Shown: one piece after another, positions 1-64,000 of the stretch
Numbering within the stretch: the stretch's first letter is position 1
Layout of the letters: every line of letters starts with the position of its first letter
From: Sphaerolaimus hirsutus
Taxonomy: Eukaryota > Nematoda > Chromadorea > Monhysterida > Sphaerolaimidae
DNA: 64,000 bases
NCBI GenBank assembly: GCA_964036195.1
Contig: OZ038459.1
Location: forward strand, 24,301,206-24,365,205
Reading direction: 5' to 3'
The notes under the pieces: model-generated
What the model was told of the DNA's origin: nothing
Seen by the model: only the letters and a program-made list of their open reading frames with translations
Database searches by the model: none
Translations under genes and position numbers: made by a program

Positions 1-1106
1 TGATGATTAAATTTGTTGTTGCTTAATCTGATGATTAAATTTGTTGTTCTCTTTCAGTGTCTTAAATGTGTTTCGCTTTAATGATTGAACAATAAATTTC
101 TTTATTAAGGAACCATTTACTGATCAACTTTTAACTGAGGGTAACTTTTACCCATAAATCTACAAATTACCTTCAAATCCGCATTGCTAACAATGGTCAA
201 AATGTCACGTTTACCTGTATAACTGTTTCAAGGTGAATAGATGCGTAAAGAATGGAAAAAAAGTGAAAAAAATGGTAAAACAGTAAAAATGGTAACAAAA
301 CAGGTAAACATGACATGTTTAACCAGTTGAAAATCACAACTGGACAGTAAAAATTAACATCCTTCCCACATCTTGCAGTTTGATCGAAGCCAGTTGCGTT
401 GCTGTGGTCACACCGAGAGGCAGCTGTATCTGTGTGCCAATACGATTGGCACACCCACATTCAATTTGCAGCATTGGCAACACCATTCACATTTTGGCAT
501 AAAGGGTGGCAGTAGAAGGCATCATGGCAAGTTGAGAGGTGCTGTGTGGGGGATGTAATTTTTTTGTCACGTTTTTGGTGTCCTTATGGTGGGTTCACTG
601 AAGAAAACAGTTGATAGGATCTAAATTCAAAAATTTAGACTATATCAAATTTTATAACTTACCTATCACTACTGCTCACCACTGAAAATGTGTTTGTATT
701 GAATACCTGATCTATGAATCTCTGCTGGTTGAATATGCGGAAACGGTAGGTGACAGTATGATCAGTTGACATGACTCCCTGATCATGCAAAATGCATGGT
801 AAAATGTAAAATGTCATGCACAGTTTCATCAAAAGTGGCGTAAATGCAATGTTTCACAGTGCATTTTACATCGCTTCAGCCACTTGAATGACACTTGACA
901 TTTTACAGCGCATTTTACACGCTCTGAGAGTGGCACCAGGAATGTTGCACAAAACGCTTTCTTGTGCCAGAAAGTTACTGTCACCAAAAACATCAATCAT
1001 CAAACTCTGTTGGCTTGACATTATACTTTAAAACTTTGTTTTAAACAGATTAATACTGAATCATGGCTATTCAACATTCAAAACAGATTCACTGTTGCGT
1101 GACATT
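1..1106. other. Intergenic, no gene recognised
   Basis: AT-rich sequence with a short direct duplication at the very start (two copies of a word containing GATTAAATTTGTTGTT) and scattered words of the type AAAATGTCA. No frame has coding character on either strand. Nothing else is supported. Confidence 0.5.
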
Positions 1107-1107
1107 T

Positions 1108-1371
1108 TTATTGCCACCATTTCTCACCAGGCACCATGTCGCGCCATGCATCAAATTGATTTCTCACTGTATTCATTGCACCCTCTAACTTTGCACCCTC
1201 CTGTTTTACAGATGCAATTACTCTCATCATTTCTGACCTCTTTTCTTGCCTTGGTAAATCCGCAAACGCCTCCTGATCATACTTTGCAATTTCTCTCTGC
1301 AATCTGCTGGTTACCCTGTGCTTGGCTGGCCCCAGGGTCATCCTGATGTGCCCTGTTGGTGAAGGCACCAT
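1108..1371 (-). CDS. Candidate terminal exon of an unknown minus-strand gene
   Basis: An 87-codon open frame with balanced, charged composition (for example LQREIAKYDQEAFADLPRQE), unlike the low-complexity frames around it. It ends in a TAA that overlaps an AATAAA polyadenylation hexamer (1107-1112), as expected for a 3' exon. A splice acceptor (TTTTCATCAG) lies just upstream near 1381, so the apparent ATG need not be the true start. The Lys/Glu/Gln-rich middle could form a helix. I do not recognise the family. Phase with the candidate upstream exon at 1746-1844 does not match, so the two may not be adjacent exons. Confidence 0.4.
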   Translation of the reverse strand: MVPSPTGHIRMTLGPAKHRVTSRLQREIAKYDQEAFADLPRQEKRSEMMRVIASVKQEGAKLEGAMNTVRNQFDAWRDMVPGEKWWQ

Positions 1372-1745
1372 TTTTGCTGATGAAAATTTCTTTCACTGTT
1401 TCTCTTTATAGTGTGTCACCTGTGACGCTTGTGACGCTTCTCTGTGCCTTTCTGTGCACTTTGCTGTGTACAACGGATTTGGTGTGCCACACACAATACC
1501 AATGTAGTCCTACAGGCCCCTGAAGTGTTCTCTCACGTGTTGACCTTTACTGCACTGGCACCAGGTGTGTTCCTAAAGCCCCTGGCGTGATTGTGTTCAT
1601 GCGTTGACTTCAACACACCGGCCAAACTCAACTGGACAATTCTCTGACCAACAGTGTGCGCCCAAAAAGGGTCCGTACACACTAGTGTGCGCCCGAAGGT
1701 CCATACACACTTTTGCAGAGCGCTCTGGCGCTTGTTCCGGCACAC

Positions 1746-1844
1746 CTGTGTGCCCCGTGACCATGCCGGCCACTTGATTCTGAGCAGCTCCTGTGCCGCC
1801 ACGTATCGCAGAACATTAGCACAAATTGTGCGGTCAGGAGACAT
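1746..1844 (-). CDS. Candidate small exon, unknown product
   Basis: A 33-codon open stretch beginning at an ATG, with plausible protein composition (TICANVLRYVAAQELLRIKW), ends at a good donor (CACACAG/GTGTGC). It lies 5' of the 1108-1371 frame on the same strand. The join is phase 0 here, whereas the downstream frame needs one leftover base, so the connection is unproven. No family recognised. Confidence 0.22.
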
Positions 1845-3937
1845 TGAGTCATTTTCATTATGGAATGAGCAACTGTCAACGCGTTTCCCGTTGGATGACT
1901 CTGGAATTTTTGTTATTTTTATGTCAATTTGAAGAAAAAAACATTGTAATCAAAAATACATTGGTGCCTTCGATAAGGCAGATGGTGTTTGGCAATGCCA
2001 TAGCAACCCTGCTATCTATGTTCTCTGTTGGTGAAATGTCTGCCATGAATGGGTCTTGTCAGCTCACAATGAATAATGGCTTGATAATTGAAACACTTCA
2101 AACATTTGCTGGAAGTAAAGCACTCAGAGAAATGATTTTTAACCTTATTTGGTCTATTGAAGGGAATGCAGTAGCATTTATTCAGACCACGATTGACTAT
2201 TTCATTTTGCCCTTTTCTCCTGTTCTCCATAGATATATGATGAGAAATTTTATTCACCCAAATTCCGCAATGTATGGTGTAATGAGACTCAAAAGCATCA
2301 TTCACACTGCCTTTTTTGAAAATCAAAGTGGTGAAAGTTCTTTGCTTCTTTTTTTTCACGGCTGAATTTCTTCACTACTACGCTTCTCAATCCAATAGCA
2401 TGTGAATATCCAGTATCATAATGAGAAATAAACTCAAAAACTGATATTTTTGATTTGAATCATCACAACACATACAAGCAAAATTATGTATTCAAATGTA
2501 TCGGTTCCAACAATTCAATACTTAAGTTTTCATTCATCCAAAGTCAAAATTTCATTATTGTTTATTCGACACCATTGAATTAATTCAATGAATATTTATT
2601 TGACCGCAGTGATTGTCACCTTGCCGCTCATTTCACAACTTTGCGCAATACAATCGAGACTTGTCTTCTCGCTGCAGGCATTATTATCAGCGGCATGCCA
2701 TTTTATCAATCAATTTCGCCATGCAGCTTTTCAATTTTGTTTTAGCTTATTTCCCTAATTTGTTTCAACCAAAATTTCGCACAGTGTTTCGAAGTGTGGT
2801 CGTTTTCTAAACATCGTAAATATATTTCTGGCAGACATTATTCTACGTTCTATCGGCATTACGAGCTGCAATGCGGATCGTTTTGGTGGTAAGTCAAAAA
2901 TTTTCGTCCCACCAAAAGTTGGCAGGGTGCCCAAAAGTTTGATGGCGCCAGCCGGGGCTGGCCGCAAAAGTTTTTTTCTTAATTTTCATAAATTTCAATG
3001 GCTTATATCTTTGGAACGCAACCAGCTAATGAAAAACCGATTTCATTGTTGGAAAGCTTGTCTCGCGTAGTACCCCTACTCAGACACCGATTGATCTGAA
3101 AATTTGTTTGTTGTTTTCTTTGCAAATTTGTTCCCTTTCGCAGGCGCGCTGAAAATGATCTCGAGCGGAATTTTTTCTGACGCCAGGGAAGATTTTGGAT
3201 CTAAAACAGTGAGTTTTGCCTGGATTTTGATTAGGGTATTTTTGGGTACTCTTGTTCGGCTCTCGGTTCGCACAACCCCTACCATAATTTCCGCCTGCCA
3301 TGATTGGCAGGGTGCCCAAAAATTGAGGGCGCCAACTGGGGTCAGCGCCCTACATCTCTGCAACCAGAGACAAACTTTTCACTCGTTTACAGACCCTGAA
3401 AAAGTTTTTCCACCCGAAAAAGTTCAACGACAAACACACGTTTTTCTCCTCCACCCAATTTTCACCTACCCGCAGATTTGTGCAGCAGCGTCACCCGGAC
3501 GGAAGGCGCGTCGCATCCCTGTAGAGTAAACGGTCAGTTTTCTAAGATTTTTACTACCCACTGGAAACCAGATAGGTGCACAAAAATGTGCAACGTCATT
3601 GGATGTTCCTGGGAGGGGCGTCGGCCCGCGGTGCGCCCGCGGCTGACCGCGTTGCTTACAATTTACCATTTGAATGCAAGTCAACTGGGAAATTGTAAGC
3701 GACGCTGTCAGCCGTTTTCACAGCGCACCACGGGCCAGCCTGAATCGACCAGCTATCTATCTGCAGGGGGATTTTTTTGTCTGTTCGTTTTTTTTGCATT
3801 TCAGCTTCCATCAAATGTAAATTGAATATGGAGGAGGCAAATACATTGAGAGGGAGGTTTTTATAGTGAAAATTTTAAGGGGGTTATTATTTTTTCAACT
3901 CCAAAATATGTTATTTTTGTTAAATTGCATACAAGTA
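1845..3937. other. Non-coding stretch with two related repeats
   Basis: Mostly unassigned sequence. Two related segments, near 2880-2975 and 3240-3360, share the word TTGGCAGGGTGCCCAAAA followed by a GGCGCCA-type stretch, so they are diverged copies of one repeat. A 179-codon plus-strand frame (1826-2365) lacks protein-like composition and is not called. A short Cys-containing frame at 3478-3825 is possible but unsupported. Confidence 0.35.
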
Positions 3938-4050
3938 CCGCATTTCCTCAAATTACCTGACAGGGGGTTTTATTTTTTCTGAGTAGAAATTTTGAGGGGG
4001 TATTTTGAGGGGGTTTATTTTTTCATAGTGTTCATTTCGAGGAAATGCGG
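3938..4050. repeat. TA-flanked MITE, CCGTATTTCC family, copy P1
   Basis: Inverted ends CCGCATTTCCTC and GAGGAAATGCGG, each flanked by TA. Interior is G-rich (repeated GAGGGGGT and TTTATTTTTTC). It is the first of ten copies of this family in the window. The TA flank suggests a Tc1/mariner-like target site, although TA may simply be part of the terminus. Confidence 0.75.
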
Positions 4051-4438
4051 TATACCAGAAAATTTTTCAAGCAAATACGGTACACATATTGTAAATAAAT
4101 AAATAAATATTTACATAAATACATGTAAATATTTACTTTTTTTACCATAAAAAATACACTCGCGCTTTTTCCACAAAACAATCTGATTATAAACGCGTCC
4201 AATGTCGTTTCTGAACTGAAACTAAAAAATTGCAGTCATGTTTTGCATCGTGGCACTGTGCACGCTGTTTTGCGGTGTCGTTTTCGGGGCTTATCTGTGC
4301 AACAATTTGCTGTGCGTATGCCACAGGGATTCCGCAGAGTGCTATGTTAAGCCGCACCATGATTTGAGCTCATGTGTTTACATTTGCCATCAAACTACCA
4401 AAATGAAACTTGCATCAAAACTTGCACCCCTGGCACAG

Positions 4439-4634
4439 TTATCTCATCAACAACAAGATCAAATATGTGACCGTGCATGCTACTTTCGAGTATATGTGCA
4501 ACTGGATGGAGAATAAATTTACAAACAAGGAAAAGTTCGTTTGCGATCATGGCAGGGCTGGCGACCTCGACGCGAGCCCCCAGACTGACCTGATCAGCAA
4601 ACTGGTTACCAATGTGAAAAAATCCACTCGGGAG
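4439..4634 (+). CDS. Candidate exon A of the interrupted host gene
   Basis: Open frame bounded by an acceptor (CCTGGCACAG) and a donor (CGGGAG/GTTTGT), with convincing protein composition (FEYMCNWMENKFTNKEKFVC). An overlapping frame starting at ATG 4238 (a hydrophobic Cys-rich start MFCIVALCTLFCGVVFGAYL, signal-peptide-like) stays open to 4516 in another phase and could be an alternative 5' exon. Product unknown. Joining phase to the next exon was not resolved. Confidence 0.38.
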
Positions 4635-4732
4635 GTTTGTCATCCACAATGCATGTTTTTTTCACTGCTGAATGATCTGCATATGTATTTTTGGAATGTG
4701 CAGCCATTGGTACCGGAGTAGTACGTTTGCAG

Positions 4733-5760
4733 GCTTGCCTACTGATCCCCCCACAACCCCCCCTAGTAGGGTTGGGACGATATGACTTTTCGATATCGAT
4801 ATTCGATATTCGATATTCTTTTCTGAAACTCGATATTCGATATCGATACAATATGGACCCTCGATATCGATATTCGATATTCGATATTAAAAAATGCTCG
4901 ATATTCGATATCGATATTTCGATATTTTCGATATTTCGATATTTTGCTTTTGGTATAGCAGGGCATATCACATTTGGCATATTGCATTTCCATTTGATCA
5001 CAAACCCAACTGATTATCTCTACTGAAAAGTAGATGATACAAATTTAAGTGGCACACAATGATCAAAATGAGAAAATGATTTAAAAATGTAACAGATGTG
5101 GTAAGGAAAATGTGCCAGCCCCATTTATAGGTGCCATGCCATGGTGCCATTGATGTTTCCATGGTGTAAGTAGCTATTAAACATACATATACTCTTATGT
5201 GAACATCTGAGAGAGCATTTGCACAAGATTTGATGCAAGTGCTGAAACAAAAATACCTGTCATGTGAGAACAAAGTGTGTGCTTGCACGCAAAATTTGTT
5301 AAAATTGCTTATGAAATCGCCTTCTAATAGTGCCATTCCTGGCTTATTTGAAGTCAGGCCCAGGGAGTATAGAATATCGAAAATATCGAAAAAATGGTCG
5401 ATATTCGATATCGATATTCGATATTTTTTCAAAATGTTCGATATCGATATTCGATATTCGATATGAGAAAATAGTCGATATCCGATATTCGATATTCGAT
5501 ACGATATATCGTCCCAACCCTACCCCCTAGCACCATGTCAGTAACTGTCAGCACCACCGAGTCGACACAGATCAATAACGCACGGGTCGTAGCGTGTGGA
5601 GCGTACTTGAATGAGGATGGTGATAAGAAATGCTGCAGTTGTCATACAGTGACTTGTGAATGCCAGTCTTGTGCCAAAAGGTGCCTGTGTGAGACTCCCC
5701 CTCCCTGTTCAATGACTGCGGCGTGTACTACTCAGACTTCCTGGATAATTTACATGTGTT
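4733..5760 (+). pseudogene. Host-gene exon B split by a hAT-like insertion
   Basis: An exon begins after the acceptor GTTTGCAG (4732) and encodes a Pro/Thr-rich stretch (TDPPTTPPS). It is interrupted at 4767 and resumes in the same frame at 5531 once the inserted element and one 8-bp duplication are discounted. The continuation is Thr-rich, then Cys-rich (KKCCSCHTVTCECQSCAKRC, resembling a small metal-binding knuckle or disulfide cluster). Within the element the frame hits a stop almost at once. The gene is therefore broken unless the insertion is spliced out. The 3' border of the exon is uncertain. No family recognised; the Thr/Pro composition could indicate a mucin-like extracellular segment. 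Confidence 0.45.
4767..5522. mobile_element. hAT-like non-autonomous element, (CGATATT)n core
   Basis: Terminal inverted repeats TAGGGTTGGGACGATAT and its complement, flanked by a perfect 8-bp target duplication CCCCCTAG (4759-4766 and 5523-5530). The terminus TAGGG fits the hAT consensus YARNG. Both arms consist of iterated CGATATT/CGATATCG, surrounding a unique core (about 4940-5370). No transposase is encoded; open frames through the array are repeat artefacts. Confidence 0.9.
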
Positions 5761-5811
5761 TTTTTTGCGTGCGTGCATGTGCACTTGATATATTCAGCTA
5801 CTATCTTTCAG

Positions 5812-5919
5812 ATAACTCCCAAACCCACGACTCCCGCTCCCACTATGAAAAGTGTTTTGACAACCCCACCCTCCCCGCCTCCCCCCCACTGCGATTTCTG
5901 GGATGCAGTTGATATCGTT
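5812..5919 (+). CDS. Candidate exon C of host gene, Pro/Thr-rich
   Basis: Follows a good acceptor (CTATCTTTCAG) and ends at GTT/GTGAGA. The 36 codons are phase 0 at both ends and encode a Pro/Thr-rich stretch (TPKPTTPAPT, then PPSPPPPHCDFW). A second frame is also open across this interval, so the choice rests on composition. Phase to exon D (6073) is unresolved; a tiny exon at about 6039-6053 may lie between. Confidence 0.35.
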
Positions 5920-6072
5920 GTGAGAGACCGGCTCGAATTTTGAGAAATTGTGTTGAAATGCACCATTTTTTGTCACCACTGAAAATCTGTGAGTTATTGA
6001 TCTGTGTTGATTTTAAATGCATATGCACCTATTTTCAGATGTTACCAACCCCTGTGTGATTTATTTTAACAG

Positions 6073-6375
6073 TGTCGTTGAAGCTGAGGCGTCTGTCACG
6101 GTGCCGCTATCCACTACTGAAAAAGTCACTAGGGATGGGAAAAAAATCTGTTTTTTTCAAACTGCTTGATTTTTACTCAAAATACCAAATGGCAGTTTCT
6201 GCGGCACGTTTTTTTTTGTACCTAAACATACCTAGCAAAATACATGGTGAATATTTAAGAGTTGATAAAAAATCGACTACCATCCCTAGTCTCAGCGCAT
6301 CACGCGGTTGCGTACTGCAACCAGAAATCAGTTGATGGTGAGGAATGCCGTCTGAGTGAGAAGGATAAATTGGAG
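6073..6375 (+). pseudogene. Host-gene exon D split by a 159-bp TIR element
   Basis: Starts after acceptor TTTTAACAG and ends at TTGGAG/GTATAA. The two halves (ASVTVPLSTTEKV, and AYCNQKSVDGEECRLSEKDK) read in one frame when 6130-6288 and about five bases are discounted. The donor end is phase 0 and joins exon E (phase 0) cleanly. This is the second exon of the same gene to carry a transposon insertion, so the locus is probably a pseudogene or a heavily loaded allele. Product unknown. Confidence 0.5.
6130..6288. mobile_element. Small TIR element (TAGGGATGG ends) inside an exon
   Basis: Inverted ends TAGGGATGG and CCATCCCTA, fitting the hAT-like YARNG start. Flanks are GTCAC on the left and GTCTC on the right, so no clean 8-bp duplication survives. 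Interior is T/A-rich with AAAATC-type words. Too short to encode protein. Confidence 0.65.
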
Positions 6376-6478
6376 GTATAATGTTGTTCATGTGTCACAC
6401 CCCTTTTAAAATGGAACCCCTACCCCGAATAGTTGGAATAGCTCAAGCTCCGAAATTAATTTCATTCCACTGGTACAG

Positions 6479-6600
6479 ATCGTTCGCTTGGCGCGCGAGC
6501 ACGACGACATGTCAAGCGTTGACAGGTTCCGTATGGCCATCTATTTTGCAGCAGCCTCATTGGGTCCACAACCGCTGTACTCGGATACAAGAGTGGCGCG
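6479..6600 (+). CDS. Host-gene exon E
   Basis: Bounded by acceptor CTGGTACAG and donor GCGCG/GTGAGC. It encodes 40 residues of good protein composition (IVRLAREHDDMSSVDRFRMA, then IYFAAASLGPQPLYSDTRV). It joins exon D in phase across a 103-bp intron, and leaves two bases that are compatible with exon F across a 64-bp intron. The small introns and phase agreement make this the best-supported exon of the locus. Family unknown. Confidence 0.6.
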
Positions 6601-6664
6601 GTGAGCTGACTAGGTGTACATATTTGGTGATAAATGTAGTAAACAAAACAAAAACACCTCTCAG

Positions 6665-6842
6665 GTGTGTCTGCGCGCTGCTCTGCGCCGCCTGGGCTGG
6701 CGCACATCGATTTTTTCCCCGGCGCAAGATGACGCGAGCACTCTACAGGGCGTTGTGGTGGGTGGCAGAGGCGACGGTGGCGGTGGCGGTGGCAGTGGTA
6801 TCGCTGTCCCAAATGAGAATGTCATTTTCCCGAACCCACCAG
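6665..6842 (+). CDS. Host-gene exon F
   Basis: Acceptor ACCTCTCAG and donor CCACCAG/GTGTGT. The frame consistent with exon E and with exon G (38867) reads through 59 codons, including a Val/Ala run from a GGTGGC-type repeat. A different frame would give a Gly-rich stretch (GGRGDGGGGGGSG) with attractive composition, but it fits neither neighbour. The downstream intron is now 32 kb long because of nested transposons (6843-38866); without them it would be only tens of bases. Confidence 0.45.
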
Positions 6843-6869
6843 GTGTGTCAATTTGGCGAATGACACAGT

Positions 6870-7157
6870 GAGGGGTAATGTCCAGCTAGCTTTATACCTA
6901 GCCACTAGCCGTCCGGGGGTGAGGGGGAAGGTGTGTGCTGCTCCCTGTAAAGTGTCAAATGTTGCGTAAAATGTCAATCAAAACAAAAAACAACAACATT
7001 TTATTACTAATTTTTGCACGACAATTGACAAAATGAAAAACTCCAACATTTTATTACTAATTTTGCATGACAATTGACATTTTACATGACATTTGACACT
7101 TTTCAGGGAGCAGCACACACCTTCCCCCTCACCCCCGGACAACTAGTGGCTAGGTAT
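6870..7157. mobile_element. TIR element occupying the host intron (left part)
   Basis: Left arm begins GAGGGGTAATGTCCAGCTAG and continues for about 90 bp; most of its reverse complement lies at about 7080-7157. The last 25 or so bases of the right arm are found 31 kb away, at 38826-38849, after the retrotransposon. So the retrotransposon landed inside the right arm. Interior holds two diverged copies of CAACATTTTATTACTAATTT. No target duplication was identified. Confidence 0.7.
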
Positions 7158-7564
7158 TGTCGCCCGCTCGGGCGAGTGAATAATTTCGGTACACTTTTTG
7201 CGTGACGGTGCAGCCGATGCACCGTCCAAGTTGAACTTGCAATTTCGATGTTTCACGCCAAGTTGGGTAGGTAGCAAAATGCACTTTATATTTACTTTGT
7301 GTTCATTGTTCGTTTTCCTCGATTCATTTGCCCCCCGGGGCCGATCCATGAATACGAAGAAACATTTTTGACTTCACTTGTCGCTTGGCGACTGTGAATT
7401 GATAAACGAAACATTTGCATCACATACAAACGTTTTCTTCGGTCGCCCAGCACCTGTGGAGTTGACACTTGCCTGTCAATAGTCCACGCGCTGGTCTCAA
7501 AAATCAAATACTTGCGCCACGGTAGCACGACCGCCCATTTCGCTCTACTACTGTGCGTGCAACA
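7158..7564 (+). repeat. 5' LTR of the Ty3/gypsy element
   Basis: 407 bp, TG...CA boundaries, closely matching 38399-38821. Immediately preceded by GTAT and followed by TGGTGATCG, as expected for a primer binding site. Contains an AT-rich TTTATATTTAC that could serve as a TATA element. Confidence 0.88.
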
Positions 7565-7582
7565 TGGTGATCGTATAATCGG
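7565..7582 (+). promoter_or_regulatory. Putative primer binding site
   Basis: Begins TGG directly after the LTR, complementary to a tRNA 3' CCA end, and continues TGATCGTATAATCGG. I cannot assign the tRNA from sequence alone. Confidence 0.5.
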
Positions 7583-7727
7583 AAACGAACCCAAAGTCAA
7601 TCGGGGCATCAAGCAGCGATCCCCGCACGCGCAATAAAAAGCCGGCCAAACCGCGCACCGGCAACACTCACCACACCGTTAAAACGACTAGTGTGGCGCG
7701 CCGCATGAGCGCAGGGCAAATTTAAAC

Positions 7728-7992
7728 ATGCCCAACGCAGATGAATTGCCCCCTGTGGGCTCAAAAACAGCAGACCCCTCAATGGCCAAACAAATAACGT
7801 ATACAGAGCGCGAGCTCACGGAAAAAATCAATGAATGGTGCACATCCGAAAACAGGTGGGCACTGCTGAACACGGGAAACATTCTCAACCAATTTCGAGA
7901 CGACACGATTACCGAGGCCAAGAAAAAATGGCCGAAATTCAACACACCCTGGAAAGACGGGACGGAAACAATGGCAAAAAAAAGATTCCAGG
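7728..7992 (+). pseudogene. gag: gag, N-terminal part, truncated by the 23-kb insertion
   Basis: The first ATG after the 5' LTR opens a frame of about 88 codons (for example ERELTEKINEWCTSENRW). It is cut off at the left terminus of the inserted element, beyond which the frame runs only into inverted-repeat sequence. The rest of gag resumes at about 31084. This is the N-terminal matrix-like portion, whose sequence is poorly conserved between families. The assignment rests on position and on the resumption of gag on the far side. Confidence 0.7.
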
Positions 7993-8107
7993 TATTCTTC
8001 CCTTCATGGACATCTTACCTTCGGAAGATATGATGTCCGCGCGGACATCATACCTTCGCGGTCATTATACCTTCAACATTTCTGATTTAAGAAGGTATAA
8101 TGACCGC
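7993..8107 (+). repeat. Left terminal inverted repeat with hairpin words
   Basis: Contains the word GCGGACATCATACCTTC and its inverted partner GGAAGATATGATGTCCGC around 8021-8057, then GCGGTCATTATACCTTC and, 19 bases on, its complement GAAGGTATAATGACCGC. The termini are thus a set of about 17-bp words in alternating orientation, which could be recombinase or transposase binding sites. Confidence 0.75.
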
Positions 8108-8713
8108 CATATAAACACTAGTAAAATGCATATATGTGGGACATTATAGGTCCGCCGATAAATGACACGCATTTATTAGCGTAATAGCGGCATCTGTTAC
8201 GCTGCATAGGTCTAAGCGATTGATTGAAGCGCGCACATATGTGCATCTATGCCGTCTGACCAGGTGTGTCCGTTTCTGCTGGGTCAATGCGTTTCAAGCC
8301 CTATTTTGCGCCGAAATCAGAATAATGTCATTTTATTGTCGCGCGACTTTTCTGGTTGAAAATAATTTCTTGCATTTCAAGCGATGTCATATTTTCTGTG
8401 CCCGAAAGAGTTCTATTCCTTTATACATTGATAAATATTGACTGTTTTTCTATGCCTAATTTTTGCGAACAAATCTATCAATCTATCTATCAATTCGAGA
8501 TTCTTTGGTCTCTCATCAAAATAAATCACACGTGCCACTAAATTTTATCCCAAATATTCATTTGAAAATGTCGCGACAAATGGAAGATTGCGAATGTCGT
8601 CAGGTTGTCAGAGAATTCCCACACGGCACAACTCTGGCAGGCTGCCAGAAAACGACCAGTTTTGAACTTTTTGTCTGGTTGGGAACATGTACATCGTGAA
8701 ATACCTTCATGTT
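8108..8713. other. Internal sequence of giant element, nothing recognised
   Basis: AT-rich, with short runs of ATCT words near 8475. No convincing coding frame or TIR structure. Confidence 0.4.
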
Positions 8714-10800
8714 GCCGAGTGTTCTGTACTCGGGTGCGTTGTGTACGTGGGACGTGGGACGGGAATATATTGGGATGGGGAGCAAATATATGGAATAAAC
8801 CAGCACAGAAATTTGGAATATGTACATTGTTCTGTACCCGGGGTGAGTTGTGTGCGGGTGCGGGATGTATAAATATATTTACATTCATGTCACTTTATTC
8901 ATCAAATTATGGTAAAACTTTGTGCAAATATACGTAACGCACACAAATATAGAAAGTATAGAATGATCAGCGACAATCAGCGTTGTCATAGGCACCCATA
9001 GGTGCGTTCTGTACATTGGTACATTCTGTACATGGTTGCGTTTTAGACACAGAAATTCACAATGTCTCAGCATCTGACAACATTATATATGAATGGAAAT
9101 ACACGTGACTTGTCACTTAACTTGTCAGCAAAAAATTATCAGTCAAAACTTGACACTTGCTGAACCCAGATAAAAATGTTGTAAAAGAACAGGGAAATGC
9201 AATAATTGCACATTACCATAAAACCAATTTACAGAAAAACCAATAATGCACCCACGTACACAACGCACCCTAGTACAGAATGCATAACAGACCATCCAGT
9301 GTTGCCGAGAGTTCTGTACTTGGGTGCGTTGTGTACGTGGGACGTGGTACGCAAATATATTGGGGTTGGGACGTAAACTGGTGGAATATACAGCACAGAA
9401 AATTGGGGATATGTAAATCGGGATGTGAATATATTTACATACATGTCACTTTATTCATCAAATTATGGTAAAACTTTGTGCAAATATACGTAACACACAC
9501 AAATATAGAATGTATAGAATGATCAGCAACAATCAGTGTTGTCATAGGCACCCATAGGTGTGTTCTGTACATGGTTGCGTTTTAGACACGGAAATTCACG
9601 ATGTCTCAGCATCAAGAAAACGAGCAACATATAAACTTTAAAGTGACAAGACAAGTATTCTGAAACTGACAACATTATATATGAATGGAAATACACGTAA
9701 CTTGTCACTTAACTTGTCAGCAAAACATTATCAGTCAAAACTTGACACTTGCGGAACTCAGATAAATATGTGGTAAAAGAACAAGGAAACGCAATAATTG
9801 CACATTACAATAAAACCAATTTACAGAAAAACCAATAATGCACCCACGTACACAACGCACCCGAGTACAGAACGCATAACAGACCATCCAGTGTTGCCAG
9901 GCATTCTGTACTCGGGTGCGTTGTGTACGTGGGACGTGGTATGCGAATATATTGGGGTTGGGACATAAACTGGTGGAATATACCAGCACAGAAAATTGGG
10001 GATATGTAAATCGTTCTGTACCTGGGTGAGTTGTGTACGGGTGCGGGATGTGAATACATTTACATTGCTTTTCATGCCACTTTATTTATCAAATAATTGT
10101 AAAACTTTGTGCAAATATACAGGGGTGGGCATTTTCAGTTACCGCTGGAAAAACGCGATAGCTTGAGCTATGGTTGAGCTATCACAGTGAAATTTTAACA
10201 CAATCGAGTAGACTCCATAGGACACCTATTCTGAAGTTTGCAACCAAAACGGCCACATTTTGTGTGGGTTATGGAACACACAGTTTTTTTTGTGTAATTT
10301 TGTGTCTTAACCCCCTTTATCTCGGGACTGGGGTACTGTTCGAGAAAAAAAAAGAATTTGGTCGTAGCCCCGACCCCAAACCCCAACATATTTACTCAAA
10401 GGGCATCAAAATCGGCCAATGTACGACAGATTGGGACGACGCCAAAGCCAGTGACCCCCCCCCCCCCTCAAATGCCACCCTTGATTTATCCTATCGTGAC
10501 GCCGAGTCACAAAATTACACTAAAAACTGTGTGTTCCACAACTCACCCAAAATGTGCCCGTTTGGGTTGCAAACTTCAGAATAGGTGTCCTATGGAGTGT
10601 ACTCTATTGTGTTAAAATTTCACTGTGATAGCTCAACCATAGCTCAAGCTATCGCGTTTTTCCAGCAGTAACTGAAAATGCCCACCCCTGTACATAATGT
10701 ACCCACGTACACAACGCACTCAAGTATAGTATGATCGGCAACAATCAGCTTTCAGTGGGGTGGGGACGTAAACGGGAATATACCAGCACAGGAAATTAGC
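8714..10800. repeat. Three tandem units of about 590 bp
   Basis: The landmark TTCTGTACTCGGGTGCGTTG recurs at about 8720, 9310 (one mismatch) and 9905. Units are about 589 and 593 bp apart and contain TGTACA-centred words in both orientations plus a GGCACCCATAGGTG segment. The third unit is interrupted by a 571-bp MITE (10120-10690) and decays by 10800. Confidence 0.8.
10120..10690. mobile_element. TA-flanked MITE, CAGGGGTGGGC family, copy 1
   Basis: Ends CAGGGGTGGGCATTTTCAGT and complement, TIRs of roughly 90 bp, each flanked by TA. The inner part of each arm carries words such as TTTGCAACC and CGGCCACATTTTG and a long C run. A second copy is at 48553-49107. TA target suggests Tc1/mariner/pogo-type mobilisation. 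Confidence 0.82.
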
Positions 10801-11172
10801 AGATACTAGCGATAAACATTTCAATGTTTGTACCTCCTCTTAAGTCCACATCCTCTTAAGTTTTTTTTTAAACATCAAGTTAAAAAACAACGTTTTTTTT
10901 CAACCCTACTTCCGACACAAAGAACGCCACAAGCTGCCGCGCACGAATGGGTTACGCGTGTGGTTCATGTAATGAGTTGATAAAATTGCATAAAATTGAT
11001 ATTTTTGAAACATTGCCGGTTTTTATGAGTCAGCATTTTGAAACATAAAAACGAAGTTTATTGCTAGAATATTTTTACTCTGATGCAAATTAAATATCAA
11101 AGCAAAATACTTAGGTAATCAATTTGACCAAGAAATGTCATCACTAATCTCACACACACTTGATGTCTACAG
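10801..11172. other. Non-coding stretch before the SET exon
   Basis: AT-rich sequence with no TIR or coding signal. It ends in a usable acceptor (GTCTACAG, 11165-11172) for the SET exon. Confidence 0.4.
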
Positions 11173-11464
11173 GGACTGAACGTTTGCTGTGTAAAGAACA
11201 GCGAATGTTGCACGACGTTGAACAGGAACATGAACAGTTCAAAAGTGTACTAAACAATCCTGATGAAGGGTTGCGCATCTTTCAATGCTCCACAAAGGGA
11301 CGAGCTGTTTGCGCTACTAGAAATTTCTCTAAGGGCCAGATTGTATGTGAATATAGAGGCAAATACTTGCCCTACCTCGAGGGACTTAAACGTCAGAAAA
11401 TGTTGGATGCTAATGGAGACGAGCGATCATTTCTTTACCAAGTCGACAGCCTTGGACGTTTCTT
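11173..11464 (+). CDS. KMT5A-like SET domain, N-terminal half (single exon)
   Basis: Exon bounded by GTCTACAG and CTT/GTGAGT. Near its middle, KGRAVCATRNFSKGQIVCEY followed by RGKYL matches the opening of KMT5A/SETD8-type SET domains (the KGRGV, ATR, F-x-KG and VEYxGxL pattern). The residues LYQ..GR that follow correspond to the strand before the Cys-Val-Asp-Ala segment. KMT5A enzymes monomethylate histone H4 lysine 20. The usual KGRGV is KGRAV here, so a SAM-pocket glycine is alanine. The NHS and ELxxDY catalytic motifs would be in later exons, and none is visible before 11847. The upstream part (LLCKEQRMLHDVEQEHEQF) is helical and charged. Probably a broken or transposon-captured gene. SET identity is firm, KMT5A subfamily likely. 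Confidence 0.75.
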
Positions 11465-11846
11465 GTGAGTTGAGTAAAAGGCAGTGACCAGGGATGTAGC
11501 CAGGATTTTGGAGCGGGGATTTGTAGGTAGGGTTCAAAATGGATAAATATGTCAAAAACTGAAAAGTCAAATGACAAGTCGCTCTACTTTCACTTTTTCA
11601 GTTGAAAAAAGTGATAAATATGTTGAAAACGCATTTGACTTTTCAATTTTCAACATATTTATCACTTTTTCAAGTGAAAAAGTGAAAAGTCAAATGACAA
11701 GTTACTTTAATTTTCACATTTTCACTTGAAAAAAGTCATAAATATGATGAAAACTCAATGGACTTTACATAGACTTCTTAATTTATTTATCACATTTTTG
11801 TCAATTGGCAAGGTGTTGAATTGGCCCAAGGTGTTTCATTTATCAG
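11465..11846. repeat. Intron-like spacer with iterated AAGTGAAAA palindromes
   Basis: Starts with a GTGAGT donor and ends with the acceptor TTTATCAG. It contains TAGGGTTCAAAATGG near 11529 and then repeated, mutually inverted words (GATAAATATGTTGAAAA, AAAAGTCAAATGACAAGT). This resembles the iterated-core TIR elements elsewhere in the window, but the right terminus is not clear. Confidence 0.5.
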
Positions 11847-12012
11847 TACAGGGCACAGTGTGATAGTGGAGGATGCGAAGAATGAGCTGCATGAGAGCAG
11901 CACAGTGAAAAATGCCAATGCAAAACGACCAAGCCGTATTGGAGTTGTGCTGTATTTACACAGGGGATTGGTGAGCCCTAACCATGGTGCTCCCTGTCTA
12001 AGTACAAGATGA
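11847..12012 (+). CDS. TET/JBP-like 2OG-Fe(II) dioxygenase, C-terminal exon
   Basis: The frame contains GHSVIVEDAKNELHES, then a Lys-Asn-Ala-Asn segment, RPSRIGVVLYLHRG and PNHG. This lines up with the conserved C-terminal core of TET/JBP 5-methylcytosine dioxygenases: the iron-ligand His, the AKxELH segment, KNPN, the PTRI arginine that binds 2-oxoglutarate, VFYQH and PxHG. Iron-ligand and co-substrate residues look intact. The HxD motif lies further upstream in such proteins and was not found. The exon follows acceptor TTTATCAG, ends in TGA, and is followed by AATAAA 138 bp on, so it is a terminal exon. It is phase-compatible with the SET exon, though a genuine fusion is doubtful. It is a cargo gene or captured fragment inside the giant element. 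Confidence 0.72.
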
Positions 12013-12150
12013 TGCTGTTCCAAGTCCTTTGTAGCAGAACCAACCCAACGGCCCTCTTCAGGGCTACCATTTGTGCAAGAGACGAATTGTGCAATTTGCA
12101 TGTTTGTGGCGGACATGTGGCGGACCTAAAGTTCGTGACGGAAACAGCCA

Positions 12151-12156
12151 AATAAA
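12151..12156 (+). terminator. AATAAA polyadenylation signal
   Basis: AATAAA 138 bp after the TGA of the TET-like exon, in the correct orientation. Confidence 0.5.
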
Positions 12157-12590
12157 GAGCCAAGAATTCAGCAATGTTACTTGGACATGCTCTACAAGCT
12201 GATTTGGCAGTGAGTCCGATTTGGCCAAAGTTGAATGTCCCGAAATGGAAATTATAGGTCCATGGGTTTTACAGGTTTTTTGCTGACTTTTTTCGTTATG
12301 GTGCTCTTATGTCAGCATTGTCTCTTTATGATGAAATTCTACTCCTATATAGCACATAGGGACTGAATTTACCCTACTTTGTGCACCTCACATCCGACAC
12401 GGCCCACCCTCTAGGGTTACCTTTGGATGCTCTGTGAGGTTTTTCAGTCTAAGTATATCAAATCAAAAATAGTTCCAGGTTTTTTCCACCTTTTTTACCA
12501 ATGCCTATACCTGGAATTTGTCTTAAGTTCTTTACAAATACACATTGCATGGGTGGGGTGGGAAGAGGCGATTTTAGACAGTCACTTTGG

Positions 12591-14146
12591 TAGTGATGTA
12601 AAAAGCGCCAGACCTTTGGCGCCAAGCGCCATGGCGCTTTTGGCATGCGAAGGCCAAGCGCCAATGGCGCCACAGCAAAATAGCGCCAAAAGCGCCATGG
12701 CGCTTTTCTAGGCCATGGCGCCAAGCGCCAATGGCGCCAGGGGATGATGGCGCCAAGCGCTAATAGCGCCAGCGCCAAAAAATTTGCTGCATAAAGTGTA
12801 TCCGCTGCAATTTGCTGCATAAAGTGCATATGTTTTTGTATCCAAATGTTCACATGAGATTTGGAGTCAACAATAACATAATTTGGATACAAAACATAAG
12901 ATTTCAAAATAAAACATGAGATTTGAACACAATTTGCTTGACAATTGATACTTGAATTTGACAATTTACACTTTACTTTACATTTGTCATGACAGTTGAC
13001 ACTTTGCGTGACATTTTACATGACATTTGCCACTTTACAATGCTTGGGACTGCCCCCAGATCCATGAATAAACAGGTAGAGACTCAAGCAATGAGACAAA
13101 ATTTTACAAAAACATATGAATTTTTATACAATTTTACAAAAATACAAATTTTTATACAATTTTACAAAAAATTTACAAAAATTCGAATTTTTATACAATT
13201 TTTATTTTTATTCTTAAATTTTCCATTTTATTTTATTTTATTTTATTCTTGAATATTCCATTTTATTTTTATTTTATTTTTATTTTTTTCTGAGATTTTG
13301 CCAACCCTGCACATATACCATATTTCCTCGAAATACCCCCTTCAATGAACCCCCCCCCCCCTCGAAATACACCCCGTCTGGAATAAGGTAGATCATGTAT
13401 CCAATGAACATGATACATTTTTAGCTGCGAATTTACATCGCAGCTATACATGGCCTTGTTTATGGAACGATCTATGGTAATATGAACAAAATATATCCTA
13501 TTTGATCATCTAATTACATTTTCGGTACAAAAAACTATACTTTACTATGACACTTCATAAAAAATTCTCCCCTCAAAATTTGCACCCTGAAAAAATAAAC
13601 CCCCTGGGTGTATTTCGAGGAAATAAGGAAGTTACTTCATGCCGGTACTTCATACCACAGCATCAATACAACTTCATTTGCAATATAATGCGACACTATG
13701 CATTTGAACGCTGTTCGTCGGCTCGTCATCAAGCCTTGAATTGAGATGAAAACCAGTTGACATAAAATGTCGTTGAAAACTAGTGCGTGTAGGCCCATTT
13801 TTTGGTAAAAGTTTTGAATATCCTTGCAATTGCATGGACATGGTTTACAAAATAAGCAACTAGAGGGTTTGTTCTTCCTGTAACACACTTACAGTAACAC
13901 ATTTATTTATGTAACTCATGCAGGCAAGGTCTTTTTACATAAGAAAAATGATTATTTTTTTGTACTACTTGGCGCTTTATAAAACACTAGCGCCAAGCGC
14001 CAATGGCGCCACGACATCATAGGGCCAAGCGCCAAAAGCGCCATGGCGCTTTTCGGTAGCACAGCGCCAAGCGCCAAAAGCGCCATGGCGCTTTTTGCTT
14101 TGGTGCTAGCGCCAAGCGCCAGCGCCATGGCGCTTTTACATCACTA
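12591..14146. mobile_element. hAT-like element with GGCGCC-iterated arms, copy 1
   Basis: Ends TAGTGATGTAAAAAGCGCC and complement, flanked by a perfect 8-bp duplication CACTTTGG (12583-12590, 14147-14154). TAGTG fits YARNG. Arms (12600-12780 and 13980-14140) are arrays of GGCGCCAAGCGCCAATGGCGC. The middle holds another repeat (12785-13310, also found around 47600-49860) and a nested CCGTATTTCC MITE. No transposase. Confidence 0.9.
13318..13628. repeat. CCGTATTTCC-family MITE, copy P2, nested
   Basis: Ends CCATATTTCCTCGAAATA and complement. Left flank TA, right flank AA. Poly-C tract near the left end. Lies inside the 12591-14146 element. Confidence 0.7.
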
Positions 14147-14154
14147 CACTTTGG

Positions 14155-15348
14155 TACTTCTATTTAAGTACACATTTCTGTAGGCTACCTTTACCCCCAC
14201 CGCGACAAAAAGTACCTTTTGGATGTGAAAATATAACAGTTGACAACAGTGCTTCTTTATTACATGTGTGTTGACATATTAGCTAAAAAGTTGCCAGAGT
14301 TTTATCCCATCTCCCAAAAAAATAGATGACCTGGACTAACAGGGTTGCTGCACGCGCCCCAGGTCGCACATTTTATATATCGTATTTATACTATACAGTG
14401 TATAAAATGACTGAATCCCTGTTATTCTAATCAAGAAGCAGGGGTTTTCAATTGAAAACCCCTTCTAAAAGATATGCCGACTACCAAAGGGTGGCCTTCA
14501 GAGCCGAAATGGATGCCTTGCTTTCCTTCTGGGGTAAAATAAATACTGTACAAAATTAATTCTGTACAAATCTGGCCGTGTTCTATTTTTGAGGGGTGTC
14601 CAAAGTGATTGAAACGAGAAGTTTGCGGGTTCGAGTATGTTGCACAATATAGTGAAGCGTAGCCAGTGATAGCATCATTTGCACCCTGAAATTTATCGGA
14701 TTTGAGATTTCGGTAGGCCCCCTATGCTGATTCACACAAATAGATTATCCCACAATGTAATGAAAATATCAAAGGGGTGCACTGAGACCAGATTTCAATT
14801 TTACTTGACAAATCACTGTAATTATGTTTTTCCAGAGGTTGCACATTATTAAAACATGAACAAATTTTGAGGGTTTATTTGAGATCAAATGCATGTTAAA
14901 ATTAAGTCAAAATTAGTAAAAAATTGAACGTTTTGAAAATAATGAAATGAGCTGTCTGTATGAACGTTTTTGCACATTTCTTTTGCAATTGTTTTTTTCT
15001 TGACAATTGTTCTACAAATATTTTTGACAACTTCACATATTTCATGTTCCATATTCATAATATTAAACATTTTGATATGAATTTCACCAATAAATGTTGC
15101 TGGACAAAAAAAGTACAGATGACACTCCAGCGATATGCACCATGGTCAAACATGCAGGAAATCAGTAATAGTATCAGGACGAGAGTGCACTGAGATGCAT
15201 GAGCACTGGCCGTGTGCTGGGCCGATTAGGCCCAAATATCGCCGCTTAGCCGATCAACTTGGCATTCCCAGCCGCTAATTTTGATTGGCCGCGGCCGCGA
15301 TTTCTCTTTGTTGTGCAACAGGCTCGCAGTCGAGACTGTGCACAGATT
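14155..15348. other. No gene recognised
   Basis: AT-rich sequence with short unconvincing frames. A GC-richer stretch near 15190-15300 (CCGCTTAGCCGATCAACTTGG) has no recognisable function. Confidence 0.4.
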
Positions 15349-15464
15349 GCGTTAATGTGCACAGATTGCGTCACATCAAAGTGATCACAGTCTCCCTGAA
15401 AAATTTTCCTGGGATTATACTCCAAATTTCAACAGATGTGATGCAATTTGAATACGGCACCACA

Positions 15465-15472
15465 TATAAATA
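15465..15472 (+). promoter_or_regulatory. TATA-like box in repeat unit
   Basis: TATAAATA conserved at the matching place in R2 (17327-17334) and R4 (26274-26281), each followed at a constant distance by AATTCAGTGTCTCC. The constant context suggests a Pol II promoter, perhaps from an LTR-like or other mobile repeat. No transcript evidence. Confidence 0.4.
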
Positions 15473-15826
15473 GCGCGCCGCGGCATCACCAATTCAGTGT
15501 CTCCATTTTTTGAAAAGTTTTTTTGACGCGTGGCGGCGGGCTGGTGCGCCTATGGCCCTAGGTATGGATAGTTTTTATGTAAGATGTCTTCGTGCACTTC
15601 CACATAACTATCAATGTTTCCTTTTTTGGCACTATATATTTGGTGCACATGTGTCGCGTTCCGTTTTTCCGGCCAGTTAAAAAACGCACCTGTGTACAGA
15701 ACGCACCCGTGTACAGATCCCACACCTGAAAATGTAATTTCGCTAGCCATGTGATTAGCATATCATTAGTTTTTCCATCACTTTTGCACCCGAAAACACT
15801 TCCTTATAACCACTTATACTCTGTAT

Positions 15827-16469
15827 TAGGGTGTCAAAAAAATTTTTTTACGGAAAACGGAAACGGAAACGGAAATTTTTTTTCAGTGGCCGGAAAATGG
15901 AACGGAAAACGGAAAAAAATTTGCACTTGGCGGAAAACGGAAACGGAAACGGAAAAAAATTTTCAGCGGCCGGAAAACGGAAAAAGAGGCCGGAAAAACG
16001 GAAACGGAAAAATCAAATTTGCACGGAAATGGGAAAAACTTGCTGGAAATCGGATAAAATTTGCTGAATTTTTGCTGGAAGTGAAAAAAAATTGCAGTAA
16101 TTTTGCTGGAAACAGAAATTTTTTTACATCATTGACAATCTGCATGAATTTTTGCCAGTTTGGCTGATCAGAAGACCGAAAGTTGAGCCGGAAAAAGGTA
16201 AAATGAGGTGGAAAAATGGAAAATTGAGGCGTAAAATGGAAAAAAAGGCGGAAATTGAGGCGGAAAATGGAAAAAAGGCGGAAAAACTGAACATTTAGCC
16301 GGAAAACGGAAAATGAGCCGGAAAAACGGAAACGGAAAAAAATGTTGCCGGAAAACGGAATGGAAAACGGAAAAAAAATTTCAGCAGCCGGAAAACGGAA
16401 CGGAAAACGGAAAAAATTTGCCTGCGGAAAACGGAAACGGAAAACGGAAAACGGAAATTTGACACCCTA
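15827..16469. mobile_element. hAT-like element with (GGAAACGG)n core
   Basis: Ends TAGGGTGTCAAA and TTTGACACCCTA, with perfect 8-bp duplication CTCTGTAT (15819-15826, 16470-16477). The uninterrupted site is present in R2 near 17680 (ACTCTGTATAAACTC). Nearly the whole element is iterated GGAAAACGGAAACGG with scattered GCCGGAAAA. Non-autonomous. Confidence 0.93.
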
Positions 16470-17210
16470 CTCTGTATAAACTCTTTATACTATTTTTTGA
16501 GCTGCTGCTTAAGCCCACAGCTGCACGTTGCAGTGCCACATAGGGCCCACACACGCTAGTTGACATCGACAACAAATGTGAACTGGTGCCGATCCCTATT
16601 CGACGCTTGCTGACTAGCGCCTTTCAAATGCAAGTTTTGAATTGGGAACGGAACCAGTTGACATTTGGTGTTGACGCGTTCTGTACACGGGTGCGTTCTG
16701 TACATGGGTGGGTAAGGCTTCCGCTGGCCACCGCCGCCTTCCATCTACCCTATTTCTTCTAAGGGCGCCCTTCTAGTTTTTGCCGTTTTTTACCTACCCA
16801 AGGTTAAAGTGTTACGTTTATATGTACTGTATAATAGAATGATGATTCAGAGTTCATTCAACATTTGATGTTAAAACATTGCAAAGCTTGCCAGAAAGGT
16901 GGGCACAGGTTACATAGCATGAAGTACTTCCTTTCCAGTTAATTTGAAGGGTGTGCTTCTAAAAGTACTGATCTACAAATTTTTCAAATTAAGAGTTAGG
17001 ACCATTTTGGGGGTCCCCATAAAAATGCGCTTCAAAAATATATATTATAGGTGGGGGAGCGAAATTCAATTTTGAGATATGGGGGGTCAAAAAAAGCAAA
17101 AAAATCGCAAAATACTGTTTTTGAAATTTTAAAAGTACCAATCTACAGGTCGATTTAGATGGACTTGGTATAATTTCAGCAGTCAGTGTCAACTGACAGG
17201 TTTTACACTT

Positions 17211-18415
17211 GCGTTAATGTGCACAGATTGCGTCACATCAAAGTGATCACAGTCTCCCTGAAAAATTTTCCTGGGATTATACTCCAAATTTCAACAGATG
17301 TGATGCAATTTGAATACGGCACCGCATATAAATAGCGCCGCGGCATCACCAATTCAGTGTCTCCATTTTTTGAAAAGTTTTTTTGACGCGTGGCGGCGGG
17401 CTGGTGGGCCTATGGCCCTATGGATAGTTTTTATGTAAGATGTCTTCGTGCACTTCCACATAACTATCAATGTTTCCTTTTTTGGCACTATATATTTGGT
17501 GCACATGTGTCGCGTTCCGTTTTTCCGGCCAGTTAAAAAACGCACCCGTGTACAGAACGCACCCGTGTACAGATCCCACACCTGAAAATGTAATTTCGCT
17601 AGCCATGTGATTAGCATATCATTAGTTTTTCCCATCACTTTTGCACCCGAAAACACTTCCTTATAAACACTTATACTCTGTATAAACTCTTTATACTTTT
17701 TTTTGAGCTGCTGCTTAAGCCCACAGCTGCACGTTGCAGTGCCACATAGGGCCCACACACGCTAGTTGACATCGACAACAAATGTGAACTGGTGCCGATC
17801 CCTATTCGACGCTTGCTGACTAGCGCCGTTCAAACGCAAGTTTTGAATTGGGAATGGAACCAGTTGACATTTGGTGTTGACGCGTTCTGTACACAGGTGC
17901 GTTCTGTACATGGGTGGGTAAGGCTTCCGCTGGCCACCGCCGCCTTCCATCTACCCTATTTCTTCTAAGGGCGCCCTTCTAGTTTTTGCCGTTTTTTACC
18001 CGCCCAAGGTTAAAGTGTTACGTTTATATGTACTGTATAATAGAATGATGATTCAGAGTTCATTCAACATTTGATGTTAAAACATTTCAAAGCTTGCCAG
18101 AAAGGTGGGCACAGGTTACATAGCATGAAGTACTTCCTTTCCAGTTAATTTGAAGGGTGTGCTTCTAAAAGTACCGATCTACAAATTTTTCAAATTAGAG
18201 TTAGGACCATTTTGGGGGTCCCCATAAAAATGCGCTTCAAAAATATATATTATATGTGGGGGAGCGAAATTCAATTTTGAGATATGGGGGGTCAAAAAAA
18301 GCAAAAAAATCGCAAAATACTGTTTTTGAAATTTTAAAAGTACCGATCTACAGGTCGATTTAGATGGACTCGGTATTATTTCAGCAGACAGTGTCAACTG
18401 ACAGGTTTTACACTT
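17211..18415. repeat. Repeat unit R2 (1205 bp, empty-site copy)
   Basis: Direct tandem partner of R1, highly similar throughout, without the GGAAACGG element. Contains the TATA-like box at 17327-17334 and the word TAAAAGTACCGATCTACA twice. Confidence 0.88.
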
Positions 18416-18589
18416 CGGTGCCAACTTTAAATATAATACTGTCAACTAGAGCAAAGTTGGCACCTAAAATCAGTTTTGCAGCAATAAACAAGAAGAAAAT
18501 GTTGTTCAACTCTCTACCTGGAAAGAAAACCTTTGTGATTTTATTGGATTTATTTCATAAAATTGTGATTTTGTGATCAAAATTTACTA

Positions 18590-18840
18590 CTGAACATGCA
18601 AAGAAAAATATCAAAAGTGGTTCAATGAAAGGAGCCATTTCAAGATTGTGGAGAAAATCTGCGTGGGAAACTCAGTTCTAATACTGCAAATTGGAAAAAC
18701 AAATTAGCACCAAAATATTGTGGTCCATTAACAGTAAAAAATTTGGCTAACAATATGATCACATTAATTGACACAAAAATGGAGACATAATGACAGCTCG
18801 TGTGGAATCAGTCTACAAAATTCCAACATTTGAAGAGTAA
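18590..18840 (+). pseudogene. Degenerate retroelement integrase C-terminal fragment
   Basis: Broken frames include NKLAPKYCGPLTVKN and, after a frameshift, ARVESVYKIP. This is the pattern of the GPY/F module after the integrase core of Ty3/gypsy-like elements (K-L-x-P-K-x-x-G-P, then a Val-x-x-Val-Tyr/Lys segment). Stops and a frameshift show it is dead. It is unlike the integrase at 35530-37152, so it is a second, older retroelement. Confidence 0.45.
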
Positions 18841-19081
18841 ATAAATTTCTAGAAAATCTTTAAATTAATCAAAATGTCTCCATAAAGAAAAACTAACCAC
18901 AAACCGAAATTCACTAACAAATCACAAACCAAAATTTCAACACAATGAGGCAAAGCAATGAGCTATTAATTGCATTTTGATTACTCAAAGAAAACAACAA
19001 CATTTAAATTATGGAAATTATTTTGAAAAAATGCTCATTCCATTGCAACCAAGGCACATAGTTTGCGATCCACCGAGTATA

Positions 19082-22000
19082 TTACTTGTGAACATTAAAG
19101 TTGACTTGCCTATTATACCAGGGCATAGCCATAGCCGGCGGAGGGTCACCTGCAACGTGGCTCACATACTTAACCCCCTCAAAATTCTCCGGCCGATGCC
19201 TACCAGCTTCCTCCATCACATTGTTGAATCCCGCCGCAAAATTGTCACTATCAAACTTGTCACTAAAGCACTTGTAGCAATAGTGATCCTTGAGGTTCGA
19301 TGGGGTGTCGCGCACCGCCGGATGGATGTGCACCATCCCGGCATCGAACAACCTTGCAAACTGGGCCTGGCTCCAATTAAACGGAATTCCGTTCTGCAAA
19401 ATTTGATAATTATTACTAATTTGGAAATTAAAATTATTAGAATAAATTCACTTCAACTAGAAATTTATTGAAAATTGAGAATGTAAGTAGGGTTCAAACG
19501 GGATCTCGATCCCGATACCAATCCCGAAACTTTTCAAATCCCGATCCCGATCCCGGAAAAATTAGTGGAAATCATCAAAAGTGAAAAAACGATGGTTTTG
19601 CATGCAAAAATGTGAACGCAAACCCCCAGCGTTCATTTTATGCCACGTTTCTGGCATCCAACAGGGTTTTTTAGACCTTTATGAACAACTGAGGATGTGG
19701 CCAAAATCTCTATCCCAAGACCCCAATCCCGATCCCCGAAAAAATGCCAATCCCGATCACGATCCCGTGACCCCAATCCCGGCCAATCCTGATCCCGATC
19801 CCGAAATCTCAAAAAAACAATCCCGATCCCAAAACATCAAACCCGTTTGAACCCTAAATGTAAGACAAAATTAACTAACCAAATTTCCCAAAACTTGGTG
19901 GTAATCCCCAAACCCATTCAAACAGCATTTTTCGATCATGCGGCATTGGAACCCAATGTAGCGCAGGCAAGCGCCCAAACAGTCCGCCAAAAACTCGCCT
20001 GTGCAGCTACTGTACACGTGAACCTGAACCAAAAAATATATTTTGAAGAATGTTTTAAATGTAAAATGGCTCCAAAATTTATAAAAACCTTGGAGATAAT
20101 TTTATTTAAAGTTATATAAACACCTTCCCGGACAAGTTCACCACCCATTTTTTATTTCACTTCGAATGCAATATCTCCGTCCATGGGGGTGTTATAAAGC
20201 TGAAACTTTGTACATATAAAGTTGTAAGACCCCTCTACTCCCCAACAATGGGGGAGGTGCGGCGACTCACTACAGGGTGGGTCGCCCTATATGCAACAAT
20301 TTTTTTGGCGTTTTTGGTGTCCCAAACAAGTTCACCACCCACTTGATTGGCTACACTACAAGAGCCATATCTCCAGCTGTGATGGTGGTATAAAGCTGAA
20401 ATTTGGGGGATGTCTTGCCAACAACCCCCTTCACGATCCACCAGTGGGGCGGCTGCCAACGACCCACTAACACATGGGTCACTGCATATATAGTTAACCA
20501 TTTTATAAAAACAGCCCAAGTGTCCCAAAGCAAGTTCATCACCCAACTGCATTGAAAAAATGTTGCAACAACATACCTAATATGAAAATGAATCGGGTTG
20601 GAACACTATTTCAGCCAAAAAAATTTTTTTCAGTAGGGCACCCACCCTGTCCCATAAACAGCTGACTGAAAATTTCACTTTAAACCAATTTTTTGTATCA
20701 CACTTAAAAAGTTGGTTTACAAAGTTCACTAGGGGAGGGTCTAAGGTTCAAAGTTATGTAAACAACATAACCTCTAAAATGCTTCCATAAGGAAATTTAC
20801 TTGGGGTGAATTCTATGATGTCAAAATGATGTCATTTCAGGAAGAAAATTTGACAAAATTTTCACTTTTTCATTCACCCCAAATAAATTTCCTCATGGAA
20901 GCATTTTAGAGGTTATGTTGTTTACCCAACTTTGAACCTTAAACCCTCCCCTAGTGAACTTTGTAAACCAACTTTTTAAGTGTGATACAAAAAATTGGTT
21001 TAAAGTGAAATTTTCAATCTGCTGTTTATGGGACAGGGTGGGTGCCCTACTGAAAAAATTTAATGAGCAGAACTAGGGTTCATATCTGATTCAATTTTAT
21101 ATCGGTATGTTCTCACAACATTTTTTTTATAATGCAGTTGGGTAGCGAACTTGTTTGGGACACTTGGGTTGTTCTAAAAAAAATTATCAAATTTATATGC
21201 AGTGACCCATGCTTTAGTGGGTCGTTGGCAGGCGCTCTGGTGTATTGTGAGGGGGGTTGTTGGCAAGACATCCCCCAAATTTCAGCTTTCCACCGCCCTC
21301 ACAGCTGGAGATATAGCCTTCAAAGTGTAGCTAATCAAGTGGGTGGTGAACTTGCTTGGGACACCAAAAACGCCACAAAATTTTTTTGCATATAGGGCGA
21401 CCCACCCTGTAGTGAGTCGCCGCACCTCCCCCCATTGTTGGGGAGTAAGGGGGTCTTACAACTTAATATATACAAAGTTTCAGCCTTATAACACCCCCAT
21501 GGACGGAGATATTGCATTCGAAGTGAAATAAAAAAATGGGTGGTGAACTTGTCCGGGAAGGTGTTTATGTACTTAAATGTACGTAAATCCAAATGTATTT
21601 ATTCCAATAATCCAAAGTCCAAAACATTTTTACCAAAGTCCAATTTTGAAAAAGACTTACCGGAAGTCCCAGGGGGGCATTTGGATAGATTTCGCACACA
21701 TCCAAGTGGTGCAACTGTTCGGTGTGGCGTTTTTCGCATTCCTTGTATGTGCACATGCGAATCAACAAAACGCGCGCTGGCAAATAGCGCCCGTTTTCCA
21801 GCACAATCGGCATATCGGTGCGGTGATGCCGATAGACAACCTGTAAAGTGTCTTTCTTTGAACAAGAGAAGCTTTACAACAACACAAAACATTATATTTT
21901 ACAAAGTAAAATGCTTTGCTACAATGTAAAGCAAATTACATTTTATTAGTTCAAACTAGGGTTGGCCGATGTTTTTTTAAACGTTTTTTTTTTTAAAACA

Positions 22001-23487
22001 TGACGTCCGAAATGTTTTTTTTTTTTAAAAACATCGGCTGAAATTTTTAGTACTAAGCAATAGGTATTTTGCAAAATTTTTGCGCGCAAGCGCGCAATTT
22101 CACACACAAATTGACATTGGTGGTCGTTTTCATTGGTTTTGTTGCATTTTTAGTATCAAAACATCCATTTCTATGTGCTACCATGGGTGAATAAGCCAAC
22201 ATATGTTGCTGTAATATATAATATTGAGGTAATGTGCTTCCATGTACCTCCACAGTGTGTAACTTCACTCCCAAAGTAACAACCTCCTTTTATAACCTTG
22301 TTTGATCACCATTCCGTGCCAAACTTTACCTGAAGTCATGAACATTCGACTATAAGGCAATATACAAACGATATGTCAACGAAAAATGGATATTTTTGAC
22401 ACAAATCACCACTTATAATGCTATCCCATGGCTCCACAGCCATTATATGGTCATATTTAACATCACAGAGTATTGCCAGTGTCTGATATACCTATATATG
22501 TTGACACTAGGTCATATCTTGGAGCTTTTTAAAAAAAACGTTTTTTTTTAAACTTTTTTTTAAAACATCGAGTTAAAAAAAACGTTTTTTTTTCCAACCC
22601 TAGTTCAAACGTAAATTAAAAACTAACTCTAAAATCAAAGTAAAACAGAAAATATTCCGAAACCAATGTAAAGTGTTTTTCTTTGAACAAGAGAAGCTTT
22701 ACAACAACACAAAACATTATATTTTACAAAGTAAAACGCTTTGCTACAATGTAAAGCAAATTACATTTTATTAATTCAAACATAAATTAAAAACTAACTT
22801 TAAAATCAAAGTAAAACAGAAAATATTCCGAAACCAACCTCCACATTGCACGACGTCGTGATTGGAGTAGATTTGGTGCCCTGAATGTAATTCGTGTTTG
22901 TGCTGGCAAAATATTGGCGGCCCATGCTTTTGCGATTTTCGTGTTCTTCTACGGAAAAATCGCAAAATTCGATTTCGACCATATCCACCTGCCCGCCCAG
23001 ACGCGCGCTCACTGAGAATATAAACGAAAACCATACAATTTCACAAATCACAATAATCAAGCAAATCTGAATCTCAATTTTCATTGCAACTTGACGTTTG
23101 CGTGACTGCGTGATTCAAAACTCAGTCCAAACAACACAAAATTCCAAACAACAACACATATTTCAAAACAACCTACCCATTCGGGTGTTCTCATGGTGAC
23201 TCAACAGCAATTTCGCGGCATCATTCAAGTGCATGTCATCGGTATTCGTGCCATTTATCATCCAAATAGCCAGGGTGCGTTGACGCTGACCATCGCACCA
23301 AAATTGGGCGTGTCCTGGGTGGAAGTCGCGAGCGATTTCCAGACGCGCCAAACGGGACACCGTGTCTGAAAAATAAATTAAATATCCATTTATCCGGATA
23401 AATGTCATAAAAAGCATCTATATTACCGGGAGTGCCGGTAGAACTTCGACAATTTTGCAGCGAAAACGAGAGACACCAACAAATCAA
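19082..23487 (-). CDS. Five-exon gene of unknown function inside the giant element
   Basis: Minus-strand exons 23487-23427 (5' end uncertain), 23365-23177, 23011-22839, 21840-21661 and 19393-19082. All have GT donors and AG acceptors, and all four junction phases agree (1, 1, 0, 0), which is unlikely by chance. It ends in TAA. The product is at least 300 residues, with segments such as RLARLEIARDFHPGHAQFWC, VDMVEIEFCDFSVEEHENRK, MCTYKECEKRHTEQLHHLDV and DHYCYKCFSDKFDSDNFAAG. Paired Cys/His residues could bind metal. No domain recognised, no obvious membrane segment. Introns hold three transposons (19488-19856, 20119-21565, 21957-22602), yet all identified exons are intact, so the gene may still be functional. 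It could be cargo or the element's own mobility protein. Confidence 0.68.
19488..19856. mobile_element. hAT-like element with (CCCGAT)n arms
   Basis: Ends TAGGGTTCAAACGGG and CCCGTTTGAACCCTA with perfect 8-bp duplication AATGTAAG (19480-19487, 19857-19864). Arms are iterated ATCCCGATCCCGA. A unique core (about 19575-19700) recurs at 47360-47480. Lies in the last intron of the minus-strand gene. Confidence 0.93.
20119..21565. mobile_element. Long palindromic TA-flanked element, 1.45 kb
   Basis: Ends AACACCTTCCCGG and CCGGGAAGGTGTT, flanked by TA. The two halves are inverted copies over about 700 bp each, meeting near 20843. Shared words include GACCCACCCTGTAGTGAGTC-type sequence and GGGACAGGGTGGGTGCCC. 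Would form a very long hairpin. No protein. Lies in an intron of the minus-strand gene. Confidence 0.85.
21844..22838. repeat. Tandem intron duplication, one unit carrying a hAT insertion
   Basis: Unit 1 (21844-22667, interrupted) and unit 2 (22668-22838) share TTTCTTTGAACAAGAGAAGC and the rest of about 170 bp. Unit 2 keeps the uninterrupted site ATTCAAAC near 22777. Confidence 0.8.
21957..22602. mobile_element. hAT-like element, TAGGGTTGGCCGATG family, copy 1
   Basis: Ends TAGGGTTGG and CCAACCCTA, 8-bp duplication GTTCAAAC (21949-21956, 22603-22610). Ends carry iterated TTTTTTTAAACG/AAACATCG words; the unique core (22050-22520) is shared with 40109-40747. Confidence 0.92.
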
Positions 23488-23838
23488 GTTTTTCCTTTTT
23501 AGAAAAAATATTTATTTGGATACCAGCAGACATCCGAAATTGGAAGTTAACATTTTGTATATCCTAATTAAATGGATTTAAATGGACAATGTTCACAGAA
23601 AAGAAGTAAAAACAGTAGAACTTGACATTTTTGATCCGTAATCGACAATTTTGCAGCGAAAAACGAGAGCCGCCAACAAATCAAATTTTTCCTTTTAAGA
23701 AAAAATATTTATTTGGATACGAGCAGACATCCGATATTGGAAGTTAACATTTTGGATATCCTAATTAAATGGATTTAAATTGTCAATGTTCACAGAAAAG
23801 AAGTAAAAAAAAGGTAGTACTTGACATTTTGAACCAAA
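23447..23838. repeat. Direct duplication, two units of 196 bp
   Basis: Units start at 23447 and 23643 with CGACAATTTTGCAGCG and are highly similar. The first unit overlaps the 5'-most exon of the minus-strand gene, so part of that exon is duplicated upstream. Confidence 0.8.
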
Positions 23839-23956
23839 GTCTAAAAAGACCAAAAAACTGAAACATGGGACTATACCAAGCGGATTTTCTTCACCAACAA
23901 AACCCATGTTCAAACATGCAGAAGCTTCTGAAAACATTTGTTGTCGGGAGTGTGGA

Positions 23957-24201
23957 TTATTTTTTGTCATGCCCTGTGCATGACATAGAGAAATTTATAG
24001 TCAGCCAAGAACCGTCTAGCGGAAAGTTTACACATGTGGAATATTACGCCCACCGCAACTGAAGGTCGATGAGCAGAAAGCGAAACGACCTTCAGTAAAA
24101 TGCGGTGGGCGTAATATTTCACATGTGTAAACTTTCCGCTAGACGGTTCTTGGCTGACTATAAATTTCTCTATGTCATGTACAGGGCATGACAAAAAATA
24201 A
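23957..24201. repeat. Near-perfect 245-bp palindrome
   Basis: Arms of about 110 bp (TTTTTTGTCATGCCCTG ... complement) with a short loop around 24060-24090, flanked by TA. Could be a hairpin MITE. It abuts the truncated left end of repeat R3. Confidence 0.82.
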
Positions 24202-24206
24202 TGTTT

Positions 24207-25108
24207 ATCAATGTTTCCTTTTTTGGCACTATATATTTGGTGCACATGTGTCGCGTTCCGTTTTTCCGGCCAGTTAAAAAACGCACCCGTGTACAGAATG
24301 CACCCGTGTACAGAACGCACCCGTGTACAGATCCCACACCTGAAAATGTAATTTCGCTAGCCATGTGATTAGCATATCATTAGTTTTTCCCATCACTTTT
24401 GCACCCGAAAACACTTCCTTATAAACACTTATACTCTGTATAAACTCTTTATACTATTTTTTGAGCTGCTGCTTAAGCCCACAGCTGCACGTTGCAGTGC
24501 CACATAGGGCCCACACACGCTAGTTGACATCGACAACAAATGTGAACTGGTGCCGATCCCTATTCGACGCTTGCCGACTAGCGCCGTTCAAACACAAGTT
24601 TTGAATTGGGAACGGAACCAGTTGACATTTGGTGTTGACGCGTTCTGTACACGGGTGCGTTCTGTACATGGGTGGGTAAGGCTTCCGCTGGCCACCACTG
24701 CCTTCCATCTACCCTATTTCTTGTAAGGGCGCCCTTCTAGTTTTTGCCGTTTTTTACCCGCCCAAGGTTAAAGTGTTACGTTTATATGTACTGTATAATA
24801 GAATGATGATTCAGAGTTCATTCAACATTTGATGTTAAAACATTGCAAAGCTTGCCAGAAAGGTGGGCACAGGTTACATAGCATGAAGTACTTCCTTTCC
24901 AGTTAATTTGAAGGGTGTGCTTCTAAAAGTACCGATCTACAAATTTTTCAAATTAAGAGTTAGGACCATTTCGGGGGTCCCCATAAAAATGCGCTTCAAA
25001 AATATATATTATATGTGGGGGAGCGAAATTCAATTTTGAGATATGGGGGGTCAAAAAAGCAAAAAATTGCAAAATACTGTTTTTGAAATTTACCGATCTA
25101 CAGGTCGA
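24207..25108. repeat. Partial repeat unit R3
   Basis: Matches R1/R2 from TATCAATGTTTCC through ACCGATCTACAGGTCGA; the first 250 or so bases, including the TATA-like box, are missing. Carries an extra TGTACA word compared with R2. Confidence 0.82.
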
Positions 25109-26187
25109 GTGGAGTTATGCTCGTATAGATTGGGGCGTCTGTTTGTGCACTCGAGTCCAGTTATAGGTTTTTTGCCATATTGGATGTTTTAGGGGTCAAA
25201 GGTGTGTGTAAAAAATATCGCGTGCCTGTGTTATGAAACATTCTGCGTATGCGTGTAAAGTAGAACTGTTATGCTTGCATAATGCATATCAGCTGTTAAA
25301 TCAGATCAGACTACTAGATTTAGATATATTTTATGATTAATTTCTTAATAAGACTGCTCAATTTGTTCGTTCTATATTTGTGTATGTACATGTCAATTTT
25401 CCATGTTTTTCAAAATATGCTATCTCAGTTGTCGATTTTAGCCAACTTTGAATATGAATTTATCAAATTTTTAGATCAATTGACAGTGCCTATTCAAAAG
25501 TACATTCACTACAAACTTTAACCACGCTTGTTATGCAACCGCAACGGTTCCATTTCACACACATACACAGAATGTTGCATAACATGGGCAAAAGCCACAT
25601 TTTTCTGCACGCACCGATGAGACGCGCGATTCTGTGATGCGCGCGGCGGTCATCACGCAAAAAAAGCCAAGCTGACATAGGAGCATAACTCCACAACGCC
25701 GATCTACAAGCTTTTTCAGCTTTTGTCTTTAAAAGTACCGATCTACACACTTTTTTCAAAATTGTTCTTTTAAATGTACCGATCTGCACATTATTTTTTG
25801 TGCTTCAAAAAGTGCCGATGTCAGATTGGTGTCCGGTTGAGCAAAAACTCATTTTGTGCTTTTTTATTATGGGTAAAAGTACCGATCTACACTTTTCTGA
25901 TGTTGTGCTTTAAAAAATACGATCTACACGCTATTACCAATTTGTTCCCTTAAAATGTACTGTACTACAAAAATACAATTCTCTAAATTTTATATAGCTA
26001 GTGTTATGTGTTTAATCAATGATTATACCCATGCATGTGGTTACCCAACAATATGGCTGAAATACCCTTACCCAAAATTCCCATACCCAATATCCATGTA
26101 TGGGTATTGCATGCTCCAAACTTTCAATCGCGATTATCTCAAAATCGTTTTTTTGTAGATCGGTACTTTTAGAAGCACACCCTTCAT
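24912..26187. mobile_element. Candidate TIR element, GAAGGGTGTGCTTCTAAAAG ends
   Basis: About 33-bp inverted ends, GAAGGGTGTGCTTCTAAAAG... and complement, flanked by ATTT on both sides (possible 4-bp duplication). Interior repeats the word AAAGTACCGATCTACA at least five times. No protein recognised. R1 and R2 hold only its left part. Confidence 0.5.
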
Positions 26188-26265
26188 TTGTTCCTTTCAC
26201 GCTGAATAACATCGATGTAGTGTAAATGAAACTTCAAAAAAGTTTCGGTTTTTCACATTGAATAG

Positions 26266-27070
26266 GCACCACATATAAATAGCGCGCCGCGGCATCACCA
26301 ATTCAGTGTCTCCATTTTTTTGAAAAGTTTTTTTGACGCGTGGCGGCGGGCTGGTGGGCCTATGGCCCTATCGATAGTTGATGTAAGATGTCTTCTTGCA
26401 CTTCCACATAACTATCAATGTTATCGTTTTAGCACTATTTATTTGGTGCACATGTGTCGCGTTCCGTTTTTCCGGCCAGTTAAAAAAACGCACCCGTGTA
26501 CAGAACGCACCCGTGTACAGATCCCAACCCTGAAAATATAATTTGGCTAGCCATGTGATTAGCATATCATTAGGGTATTTACATTTGGTCTTCGCAGCCC
26601 CCCATTTTGACGGTATTTGTACAAAAGCATTGTTGTTTGTCCAGATAAAGTTGTAATTATTTACTTTATCGGAAGTACGTATTTAGTTTTTCCCATCACT
26701 TTTGCACTTTTGCACCTGCACAAAACACTTCCTTATAAACACTTATACGCTGAAAATGTAATTTCGCTAGCCATGTGATTAGCATATCATTAGTTTTTCC
26801 CATCACTTTTGCACCCGAAAACACTTCCTTATAAACACTTATACTCTGTATAAACTCTTTATACTATTTTTTGAGCTGCTGCTTAAGCCCACAGCTGCAC
26901 GTTGCAGTGCCACATAGGGCCCACACACGCTAGTTGACATCGACAACAAATGTGAACTGGTGCCGATCCCTATTCGACGCTTGCCGACTAGCGCCGTTCA
27001 AACGCAAGTTTTGAATTGGGAACGGAACCAGTTGACATTTGGTGTTGACGCGTTATGTACATGGGTGCGT
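26266..27070. repeat. Partial, rearranged repeat unit R4
   Basis: Matches R1/R2 from the TATA-like box to GTTGACGCGTT, interrupted by about 190 bp of foreign sequence (26573-26760) and a short internal duplication of the GCTAGCCATGTGATTAGC segment. Confidence 0.75.
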
Positions 27071-27149
27071 TTGAAAAGTTTTTTTTGACGCGTGGTGACG
27101 CGGCGGCGGCCTGCGGACATCAGATTCTCCGCCGAACCTGCGCCCCAAA

Positions 27150-27275
27150 TCTGCCAGCCATCTATCTATCTCCGAGGCCGCTCAGCTATCTATCTATCCC
27201 TAGGTAAAATTTTTGGCTACTACCCCCAAAGACCCCCCCCCAAATCGCTCAGCTATCTATCTATCTGGAGTGGAC
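27150..27275. repeat. CAGCTATCTATC repeat, partial
   Basis: Three blocks of CAGCTATCTATCTATC separated by C-rich spacers, related to longer copies at 39045-39425 and 41930-42250. It immediately precedes the first exon of the next gene and may supply its upstream splice acceptor. Confidence 0.65.
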
Positions 27276-27277
27276 TA

Positions 27278-28355
27278 ATGGAAATGGACACTTCGAGTTC
27301 AAGCATTGGATTGCTCGAGCTCGCGCATACGAGCAACGTGGAGCGGCTTCCCACCTGGGAGCAGATGTTCCAGCTTCTGTCCACTATGCGGCCTGATTAC
27401 AATACCGATAAATATCTACTGGGCCACGGTCATGTTTACAATATCAATGTGGATGATTCGGTTGGTTAATTTCGCTAACTCAAGTTTGCGGCGTGCGTTC
27501 TGTACATGGGTGTGATCCCAAAATCATATAACATTTTTGAAATACAATGAATGACCCTTTTCGTGGCTATTCATCAGTTAACATGAGTTGACAATGTCAA
27601 CTCCAACGTAAAAACCCCCCAATAACCCCCATCAAAATACCCCCACCCCCATTTAACTGATGTTCTGACCAAAAATAGATTTTTTTGTGGGATTTATAGC
27701 AAAATCTCAATATTCACACTGATTTTCATACCCATCATATCCACCGCAGATTGTAGTGTACAACAGCAAAGCGTACCTGATGAGACTGACTAGCAGGATG
27801 CCTGTTGCGGTCAAAGTGGTCCAGATATTGGACCAGCGCTCCCTCGACGATAGGATCACGGAGCTTATGTGAGTCACTTGGTTTGAACCAATGGTTCCTT
27901 GGACCTAACGAATAGTTTTTTGGATTTGTATTCTCCATATTGGATTTTTGGCACCAATGGTGTGTGTGCAATAATTCTGAAACATGAAACTGTGTCATGC
28001 AATAAACAATTCTATTGGAATCCTTACTAGTCTCATTGATCATAAAGTTGATCATTGATCATTTTTGATGTAAGCGTTCTGTACATGGGTGCTTTCTGTA
28101 CACCGGGTGCGTTCTGTACATGGGTGCTTTCCGTACACCAGTGCGTTCTGTACATGTGTGCATTCTGTACATGGGTCTTCTGTACATGGGTGCATTCTGT
28201 ACATGGATGTGTTCAACATTGAGCTGATCCCAACCATCTTTACCTGCAGGAACAAACGTTATCGCGCTGGTTATGGCTCGTTTGGCAACTGCCTGGTCCT
28301 GGTGCACGAGATACTAAAATCGCTCACCACTAGGATAAGAGAGATGTTAGTTTAG
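27278..28355 (+). CDS. Three-exon gene of unknown function inside the giant element
   Basis: Exons 27278-27460, 27750-27868 and 28250-28355, with donors TCG/GTTGGT and TTAT/GTGAGT, acceptors CCACCGCAG and ACCTGCAG. Phases agree (0 and 2); the second junction splits an ATG codon. It ends in TAG. About 135 residues: Ser-rich start (MEMDTSSSSIGLLELAHTSN), then ERLPTWEQMFQLLSTMRPDY, SKAYLMRLTSRMPVAVKVVQ and a helical C-terminus (FGNCLVLVHEILKSLTTRIR). The start is the first ATG after the TATC repeat and could be internal to a longer protein. The helical arrangement is faintly BEN-domain-like, but I cannot support that. A 17-bp array sits in intron 2. Confidence 0.6.
28074..28213 (+). repeat. Array of eight 17-bp units with TGTACA core
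   Basis: Eight head-to-tail variants of GCGTTCTGTACATGGGT, some with TGTACACCGGGT. The same word occurs singly or in pairs in both orientations across 8.7-30.5 kb and at 44.3-44.5 kb. Located just upstream of exon 3 of the three-exon gene. Confidence 0.85.
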
Positions 28356-28389
28356 AGAGAGGCAACTCATTTTTAAACATTTTGGTTTA

Positions 28390-29008
28390 TTCTGTTGTAA
28401 TCTGACATCTCGCACTGTAATCTGACATCTGGCTGAGAAATGGCCGAGATATGAAGTTTTGAAGTTGCACGGATGTGCTTATTTATGTGGATGGGAGGGA
28501 AAAGTTTAAAGCACCATAACTTTTGATTGGAAAGAGATATCGATCTCATTTTTGTTTCATTGAGTTTCTCTCGATCAGGAGAATAGGATAGCATGTTCAA
28601 AAAGCAAACTTTTGCGGAAATTTTGCATTTCGAAATCGGGCTAAATCGATATATAAACAAATGTGTATCTCCGATTTGACCTCAGAAATGAACTCCCCGA
28701 ACATTTGTGATCATTTAAAATTTTAAATGACTAAAATCGGTTAACAAATGGAGGAGATATTGATGTTTAAAGGTTGCATGATCTGGGCAACAAACAAAAA
28801 AATCGCAAATGACCGACTTTTTATAGACCCACCTTATCTCCGGTCTGGGGGGTCGCAGCGAAATTTCCTCGGACTTGTAACTAGCCCCGACCTAAAACCA
28901 TATTATACTAAAAAATCAACGATTTTCACCGAGTGGTTCCCGAGTTATTAACACGCGCCGACAGGCAGACCCCCCCCCCCCCCCCCAAAATGCTACCCTC
29001 GATTTCAG
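28390..29008. repeat. One arm of a foldback element family
   Basis: Matches the right arm of the palindrome at 60820-62184 (shared: CCAATCAAAAGTTATGG complement, TCTCGATCAGGAG, TTTATAGACCCACC, AATGCTACCCTC). Only one arm is seen, so it is truncated. Confidence 0.65.
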
Positions 29009-29239
29009 CTATGCTTGCGCTGCAGTTCAGGCGCGAACTGGCCATCAGAAGGTCCTGGGTCCCGGAAACTGTTTGCTGCGATGCGGGCAGAGAGCGGGCT
29101 CAGCAACGCCAACTTTAACAAAATGATGAGAAATGTGCATGGGGCGAAAATGTGTATGCGGATGTGGACATATTCACAGGGGGGGGGCTTATTCAAGCGG
29201 GGAATTATTAAAGGGGGGAACTATTCAAGCAAATACGGT

Positions 29240-30540
29240 ATATAGGGTCAACTCACCCGGGTACAGAACGATGTACATGTAATTACATTTTCCTAATTTT
29301 CTGTGCTGGTATATTGTCCCATGTACACAACGCAACCTGAGTACAGAAGCTCTGTATTCTGTATGGTCTGTTATGCGTTGCATACTCAGGTGCGTTGTGT
29401 ACCTGGGTGCATTATGCCTAGAGCTATTCAACAATTTATGCATTTCCTTGTTAAAATTTTTTTTCTGTAAAGTGGTTTTATTGTAATGTGCAATTATCGT
29501 ATTCCCTATTTTTTACCGCATATTTATCTGAGTTCGCAAATCTGCATCCAGGTACACAACGCACCCCAGTACAGAACGCTTGCAACACTGTATGGTCTGT
29601 TATGCGTTGTGTACTCGGGTGCGTTGTGGACATTCTCCATGATTCAGGACAAATTGTAAACACATTATTAATGTGCAATTATCGTATTCCCTGTTGTTTA
29701 CCGCATATTTATCTGAGTTTCGCAAATTCGTGCATCTGCAATTTTTGAAAGTACATATCTGGATTTTTGCTACAAATTGCCCTGCTCACATTAGATTTCA
29801 CACAAAGTTTCAAAAACTCATTAATGAGCTGTGAACGTGGTCGAGTTTTCCACAATGAAATTTCAAGTATTTTTTCAAGTAGTTATATTGTCCACGTACA
29901 CAACGCACCCCATTTTTGCTACAAATTGCCCTGCTCACATTAGATTTCACACAAAATTTCAAAAACTCATTAATGAGCTGTGAACGTGGTCGAGTTTTCC
30001 ACAATGAAATTTCAAGTATTTTTTCAAGTAGTTATATTGTCCACGTACACAACGCACCCCATTTTTGCTACAAATTGCCCTGCTCACATTAGATTTCACA
30101 CAAAATTTCAAAAACTCATTAATGAGCTGTGAACGTGGTCGAGTTTTCCACAATGAATTTTCAAGTATTTTTTCAAGTAGTTATAATGTCCACGTACACA
30201 ACGCACCCCAGTACAGAACGCTCGGCAACACTGTATGGTCTGTTATGCGTTGTGTACTCGGGTGCGTTGTGGACATTCTCCATGATTCAGGACAAATTGT
30301 AAACACATTATTAATGTGCAATTATCGTATTCCCTGTTGTTTACCTCATATTTATCTGAGTTTCGCAAATTCGTGCATCTGCAATTTTTGAAAGCACACA
30401 TTTGGATTTTTGATACAAAATTTGATGCAAGGCAAGACAATTTTGTAGTGAAGACAATGTTTGCGGATTCGGATTTCATTGTATTCCCTCTTATAATAAC
30501 CCTGTGTACAGAACGCACCCACATCACAATTACATTTCAA
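29240..30540. repeat. TGTACA-word repeat cluster with duplications
   Basis: A segment of about 195 bp (29571-29765) containing TATGGTCTGTTATGCGTTG recurs at 30210-30400; between them lie three 149-bp tandem units. Paired words GTACACAACGCACC and GGTGCGTTGTGTAC are frequent. Confidence 0.75.
29763..30209 (+). repeat. Three tandem 149-bp units
   Basis: Units at 29763, 29912 and 30061, each starting ATTTTTGCTACAAATTGCCC, nearly identical. The period is exactly 149 at both steps, indicating recent unequal duplication. Confidence 0.92.
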
Positions 30541-30972
30541 TAAAGATGGTCAATGATGAACTTTGATAATTTGCCTTCCAATAGCAGATGGGTTACTAAC
30601 CTATTCGCAGATTCGTGCATCTGCAATGTAGAAAATAACGATTGGAAGAGTGTCAAAACGCTAACTAACGACAGCAAGAGATCTGCATTATAATACAGAA
30701 ATAGTTACTAACTGTGAAGTGTTTGAAAAATGCAACGTCGTACTACCGTAGCATAATTATTGATCAACTCTGCACGCGAATAACATCAATCCCGTGGCCG
30801 TTTTGTATTTTTCCGCACACGCCATTGACCCTGCAAAAATGCAATATGGTGAAACTCCCATAACTGGACACACCGGACACCAAAGTCAGACGCAAATAGG
30901 CAGGCGGAACAGGCGCCTCCGTGTTTCTAAATGCATATTATCGCCCAAACGTGTATTAATTTTATATTTTGA
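30541..30972. other. No gene recognised before right terminus of giant element
   Basis: Unassigned sequence with a short frame at 30794-31015 of poor composition. Confidence 0.4.
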
Positions 30973-31075
30973 AGTGATGATGTCCGACTCCCGAGAAGGT
31001 AAGATGACCGCCTGAAGGTATGATGTCCGCCCGGACATCATACCTTCAGAAGGTAAGATGTCCAAGAAGGGAAAG
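30973..31075 (-). repeat. Right terminal inverted repeat with hairpin words
   Basis: Reverse complement matches the left terminus over about 80 bp with a few mismatches and single-base indels. It includes the perfect hairpin half GAAGGTATGATGTCCG / CGGACATCATACCTTC (31016-31047). It abuts the resumed gag sequence. Confidence 0.75.
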
Positions 31076-31083
31076 TTTCCGGG

Positions 31084-32165
31084 GTCCCAAAAAAAGTACT
31101 GAAAATGGCAGAAAGGTACTTTGGAGCAACCACGGACAGCCACATCACAATGGAGGACCCCGAAGATGAACCAGACGATGCAAGCATCAGCAACACACCA
31201 CTGATCCGCCCAAGCAAAATACTGCACACACAATACGTACCGACCCCTAGGCGGGACGTCAAAACGCAAAAACAAGCGCCCGATTTCACAGCCATGATGG
31301 ACATGCTGCAGCAGATGCAACAACAATTCATGCATCTTGAGCAACGAGTGGACCATGTGGCCAACCAAAAACAGCAAAGTGCAGACCCGCCGTCAAGCAG
31401 CGCAGCGGTAAATTTGAACCACCAGACCGATCCATGGTCGTGGGAAGCAGATGAGCGTTTGGACACATTACCACCAGGCTCCATATTGGAACAAATGATC
31501 GCATACATGGAGCTATACAAACTATCGCCAGGCGACGGATTGACACGACTCAGCTCACTCAAAATCCCGCAGGACAAAATGAGTGTAGGGCATGTTGCGT
31601 CAGCCGCAAAGAAACAAATTGAATTTGACGGCGACCAAAAAGGCAGCACTGGCCCATTCAAGTTCTGGCTGCACATGGTAATGCAGCAATCAATGGGCGT
31701 CCCAGAAGGCATGCAACAACTATTCTGGAATAACGTATTCATGCAGTGCCTAATGGGAAAGGCCAGAGAAAAATACTTGGCGATCCGCATTTCCAGGCGC
31801 CACGACATCCTGTACGTTGTTGAGAAGCCTACAGACAGGAGCACCAGGTCTACTCAGTGGCAGACTGGTACAACTTGAAAGCCACACCAGGGGAATCAGT
31901 ATCGTCCCTGCACACCCGGCTAAGCGCGGAGTTTTACCACATCAGTGAGACCATGTCCGACAAGGACCGCGAACAAATGATCGGGGACAAACTATTCTCA
32001 GAAGTCCCAAAACTAGTGCCCTCTTCATGTTGGTACATGTGGCCTACCCGCTGGATGGACAAGGCGTGCACATTGAACAGGGCCATAACGCAAATGGACG
32101 CGGCGCGCGTCGAAGTGGAAAGAATGCGCACGCAACGCAAAGAGGAGCAAAGCCAGAAAAGCTGA
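31084..32165 (+). pseudogene. gag: gag, main part, frameshifted
   Basis: Resumes 3' of the giant element. A charged, Gln-rich stretch that could form a coiled coil (MMDMLQQMQQQFMHLEQRVD) is followed by a capsid-like part (GPFKFWLHMVMQQSMGVPEG; AREKYLAI). The reading frame then changes near 31800-31860 and continues (YNLKATPGESVSSLHTRLSA), ending in a TGA at 32163-32165. Gag packages retroelement RNA in cytoplasmic particles. Split by the 23-kb insert, frameshifted and prematurely stopped, it cannot give a full product. Position between LTR and protease supports the call. Confidence 0.75.
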
Positions 32166-32288
32166 CAAAGATATGGCTGGGACTGAAATTGGCAAGGAGA
32201 GCAGCGCAGCACGGACCAGAAGTGGCAACAGGAGCAAAAAGCCTACAAATCCACCGAAGAGGAAACCCAAGACGCAGCGCGCGCTACG

Positions 32289-32951
32289 ATGGATCCAAAA
32301 GATTACAAGGGCACATGGTGCACATACTACCTGCACAGAAACCCAATGATGCACCACCCCAGTAAATGCTTCATCAACCCAGCATCACCAGAATTCAAAC
32401 CAGACCACGCACAAACCATCAGGCAGAACAACAAGAGACAAGGGAAGACCGATGAAAAAGCCAAACAGATTATGGCTCGCAAATGCGCAGAACTTGGAAT
32501 CTCCATGAACGAAGAGCCTGAGGTAGTGAGTCGGTACACAACGGAAACGGGAGACGAAAAACTGTCTGACATTGAGAGCGATGAAGAGTGGGGAGACATA
32601 GAAGATTGGGTACCCGGAATCGCAAGCACAAAGGTGGAAGAAGTGGAATACAGCAAATTAACAACCAACCCAGACCCAATGGCCACGATCACGATACACG
32701 GCGTCCCAGTCAGAGGACACATTGACACATGATGCAACATCGGACTATTCATCGAAGACACCACGCTGGAGTCAATCTGGGCAAAAGCCAACCTAAATCC
32801 AACAGTAGAACGACAAAAATTCCGCTCGTATACCGGCAGTCACATTCGCACATCGGGAAATATTATAAAAGGCAAATGGCTGCCGATCTATGACGTCACA
32901 GCGACACATGAAACACCAGACGGGATCAGTCACGAAGACACACTCCCAGCA
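32289..32951 (+). pseudogene. pol: Zinc-finger-like and protease region of pol, stop in active site
   Basis: In frame with RT. It starts with a Cys/His stretch (WCTYYLHRNPMMHHPSKC) resembling the unorthodox zinc-binding segment of some Ty3/gypsy gag-pol proteins, followed by an acidic linker. The aspartic protease motif follows: GVPVRGHIDT, then TGA at 32730-32732, then CNIGLF. Retroviral-type proteases have D-T/S-G here, and TGA is one base from GGA, so a nonsense change has hit the active-site glycine. The frame reopens after it (FRSYTGSHIR) and runs on to RT. Confidence 0.78.
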
Positions 32952-34447
32952 GTGGTAAAACTGTCAGAGTTTTTACCACCAGCAGACCCCCTACTGATCG
33001 GCCGAGCCGCAATTTGGGGCGACCTCCAAATAGTGAAAACAGCCCACCAAGAACTAGAGAGACTGTCACAAGAATTCACGGAAACCACAGGAGTGCGGAA
33101 AACAGAAGAAACTGAAAACGCAACATTTCGCACAGCAAATGTGCACACCGTGCAAAACGTTACAATTCTGGCGGGACAACAATATCAAGTCAAAGTCGGC
33201 CTTGATAAGCAAACGACGCTACCAACACATGCAGCAGACGGCTCACAAGTAGCGTACACAATCGACCCGTTTGTCAGAAATTGGGAAGGAGCGCTGACAG
33301 AAACGATACCGGGAATCACATGTGACGCCATTTTTCACACATCAAGTGAGTGGCTAGCAGAGGCAGATTTTCCAATGTATGTCACAAACACCACAGGACG
33401 AGACCAACATATCCCAGCATACACAAAAATCGCTGAAGTGTTTACCACAACGCACGTACTGGTGGCAGACGAAACGGAACACGAAACAGCGCAAGGAACC
33501 AAAGAATTGCCCACACCGCCAGAACCAGTGCAAGAGACACCAACAGAAAGAAAACTGACAGAAGATGAACAGCAACAAATTAACAAAATTTGGACGCGAT
33601 TTCCAAAAGAAAGCCAAAATGCGCTCCCAGGAAATTTGCGTGAGCGATTCAAAAATCTGCTGGCCCAACAAAAAAGCCTGTTCAGCCTCAGCGAATATGA
33701 CATAGGGGAAACCCAAGTCACGGAGCATGTCATTGAGTTGGTGCCAGGCACCGAACCAATAAAATGTGCAGCCCGATTTGAAACACCGCCAAAAAGGGCA
33801 TTTGTGTGGAAAACAATCGACGAAATGACAAAGAAAAAACTGATTGTGCCATCAGCATCACCATGGGAATTTCCCCTAGTGATCGTTCCCAAAGGAAAAT
33901 CAGACTACCAACTTTGTCTAGACTTTCGGAAACTGAACGACGTCACGGTACGCGACGCGTATCCACTACCACGAATTTCGGACATGTTCCAACAAATGAG
34001 CGGGCGGGGAATATTTTCAACAATGGACGCCAGCTTCGGGTATTACAATGTAACCATCTCAGACCCAGCAACCAGAGACATGGTGTCATTTGTGTGCAGC
34101 AAAGGGCAATACAGTTACACCCGCTTGCCGCTAGGCCTAAAAAACGCGGGGGTGAGTTTCCAGAGACTCATGGATTGCGTACTAACAGGATTAAACCGCG
34201 AGCCAGAACGCCCAGCATTTTTTGCATACATCGACGATTGCCTGGTGGCCAGCAACGAACCAGAAGAACACCTGCAACACCTGGTCCAGTTATTTCACAG
34301 ACTCAAATGGGCAGGAATCAGATTGAAGCCCGAAAAATGCCATTTCTTTTGCACAGAAGTAAAATTCTTGGGATTCGAACTCAGCAAAAACGGCATCGCG
34401 CCGAAGCGGAGCAACATCGCCACAATTTTGGAAATGGCCACACCAAC
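32952..34447 (+). pseudogene. pol: Reverse transcriptase of Ty3/gypsy pol
   Basis: Long open frame with RT landmarks in order: DFRKLNDVTVRDAYPLPRI, FSTMDASFGYYNV (first catalytic Asp), RLPLGLKNAGVSFQRLMD, and YIDD (34228-34239) with the two further catalytic Asp, then KCHFF and VKFLGFELS. It copies element RNA into DNA. The N-terminal 250 residues are a protease-RT linker rich in Thr/Glu. The frame ends inside the 302-bp insertion at 34448. The YIDD box and the order of domains place it in Ty3/gypsy. Downstream RNase H is in the same frame once the insertion and one 8-bp duplication are discounted. Confidence 0.93.
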
Positions 34448-34749
34448 ACAGCAAAAAATGCGCTGGTGATCTGCCGTGATCTGCGGTGAAGTGCCTTCAC
34501 GCAGACGCTCGCAGGCACTTCAACGCACTTCACGAATAACAGATTTTTTATTTCTGTAAACAATTGAGTAAACGAATCCGTGAAGTGTCGGTGAAGTGCA
34601 TTCCAACGGTGATCAGGCGTGATCAGGCTCTGAAGTGTGATCACGAGCGGTGAAGTGCCTGGTGATCAGGCGTGATCAGGGTCTGAAGTGTGATCACAAG
34701 AGGCACTTCAGACCACTTCAGTGCACTTCACGAGCACATTATTTGCTGT
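34448..34749. mobile_element. 302-bp MITE with GAAGTG-iterated core inside pol
   Basis: Ends ACAGCAAAAAATGCGCT and complement ATTATTTGCTGT, flanked by ACACCAAC and GCAACAAC (6 of 8 match). Discounting 310 bp brings RT and RNase H into the same frame (310 = 3n+1), confirming an 8-bp duplication. Interior is iterated GTGAAGTG / CACTTC and GTGATCAGGC. Two related copies lie at 58404-59173. Confidence 0.9.
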
Positions 34750-34757
34750 GCAACAAC

Positions 34758-35529
34758 CAACCAAGAAATAAAAACATTTCTGGGGAAGGCGGGCTACTTC
34801 AGCCAACACATCCCAGGTTTTCATCGGATGGCTGCGCCATTGAATGAAATGGCAAAAGGAAAGTACCGAGTCAAAAAAAACGACCCGATACCAGCACACA
34901 GTAATTGGACCACAGAAGCGAAAAACGTGTATGAAACACTGAAACTGAAACTCAGCAAAGCACCAGTACTGGCGCACCCAGACAGGTCCAAGGAATATTA
35001 CCTGTACACAGATGCATGTGACATCGGCCTGGGGGCAGTACTGATGCAGAAAGACAGCAAAAACCCAGATCAACTCAGACCAGTCTCATTCATATCCAAG
35101 CGATTACCGACCACACACAAAAATTGGTCAACCATTGAAAAGGAAGCACTAGCATGCACTTGGGCACTGGATAGACTGGGGGATTACATAGATGGGCAGA
35201 AAGTGATCCTAAGAACAGACCACAAGGCACTCGTCAACGCCCTGGTGAAACCAGCCCATGGCAAAATCAAGCGATGGACGCACCGCTGGGCAATGAGATT
35301 ATCACTCAAAGATCTATCAATAGAATATTGCCCAGGGGAGCAAAACGTAGTCGCGGATGCTCTGAGCCGAAACCCGATTGACGATCTCGACACAGCAGCA
35401 TTTCAAAGAGCAAGCAAGACCATCAGGATCCCAATCGAAGAACTATGCCCGCACATGTCCCGCTGCACACAGTCAACAATTGACTGGGGGAAAGAACAGA
35501 ACAAAGATCCAGAGTGCACGAAACTGTGA
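34758..35529 (+). pseudogene. pol: RNase H of Ty3/gypsy pol
   Basis: Begins with the RT thumb/connection (FLGKAGYFSQHIPGF). RNase H carboxylates are visible: YLYTDACDIGLGAVL, STIEKEALACTWAL, LRTDHKAL and NVVADALSR. It degrades the RNA strand during reverse transcription. All four acidic residues are intact. The segment ends at TGA 35527-35529, in the same frame as integrase, so this stop alone separates them. Confidence 0.92.
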
Positions 35530-37152
35530 CAAAAAATAGAAAATAACGAGATCAACAATGCTCAGTTCACAATGGTCAACAAAACAATATATTACAGGGG
35601 ACCACAGGGACCGCAACCGTTAGCACCAAAGCACATGCGCGAGTGGATTCTGAGCAAAGCACATGCGGGGCTGCTAGGCACACACGGGGGAGCGGAAAGA
35701 ATGGTGCAGCAAATCAGCCACGCGGCAGCCTGGCCACGCATGCGGCAGGAAGCCGAAGAGTGGACTAAACAGTGTCACATTTGCAAAATTACCAAAGACG
35801 GCCAACGCAAGGGTTTCAGCCCGTTGTTCCCGGTCAACCCGGGTACACAACCATGGCAAAAAATTGCAGTCGACACCACACCCATGCCAGACTACAATGG
35901 ACACAAGCACATGCTCGTCGCCGTTGATTACCTGACAAGGGCGGTAGCATTAGCACCCATTCGACAGCTGACGGGCGACGCGATAACACAAGCGTTAGAG
36001 CGATACATAATTCACCGCTTTGGACCGCCCACAGAAATAGTCAGTGACAATGGCACAGAATTTGTCAATAAAAACATGACACAACTCGCACAAAAATGGG
36101 GAATCAAATTGAGAACCACCACGCCATACCACTCACAATCCAACGGTTTGGCAGAGAGAGCAATACGGAGCGTAGAGCAACTAACACGGCAATGGGTAGC
36201 CCAAAATGCCAACTCTCGAAATTGGCCCGCAGCTTTACCAGAAATTTCCCTCCAAATGAATGTCGCGTACAACCGAGATGTAGCACACGCCCCATTTGAG
36301 TTACTATTTGGCTACATGCCAACATTTCTCAACGGAACCGACATTAAAAACCAAACAAACAGTGATGAGGTCCAACAGGGCCCGCCCAGCAGCAACACGC
36401 GGTTGCAAACAACGTTACGAGCACTAGCGACAAGTATTCCCACCGCAGCAAAGCGGCAGGGGCAGCTGCAACAACTTTGGCAACAAGCCAAGACACAACT
36501 GCAAAACGCCCAGAATCGGTACAAGCGAGCGCATGATAAAAAACCGGGAACACAGTTGCAAATCGGGGATCGAGTGTATAAAGACACCCGATGGGGAATG
36601 TCCACAGAACAGAAAATTCAGCCATTACGCACAGGACCATACACAATCATTGGGATGGACCTTTTGGATATGGGGGATCATATCCAAAGGACACCTGTGG
36701 ATACACTTGTACACATGAGAAAAATAGAAACTGAAAAAATAAAAAACTCTGACACAGCAACGGCGTCAGAACAGCTGAACAACATGGCGTCAAACACCAA
36801 CGGCGGCAAGGCGAGCGAGGGAGAAAACACACGCAGACGCCCCCCCACATCGGCTACCGTCCACGCACCGCCCACGCAAGAATCGCACCTGCCACGACTG
36901 GCGCCATGCAGACAGCATACGCCGGTGCAATGGGTGGGTTGTGTGCGACATGTCCAGGTAGTCCACACCGACCCGGGAAATACACACCAACCCCCCAAAC
37001 CCAGGCGCCAGTGTCTGAGCAGCAAGACCGCGCGCAAATCCAACTGGTGCAGACGGTGGCCCGAGTCCGGTCGGTGGTGGTTCCGCCAGCGACAAACGAA
37101 CTGCAGCACAGCACGGCCACTAACAGATCAGGTGGGGTCAAACAGACAGTGA
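35530..37152 (+). pseudogene. pol: Integrase of Ty3/gypsy pol
   Basis: N-terminal HHCC zinc module (KAHAGLLGTHGGAERM ... CHICK), catalytic core with DDE residues: IAVDTTPMPDY, IVSDNGTEFVNKN and SQSNGLAERAIRSVEQ. A C-terminal GPY-like part (GDRVYKDTR, LRTGPYTIIGMDLL) follows, then a basic Pro-rich tail. Inserts the cDNA into host DNA. The core is intact, with the upstream TGA as the main defect. No chromodomain is evident. The last 247 bases overlap an extra frame in another phase. Confidence 0.92.
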
Positions 37153-38099
37153 ACAGTGATAAATCAGTGTTTTTGGCACACGGCCAAAATGGCGCCGTTT
37201 CAGACACGCGCGTCAAAAGGGCCGCCGTTCCGAGCCGGACCGCTAGCGCCGACCGCAAGGCAGCGGCCGTGCCGACCGGAAAAGGGAAAAGTAAGCCCGG
37301 ATACCGTGTATTTTGGAATAGTAAAATAACAAATGAACTCCGTCAAAATTTTGCAGAACGCAAACTAGCAACGGGGCCGGGGAAATCTTTGCTGCCGACG
37401 CCCAAACAGCCGCCAATGAAACTCGGTGAGAAGGTTTCTTTTGTGGCACAAACACGGGACAGAAATAAATCGACCCACCCCATTTCAGCAAACACTGAAG
37501 TCACAGACCTAAAAAACTGCGTGGCGTTGCTGTCGTGCGCCCTACAAAATCTCACATTGAATCCACAAGAGGCGGTTCCAATGCTAAGGTTGTTTTCAAA
37601 CGTGGAAGCACACATAATCGCAAATGAAAAAACCCTGCGGACACTCAGGTGGTTGTTGAACGCCGAGCACCGAGTCCGCGGCGAGCGCGACGCTCTGCGC
37701 AGCCAGGTCGCGCAGCAGCAAGCAGAATTGCAAAGCGCCTAGATCGAGGCCGCCGCCGCCAAATGCCGCACAGACGCGTTAGCCGCTGAACTTGTTTCAA
37801 TGAAAAAACACGCCGGACACCCACAGCCAGTCAGCAACCCAGCACCGGCACCGGAACCGGAACCGGAGCCGGAACTCGACTACGAAGGGCTCAGCGGCGA
37901 TGATTTGCTGCCGCCCAGCCCGCCCAAGGTAAACGGGAATATGCCGTTTTTCCTGTTTACCCGGCTGCACCCGCTGTTGTCCCCACTACAGCCGCGCCGC
38001 AACGCCACACCGCTGGGCGACAGCTCGGCCGAGGACAACACACCCGCCGACGTACCTACCACTAGCTTCAAGAAAAGGCGCGTCAGCAAGAAAAAATAA
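36906..38099 (+). pseudogene. Extra ORF 3' of integrase (ORF3), one in-frame stop
   Basis: A frame of 398 codons starting at ATG 36906, in a different phase from pol, interrupted only by TAG 37740-37742 and ending at TAA 38097-38099, before the 3' LTR. The Thr/Pro/Gln-rich start is followed by a basic middle (KGKSKPGYRVFWNSKITNEL), a Leu-rich helix (VALLSCALQNLTLNPQEAVP), a coiled-coil-like part (RGERDALRSQVAQQQAELQS), a Pro-Glu repeat (PAPEPEPEPEL) and a basic tail (KKRRVSKKK) like a nuclear localisation signal. No signal peptide or membrane segment, so it is not env-like. I do not recognise the family. It may be an accessory nucleic-acid-binding or nuclear-import factor of this lineage. Confidence 0.6.
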
Positions 38100-38389
38100 A
38101 AGGACAGTTTTGATTGGGAATTTTTCCGTGTGGCGAGTAAAAGTCAGAGTGATGTTTCAGTTTTTTTTTGTAAATTTTGAGCTGTCAGTTGACAAGAACA
38201 TTTATTTATTTACTCACATTCTAACTACACTCACTATTTATTACCTTATTTATTTTCCTACCGGTTGACGTTCGATTTTTTTACGGGTATTTTTTTAATT
38301 TTATTCACACTTTTCAAATTTACGGGTTGAGATGCAGATACAGGTTTTTTTTCTTTGATTTTTGATTTTGTCAGCCCCTCACGTGTCTT

Positions 38390-38398
38390 GAGGGGGGG
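38390..38398 (+). promoter_or_regulatory. Polypurine tract
   Basis: GAGGGGGGG directly before the 3' LTR, the expected plus-strand primer. Confidence 0.75.
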
Positions 38399-38821
38399 TG
38401 TCGCCCGCTGTGAAGTGAGTGAATAATTTCGGTACACTTTTTGCGTGACGGTGCAGCCGATGCACCGTCCAAGTTGAACCCGCAATTTCGATGTTTCACA
38501 CCAAGTTGGGTAGGTAGCAAAATGCACTTTATATTTACTTTGTGTTCATTGTTCGTTTTCCTCAATTCATTTGCCCCCCGGGGCCGATCCATGAATACGA
38601 AGAAACATTTTTGACTTCACTTGTCGCTTGGCGACTGTGAATTGATAAACGAAACATTTGCATCACATACAAACGTTTTCTTCGGTCACCCAGCACCTGT
38701 GGAGTTGACACTTCAATAGTGGAGTTGGCCCGTCAATAGTCCACGCGCTGGTCTCAAAAATCAAATACTTGCGCCACGGTAGCACGACCGCCCATTTCGC
38801 TCTACTACCGTGCGTGCAACA
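38399..38821 (+). repeat. 3' LTR of the Ty3/gypsy element
   Basis: 423 bp, TGTCGCCCGC...CAACA; same as the 5' LTR apart from scattered substitutions, a short change near the start (GCTGTGAAGTGAG versus GCTCGGGCGAG) and about 16 extra bases near 38711-38730. Followed by GTAT. Confidence 0.88.
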
Positions 38822-38825
38822 GTAT

Positions 38826-38849
38826 AAAGCTAGCTGGACATTACCCCTC
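38826..38849. mobile_element. Displaced right end of the intron TIR element
   Basis: AAAGCTAGCTGGACATTACC complements the left terminus at 6870-6896. Together with 7080-7157 it forms the right arm of the element that the retrotransposon split. Confidence 0.75.
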
Positions 38850-38866
38850 TCTCTGTTGTTTGCCAG

Positions 38867-39014
38867 ATTGACCACTCAGATGGCGGTGCGGCCACCACTG
38901 CTTGCTCCAAAAAACTGGACCAGCAGTTGACATCGCTGCTCGGTATGATGCGCGATTTTGTCGCAGAGCAGCGCATGTTCATCAAGGAACAGAAAGATGC
39001 TAACAAGGCCAAGG
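38867..39014 (+). CDS. Host-gene exon G, coiled-coil-like
   Basis: Acceptor TGTTGTTTGCCAG and donor AAGG/GTTTGT. It encodes 49 residues (SKKLDQQLTSLLGMMRDFVA, EQRMFIKEQKDANKAK), strongly helical and likely coiled coil. Phase 0 at its start matches exon F (6665-6842), on the other side of the 32-kb nested transposon stack. This implies both belong to one gene whose tiny intron was invaded. Family unknown. Confidence 0.6.
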
Positions 39015-39044
39015 GTTTGTATCCAGGGGTCTCGAATGTGGGGG

Positions 39045-39425
39045 GTGGGGGGTTTACCCCCTCAATCTGCCCAGCTATCTATCTATCCTGGAGGCAGCTC
39101 AGCTATCTATCTTTCCTGGAGGCAAAACTTTGTGCTAGTACCCCATAAACCCCCCAAACCATACATTTTCACCTCCAAAATACTAGTTTTTGTTCTTATT
39201 TTACTATTTTCAGCTATTTTTAGTACTATATGCTCTTGTATACCCATTTTGAGCTATTTTACACCTACTTTTAGTGACTTTTCTCCCTTTTCTTCCTTCT
39301 ACATCCAAAAATAGCTTATATATCAAATTTCCCCAAACCCCTTACCCCTTTCCTCCAGTTTTTTCCAGCTATCTATCTATCTATCTCAAAGACCACTCAG
39401 CTATCTATCCAACCACTCGGAGGGT
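39045..39425. repeat. CAGCTATCTATC repeat, long copy
   Basis: Blocks of CAGCTATCTATC at both ends around a CT-rich core, with a GGGGGG/CCCCCC tract near 39045. An inverted copy lies at 41930-42250. Probably another iterated-word element. Confidence 0.6.
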
Positions 39426-39478
39426 TAAAATTCAAGATACCCCTGTTTGTATTTGTTCATTTGGATGCGTATATGTAG

Positions 39479-39641
39479 GGTTGAAATGAATATCGCTGGG
39501 GCCTTGAGAAGGTCACATTTCAGCAGAATGCGCCCAAAACGGGTGCGGCTGCTCAAAACGCTTCCCACCAATGCCATGGGGTTGGTGTGTGGCAACAAAA
39601 ATTTTTATGTGAAATGCGTCAATGAAATGTTTGTAATGTGA
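39479..39641 (+). CDS. Candidate terminal exon, basic
   Basis: After acceptor TATATGTAG, an open frame ending in TGA encodes a basic stretch (ALRRSHFSRMRPKRVRLLKT) then VCGNKNFYVKCVNEMF. It could be the 3' exon of the host gene, but its phase (needs two leftover bases) does not match exon G (leaves one). An intervening exon or a different gene is possible. Confidence 0.3.
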
Positions 39642-39814
39642 AAATTATAACGCTGCCTCACACGTAACATGGTTTTTTTTATACCTTGACGATCTCGCCT
39701 CACACAAGTAAATACAATTAAAATATTTATGAGCATAAAAAATGTGCTGTCAATATAAAATACAAACTCAAATAAGGTACATGACATCATAAATGTTCCT
39801 AAACTTGGCACCAC

Positions 39815-40108
39815 ATAAACAAAATGGTGTTCTTTTTTCCAGTGTAATACTACTAATATTGAATTATTGATTAATTAATTTACAATGAAAATAATACCAA
39901 TTTTCTCATTGAATTTTGTAAGTAATGCATGCCCAAGTTATATATGTATTGTTTACATGCGCAGAGAGATTCTGCATAAAGAACCTACTTTTGCAAAGTG
40001 TCTTCCACTTTGAATTGGAAATTTTTCACTGCCCACCCTCTCCTGTACCCACTGCAGCATTGTTTGTATCTACATTGAAAACTTTCAAATAGTACTTTAA
40101 ATATAGAC
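39815..40108. other. No gene recognised
   Basis: AT-rich sequence without coding or TIR signal. Confidence 0.4.
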
Positions 40109-40747
40109 TAGGGTTGGCCGATGTTTTTTTTAAACGTTTTTTTTTAAACATGACGTTCAAAAATATAAAAAAAACATCAACCAAAATTTTTAGTAATATG
40201 CACTAGGTATTTTGCTAAATTTTTGCGCAAGCGTGCAATCTCACACACAAATTGACATTGGTGGTTGTTTTCATTGGTTTTGTGGCATTTTTAGTATCAA
40301 AGCATCCATTTCTATGTGCTACCATGGGTGAATACGCCATCATATGTTGCTGTAGTATATAATATTGAGGTAATGTGCTTCCATGTACCACCTTCAGTGT
40401 GTAACATCACGCCCAAAGTAAAAAACCTCCTTTTATAACCTTGTTTGATCACTATTCTGTGCCAAACTTCACCTGAAGGCATGAACATTTGACTATAAGT
40501 TGATATACAAACATGTTGACAAAAAATGGAAATTTTTGACACAAATCACCACTTATAATGCTATCCCATGGCACCACAGCAATTATATGGTCATATTTAA
40601 CATCACAGAGTATTGCCACTGTCTGATATACCTATGTATGTTGACACTAGGTCATATCTGGGAGCTTTAAAAAGAAAACGTTTTTGTTAAAAAACATTGT
40701 CTTTAAAAAAACATTGAGTTTAAAAAAAACGTTTTTTTCTGACCCTA
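40109..40747. mobile_element. hAT-like element, TAGGGTTGGCCGATG family, copy 2
   Basis: Same ends and unique core as 21957-22602. Flanks ATATAGAC and ATAGAC, consistent with an 8-bp duplication that lost two bases. Confidence 0.85.
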
Positions 40748-40791
40748 ATAGACATTAACTATTTTATTTGAATATTTTACATATGTCAAAA

Positions 40792-41256
40792 TTAAAGATG
40801 CATAAAATTAAAAATGCATACATTTGGTGCCTTGTCTTCCCTCCACAGCAAATGTATTGCACCTCTGACTTCTTTCAATACATCTGAAGACAACTGTGGC
40901 AAAATAGGCTGCTTCTGATAATGCCTTGCATCGGATTCTGACGCGCATGAGGTGTATGAATAATTTTCACATCTTTCTGAACTGACACACATGCATATGG
41001 TTTTACCATACAGTCAATCAAATTTATCAAAATATAGATGATTCATACCTATGGCACTTTTGACAGTACGAAAGTTGAGATTTGTGGCACACATCGTCAA
41101 AGTTTGTGACCCATAAGGTGATGGATAGCAAGCACGGAAATATGAATCCACATTGTAAACAATCTTATCGGCACAACTTCCCAAAATTTGACCTCCGAAC
41201 TTAAACAATCTCACTTGGCATTTTTTTCCAGCAACTGAAACTCTTGCTGGTGTAGG
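40792..41256 (-). CDS. Two-exon 3' end of an unknown gene
   Basis: Exons 41256-41049 and 40976-40792. Acceptors GATATTCAG and GTGTCAGTTCAG, donor ATAG/GTATGA, phase 1 at the junction and consistent on both sides. About 130 residues: RLFKFGGQILGSCADKIVYN, YFRACYPSPYGSQTLTMCAT, then SSDVLKEVRGAIHLLWREDK, ending in TAA. A second closer acceptor choice would break the frame. Upstream exons presumably lie 3' on the plus strand. No domain recognised. Confidence 0.55.
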
Positions 41257-41398
41257 CTGAATATCGTATTGTCTGAGTGATAGATAGATAGATATAAATA
41301 TTTATATCAAGCAGTTATTGTAGAACACTCATATCATATCATATCATAACACTAGGGGTCTCTAATTGGGTGAAACCTTCCCCCCAATTCAGCCAGGT

Positions 41399-41535
41399 AT
41401 AGGGTGTAAAATTTCCATTTTCCGCAGGCAATTTATTTTCCATTTCCATTCCATTCAATTTTCCCTTCACTAAATTTTTTTCTGTTTCTGTTTCTGTTTT
41501 TCTGGCTAATTTTCTGTTTTCTGGCTAACGTTTAA
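41399..41535. repeat. Decayed copy of the GGAAACGG hAT-like family
   Basis: Starts TAGGGTGTAAAATTTCC and continues with TTTTCCG / TTTCTG words in the orientation complementary to 15827-16469. The other end is not clear. Confidence 0.6.
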
Positions 41536-41929
41536 ATTTTTTCCACGTTTACCAGTTTTGACCTGAGCCTGTGCCTATCGACATGTAAACTCAACAGTAT
41601 CATTGGTGTTTCTACAACATGTATTTCTACTTGGTGGACATGTAGACTTGGCTGACATGTAGCAGGGTCATACATGTACGAGAATAGAAATACATGCTGC
41701 AAAGCTTACATGCTGGCCAGGCATGATCTGTGGGGGCCACATGCCAGATTAAATCAATGGAAAATTGAAAATGTTTAATTGCCCCCCAACATCTACTCGG
41801 TGGACATGGCCCTGCTCCAATGTTAGCTAGCACATCAGACGCCACTGAAAAGTGTTTATCTACACTCAATATATTGAAATGAAGCAGCTGCCTCCAGAAT
41901 TTTGACCTTCTGGGGGGTTGGATCAATAG

Positions 41930-42250
41930 CAAATCACTTCTCCGGAGGGATAGATAGGTGAAATTTTTTGAAATAGATAGGTGAAGTACAAAAAAAGCTC
42001 AAAATAGGCAATAAAACACATGAAATATCGATTTTGAAGGTGAAACACTATAAAAAGGTATTAAAATCAACGATTTGAGTGATAATTGGGGCAAAAATGT
42101 TGAAAAATCGCAACAGATAGATAGCTGGACAATTGGGGGGGGGGGGGGTTAGGGGATAGTAGCCAAACATTTTGCTTCCGGGATAGATAGATAGCTGAGC
42201 GGCCTCCGGAATAGATAGATAGCTGGAGCATTTGGGGGTTCCACAACCCC
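41930..42250. repeat. Inverted copy of the CAGCTATCTATC repeat
   Basis: GATAGATAGCTG blocks at both ends, GGGGGGGGGG tract and the segment GGATAGTAGCCAAA, complementary to the 27150-27275 and 39045-39425 copies. Confidence 0.65.
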
Positions 42251-42259
42251 CCCTTTGCG

Positions 42260-43235
42260 CACGCCAGAAATGAAACGTAAGGAAACTTACCATATATGCT
42301 TTTTGAACTGCAACTGTTCTGAGCAATGCGCCATTTTGAATTTAATGAAATTTAATGTATATGCAAATCAAATAAATTTCTGTCATTGTCAAATTGTTAG
42401 AAAATTAGAAGTTAATAGTTTAAATTGTCCATAATATTTAGCATTGTCTAAAATGTTTCAAAAACTAGACATTCTCATCTTTACAGATACAAAGTTGGAA
42501 ATAATTTTAACTGCATTGTCAATTTTCCTGTAATAAGATGTTTTCAATTAAATGTAATAAAATTTATGTATTAAAAAGTTGACATGCTTTCACTATACAA
42601 TTGTAAGTGACAAAACAGCGCGATGACAACTGAAAATGATACAAAAATAAATTTTGGCACTGTTCCAAAATGATGATTACTGATGTTTTGTGAATTAGAA
42701 GGAAGAACTGAAAAATACCAAAAACTTATTGGAATCTGTGTATTGAAGTTGTAAATAGAAACATATTGAATAGTACGCCAACAAAACACAATTAATTGTA
42801 TACTGAAACTTTGATAGACTTTATAACAACCAAATTTGCGTTTGCATTGCGCATTTTATTTTACCTATTTTTTATTTTTGGCCAAATTCCAAAAATGACA
42901 TCATGCACGCATCACGCAGTGGTTCGTTCAGCAGAATTGTATGGCACAGAGTAACCCGAGTTTATAATTCATGATGAATCAAATTGTATCAGGAAAACAA
43001 TAATTGGTAGACATCCCAGTTCATACTTATGACACAGGTTGCTTAATGGCATTTTGCAAGAAAAGCAGCATATCAACATTTTCTGGTAGGTAGGAAACCA
43101 AACCAAATACAAGAAATGTAGAAAAAGCACTCCAACAAAAATTAAATTGTAAATACTTTACTTTTACTCCTCAACAGAAATATTATAGACACGTCATACA
43201 TATCTCAAAATGAAAATAATAGCTTAATTTGGGGG
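42260..43235. other. No gene recognised
   Basis: About 1 kb of AT-rich unique-looking sequence without a convincing frame on either strand. Confidence 0.45.
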
Positions 43236-43239
43236 CACA

Positions 43240-43415
43240 ATACAGGTCTGATATATCAGAAAAATGGTCGATATTCAAAAATGGTCAATATTTGATATCG
43301 ATATTTGAAAATGGTCAATATTGATATTCATTATTTTTTCAAAATTTTTGATATTGATATTCAAAATTCTATATAAAAACAGTCTATATCCAATATTTTA
43401 TCTGATACATCATCT
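43240..43415. repeat. Decayed GATATC-array fragment
   Basis: Diverged ATGGTCGATATTC / AATATTGATATTC words resemble the core of 4767-5522, without recognisable termini. Confidence 0.55.
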
Positions 43416-43744
43416 GAACTCTACCACTTCCCACAGATTAGTTTCTACTTCTCCATTTGTAGAATTGTAGCTACTCCGTGGGTGCACACACTAGTTGACA
43501 TCAAAATTCGTGTTGACTAAATTCAACAACTTGTCAACGGAATTCACTAAATTTTGGTTAATTATATGATTTCAATTCTCGTTTTTATCATGACACTTGA
43601 TTTTCATTGTTTCTATTAAGTGTGTTTGGATTTTTTTGTGGTATGTAGTTCACATTCAGTTGACACGAATTTGCAATGTCAACTGGTTTGTGTGTCTCAA
43701 AATGTTCCAGCTCTGTGGGCAGAGAGGGGTGCAGTCATAGCTGC

Positions 43745-44300
43745 AATCGCGGGTAGTAAATTTAGGGGGGGGGGGGGTGGTCGGCCCCCGAGCGCGTGCT
43801 TATAACTTGCGAACCCTCTTGGCGAAAATTGTTGATATTTGGGTATAGTATGGTTTCAGGTCATGGCTAACATGAAAATCGAGGACATCCTCGAATAGTT
43901 CCCCAATCCCGAGATAAGGGGGGGTCTATAAAAATGTGATCATTTTGCATGTCCGATCTGGCATGTTGAATTAAAAGTTCAATAACTCAGCCATTTCTGG
44001 GCCAATTTGTATCGTTAAACACTTATAATGATCGGGAGAACCTGCAGATTCCATTTTCAAAGTCGTATTAGTGATGTCTAAATTCCTTATGCCGATTTGA
44101 CTCGGTGTTTCTACACAAATTAAATTTTTCTGAACATGTAATTATTATATACACCAGACGACGAGGATTCACATAAAACAAAAGCAAGTTCAATATCTTT
44201 TTCCAATCAAAAGTTATGGCACTTCAAACTGTTCCCTCTCATCCACATAAATAACCACATGAAGCACAGGGGTCTGGTAGGGGGGGGGGGAGGTAGGGGG
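43745..44300. repeat. Partial copy of the foldback family
   Basis: Shares GGTCGGCCCCCGAGC, TGCTTATAAC, TATGGTTTCAGGTC and AATCAAAAGTTATGGC with one arm of 60820-62184; G tracts at both ends. Confidence 0.6.
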
Positions 44301-44329
44301 GGGGTGTTACCCCGTTAATGTAATTGTGA

Positions 44330-44520
44330 TATGGGTGTGTTCTGTACATGGGTGCATTCTGAACAGAGGTACGTTCTGTACATGGGTGCGTTTTAGACAA
44401 GGGAATTCACAATATCTCAGCATCATGAACAATGTTGAAAAGCTTTAGGCTTAGTTGTCAAAGGCACCCATATATTTACATAGCGCACCCACATACACAA
44501 TGCACCCGAGTACAGAACGC
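44330..44520. repeat. Cluster of TGTACA-centred words
   Basis: TTCTGTACATGGGTGC and variants, then ACACAATGCACCCGAGTACAG in opposite orientation, matching the 8.7-10.8 kb repeats. Contained in a decayed copy of that unit. Confidence 0.6.
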
Positions 44521-44699
44521 TCGGCCACAATCAGCTTTCAGTGGGGGGGGGGGGCAAAACCGGTGGAATACCGTAAACCGCATTCAAAGCTGATTTATAC
44601 TTTATCAAAATTTCGGTTGACAAATACTGTGTGTAGAGCCATAATAAGAGAGAATAAAATGGAAAACCGCAAACATTGTCCTAACTTCAAGACTGTAAT

Positions 44700-46164
44700 G
44701 TGAGAAACACTATAAGCCATCCTACACGTGTGACTAAATACATTCCCCATTGATCGGTGACCCGCATAATAGTTGACACATGTGTGTCAACTGACCCTTG
44801 TCAACCAACATTTACTCACATGTCGCAGAGTATCTCAAAATGCAAATGGGGCGATGTTGAAAAAAAATATAACAGCAAATGCATTGGAAGATTGCTCTGC
44901 GACATGTGAACACTGACATCTGAGTTGACACAGACCAGTTGACACAGACGAGTTCACATACATGTGGCAACTTGTCTGTCAACTGCTATTAGCGACCATT
45001 TCTGGTTGCTAATACTCTCATTTGTACAATACGTAGCTGTATCCAATACAGACTTGGACTCCGGACAAGATATTATAAATGACATGATCCCATTTTTTTG
45101 TGTTAACCACAAACTATGACATCATTCTTCAAGCTTTTGCACGAGCAACACAATGTTTTAGTTGTTATACTCGGCAGACACGATCAGCGTTGCAGCAGAG
45201 TTCACACATTTTGGCATTCACACTTCACATGCAAGTCAATGAAAAACAAAATCACACCAAAAATATTCACACACAAATATTTCGGTGTAGTGTGATTGAA
45301 CAATTTTTGATCACACTATGGCACTGTGTGTTGCAATGTGTGAATTTGGATCAATTCACACACAACAGTAGGTCAATTTTTAGGTGACCTCTGCAAGCGT
45401 CACAGTTAGAGTGCCCATCATGTTACAGTGTGGGTCAAATAAAAATATGGTTTATGTGTAAAACTTTGATTTATGGGTGTTTTCACATTTGGTTTTGTTT
45501 GAATTGATGCACTGAAATCAAAATTTTGTTCATGCTTCATCAAAAACAATATGTTCATAAATATGCAAAATGTGGGGAATATTGGTGAAAAATTACAGTA
45601 GCCTCCAATAGAATGGCAGTTGATGAAAAATAGAATGGTAATCTTCTAAATGTTGATTAAGAAATGTGTTGATTATAATTATATCACATTATGTGAGATT
45701 TATGTATATTTATATATCAATCTCTATCCAATGAAAATGTAATTTAACTTGCATTTTCAATGTGAGCCACCCCCCATTTGCCCCATTTTTCTGGACGCTA
45801 TGTAATGTGAGAACAGACGCGTTTTCACACCATGTAGACATTCTGTAATTTTTCATTTTTGCTATGTTATGCCTGAAAAATTAACACGCACCAAAATTCA
45901 CACTATTTCACACACCGAAAACGGGAGCTGCAAGCCTGGACATGATACTCTGATAAAAAAAGTATTTAACTCCTATCTGTTTGTAAAGTTGAATATCTAT
46001 GTCAAACTGAAAACTTTTTGGACTGATTTGTCATAAAAGAATTAAGAAAATGATAGATTTGTCTGTATGCCGGCTGACGCTACTATTTTCAAGTGAATAT
46101 GTGGCGTTTCCGGAGCCAGGAATATTGCTATTTATTTCAGCGGAACTTATGCAGGCTATTTCAC
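44700..46164. other. No gene recognised
   Basis: Low-GC sequence with scattered TTGACA/TGTCAA words (44760-44990) that are partly inverted. No coding frame of note. Confidence 0.4.
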
Positions 46165-46245
46165 CAATTGCGGCAAACGTTTTGAATGTGGCCTTTTGAT
46201 TCAGGAAATATTTCATTCATTTCATCTAAACAAGTTCTAGCACAG
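46165..46245 (-). CDS. Weak candidate exon
   Basis: Between acceptor GAAAATTCAG and donor CAATTG/GTGAAA, 26 codons of reasonable composition (ARTCLDEMNEIFPESKGHIQ). It may belong upstream of the 40.8-41.3 kb minus-strand gene. Short and unconfirmed. Confidence 0.22.
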
Positions 46246-46711
46246 CTGAATTTTCCAGGACACATACCTATTTTCTTTTTTTGTATTTCACACTGGAACA
46301 AGTTGGACAGCGGCTGAAATTTATGACTTATCACACTGCGGGAGTGTTTCCTCAGGAAAAATGTACTCCATAAAGTAACCCGAGTATACAGAAAACTATG
46401 TAAAAAATTTGTGAAAATTGTTTTTGACAATATTTTAACTTTTGGTAAGGTGGTAATATCACACAAAATAGAAAAGGCAACAAAAACATAACTTTTTACA
46501 TTTTTGTACAAGTGTTTACCTTGTTGCAAATTGTTTGTTTATGTTGACAAAAAATAAAAATCTAAAAAATCATGTTTAAAATTTGTTTTCCAGTTTCCAG
46601 CCCCTAAAAATTATTTCTAACACCAAGAATGAATGATAGTGGTTGGTTTTGATTTTCATTTTTTTTGATTTTCATTTTTTTTTGTGTGTTCTACATTAAT
46701 GTTGTAATCAG

Positions 46712-47052
46712 TGGCGTAGCGAATGAGTCCAGTTTCCCTGCTTTTGGCGCGGTGCCCAATTTGCGGCTTGGGTTACATTTTTACGTTTGTACTGCAAAAA
46801 TTGTATGGGGGACTGTGGTGGCATGCAATGCATGCAGAATTTTGCAATATGGCAGCCAGAGCAGGGAAACTGGACACACTGGGCGTAGCCAGGGGGTGGG
46901 CGCCCCCCCCCTTCCTGGGCAAGACTTCCCAAATCGAACAAAGCGGACATCAAATTTTACTGGCGGGGCATACAGGTTGCCCTAATGGCCGATTTTGATG
47001 CCTGCGTGTCAGTGACGACTTGGGGGTCCAAAGCAAAGTCAGCTACGCCGTT
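46712..47052. repeat. Element remnant with CAGTGGCGTAGC end
   Basis: CAGTGGCGTAGC at the left and GCTACGCC at the right, with an internal GGGCGTAGCCAGGGGG. This is a common terminus of eukaryotic DNA transposons; similar ends occur at 11490 and 49988. No target duplication resolved. Confidence 0.5.
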
Positions 47053-47167
47053 TGTTTAACTTTGACTACCATTTTTTTATAAGTTGTTTTTCAAAATTAT
47101 CTCATCTTTCATTCTCAATTGCAAGAAGGGTTCAGTATAATTTTAGTGTCTGCACTGGTGTAGGTAG

Positions 47168-47540
47168 GGTTCAAACGGGATCCTGATCGCGGATCCCATG
47201 AAATTCTGGAATTAGCAGTCCCGATCCCGATCCCAAAACCCCAATCCTGATCCTGATCCCGAAATCTAAAAATACTGATCCCAATCCCGAAAACTTTCAA
47301 ATCCCGATCCTGAGAATCTCCCAAGTCTGGGATCCTGATCCTGGAAAAAAATAGTGGAAATTATAAGTGAAAAAATGTCATTTTTGCGTGCAAAAATGTG
47401 AATGCAAACTCCCAGCGTCCATTTTATGTCAATTTTCTGGCATCCAACAGTGTTTTGAGACCTTTATGAACAACTGTGAATGCCAGAACAGTGACAAAAA
47501 TCTCTATCCCTAGACCCCAATCGCGATCCCGAAAAAATAC
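47168..47540. mobile_element. Truncated copy of the CCCGAT hAT-like family
   Basis: TAGGGTTCAAACGGGATCC start, iterated GATCCCGATCC, and the same unique core as 19488-19856. The right terminus is missing; the array runs directly into another repeat. Confidence 0.75.
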
Positions 47541-48326
47541 CAATGTCAAACAAAGTGTCAATTGTCATGATAAATGTCATGCAGTGTCAATTGTGTATCT
47601 GAATCTTGTGTTTTTGTATCTAAATCTTATGTTTTTGTATCCAGATCTTATTTTTTGTATCCAAATGTTGACATAAGATTTGGATACAAAACCAACACCA
47701 AGATTTGAATACAAAACAAGATTTGAATACAATTTGCTTGACAGTTGCCACTTTAATTGTTATTTGTCATGACAATTGACACTTGACTTAACATTTGTCA
47801 TGACAACTGATGCTTTGCATGACATTTCATATGACATTTGACACTTTACAGTGCTTGGGACCAACGATGGGTAAGTTCTCCAAAAAAAAACACTTTCTGT
47901 GTTTTGAGTTTTTCACAAATGAATACCTGTGTTTTGAGTTTTTTTCTTGAAAAAAACTTAAGTAACTCTGTTTTTATTTCTGTGTTTTTTGTAAAAACTC
48001 AAGTTTTTTGAGTTTTTTCTAAAAAAACTCAAGTTTTTTTCCAAAAAATTCGAGTTTTCCCCCAAAAAATTTTGATTTACAGCATTTCGATCTGGAAACA
48101 GTGGTTTTCTTATAAAATATTGGTTTTGCACATGTTTTAACCCCACATAACATTTGTTTATTCATTCAAGTGTCAAGAAAGTCCATAAAAATGTCCACAA
48201 TGAGGACATCAACATCACAACACCAGCAACAAAATGCCCAGAAACGACAATTTACACAGTACTCCAAAATTCTTCAATGGATGTGCACTGTATAGAAGAC
48301 TACGGAATTGATTTGAACTACAACTA

Positions 48327-49216
48327 CCATATTACCTCGAAATACCCCCATGGGCATTATTATTTCATCAGAAAGTTTTGTAAGGATCATAGAAAATAGT
48401 AGGCATTTACGTACCCAAAACAGGTTATGCATACAAACAGGATATTTTTGAAATAAACATGTAGATAGCTACACAACCTAGTACATTCTATTTGTAGCTG
48501 TGATGCAAATTAGCAGTAATAAATACATCATGTACATTGGATACATGATGTACAGGGGCGGGCATCTTCAGTTACCGCTGGGAAAATGCGATAGATTGAG
48601 CTACGGTTGAGCTATCAGAATGAAAATTTAACACAATGGAGTAGACTCCATAGGACACCTATTCTAAAGTTTGCAACCCAAACGGCCACATTTTGGGTGA
48701 GTTGTGGAACACACGGTTTTTAGTGTAATTTTGTGACTTGGCGTCACCCATAGGATAAATCGAGGGTGGCATTTGAGGGGGGGGGGCATCGGTCGTTGGT
48801 GTCGTCCCATTCTGTCGTACATTGGCCGATTTTGATGCCCTTTGAGTATGTTGTGGTCGCGCCTACTACCAAATTCTTTTTTTACTCGAATAGTCCCCCA
48901 GTCCCGAGATAAGGGGGGTGAAGTCACAAAATTACACTAAAAACTGTGTGTTCCACAACTCCTCCAAACTGTGGCCGTTTGGGTTGCAAACTTCAGCATA
49001 GGTGTCCTATGGAGTCTACTCTATTGTGTTAAAATTTCATTGTGATAGCTCAACTGTAGCTCAAGCTATCGCGTTTTTCCAGCGGTAACTGAAGATGCCC
49101 ACCCCTGTACATCATCCCGGAGGGGGCTATTTCGAGGGGGGCGGGGCTTATTATTTCACCAGCCCATTGTGAGGGGAGTTGATTCAAGGGGGGGGGGTGA
49201 ATTCAAGGTAATAAGG
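48327..49216. repeat. CCGTATTTCC-family MITE, copy P10, hosting another MITE
   Basis: Ends CCATATTACCTCGAAATA and CAAGGTAATAAGG, flanked by TA. Contains the complete 48553-49107 element. Confidence 0.7.
48553..49107. mobile_element. CAGGGGTGGGC-family MITE, copy 2
   Basis: Ends CAGGGGCGGGCATCTTCAG and complement, TA flanks, same interior as 10120-10690. Confidence 0.82.
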
Positions 49217-49632
49217 TATACTTAAATGTTGAAACTTAAATTGTCAAATCCACCATGAGATATGCATGCCATCTTGAATTTTTTTTGTACCATTATAAAA
49301 TATGAATACATTATGTACATAAATATTTACATACTATAGATGCTTATCTTATCTTGTTTAGTTTAACTGAATTAATGTGCATTCAACCACTTCGCTGAAA
49401 AAAACACAAAAACTCAAAAAACTTTTCTGTGTTTCTGTGTTTCTGTGTTTCTGTGTTCTCCAAAAAAAAACTCATTTGAGTTTTGAGTTTTTCAAAATTT
49501 ATGAGTTTCCGTGTTTCTGTATAAAACAAAAACACAGAAACTCAATGAGTTTCTGTGTTCAATTTCTGTGTTTTTTCCATCGTTGCTTGGGACTGATCCA
49601 GCTCCATGGATAAACATGTTGAACCATAAGCA

Positions 49633-49860
49633 AGAAAAGAAATTTTTTACAAAAATTATGAATTTTTATACAATTTTTACAAAAATATGAATTTGTATAC
49701 AATTTTACAAAAAATTTACAAAAATTTGAATTTTTATACAATTTTTATTTTTATTTTGAGATTTTCCATTTTATTTTATTTTATTTTATTCTCAAATTTT
49801 CCATTTTATTTTTATTTTATTTTTATTTTTTTTCTGAGATTTTGCCAACCCTGGGCACGT
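49633..49860. repeat. AT-rich repeat shared with 13090-13310
   Basis: Iterated AATTTTTATACAATTTT then TTCCATTTTATTTTATTT, ending GATTTTGCCAACCCTG; the same order is found at 13090-13310. Confidence 0.75.
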
Positions 49861-50396
49861 TATTCATTGAACAAAACGACATTTAATATAGGTAGAATAC
49901 ATAAATGCCATTGAATTTTTTGCATTCATGTTGTATTTCACAGCGATTCACCACCATGCTGACATGTAGAAACAACATGTGGACCAGGGCCGTATCCAGG
50001 GGGGGCGGGGGGGGGCTGCAGCCCCCCCCCTCCCGGGGCGAGACCAGAAAGTGACCGGAAAATGCGACTTTTTCAACGTCAGCGTAAAAAATTTTGCGCG
50101 CAAGCGCGCATTCTTCACCATACATAAAGGTATTATCATCTGATTTGCTCCATGTGGCCGCAAATCGTTGTAAGGCCGGAATTAGAGCTCAGCGTCGATT
50201 CGACGTGAAATGATGACGTGAAATGTTGTCGTGAAATTAATTACACGAGTGTGGATCATGCTACGGGTCTACAATTTTCTAAGGATAATATATGAATCAA
50301 TACCTTAATCGTGTCCAATACTGAGTGTTATCAGCCACAACTAGAGCGAATTGAAAAATTCAATTTTTATCATTCCACGTCATCATTTTACGTCAG

Positions 50397-50463
50397 GGAA
50401 CAACTTGACATTTCACGTCAGACTATTGCAAGCAAAAGTCTGACGTGAAATGTCAAGTTGTTC
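50397..50463. repeat. Hairpin adjoining the assembly gap
   Basis: GAACAACTTGACATTTCACG and its complement, arms about 27 bp, loop about 12 bp, ending exactly where the N run begins. Confidence 0.85.
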
Positions 50464-50663
50464 NNNNNNNNNNNNNNNNNNNNNNNNNNNNNNNNNNNNN
50501 NNNNNNNNNNNNNNNNNNNNNNNNNNNNNNNNNNNNNNNNNNNNNNNNNNNNNNNNNNNNNNNNNNNNNNNNNNNNNNNNNNNNNNNNNNNNNNNNNNNN
50601 NNNNNNNNNNNNNNNNNNNNNNNNNNNNNNNNNNNNNNNNNNNNNNNNNNNNNNNNNNNNNNN
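50464..50663. other. Assembly gap (200 N)
   Basis: A run of 200 N, a conventional scaffold-gap size, so the true length is unknown. Confidence 0.99.
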
Positions 50664-51711
50664 CGTTGGTGCCCCTTGGCACAATTAAAAGGCACCAGTG
50701 CCATGGCAACACTCCACTACTAGTATGTTATGTACCTAGGTATTTTGCATATTCTTGCACACACGCGTACAATTTCACATCAGTAGTCTTTTTCATTAAT
50801 TTTGAGGCATTTTTAGTGTAAAAGCTTCCATTTGTTCATGCTATTGAGTAATAATAAGCTATGATATGTTAATATAGTATATAATACCAAGTCAATGTGC
50901 TCCCACATACTTCTACAGTGTGAAACATCATAGGCATGAAATGGTGCCTACATAACGTTGTATTTAAGGGAAGGCATTATTTACATTGACAAACTTCACT
51001 ATGTTCAATAAAGCTTGATATGCATAATGAGTTGACATAAAAATGATATTTTTGACAGAGATCACCACTTATAATGATATTCCAGGGCCAAGGGTCCACG
51101 TCCACTGCCATTTTTAACTATACTTTACATTACAAAATACTGGCACGTGTCTTATATACAAGTATAAGTGACTAATAACAATATTTGGGAGCTTTGAAAA
51201 AAATGTCATATAGTGTCTTTCTTAAAGACGAGATTTGTTTTAATTTCCATCCCTTAACATAATAAATAATAATTAATCATTAAAAGTACAATCAAATATA
51301 TATGTAGAAAATATAGATAAACTTAATTTTTTATTTTCTTATATAGAAAAATGTCATGAGATTTTTGGAATGCTACTTGCACTCATGCGGAACTGGCTAT
51401 ACATATTTCTTTGGAGCAATTGAAGGAGCCAATGTGGGACTAACTTGAATTGCGTAGAGCGACCATTAAGTCAACATTTTGGCGGGGAATTTGATTTGTT
51501 ATTTTCTCAAGTGCCAAAATTATGTAAAAGGTGTTTGCATTTTTCGAGCTTTGACAAAAGTTTTTTTGTGATCACTCCTGTGAAGGACACTTTTTGTGAT
51601 GAAAGCAGATCAAATCTTCCATTTCCATCACAAGTATCGGTGCATTTGGTGCATATTTATATTACATGTCGTAACTCGGTGCAGAATATTATCCTATGGA
51701 GTCAATCCTGG
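50664..51711. other. No gene confirmed
   Basis: Contains a diverged relative of the 22050-22520 core (around 50740-51200). A frame at 51445-51756 (GGEFDLLFSQVPKLCKR) has fair composition but no supporting splice phase. Confidence 0.35.
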
Positions 51712-52441
51712 TGCCAGTCCCAAGCATTGTCAAGTGTAAAGGAAAGTGTCAAGTGACAAAACTGTCATACAAATTTGTGTCAGGCAAACTGTTAATTGTC
51801 AGGCAAAGTGCAGTAGTTTTATAAGTAGTAGTAACAAATATTTTCGTTTTTGTTTTGATTGAAATTTTACTTTGACACCACAGTTGTTAAATTGTATTTA
51901 CATTTACTCAAAAAATACATATACTCAAGTACTTTCTAAATACATGTACATATACTTTAAAACAAGTAGCCATACTCACCCGTATACGTACTGTTGAAAA
52001 GTACACATGTACAGAAAATGTATTTTTTGTCACTCAAATCAAAATTTTTATTGCTCAAATAAGAAAATCTTGAAGAATACATATCATTTTTCTAAATAAA
52101 TCCTAAAAAATCACTAAAAAGTACATCTATTATGTATCCCAGTGTTAAAATCACTCTCACATGTGAAACAGTACTAACTTTTACAATATCTACAAAAAAG
52201 TACCCACTTTTACATATTCTATGAAGAAAAGTACTCGCTTTTGTAATTTCCCAGCGAAAAAGTACCCCAATTTTACACTTTCCTGGGGAAAAAGTAATTT
52301 ACATGTACATACTCATGAGTATGAGTAAAAAAGTATTTTACATTTTCTGTATTTGGGTGTGAGTAAAAATTAATTTTTACATATCCATATACTTGAAAAC
52401 TCTGCTTGACACTTGACTTCACACGTTACATGGCTTGGGAC
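51712..52441. repeat. Inverted-repeat element with AAAAGTAC iterated core
   Basis: CAGTCCCAAGC at the left and GCTTGGGAC at the right, with the interior repeating AAAAAGTACC and CACTTTTACA. A TAGGGTGTC terminus begins immediately after, at 52442. Confidence 0.5.
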
Positions 52442-52728
52442 TAGGGTGTCATAAAATGTCTACAGAAACAGATTTTGCACTTGCCAGAAAATGCAAATGG
52501 ACCATTTTATGCAAGTGTCAGAAAACGTAAAAATAAAATGCCTGAAAAAATTACACAACTTTTGACACTTTGCATGACATTTCACGTTTGACATAGTCTG
52601 GAAGTGGCCTCAGGTCTGAAAACTTTCCGCCAATGCAATTTTGCTTCCGGACTGCCCAAAGCAAGTTTTGCGTGGGCGCCGTGTGTACTGTGCAAAGCAC
52701 ATGCGCTTGTTCCCGTCAATCATGAATA

Positions 52729-52990
52729 CCGTATTCCCTCGAAATACCCCCCCCCTCGAAATACCCCCCCCCCCTCAAAATGGGCACTATGAATTTGTGG
52801 TCCGGGAAAAGTATAACAACGTTCAAAACACTTACTGTGTTACGTTAGAACATCGTTTATACCATCTACATCCTTATATAAGGCGGTAAAAACTTATAAA
52901 TGGTGGTTATTGTTGCATTTTTCACGTTTTTCTCTCAAAATTTTCACTCTGAAAAAATAAACCCCCCAGGGGTAATTCGAGGAAATATGG
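52729..52990. repeat. CCGTATTTCC-family MITE, copy P3
   Basis: Ends CCGTATTCCCTCGAAATA and GAGGAAATATGG, TA flanks, poly-C tracts, and a core (AACTTATAAATGGTGGTTAT) shared with P9. Confidence 0.82.
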
Positions 52991-53216
52991 TACATATTTC
53001 CATGACGCAAGCTCTTCAAGAGAAAGTTGAGGCTGGGAGAAAGAATATAAAAATTGGATGATACTTTGGTGTGGGCAAATATTATTATCCCAAAAATCTT
53101 GATGGTAAATATCATTTCCAACTTTAACGTGGCTGTCACATGGATGCAAAGTTGTTAAAAGGTACGTACATTTACTCGAATAATACGTGTACGCGAGTAC
53201 GCGGTAAATACATTTA

Positions 53217-54191
53217 CCGTATTTCCTCGAAATACCCCCCCCCCCTCGAAATACCCCCCCCCCCCTCGACATACCTCCCCTCACAATGGACACTGTGAAC
53301 TTATAAACCCCCCCCCCTCGAAATACCCCCGCCCAAATTTAGTGTATATAATGATAAAGAGATCGGGAGCCTTACCTCCTTGGAGGTACTATTTAATGTG
53401 TTTATCTGTGTAAATACACTTACGGATCATTACATCACATTGCTTACGATGTGCATGGCACACATTTGATTGTATAAAACCCTGTCTCCAGCCACATGGG
53501 ACCGTACATAGGGTTTTGCTTAGTTCATTTCTTTCAGCATCATTTCCTTTGCATAGGTACAAGACGTGTAGCGTGTTTAATGGGAATTTAACATCTTTTG
53601 TCGAGCAATGTCTACATATTTTTTTTTACCTTGCCATCCCATAGACGTAGACTGTTGTGTCTAGCCGCAAATCATAACTTTTCGTTGTAATGTACTCCCT
53701 TTAGTTCAATTGCGTCCTCAGCTCTATTAGTAAGCGACTTTTGAGCTTTCATCGCCTTCATCATAGCTGCTTTTCTGTACATGTAGACATTTTTTTTATA
53801 TCTGATGTTCTCAAGTTTGATGTATCAATTTTCCAGTCCATGGCTGTTTTACACTGTAATATTAGGTATAGTGTATAGAGAACGTAAATGACAAAAGCTG
53901 CAGTTTGTCATCTGGGTAATGCAAAACACACGTTAAAAACAATGACTCTGTGATGTGAGAACAGTGATTATACGTCTACACACTTATACAAGTCTTTAGA
54001 GTATTATAAATGGCGATTTTTGTTGCATTTTCGATGTCTGCGTACGTTTCAGATGACAATTTAGTATTTACTTGGTTTTCAAAAAAATTCTGGCGAAATA
54101 ATAACCCCCCCCCCCACGAAATACCCCCCCCCCCCCTCAAAATTCTCACTCTGAAAAAATAAACCCCTGGGGGTATTTCGAGGAAATACGG
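53217..54191. repeat. CCGTATTTCC-family MITE, copy P4
   Basis: Ends CCGTATTTCCTCGAAATA and complement, TA flanks. Core shared, inverted, with P6 (TATAAATGGCGATTTTTGTT); about 500 bp extra at 53345-53880 is a further insertion. Confidence 0.82.
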
Positions 54192-54389
54192 TACATATAC
54201 TTTTAAAAAAAATACCGTACGCACTTGTACGCGTACATTTTCAAAGCATACGCGTACGGAAAACTTATTCAATGTGGGACATTTGTCAAGTGACTACTCT
54301 GCTATGTATGTATTTACGGAAGTGGTTCCGTTGAATATTAAAGATACGCCGGGGTAGTGCCTTAAAAAAAAAATCGCAACCAAATCGAA

Positions 54390-54720
54390 ATGGTTGTGGA
54401 GACAATAGAAGTGGAAAAGAGTCGGGAGAGCGGCGATTTTTATCTCCCAGCATACCTAAGAGACCTTGAAAACTATTTTATCTATCATTTGCTTATAGAA
54501 AAACATATGTTTACATATTATATGAAGAAAGGTAGTCGTTTCTACACTCACAAGAAAAATACACACATTTACGCGTACGTACGAGTAAAAAAATTAAGTA
54601 TTTTACGTTTTCTGTACTTTGTGGTGAATGGTGAGTAAAATAAAAATACTTTATGTTTACATATACTTTTAAAAAAGTTCAGTAATTCTAACAACTCTGA
54701 ATTAAGGTGATCAACTGAAG
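54390..54720. other. Repeat-derived stretch with TACGCGTACG words
   Basis: Short open frame (54390-54638) overlapping iterated GTACGCGTAC words; composition suggests no real protein. Confidence 0.3.
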
Positions 54721-54982
54721 TCCACTATTTTGAAGTAAAAATGGAAGATTTGATTTGTGCATTTCTCCTGCGACAAAAATAGGTGCCCACTGACATGGTG
54801 CACAGCCAATTACTTCTGAAAAATGTTATGACCTTGTGACGAATTTCTGAAAAGCTAGTGAACTAGGTATATTATAGAGTTGTTTAAAGGCATACGATAC
54901 AAACAACAGGCCAATTAAAATCAATTTTTTCCTTATATTTATCAAAGCAATTTTGTTCGTTGTTTTATTCAGGTGGGATATA

Positions 54983-55091
54983 CCGTATTTCCTCGAATTA
55001 TTTTTTCAGAAAAAATTTTTGAGAGAGTAACGTGAAAAATGCAACAATAACCACCATTTATAAGTTTTTACTTATTTTCGAGAAAATACGG
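54983..55091. repeat. CCGTATTTCC-family MITE, copy P5 (short)
   Basis: 109 bp, ends CCGTATTTCCTCGAA and complement, TA flanks. Confidence 0.8.
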
Positions 55092-55099
55092 TAGTAGAT

Positions 55100-55860
55100 T
55101 TCATTGTAAGGTGTATACTACAGACAAAACAATACGCTACAATTGTTTACATTGAATAAGTTATCACATTCATCTCGGATTTACAAAAAAAAATCGTTTC
55201 AAGAATTAGTAATTTTTGGAAAATAAAAGTACATATAGTAATTAACGAAATCAGGAATACCTTATTTAATGAATAAAATACAAAAGTAGCCCTCTGTAAA
55301 ATACTGAAATCTGGAGGAGAAAAATTAAATATAAAAATATATGATTTTCTGAGATTTAGGCGGTGTTACAGTAAATTTAGTATACTCGGCGTACGTGATA
55401 CTCTGCCCTCGCACTGATTTATGTCTCGTGTTGGAAGCGTGCCAATGATTATTTAATCATGCGATTTTTGTAAAAATATGAAAAAAATTCATCGATGTGA
55501 ATATGTTAATGAATAACATTATAACAACTATCAATTTTGTCATCTTTTATCAAACTAGGACGCGTTAACCATCGTTGGCACACTTCCAGCGGGAACCACG
55601 CGTGCAGGGTGTAAAGTAACCGGAGTATAACGATGCGACCTTTTTTAAAGTGTCATACACTCCTGGAAAAATGTGTTTAGCCTTCTGATCGGGAGAACAA
55701 AATTCAATGTCTCCCCAGCTGACGTGCGACCTGCATAGGTATATACATGGGATGAATTCTTGTAGAGTAAGGTGCCTCTATGCCACATGTCGATTTTTAG
55801 CCTTCTGGGTGCCTTGCTGCTCATTTGACAGCCATCAAAAGTCAAATTTCAGGTGGAAAA
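55100..55860. other. No gene recognised
   Basis: AT-rich, no convincing coding frame or termini. Confidence 0.4.
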
Positions 55861-55869
55861 AAGTGTATA

Positions 55870-56314
55870 CCGTATTTCCTCGAAATACCCCCGGGGGGTT
55901 TATTGTTTCAGAGTGAGAATTTTGAGGGGGGGTTAAACGAGGGGGGGGGGTATTTCGAGGGGGGGGGTTTATTATTTCGCCAGAAATTTTTTGAAATCCC
56001 AGTACTAAAATGTAGTCTGAAACGTACGCAGACGTCGAAAAATGCAACAAAAATCGCCATTTATAAGACATTTATAAGTGTGTAGACGTACAAACACTGT
56101 TCTCACATAACAGAGTCATCGTTTTTAACGTGTATTCTGCATTGTCGGGATGACAAACCACAGCCTTTGTCATTTACGTTCCCTATACACTAAATTTGGG
56201 GGGGGGGTATTTCGAGGGGGGGGGGTTATAAGTTCATAGTGTCCATTTTGAGGGGGGGTATTTCGAGGGGGGGGGGGGGTATTTCGAGGGGGGGGGTATT
56301 TCGAGGAAATACGG
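55870..56314. repeat. CCGTATTTCC-family MITE, copy P6
   Basis: Reverse-complement relative of P4, TA flanks, long G tracts separated by TATTTCGAG words. Confidence 0.85.
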
Positions 56315-56479
56315 TAGCTCTTTGTTTAGGAAAAAAAGACCTGCACTGTTCAGATATTTATCACTTATTCACAAATTTGAATTCAAAATTGTTCAAAACA
56401 GAAGACTTCCACTGCGATCTCGCACTCGCTGTGATTTTGACCGAATTTTTCTGAATCATCTGTCATCACTCCACAAATA

Positions 56480-56879
56480 CCGTAAATGCTCTATTAGGAC
56501 GACCCCCCTCCAATAAAGCGACCTCTCCAATAGTACGACCCCCTTTGGCACGTTGTCTAAGTGTAAAGCGACCCTCTCCAATAATGCGACCCCCAAAGAA
56601 AAATAAAAAATAGAAAACGGACGTAAGAAAATGATGTTGCAATTTTCGGACGTTGCTAATTAGGCAAATTTAGCCAATTTTGTGGGATTGTGGTGATTTT
56701 TGCTTAACAATATTGTTTTACGATGCCTTGCTCATACGAGTTACATGAACAGTTGAGTTGTTGAGGTGTCGAAAAATACAATGCGACCCTCTCCAATAAA
56801 GCGACCCCTCCAATAATGTGAACCCCAAAAATGTGCTGAAAACAATAAACCGACAGTCGCCTTATTGGAGCATTTACGG
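56480..56879. mobile_element. TA-flanked MITE with CCAATAAAGCGACC iterated arms
   Basis: Ends CCGTAAATGCTC and GAGCATTTACGG, TA flanks. Arms repeat CTCCAATAAAGCGACCCC; a unique core lies at about 56595-56770. Confidence 0.85.
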
Positions 56880-56889
56880 TAAATATTGT

Positions 56890-57690
56890 ACCGGCATGTT
56901 GCATATTTTTGAAATCATGAACAAAAAGAAATGTTGGCACCATGCCAGCTCATGACTGCACGCATCAAGCTAAATGTAAAAAAAGAAAAAAAATTCGCGG
57001 AAGGTTCACGGTTAACAAAATATTGATATATACGCAGGGGTGGGGCCATATTTCTACTGTGGGGGGTCGACATAATGACCCCCGCTATGTATGAGTGTCA
57101 CCCCTCAGTGACCCATACTTAATGTTTGGTTTGCCATTGAACCAAAAGAAACTTTGAATGCATGTATATTCCTCTAGTATCTATAGTTCACGGCCTTTTC
57201 ACGAAAATACAGAACTTTTCCATTGAGATATGACACTTTTAAAAAAATGGTCGCATCGTCACTAAATTTACTGTAAACATCGCCTTAAAAAAGATAAATT
57301 TCCATAGATTTTTTGAAATGATATTTTCAAAAAAATACTGCACAAAAAACTTGGACGACTTATTTTGACCTACACAATGTTGAAAGGCATAGATACAAAT
57401 AATTAGTTCTATACAAATTTAATTCGATGTATCTCATTTCAAATCAGCGTTATAAATGTAAAAATGGACCCACATTGTGCCTATGTGACGCTATTTGAGA
57501 ACCGAAATTTCCAAAACTGATAAATATGTTTTGAACACATTTGAATCGTTTTTGATTTCCATCAACAGTGTTGATGAATATCTCATCCCAGTAAACTCAG
57601 ATCTGTTTAAAAAATATTTCTCAGCTTTGGAAGTTTCAGTTGTCAGCAACTTGTGTGTGTAGAGTCATTGACAGCGTGTGATGCATTTAT
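56890..57690. other. No gene recognised
   Basis: AT-rich unique-looking sequence with no supported feature. Confidence 0.4.
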
Positions 57691-57697
57691 AAATCTA

Positions 57698-58236
57698 CTG
57701 TATTTCCTCTAAATACTCCCAGGGAGTTTATTTCTTATCAGAGTGCAAATTTTGAGGGGGGGGGGTATTTCGATGGGAGGGGTTATTTGAGCGGTGTTTA
57801 TTATTTTGTGAGAAATTTTCATGATATTCATAATAAATAATACGGTTAAACGTACTGATATTTAACACAATGATGACACTTTGGAAAATTGATGACACAA
57901 TTACATACTATTGCTGACTTTTGCTCAATCATATCGACTATGACCTGATAACTGATCAGAGATGGTGCCACATCTCAAAAAACTTAAATGTACACATCGC
58001 GATGGGACGTTTTAACGTTAAAACGTGTGTTATGCACTGCCCGATCACAAACAGTGGCTTTTGTCATTTACGTTCCGTTTACACTCAATTTGTGGTGGGT
58101 GTAAATATTTCGAGGGCGGGGTCTATTTATTCATAGAGGTCATTTTGAGGGGGGTATTTCGAGGGGTGGGGTATTTCAAGGGGGGGGATTTCGAGGGGGG
58201 GGGGGTATTTCGAGGGGGTAATTCGAGGAAATACAG
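57698..58236. repeat. CCGTATTTCC-family MITE, copy P7
   Basis: Ends CTGTATTTCCTC and GAGGAAATACAG, TA flanks, G tracts with TATTTCGAGG words, core related to P6 (TTTGTCATTTACGTTCC). Confidence 0.82.
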
Positions 58237-58251
58237 TATTTTATCATGGGG

Positions 58252-58399
58252 CTAGACGATCCTATCGAACCAGGTGTATCCGGGTGCGGAGCGCGGCCTG
58301 ACCTTCGGGTTGATCGCCTCGGCGAACTGGAGGATGCAGTGGCCGGTGGCGCGGTTGTAGCTGCGCGGGGCTGCATTCGGCCGGGCATTTACATCCCCC
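58252..58399 (-). CDS. GC-rich terminal exon of an unknown gene
   Basis: Minus strand, after acceptor GAGGGTAG, an open frame encodes NARPNAAPRSYNRATGHCIL, then QFAEAINPKVRPRSAPGYTW, ending in TAG (58252-58254). GC content is far above the surroundings, as in coding DNA. It is squeezed between MITE P7 (ending 58236) and the GAAGTG elements (from 58404), so the gene may be truncated. I do not recognise the family. Confidence 0.5.
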
Positions 58400-58403
58400 T
58401 ACC

Positions 58404-59173
58404 CTCAAAGAAAAAAATGAGTTTGTGAAGCGTGTGGAAGCGGGCTGGATGCGCGTGAAGCGGCGCGCTTCCACACGCTTCCACACGCTTACACCAACAT
58501 CACGAGATTCTGGGTGAAGTGTCTTCCACACGCTTCACCTAGCTTCACCGTGCGCTTCACACGCATCCAAACATGTGGAAGACACTTCACGCTGCTGGCG
58601 CTTCCACACGCTTCCCCCGCGTATAAATTTGCGTGGGAGCGCCATATTAAGAACCGTGAAGTGCCTTCACACATTTTTTTGTGATGTGTGTGGAAGCGCT
58701 AGCATGCTTGGTGAAGCGTCGGGAAGTGTTGGCGTGAAATGCCTTCACAAATTTTTTCGTGATGTGTGTGGAAGCGCTAGCATGCTTGGTGAAGCGTCGG
58801 GAAGTGTTGGCGTGAAGACACTTCCCGACGCTTCACCGCGCATCCACACACCCATTTTTTGCTGTGCCGCACCACGCAGCAAAAAAATGGGTGTGTGATG
58901 CGCAGTGAAGTGTCCTGAAGTGTCTTCACGCAGTCGCGCAATGTCGGCGTGAAGACACTTCACTGCATCCCAGATGCTTCACGGCACTTCAGGGACCATG
59001 CAAAGTATGCTGCAAAGGTTCGTGACGTGCACTTCAGGAATTTCGGTCTTTGTGGAGCTAGGTGAAATGAGTGGAAGACACTTCACCAAAAACTTCGTGA
59101 AATGTGTGGAAGTTACTGGAAGTGTTTTCACAGAGCACACTTCCACACACTTCACGAGCCCATTTTTTGCTGT
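58404..59173. mobile_element. Two adjacent GAAGTG-core MITEs
   Basis: Copies at about 58404-58865 and 58874-59173, with ends like AGCAAAAAAATGGG and CCCATTTTTTGCTGTG, separated by 8 bp (GCCGCACC). Interiors iterate GTGAAGTG, GTGTGGAAG and CACTTC. Same family as the pol insertion at 34448-34749. Confidence 0.8.
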
Positions 59174-59179
59174 GCCAGA

Positions 59180-60320
59180 AAACTATTTGTATTTACAACG
59201 ATGGCGATAGACACTAGTTATTTAATTGACATTCAAATGTTAACTGGTGGATGCCGTTCAAATGTTACTGCATCTGCACTCACGATGGCAAAAAAAATTC
59301 AAACACGTTTTCAGATTTTCCATTTTTCTGACTGTCCAAATTTTTGATCATCCAGTTGAAAAATACTTAAAAATCATGGCAATGGTCTGCGGCACAAGAT
59401 TCAAGGTACAATCATCTAGGTATTCAAAATTCAGTTTAAAAATTTGAAAATGCAAGAATTTGATGGAAAAAAATATAAAAGTATCTAAAAAGATTTCAAA
59501 ATTCAAAAAGTAATCAAAAAAAATTCAAAAATTTGTAAACTAAATTTGGAAATACAAAAACTATATTGACAAACGACCATGGCTTTGATTTTTCAACCAT
59601 TTCTTGGTATGAAATGAAATGTTTGATATGTGCACCGGCTTGATCAATAATGATTTAATCAGCCTCTTAACCTAGGAAAAATGTCAAATGTCAAACATTT
59701 CATAATCATGAATACTAGATCATATTTTTTTTGTCGCACAGGTTGTTGTGGGTTGTTGCCGAAATTTGTTCTATGCAGCCTAAGAAGGATCCTAGAACAA
59801 ATTTCTGTTACAGTTTGTGATGACAGGAAAAAGGTATGATCTAGTGTGCATGATTGTGAAATGCATGGAGTTTAATGTATTCCTTAGGGTGTAGGCTGAT
59901 CAAATCACGATTGATTGAGCCTATCAGATGTTTCATTCTCAGCCCAGAAATCTTTGAAAAATAAACAAATTGACTCAACAAGTGTTCAGATGTTTCAGAT
60001 GTTTTGACAAACAAAACAAGTCATTGACTGTAAACACTGCCTTACATAAAAAATTTAAAATTCAAAAAGTTGTTCTGGAAAAACAAAAAAAGATTGTCCT
60101 GCAACGCCCAAACAAAAATCTGAATTGACATCAACCAGAGTTGAGTAGTGGTGTACGTATTATAGTTGGGGATCGCACCAAACCTATAGTGTTTGTTCAG
60201 TGTGAGCACTGCCTAAATTTATGACAATTTGTGATGCCTGTTTAGTTCAGTGCAATGCTCTTTGAACTATATTTTAGGCGTCTAATTGTAAAAGTCTACA
60301 AGTCTACAAAATGCGATTTC
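59180..60320. other. No gene recognised
   Basis: AT-rich; short CATTTCAT / ATGAAATG inverted words near 59605 and 59697, nothing else supported. Confidence 0.4.
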
Positions 60321-60325
60321 ATGTA

Positions 60326-60714
60326 CTGTATTACCTAGAATTAACCCCCCTTGAATTAACCCACCCTCCAAATGGGCTGGGGAAATAATAAATCCCCCTC
60401 GAGATACGCCCCCCCCCCTCGATGATGTACATCATGTATGCAATGTACATGGTGTATTTATTACTGCTAATTTGCATTGCAGCTACACAGACTACCTAGT
60501 TTGTGTAACTATCTATGCTTTTTTGTCCAAATATATCTTGTTTGGAGGTATTTATTTCGCGCTTTGGGTACGCAAATACCTACTCTTTACTACACGAAAA
60601 TTTCTGACGAAATAATAAACTCCCCTCGAATAACCCCCCTCGAATTACCGCCCCCCCCTCAAATTTAGCTGGAAAAATAATAAAACCCCATGGGGGTATT
60701 TCGAGGTAATATGG
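60326..60714. repeat. CCGTATTTCC-family MITE, copy P8
   Basis: Ends CTGTATTACCTAGAATTA and GAGGTAATATGG, TA flanks, poly-C tracts, interior segment CATCATGTATGCAATGTACA. Confidence 0.78.
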
Positions 60715-60784
60715 TAAATAGCATTTTAAGTTTCATTTTGAATTCATGGCCTATGTTGCGTGTCCAATTTGGCTCACTCACAAC

Positions 60785-62958
60785 TAGTGATGGAATGGCG
60801 CCATGGCGCTGGCGCCATAGGGGATTTTGAGGGTAGCATTTTAGGGGGGAGGGGTCGGCCCCCGAGCACGTGCTTATAACTAAGGAATGGCTTGGTGGAA
60901 AATGTTGAAATTTTGATATATTATAGTTTCAGGTCGGGGCTAATTACAAGTCCGAGGAAATTTCGCTATGACCCCCCTGGAGATAAGGTGGGTCTATAAA
61001 AATGTCGTTTTTGCGATATTTTTTGGTGTCGCTCAGAACATGTTACCTTTGCACAGCAATAACTCGGTGATTTGTCAACCGATTTTTGTCGTTTAACTTT
61101 TATAAAGATAACAAATGTTTGGAGAGTTCATTTCTGAGGTCAAATCGGTGATATTCTATTGTGTATATATCGATTTGGCCGAATTTCCGGGTGTAACATC
61201 TCGCGCAAAATTTTCTTTTTAGACATGCTATCTTATACTCCTGATCGAGAGAAACTCAAAAATAAAAAAATGAGATCGATAGCTCTTTCCAATCAAAAGT
61301 TATGGCACTTCAAACTTTCGCCTTTCATCCACACAAATAACCACATGAAGAACTTCAAAACTCCATATCTGGACCATTTCTTGGCCGATTTTCATCAATA
61401 AGCACCTAAAATGATTGGAATAACCTGGAAATTTCATTTTCGTTGTCTATTTATCTATATGTATTTTTATCCTGATAATTACACAGAAGAATTTGTGTTA
61501 TTTTGTTGTACGGGAAATCTGATTGAATATATACATAAATAGACAACAAAAATGAAATGTTCAAGTTATTCCAATCATTTTAGGTGCTCATTGACGAAAA
61601 TCGGCCAAGAAATCGTCCAGATATGGAGTTTTAAGTTGCGTGCATTGTTCTTTATGTGGTTATTTGTGTGGATGGGAGGCGAAAGTTTCAAGTGCTTAAA
61701 CTTTTGATTGGAAAGAGCTATCGATCTCATTTTTTTTATTTTTGAGTTTCTCTCGATCAGGAGTATAAGATAGCATGCTCAAAAAGACTTTTTTGCAGGA
61801 AATTTTGCATTCCGAAATTGAACCAAATCGATATATAAAATACCAAATGTCACTGACTTGACCCAAAAAATGAACTCTCCAAACATTCATGATCATTTTA
61901 AAAGTCAAACGATAAAAATCTGTTGAGAAATGGGCAAGTTATTGAGGTGCAAAGTTTGCATGTTCTGGGCGACACCCAAATTTTTTTGCAAAAAGTACGT
62001 TTTTATAGACCCACCCTATCTCCAGTCAGGGGTGTCGTAGCGAAATTTCCTCCGACTTGTAATTAGCCCCGACCTGAAACCATAATATATCAAAATTTCA
62101 ACATTTTCCACCGAGCCATTCCTTAGTTATTAGCACGTGCTCGGGGGCCGACCCCCCCCCTAAAATGCTACCCTCAAAATCCCCTATGGCTGGCGCCCTT
62201 CAACGGCGCCAAAGGGCGCCAGCGCCATGGCGCCATTGGCGCTTGGCGCCCTTTTCTCTGGCGCCATTTGGCGCCTGGCGCCCATATTTTGAATATCGCC
62301 ATGGCGCCGTTGGCGCTTGGCGCCATTTTCGCTGGCGCCAATTTGGCGCCCGGCGCCATTGTTTTGGATGGCGCCAGAAATGGCGCTAAGATTCCACAAC
62401 GAAAGTTGATTGTTATTCAATTTTAAGTACCTTGTCTTTGGAATGAAATAGTTTTATAGTATTTAGCATTTTTACCTGGGTAATTTCCTGCTAACATTGA
62501 AAGTTCGGGTTTATTTTCATTATTTTTAATCCACATGAATCGCAAATCTTCACACCGAGATTCACATAGGGGCCGTACCCTCCTATGTGCCATTTTTAAG
62601 ATCTTTGGACCGATACTCGATAGCGAGGTGAAAATCTATAAAAAAGTATGAAAGTAGTGATTTTGAGTGAAAGCTGTGGTAAAATTTATCAAAAATCGCT
62701 CCAGATAGATGGCAGTGACTGTGGCAGATTGCTTTCTGGCGTTTTAAATACACCAGAAGAATGGTAAAATGCACCGCTATTCGATGAATCATCCTCCTGT
62801 TTATCTACATGCTGAAATAATGACCTTTATTTTGGCGTCATTTTGGCGCCTGGCGCCATTGTTTCTGGCGCCCTTTGGCGCCTGGCGCCATTTTTTCAGA
62901 TGGCGCCGTGGCGCCATTGGCGCCTGGCGCCATTTTTCCTGGCGCTTTTCCATCACTA
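60785..62958. mobile_element. hAT-like element with GGCGCC-iterated arms, copy 2
   Basis: Ends TAGTGATGGAATGGCGCC and complement, perfect 8-bp duplication CTCACAAC (60777-60784, 62959-62966). Arms iterate TGGCGCCATTTTGGCGCC. Same family as 12591-14146. Contains a foldback element. Confidence 0.9.
60820..62184. mobile_element. Nested foldback element, 1.37 kb palindrome
   Basis: Ends GGGGATTTTGAGGGTAGC and complement, TA flanks. Both halves are inverted copies (GAGAAACTCAAAAATAAAAA; CCAATCAAAAGTTATGGC). Inserted in the left GGCGCC arm of 60785-62958. Single-arm relatives at 28390-29008 and 43745-44300. Confidence 0.85.
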
Positions 62959-63158
62959 CTCACAACTACGATTAAATTCCATATGTTGACAATAAAGTGA
63001 CAAATTTTCAGCCCCCACTCACAACGTGAAAAATTGGGTGTCCATAAAATTCCATTTGCACAGAGGCCAGAGTCCATAGTGAACTAAACACGTTTCTTCC
63101 TTTTTCCCAACAAAAGAGGATGCGGAGGATGGACCTGTCGACTTTTAGCCCAAAACTA

Positions 63159-63415
63159 CCGTATTTCCTCCAAAAAAAAAACCCCTCGAAATACCCCCCT
63201 CAAAATGGGCACTATGTATTTGTGGTCCGGGAAATGCATAACATACGTTCAAAACACTTACTGTGTTACGTTAGAACATTGCTTATACCATCTACATCCT
63301 TCTATAAGGCTGTAAAAACTTATAAATGGTGGTTATTGTTGCATGTTTTACGTTTTTCTCTCAAAATTTCCACTCTGAAAATAAAAACCCCTGGGGGTAT
63401 TTCGAGGAAATACGG
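63159..63415. repeat. CCGTATTTCC-family MITE, copy P9
   Basis: Ends CCGTATTTCCTCC and GAGGAAATACGG, TA flanks, core shared with P3. Confidence 0.82.
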
Positions 63416-63550
63416 TAAGTGGACTTGTCGACTTCTTGCCCAAATTTTTTGCATTTTTTTCTTTAAAAATGTCAAATTAAACAGTCTCATATATGGGCAT
63501 GTGAGGCCAAAAAATATATGGAAAATTATGGAAAAAAATGTACAGGAGTA

Positions 63551-63895
63551 CCATATTTCTCCGTGTAAACCGCCCCCCCCCATGCACAACACCTGGGGTG
63601 TTAAACAGCTTTATAACGCCCCCAGGGCGTTATGCTTGATTTCAATAACGTTAGCCAAGCTGAAATTCACATTGCAAATCCTTGCATTGTTATTCGCCGC
63701 CGTATGCCAATTTTTTCAATTGATTTCGATGCACGCTTGGATGGAACAAAAATATGTAAATATTTCGGCGAAAATTTGCGAATGCATTACGCCCCTTTCT
63801 CGATGAGTTAACGACCGGGCGTTATGCAAGTTTTTAAAAAAGCTCACTGAAAAGTTTTTGTATAACACCCAGGCGGTTTACACGTAGAAATACGG
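63551..63895. mobile_element. TIR element with TTTCTCCGTGTAAACCGCC ends
   Basis: Ends CCATATTTCTCCGTGTAAAC and GTTTACACGTAGAAATACGG. Inner words GCGTTATGC / GCATAACGCCC are also inverted. Left flank TA, right flank AT. Confidence 0.75.
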
Positions 63896-64000
63896 ATGTC
63901 GTTTCCGGGTCTAACTATTTAAAGGTACGCGAGTACAGAAAACGTATTTAAACAGGCTTTTTATAGGCTTTTTCTATGCATAAAGTAAAAAAGGGAAAGA

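Follow-up and report, generated by a model that had tools for sequence, protein, structure and literature searches.

Within the 64,000-nucleotide stretch of the Sphaerolaimus hirsutus genome analysed here (the window), the gag gene of a gypsy element is interrupted by 23 kb of DNA that contains exons related to SET methyltransferases and TET/JBP dioxygenases. Is this DNA a transposon, and if so, are the chromatin-related exons its own genes or pieces acquired from elsewhere? The borders of the interruption and its surroundings comprise the following features.

7158..7564, + strand: 5' LTR of the host gypsy element (397 of 407 ungapped columns identical to 38399-38821)
7975..7983, + strand: left target-site duplication (TSD) CAAAAAAAA, matching the right copy at 8 of 9 positions
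7984..31087, no strand assigned: whole transposon copy with terminal inverted repeats (TIRs), 23,104 bp, ends placed from the alignment with copy L015 and the 9-bp TSDs of sister copies
7984..8074, + strand: left TIR with internal GGACATCATACCTTC / GAAGGTATGATGTCC sub-repeats; 40 scored genome copies (of 134 candidates) at 90-100%
30995..31087, - strand: right TIR
31088..31096, + strand: right TSD CAAAAAAAG
38399..38821, + strand: 3' LTR of the host gypsy element

The initial annotation had gag cut at about 7993 and resumed at about 31084, with the insert placed at 7993-31075. The interruption stands, and the bounds of the insert proved wider, by 9 bp on the left (7984) and 12 bp on the right (31087); the outermost letters of the element are GATTCCAGG... 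at 7984 and ...CCGGGGTCC at 31087. The matching inverted repeats noticed at both junctions were recovered as well (7998-8074 against 31073-30995, 89.9% over 79 columns), and bases outside these limits align too, the TIRs being about 90 bp long. When the flanks are joined, the host gag frame stays open whichever TSD copy is used. Of 53 candidate loci, 40 were scored against the 227-nt empty site made from the joined flanks; 20 other loci align with it from position 1 to 227 at 86-91%, another aligns over 1-226, and in the window itself the query splits. Gypsy copies with an uninterrupted gag, which it had been proposed to seek, were thus found, and since these siblings have an unbroken gag, the empty site is fixed. 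Insertion of a 23-kb TIR transposon in gypsy gag is real.

Further copies with the same termini, likewise anticipated, are present in the genome: of the 40 left ends scored, 24, counting that of the window, have a right end in the proper orientation 0.3-37 kb away. A perfect 9-bp TSD surrounds 22 of the 23 non-window pairs, and the remaining one is perfect too if 5 terminal bases are missing. True pairings of left and right flanks agree at 9/9 positions in 19 of 20 cases and mismatched pairings in 0 of 380. Because two of the 380 mismatched pairings reach the 8/9 seen in the window, that TSD alone is not decisive, and the empty sites also support the insertion. The element therefore belongs to a multicopy TIR family with 9-bp TSDs. 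One member, L015, is a deletion derivative that has both ends of the window copy and the TSD CTGCAGCTC. A TSD of 8 bp, read from L015 alone, was dropped, further copies having 9 bp.

These properties bear on classification. The 9-bp TSD lies within the 8-11 bp of Mutator-like elements (MULEs), which have terminal inverted repeats as this element does, and TSD and TIRs together make it Mutator-like and not KDZ (8 bp). As a six-frame Pfam scan detected no MULE-type DDE transposase in the element, which is expected if it is non-autonomous, we call it Mutator-like and not a proven member; with no transposase identified, the superfamily call leans on TSD length and TIR style. PF10551 (MULE) has one match in the genome, unrelated and outside every TIR pair. 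Over the whole element the scan returned only a weak Tet_JBP match and a chance RRM_Thc1 match, both below cut-off. Kinship with KDZ transposons, suggested at first, would fit a TET-like exon within a large TIR element. Pfam includes a KDZ model, however, and no KDZ transposase was matched in the six frames of the element. Its TSD is 9 bp, against 8 bp given for Zisupton in PMC12730594, and a KDZ-type transposon with TET cargo is extremely improbable.

The interior of the copy is composite.

7984..10853, + strand: left arm, 98.8-99.4% identical to the copy at C9:19031364, except for the nested 10121-10690
10121..10690, no strand assigned: nested MITE-like insert with inverted repeats, missing from the C9 copy
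10857..11545, + strand: segment 1, collinear with locus C649 (5' part of the SET gene), starting within a dispersed repeat of about 610 bp
11148 to about 11464, + strand: SET8/KMT5A-like exon, N-terminal half of the SET domain, with a GTGAGT donor at its end
11536..15576, + strand: segment 2, collinear with C649 (3' part of the TET gene and downstream DNA); the end of contig C649 is the segment's end
about 11813-12009, + strand: last TET/JBP-like exon
19085..19447, - strand: ORF of 121 aa from a gene family repeated in the genome (nested TE), 30 genome matches, no Pfam match
20104..21578, no strand assigned: foldback (palindromic) insert, 87.5% self-complementary
29316..30419, no strand assigned: minisatellite/tandem repeats near the right terminus, which in part are inverted copies of repeats at 9749-9932 in the left arm

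Both the SET methyltransferase exon and the TET/JBP-like exon reported within the insert were confirmed, with PDB E values of 1.4e-6 and 3.4e-8 (TET2), respectively; the latter exon also matches Pfam Tet_JBP (0.0062, profile positions 95-164). The "two other intron-containing genes" fared worse. The best-supported additional ORF (19085-19447), given its 30 genome matches, belongs to another gene that is repeated in the genome and nested in the element, and none of the remaining candidate exons tested reached the cut-off of any Pfam family. Scanning the window for Rfam families and tRNAs gave no hits. Judging from their sequence, the SET and TET exons of the window are gene fragments only; both parts being incomplete, neither enzyme would be made whole from this copy, and a captured, dead cargo is more probable than a working one.

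A candidate source of the cargo is C649, a locus collinear with it and 90-99% identical. It contains both halves of SET, a weak FLYWCH exon (0.01, below cut-off), a SAM exon and both TET exons, with SET, FLYWCH, SAM and TET on one strand within 20 kb. Exons missing from the window are retained there, namely SET exon 2 (Pfam 4e-7) and the TET HxD exon (1.5e-7); the C649 version of the SET exon together with its exon 2 reaches 5.8e-24 in PDB. The two SET exons, joined and used as a protein query, gave no match. Segment 1 is 90.1% identical to C649 over 10860-11092 and shares 452 of 456 columns over 11091-11545, and segment 2 is collinear throughout except for a stretch present only in the window (about 12799-13309). 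The window lacks the approximately 19 kb that separate the corresponding exons in C649. At the left edge, the C9 sister copy departs at 10853 and C649 homology starts at about 10857-10860, in the middle of an unrelated repeat. SET exon 1 is preceded by this repeat in two further SET loci, C2 and C470, and also in C649, where the repeat is split. Only short low-complexity matches were found to a terminus at 10854 or to its inverted copy, and C649:1-50999, the part searched, contains no TIRs of this family, the locus running off the contig on its 3' side.

With moderate confidence, we read the insertion as a Mutator-like element that is non-autonomous and contains dead SET and TET fragments acquired by capture. 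The element, a TIR transposon with a 9-bp TSD, inserted into the Ty3/gypsy gag, presumably moved by a transposase that acts in trans from another locus. Either earlier or later than this insertion, its interior would have acquired two stretches of a C649-like chromatin-gene locus: the SET8-like 5' exon, and the 3' end of TET plus the DNA downstream of it. Their joining would have skipped about 19 kb, with a few bases of sequence shared at the junction, perhaps as when Pack-MULEs or Pack-TIRs capture genes through repair synthesis. Further repeats would have nested inside afterwards. Counting against capture, the same layout could arise by deletion within an element that held the whole locus; moreover, C649 is a candidate donor whose contig stops on the 3' side, leaving room for TIRs there or in 51000-88748.

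Such a deletion is central to another reading, in which the window copy descends from a giant autonomous Mutator-like transposon, now decayed, with SET, a FLYWCH protein (the transposase), SAM and TET as its own genes, C649 is another copy, and the window copy has lost about 19 kb including the transposase. FLYWCH domains are present in MULE groups (PMC6446971, Table 1), and the same-strand arrangement over 20 kb in C649 suits this reading. C470 also has SET and FLYWCH on the same strand, 18-20 kb apart, with a similar exon stretch after FLYWCH (46% over 28 aa); this recurrence suggests a mobile or duplicated module and counts against capture. Also in favour of this reading, the SET copies of C649 and C2 show dN 0.21 and dS 0.75. 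Nevertheless, C649:1-50999 is free of TIRs, the FLYWCH score is weak, the sole PF10551 match lies away from these loci, and the SET segment begins mid-repeat, where the C9 copy departs. The initial expectation that the family carries SET/TET cargo was not supported: five sister elements (L015, 1.68 kb; L016, 324 bp; C508, 6.4 kb; C13, 7.0 kb; and 10 of 11.6 kb of C2), a comparison that left out the 18.3-kb (C13:12952385-12970656) and 36.9-kb (C3:7849848-7886708) TIR pairs, both with perfect TSDs, contain no SET, FLYWCH, SAM or TET exons (tblastn, E<=0.1; the C649 positive control was found), and no SET, TET or FLYWCH match in the genome falls within another TIR pair. We regard this origin as rather unlikely. 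Equally doubtful is its corollary, that a giant Mutator-like family once encoded a SET8-like methyltransferase, a FLYWCH/SAM protein and a TET dioxygenase as an anti-silencing kit for histones and DNA, with an internally deleted copy in the window. Less likely still, the TIR transposon may have been hit by a separate mobile element bearing SET/TET, from which about 19 kb then disappeared; no mechanism would link the two. Over most of about 9.9 kb the SET loci on C2 and C470 agree at 98.9-99.4%, with different left flanks, so the SET module itself may move. Yet no inverted repeats were found at the ends of this unit (its right end in C2 is at an N gap), and the left edge of the window segment, within a repeat, shares no terminus with it.

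Captured cargo, the reading we prefer, has counterparts among Pack-MULEs and animal Pack-TIRs, of which PMC8277862 gives 370 in 100 animal genomes. In common with them, the element has TIRs and a TSD around fragments with near-identical genomic relatives (C649, 90-99%); it differs in its 23 kb, inflated by nested repeats, and in a candidate parent locus that is only partly readable. If the cargo is captured, this is a clear case of the Pack-TIR type, for which there are empty sites and sister copies, and a candidate source, near-identical in sequence, that retains the missing exons. With Mutator-like elements (MULE/MuDR) in general it shares the 9-bp TSD, inverted repeats, gene uptake and, at the related C649 locus, a FLYWCH-like exon. 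For one Phytophthora MULE group, PMC6446971 notes "SET for 14 members", whereas here half a SET gene is found and no transposase is recognised. TET/JBP domains inside DNA transposons are likewise described for fungi, where the lineages listed in PMC12730594 are KDZ, Plavaka, hAT, IS3EU, EnSpm, ESTA, Harbinger and Helitron, MuDR not being on that list; TSDs given there are 6 bp for IS3EU and 8 bp for Zisupton. Those dioxygenase genes lie, by the same account, within complete transposons, in contrast to the one terminal exon and 9-bp TSD found here. If the SET-FLYWCH-SAM-TET locus were transposon-borne, it would extend the transposon-encoded TET described for fungi in PMC12730594 and pair TET with a histone methyltransferase.

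The inserted segment and its surroundings consist of the following features in the window:
7158-7564 and 38399-38821, host gypsy LTRs (397 identical of 407 ungapped columns)
7984-31087 (G000:C15:24309189-24332292), TIR element
11148-11464, SET exon (KMT5A/SETD8 match, 1.4e-6)
11813-12009, TET exon (TET2 match, 3.4e-8)

The inverted termini read GATTCCAGG... at left and ...CCGGGGTCC at right, in an inverted repeat of about 90 bp built of GGACATCATACCTTC-type sub-repeats. Flanks 7975-7983 and 31088-31096 match in 8 of 9 positions, and the gag frame stays open over the junction when the flanks are joined, whichever copy of the target-site duplication (TSD) is used. That gag had been interrupted was already proposed in the initial annotation, and unbroken gypsy copies do exist: with 40 of 53 candidates scored, the 227-nt joined flanks match 20 other loci across 1-227 (86-91% identity), one additional locus over 1-226 and more loci over most of the query at 73-78%. 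The window's own match is split (1-123 and 115-227).

The same termini recur elsewhere, as expected of a TIR element. The left end (7993-8107) was matched at 90-100% in all 40 scored places of 134 candidates; for the right end (30726-31088), 40 of 247 candidates were scored. Pairing these scored ends by eye, according to strand and distance, gave 24 elements spanning 0.3 to 37 kb, window included, and left 16 of the 40 left ends without a partner among the scored right ends. Nineteen of the 20 pairs with both flanks compared have 9/9 TSDs; in the twentieth (C4:10192092) either flank reads CAAAAACAC, provided five terminal bases are missing. Three further pairs, read from their loci, show 9/9 TSDs (CTGCAGCTC, ATCAATTTG and ATTTTACAT). 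Among all these pairs, the 36.9-kb and 18.3-kb ones have perfect TSDs. Mismatched flank pairings of the 20 gave 9/9 in 0 and 8/9 in 2 of 380 cases. The family includes a 1,680-bp deletion derivative retaining both window ends (L015; 94% and 97% identical), a 324-bp MITE (L016) and a 7.0-kb form on contig C13, largely collinear, inserts apart, with an 11.6-kb element on C2 (main blocks 97-99%; 10 of 11.6 kb of C2 compared).

Window 10860-15576 is collinear with the 88.7-kb contig C649 at 90-99% identity. There the SET and TET exons lie 19.1 kb apart, with the following between them:
SET exon 2 (Pfam SET, 4e-7)
FLYWCH-like exon (0.01, below cut-off)
SAM exon (1.6e-7)
C2H2-looking exon, without Pfam match
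TET exon with HxD motif (1.5e-7, just below the whole-protein cut-off)

Joined, both SET exons match SETD8 at 5.8e-24 and both TET exons match TET2 at 3.8e-15, the latter in two collinear stretches. GT/AG-type signals mark the 3' edge of SET exon 1 and the 5' edge of SET exon 2, and also border the TET introns; the 3' edge of SET exon 2 is ambiguous. In the window the SET intron passes directly into the TET intron, with a few bases common at the join, and therefore neither enzyme can be complete in this copy. KMT5A reads N-H-S, as does the probable host gene (C1:25941538), where SET8-like copies on C649, C2 and C183 (L025, L026, L029, L033) have R-L-I/V-S-H-S, identically in three diverged copies. 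More short TET-like exons (C216:52406-53599, C515:22557, C249:39751; 37-57% identity) make up a small predicted TET/JBP gene expansion in this genome.

That the family as a whole carries this cargo is not supported. SET, FLYWCH, SAM and TET exons were not found (E<=0.1) in L015, L016, the C508 (6.4 kb) and C13 (7.0 kb) elements and 10 kb of C2, nor in 30 kb at C9 and 19 kb at C13:12.8M; C649, as positive control, matches. Of the 36.9-kb and 18.3-kb pairs, internal sequence was read for the former alone, over its first 1.6 kb (L008). The C508 element (L042, L004) has an 892-aa ORF that contains DATxxGDATRHGN repeats as well as a zinc knuckle, and near the C9 copy (C9:19001500-19031499, L009-L011) two long ORFs in the ORF list, of 1619 and 919 aa, indicate an LTR-type retroelement.

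Sequence comparison favours capture of the cargo from elsewhere, as described for animal Pack-TIRs (PMC8277862). The C9 copy (C9:19031364) matches the window up to 10853 and then diverges; C649 homology begins at about 10857-10860, within a dispersed repeat of ~610 bp and in its final ~55 bp; family TIRs were not found in C649:1-50999, the part searched of 1-88748 (on the TET side the contig breaks off); and, outside the window element, no TIR pair holds any genome match to SET exon 1 (8), the TET last (4) and first (3) exons or FLYWCH (9), counts including window and C649. Copies of the ~610-bp repeat precede SET exon 1 in C2, in C470 and, interrupted by another repeat, in C649.

It is also conceivable, if rather unlikely, that the element descends from a giant autonomous Mutator-like transposon with its own SET, FLYWCH, SAM and TET genes. 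SET and FLYWCH occur together again on C470, followed by an exon stretch similar to C649 (46% over 28 aa); SAM and TET exons were not found in the 3.5 kb read below it. The SET copies of C2 and C470 share most of ~9.9 kb at 98.9-99.4% identity and differ in their left flanks, SET appears constrained between C649 and C2 (dN 0.21, dS 0.75), and several MULE groups are listed with FLYWCH (PMC6446971, Table 1); the locus could therefore itself belong to a mobile element. However, the sole PF10551 (MULE) match of the genome search, C15:12236230-12236487, is near none of the SET, TET or FLYWCH loci. PMC12730594 gives eleven fungal DNA-transposon lineages with TET/JBP, MuDR not among them, and for Phytophthora it mentions HarbingerS and MuDR elements with SET. 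Among top-ranked papers, subscription journals being mostly outside the search, we found no other report of a MULE with TET, or with TET and SET.

Other repeats are nested in the element. A 121-aa ORF at 19085-19447 (-) matches 30 places in the genome; for 16 of these, identity is 61-100%, and 15 of the 16 contain no stop. The ORF has no Pfam family and is a putative repeated gene. A 1.47-kb foldback, 87.5% self-complementary, occupies 20104-21578, and the right sub-terminal region (29763-30210) holds three tandem copies of a 149-bp unit (98%).
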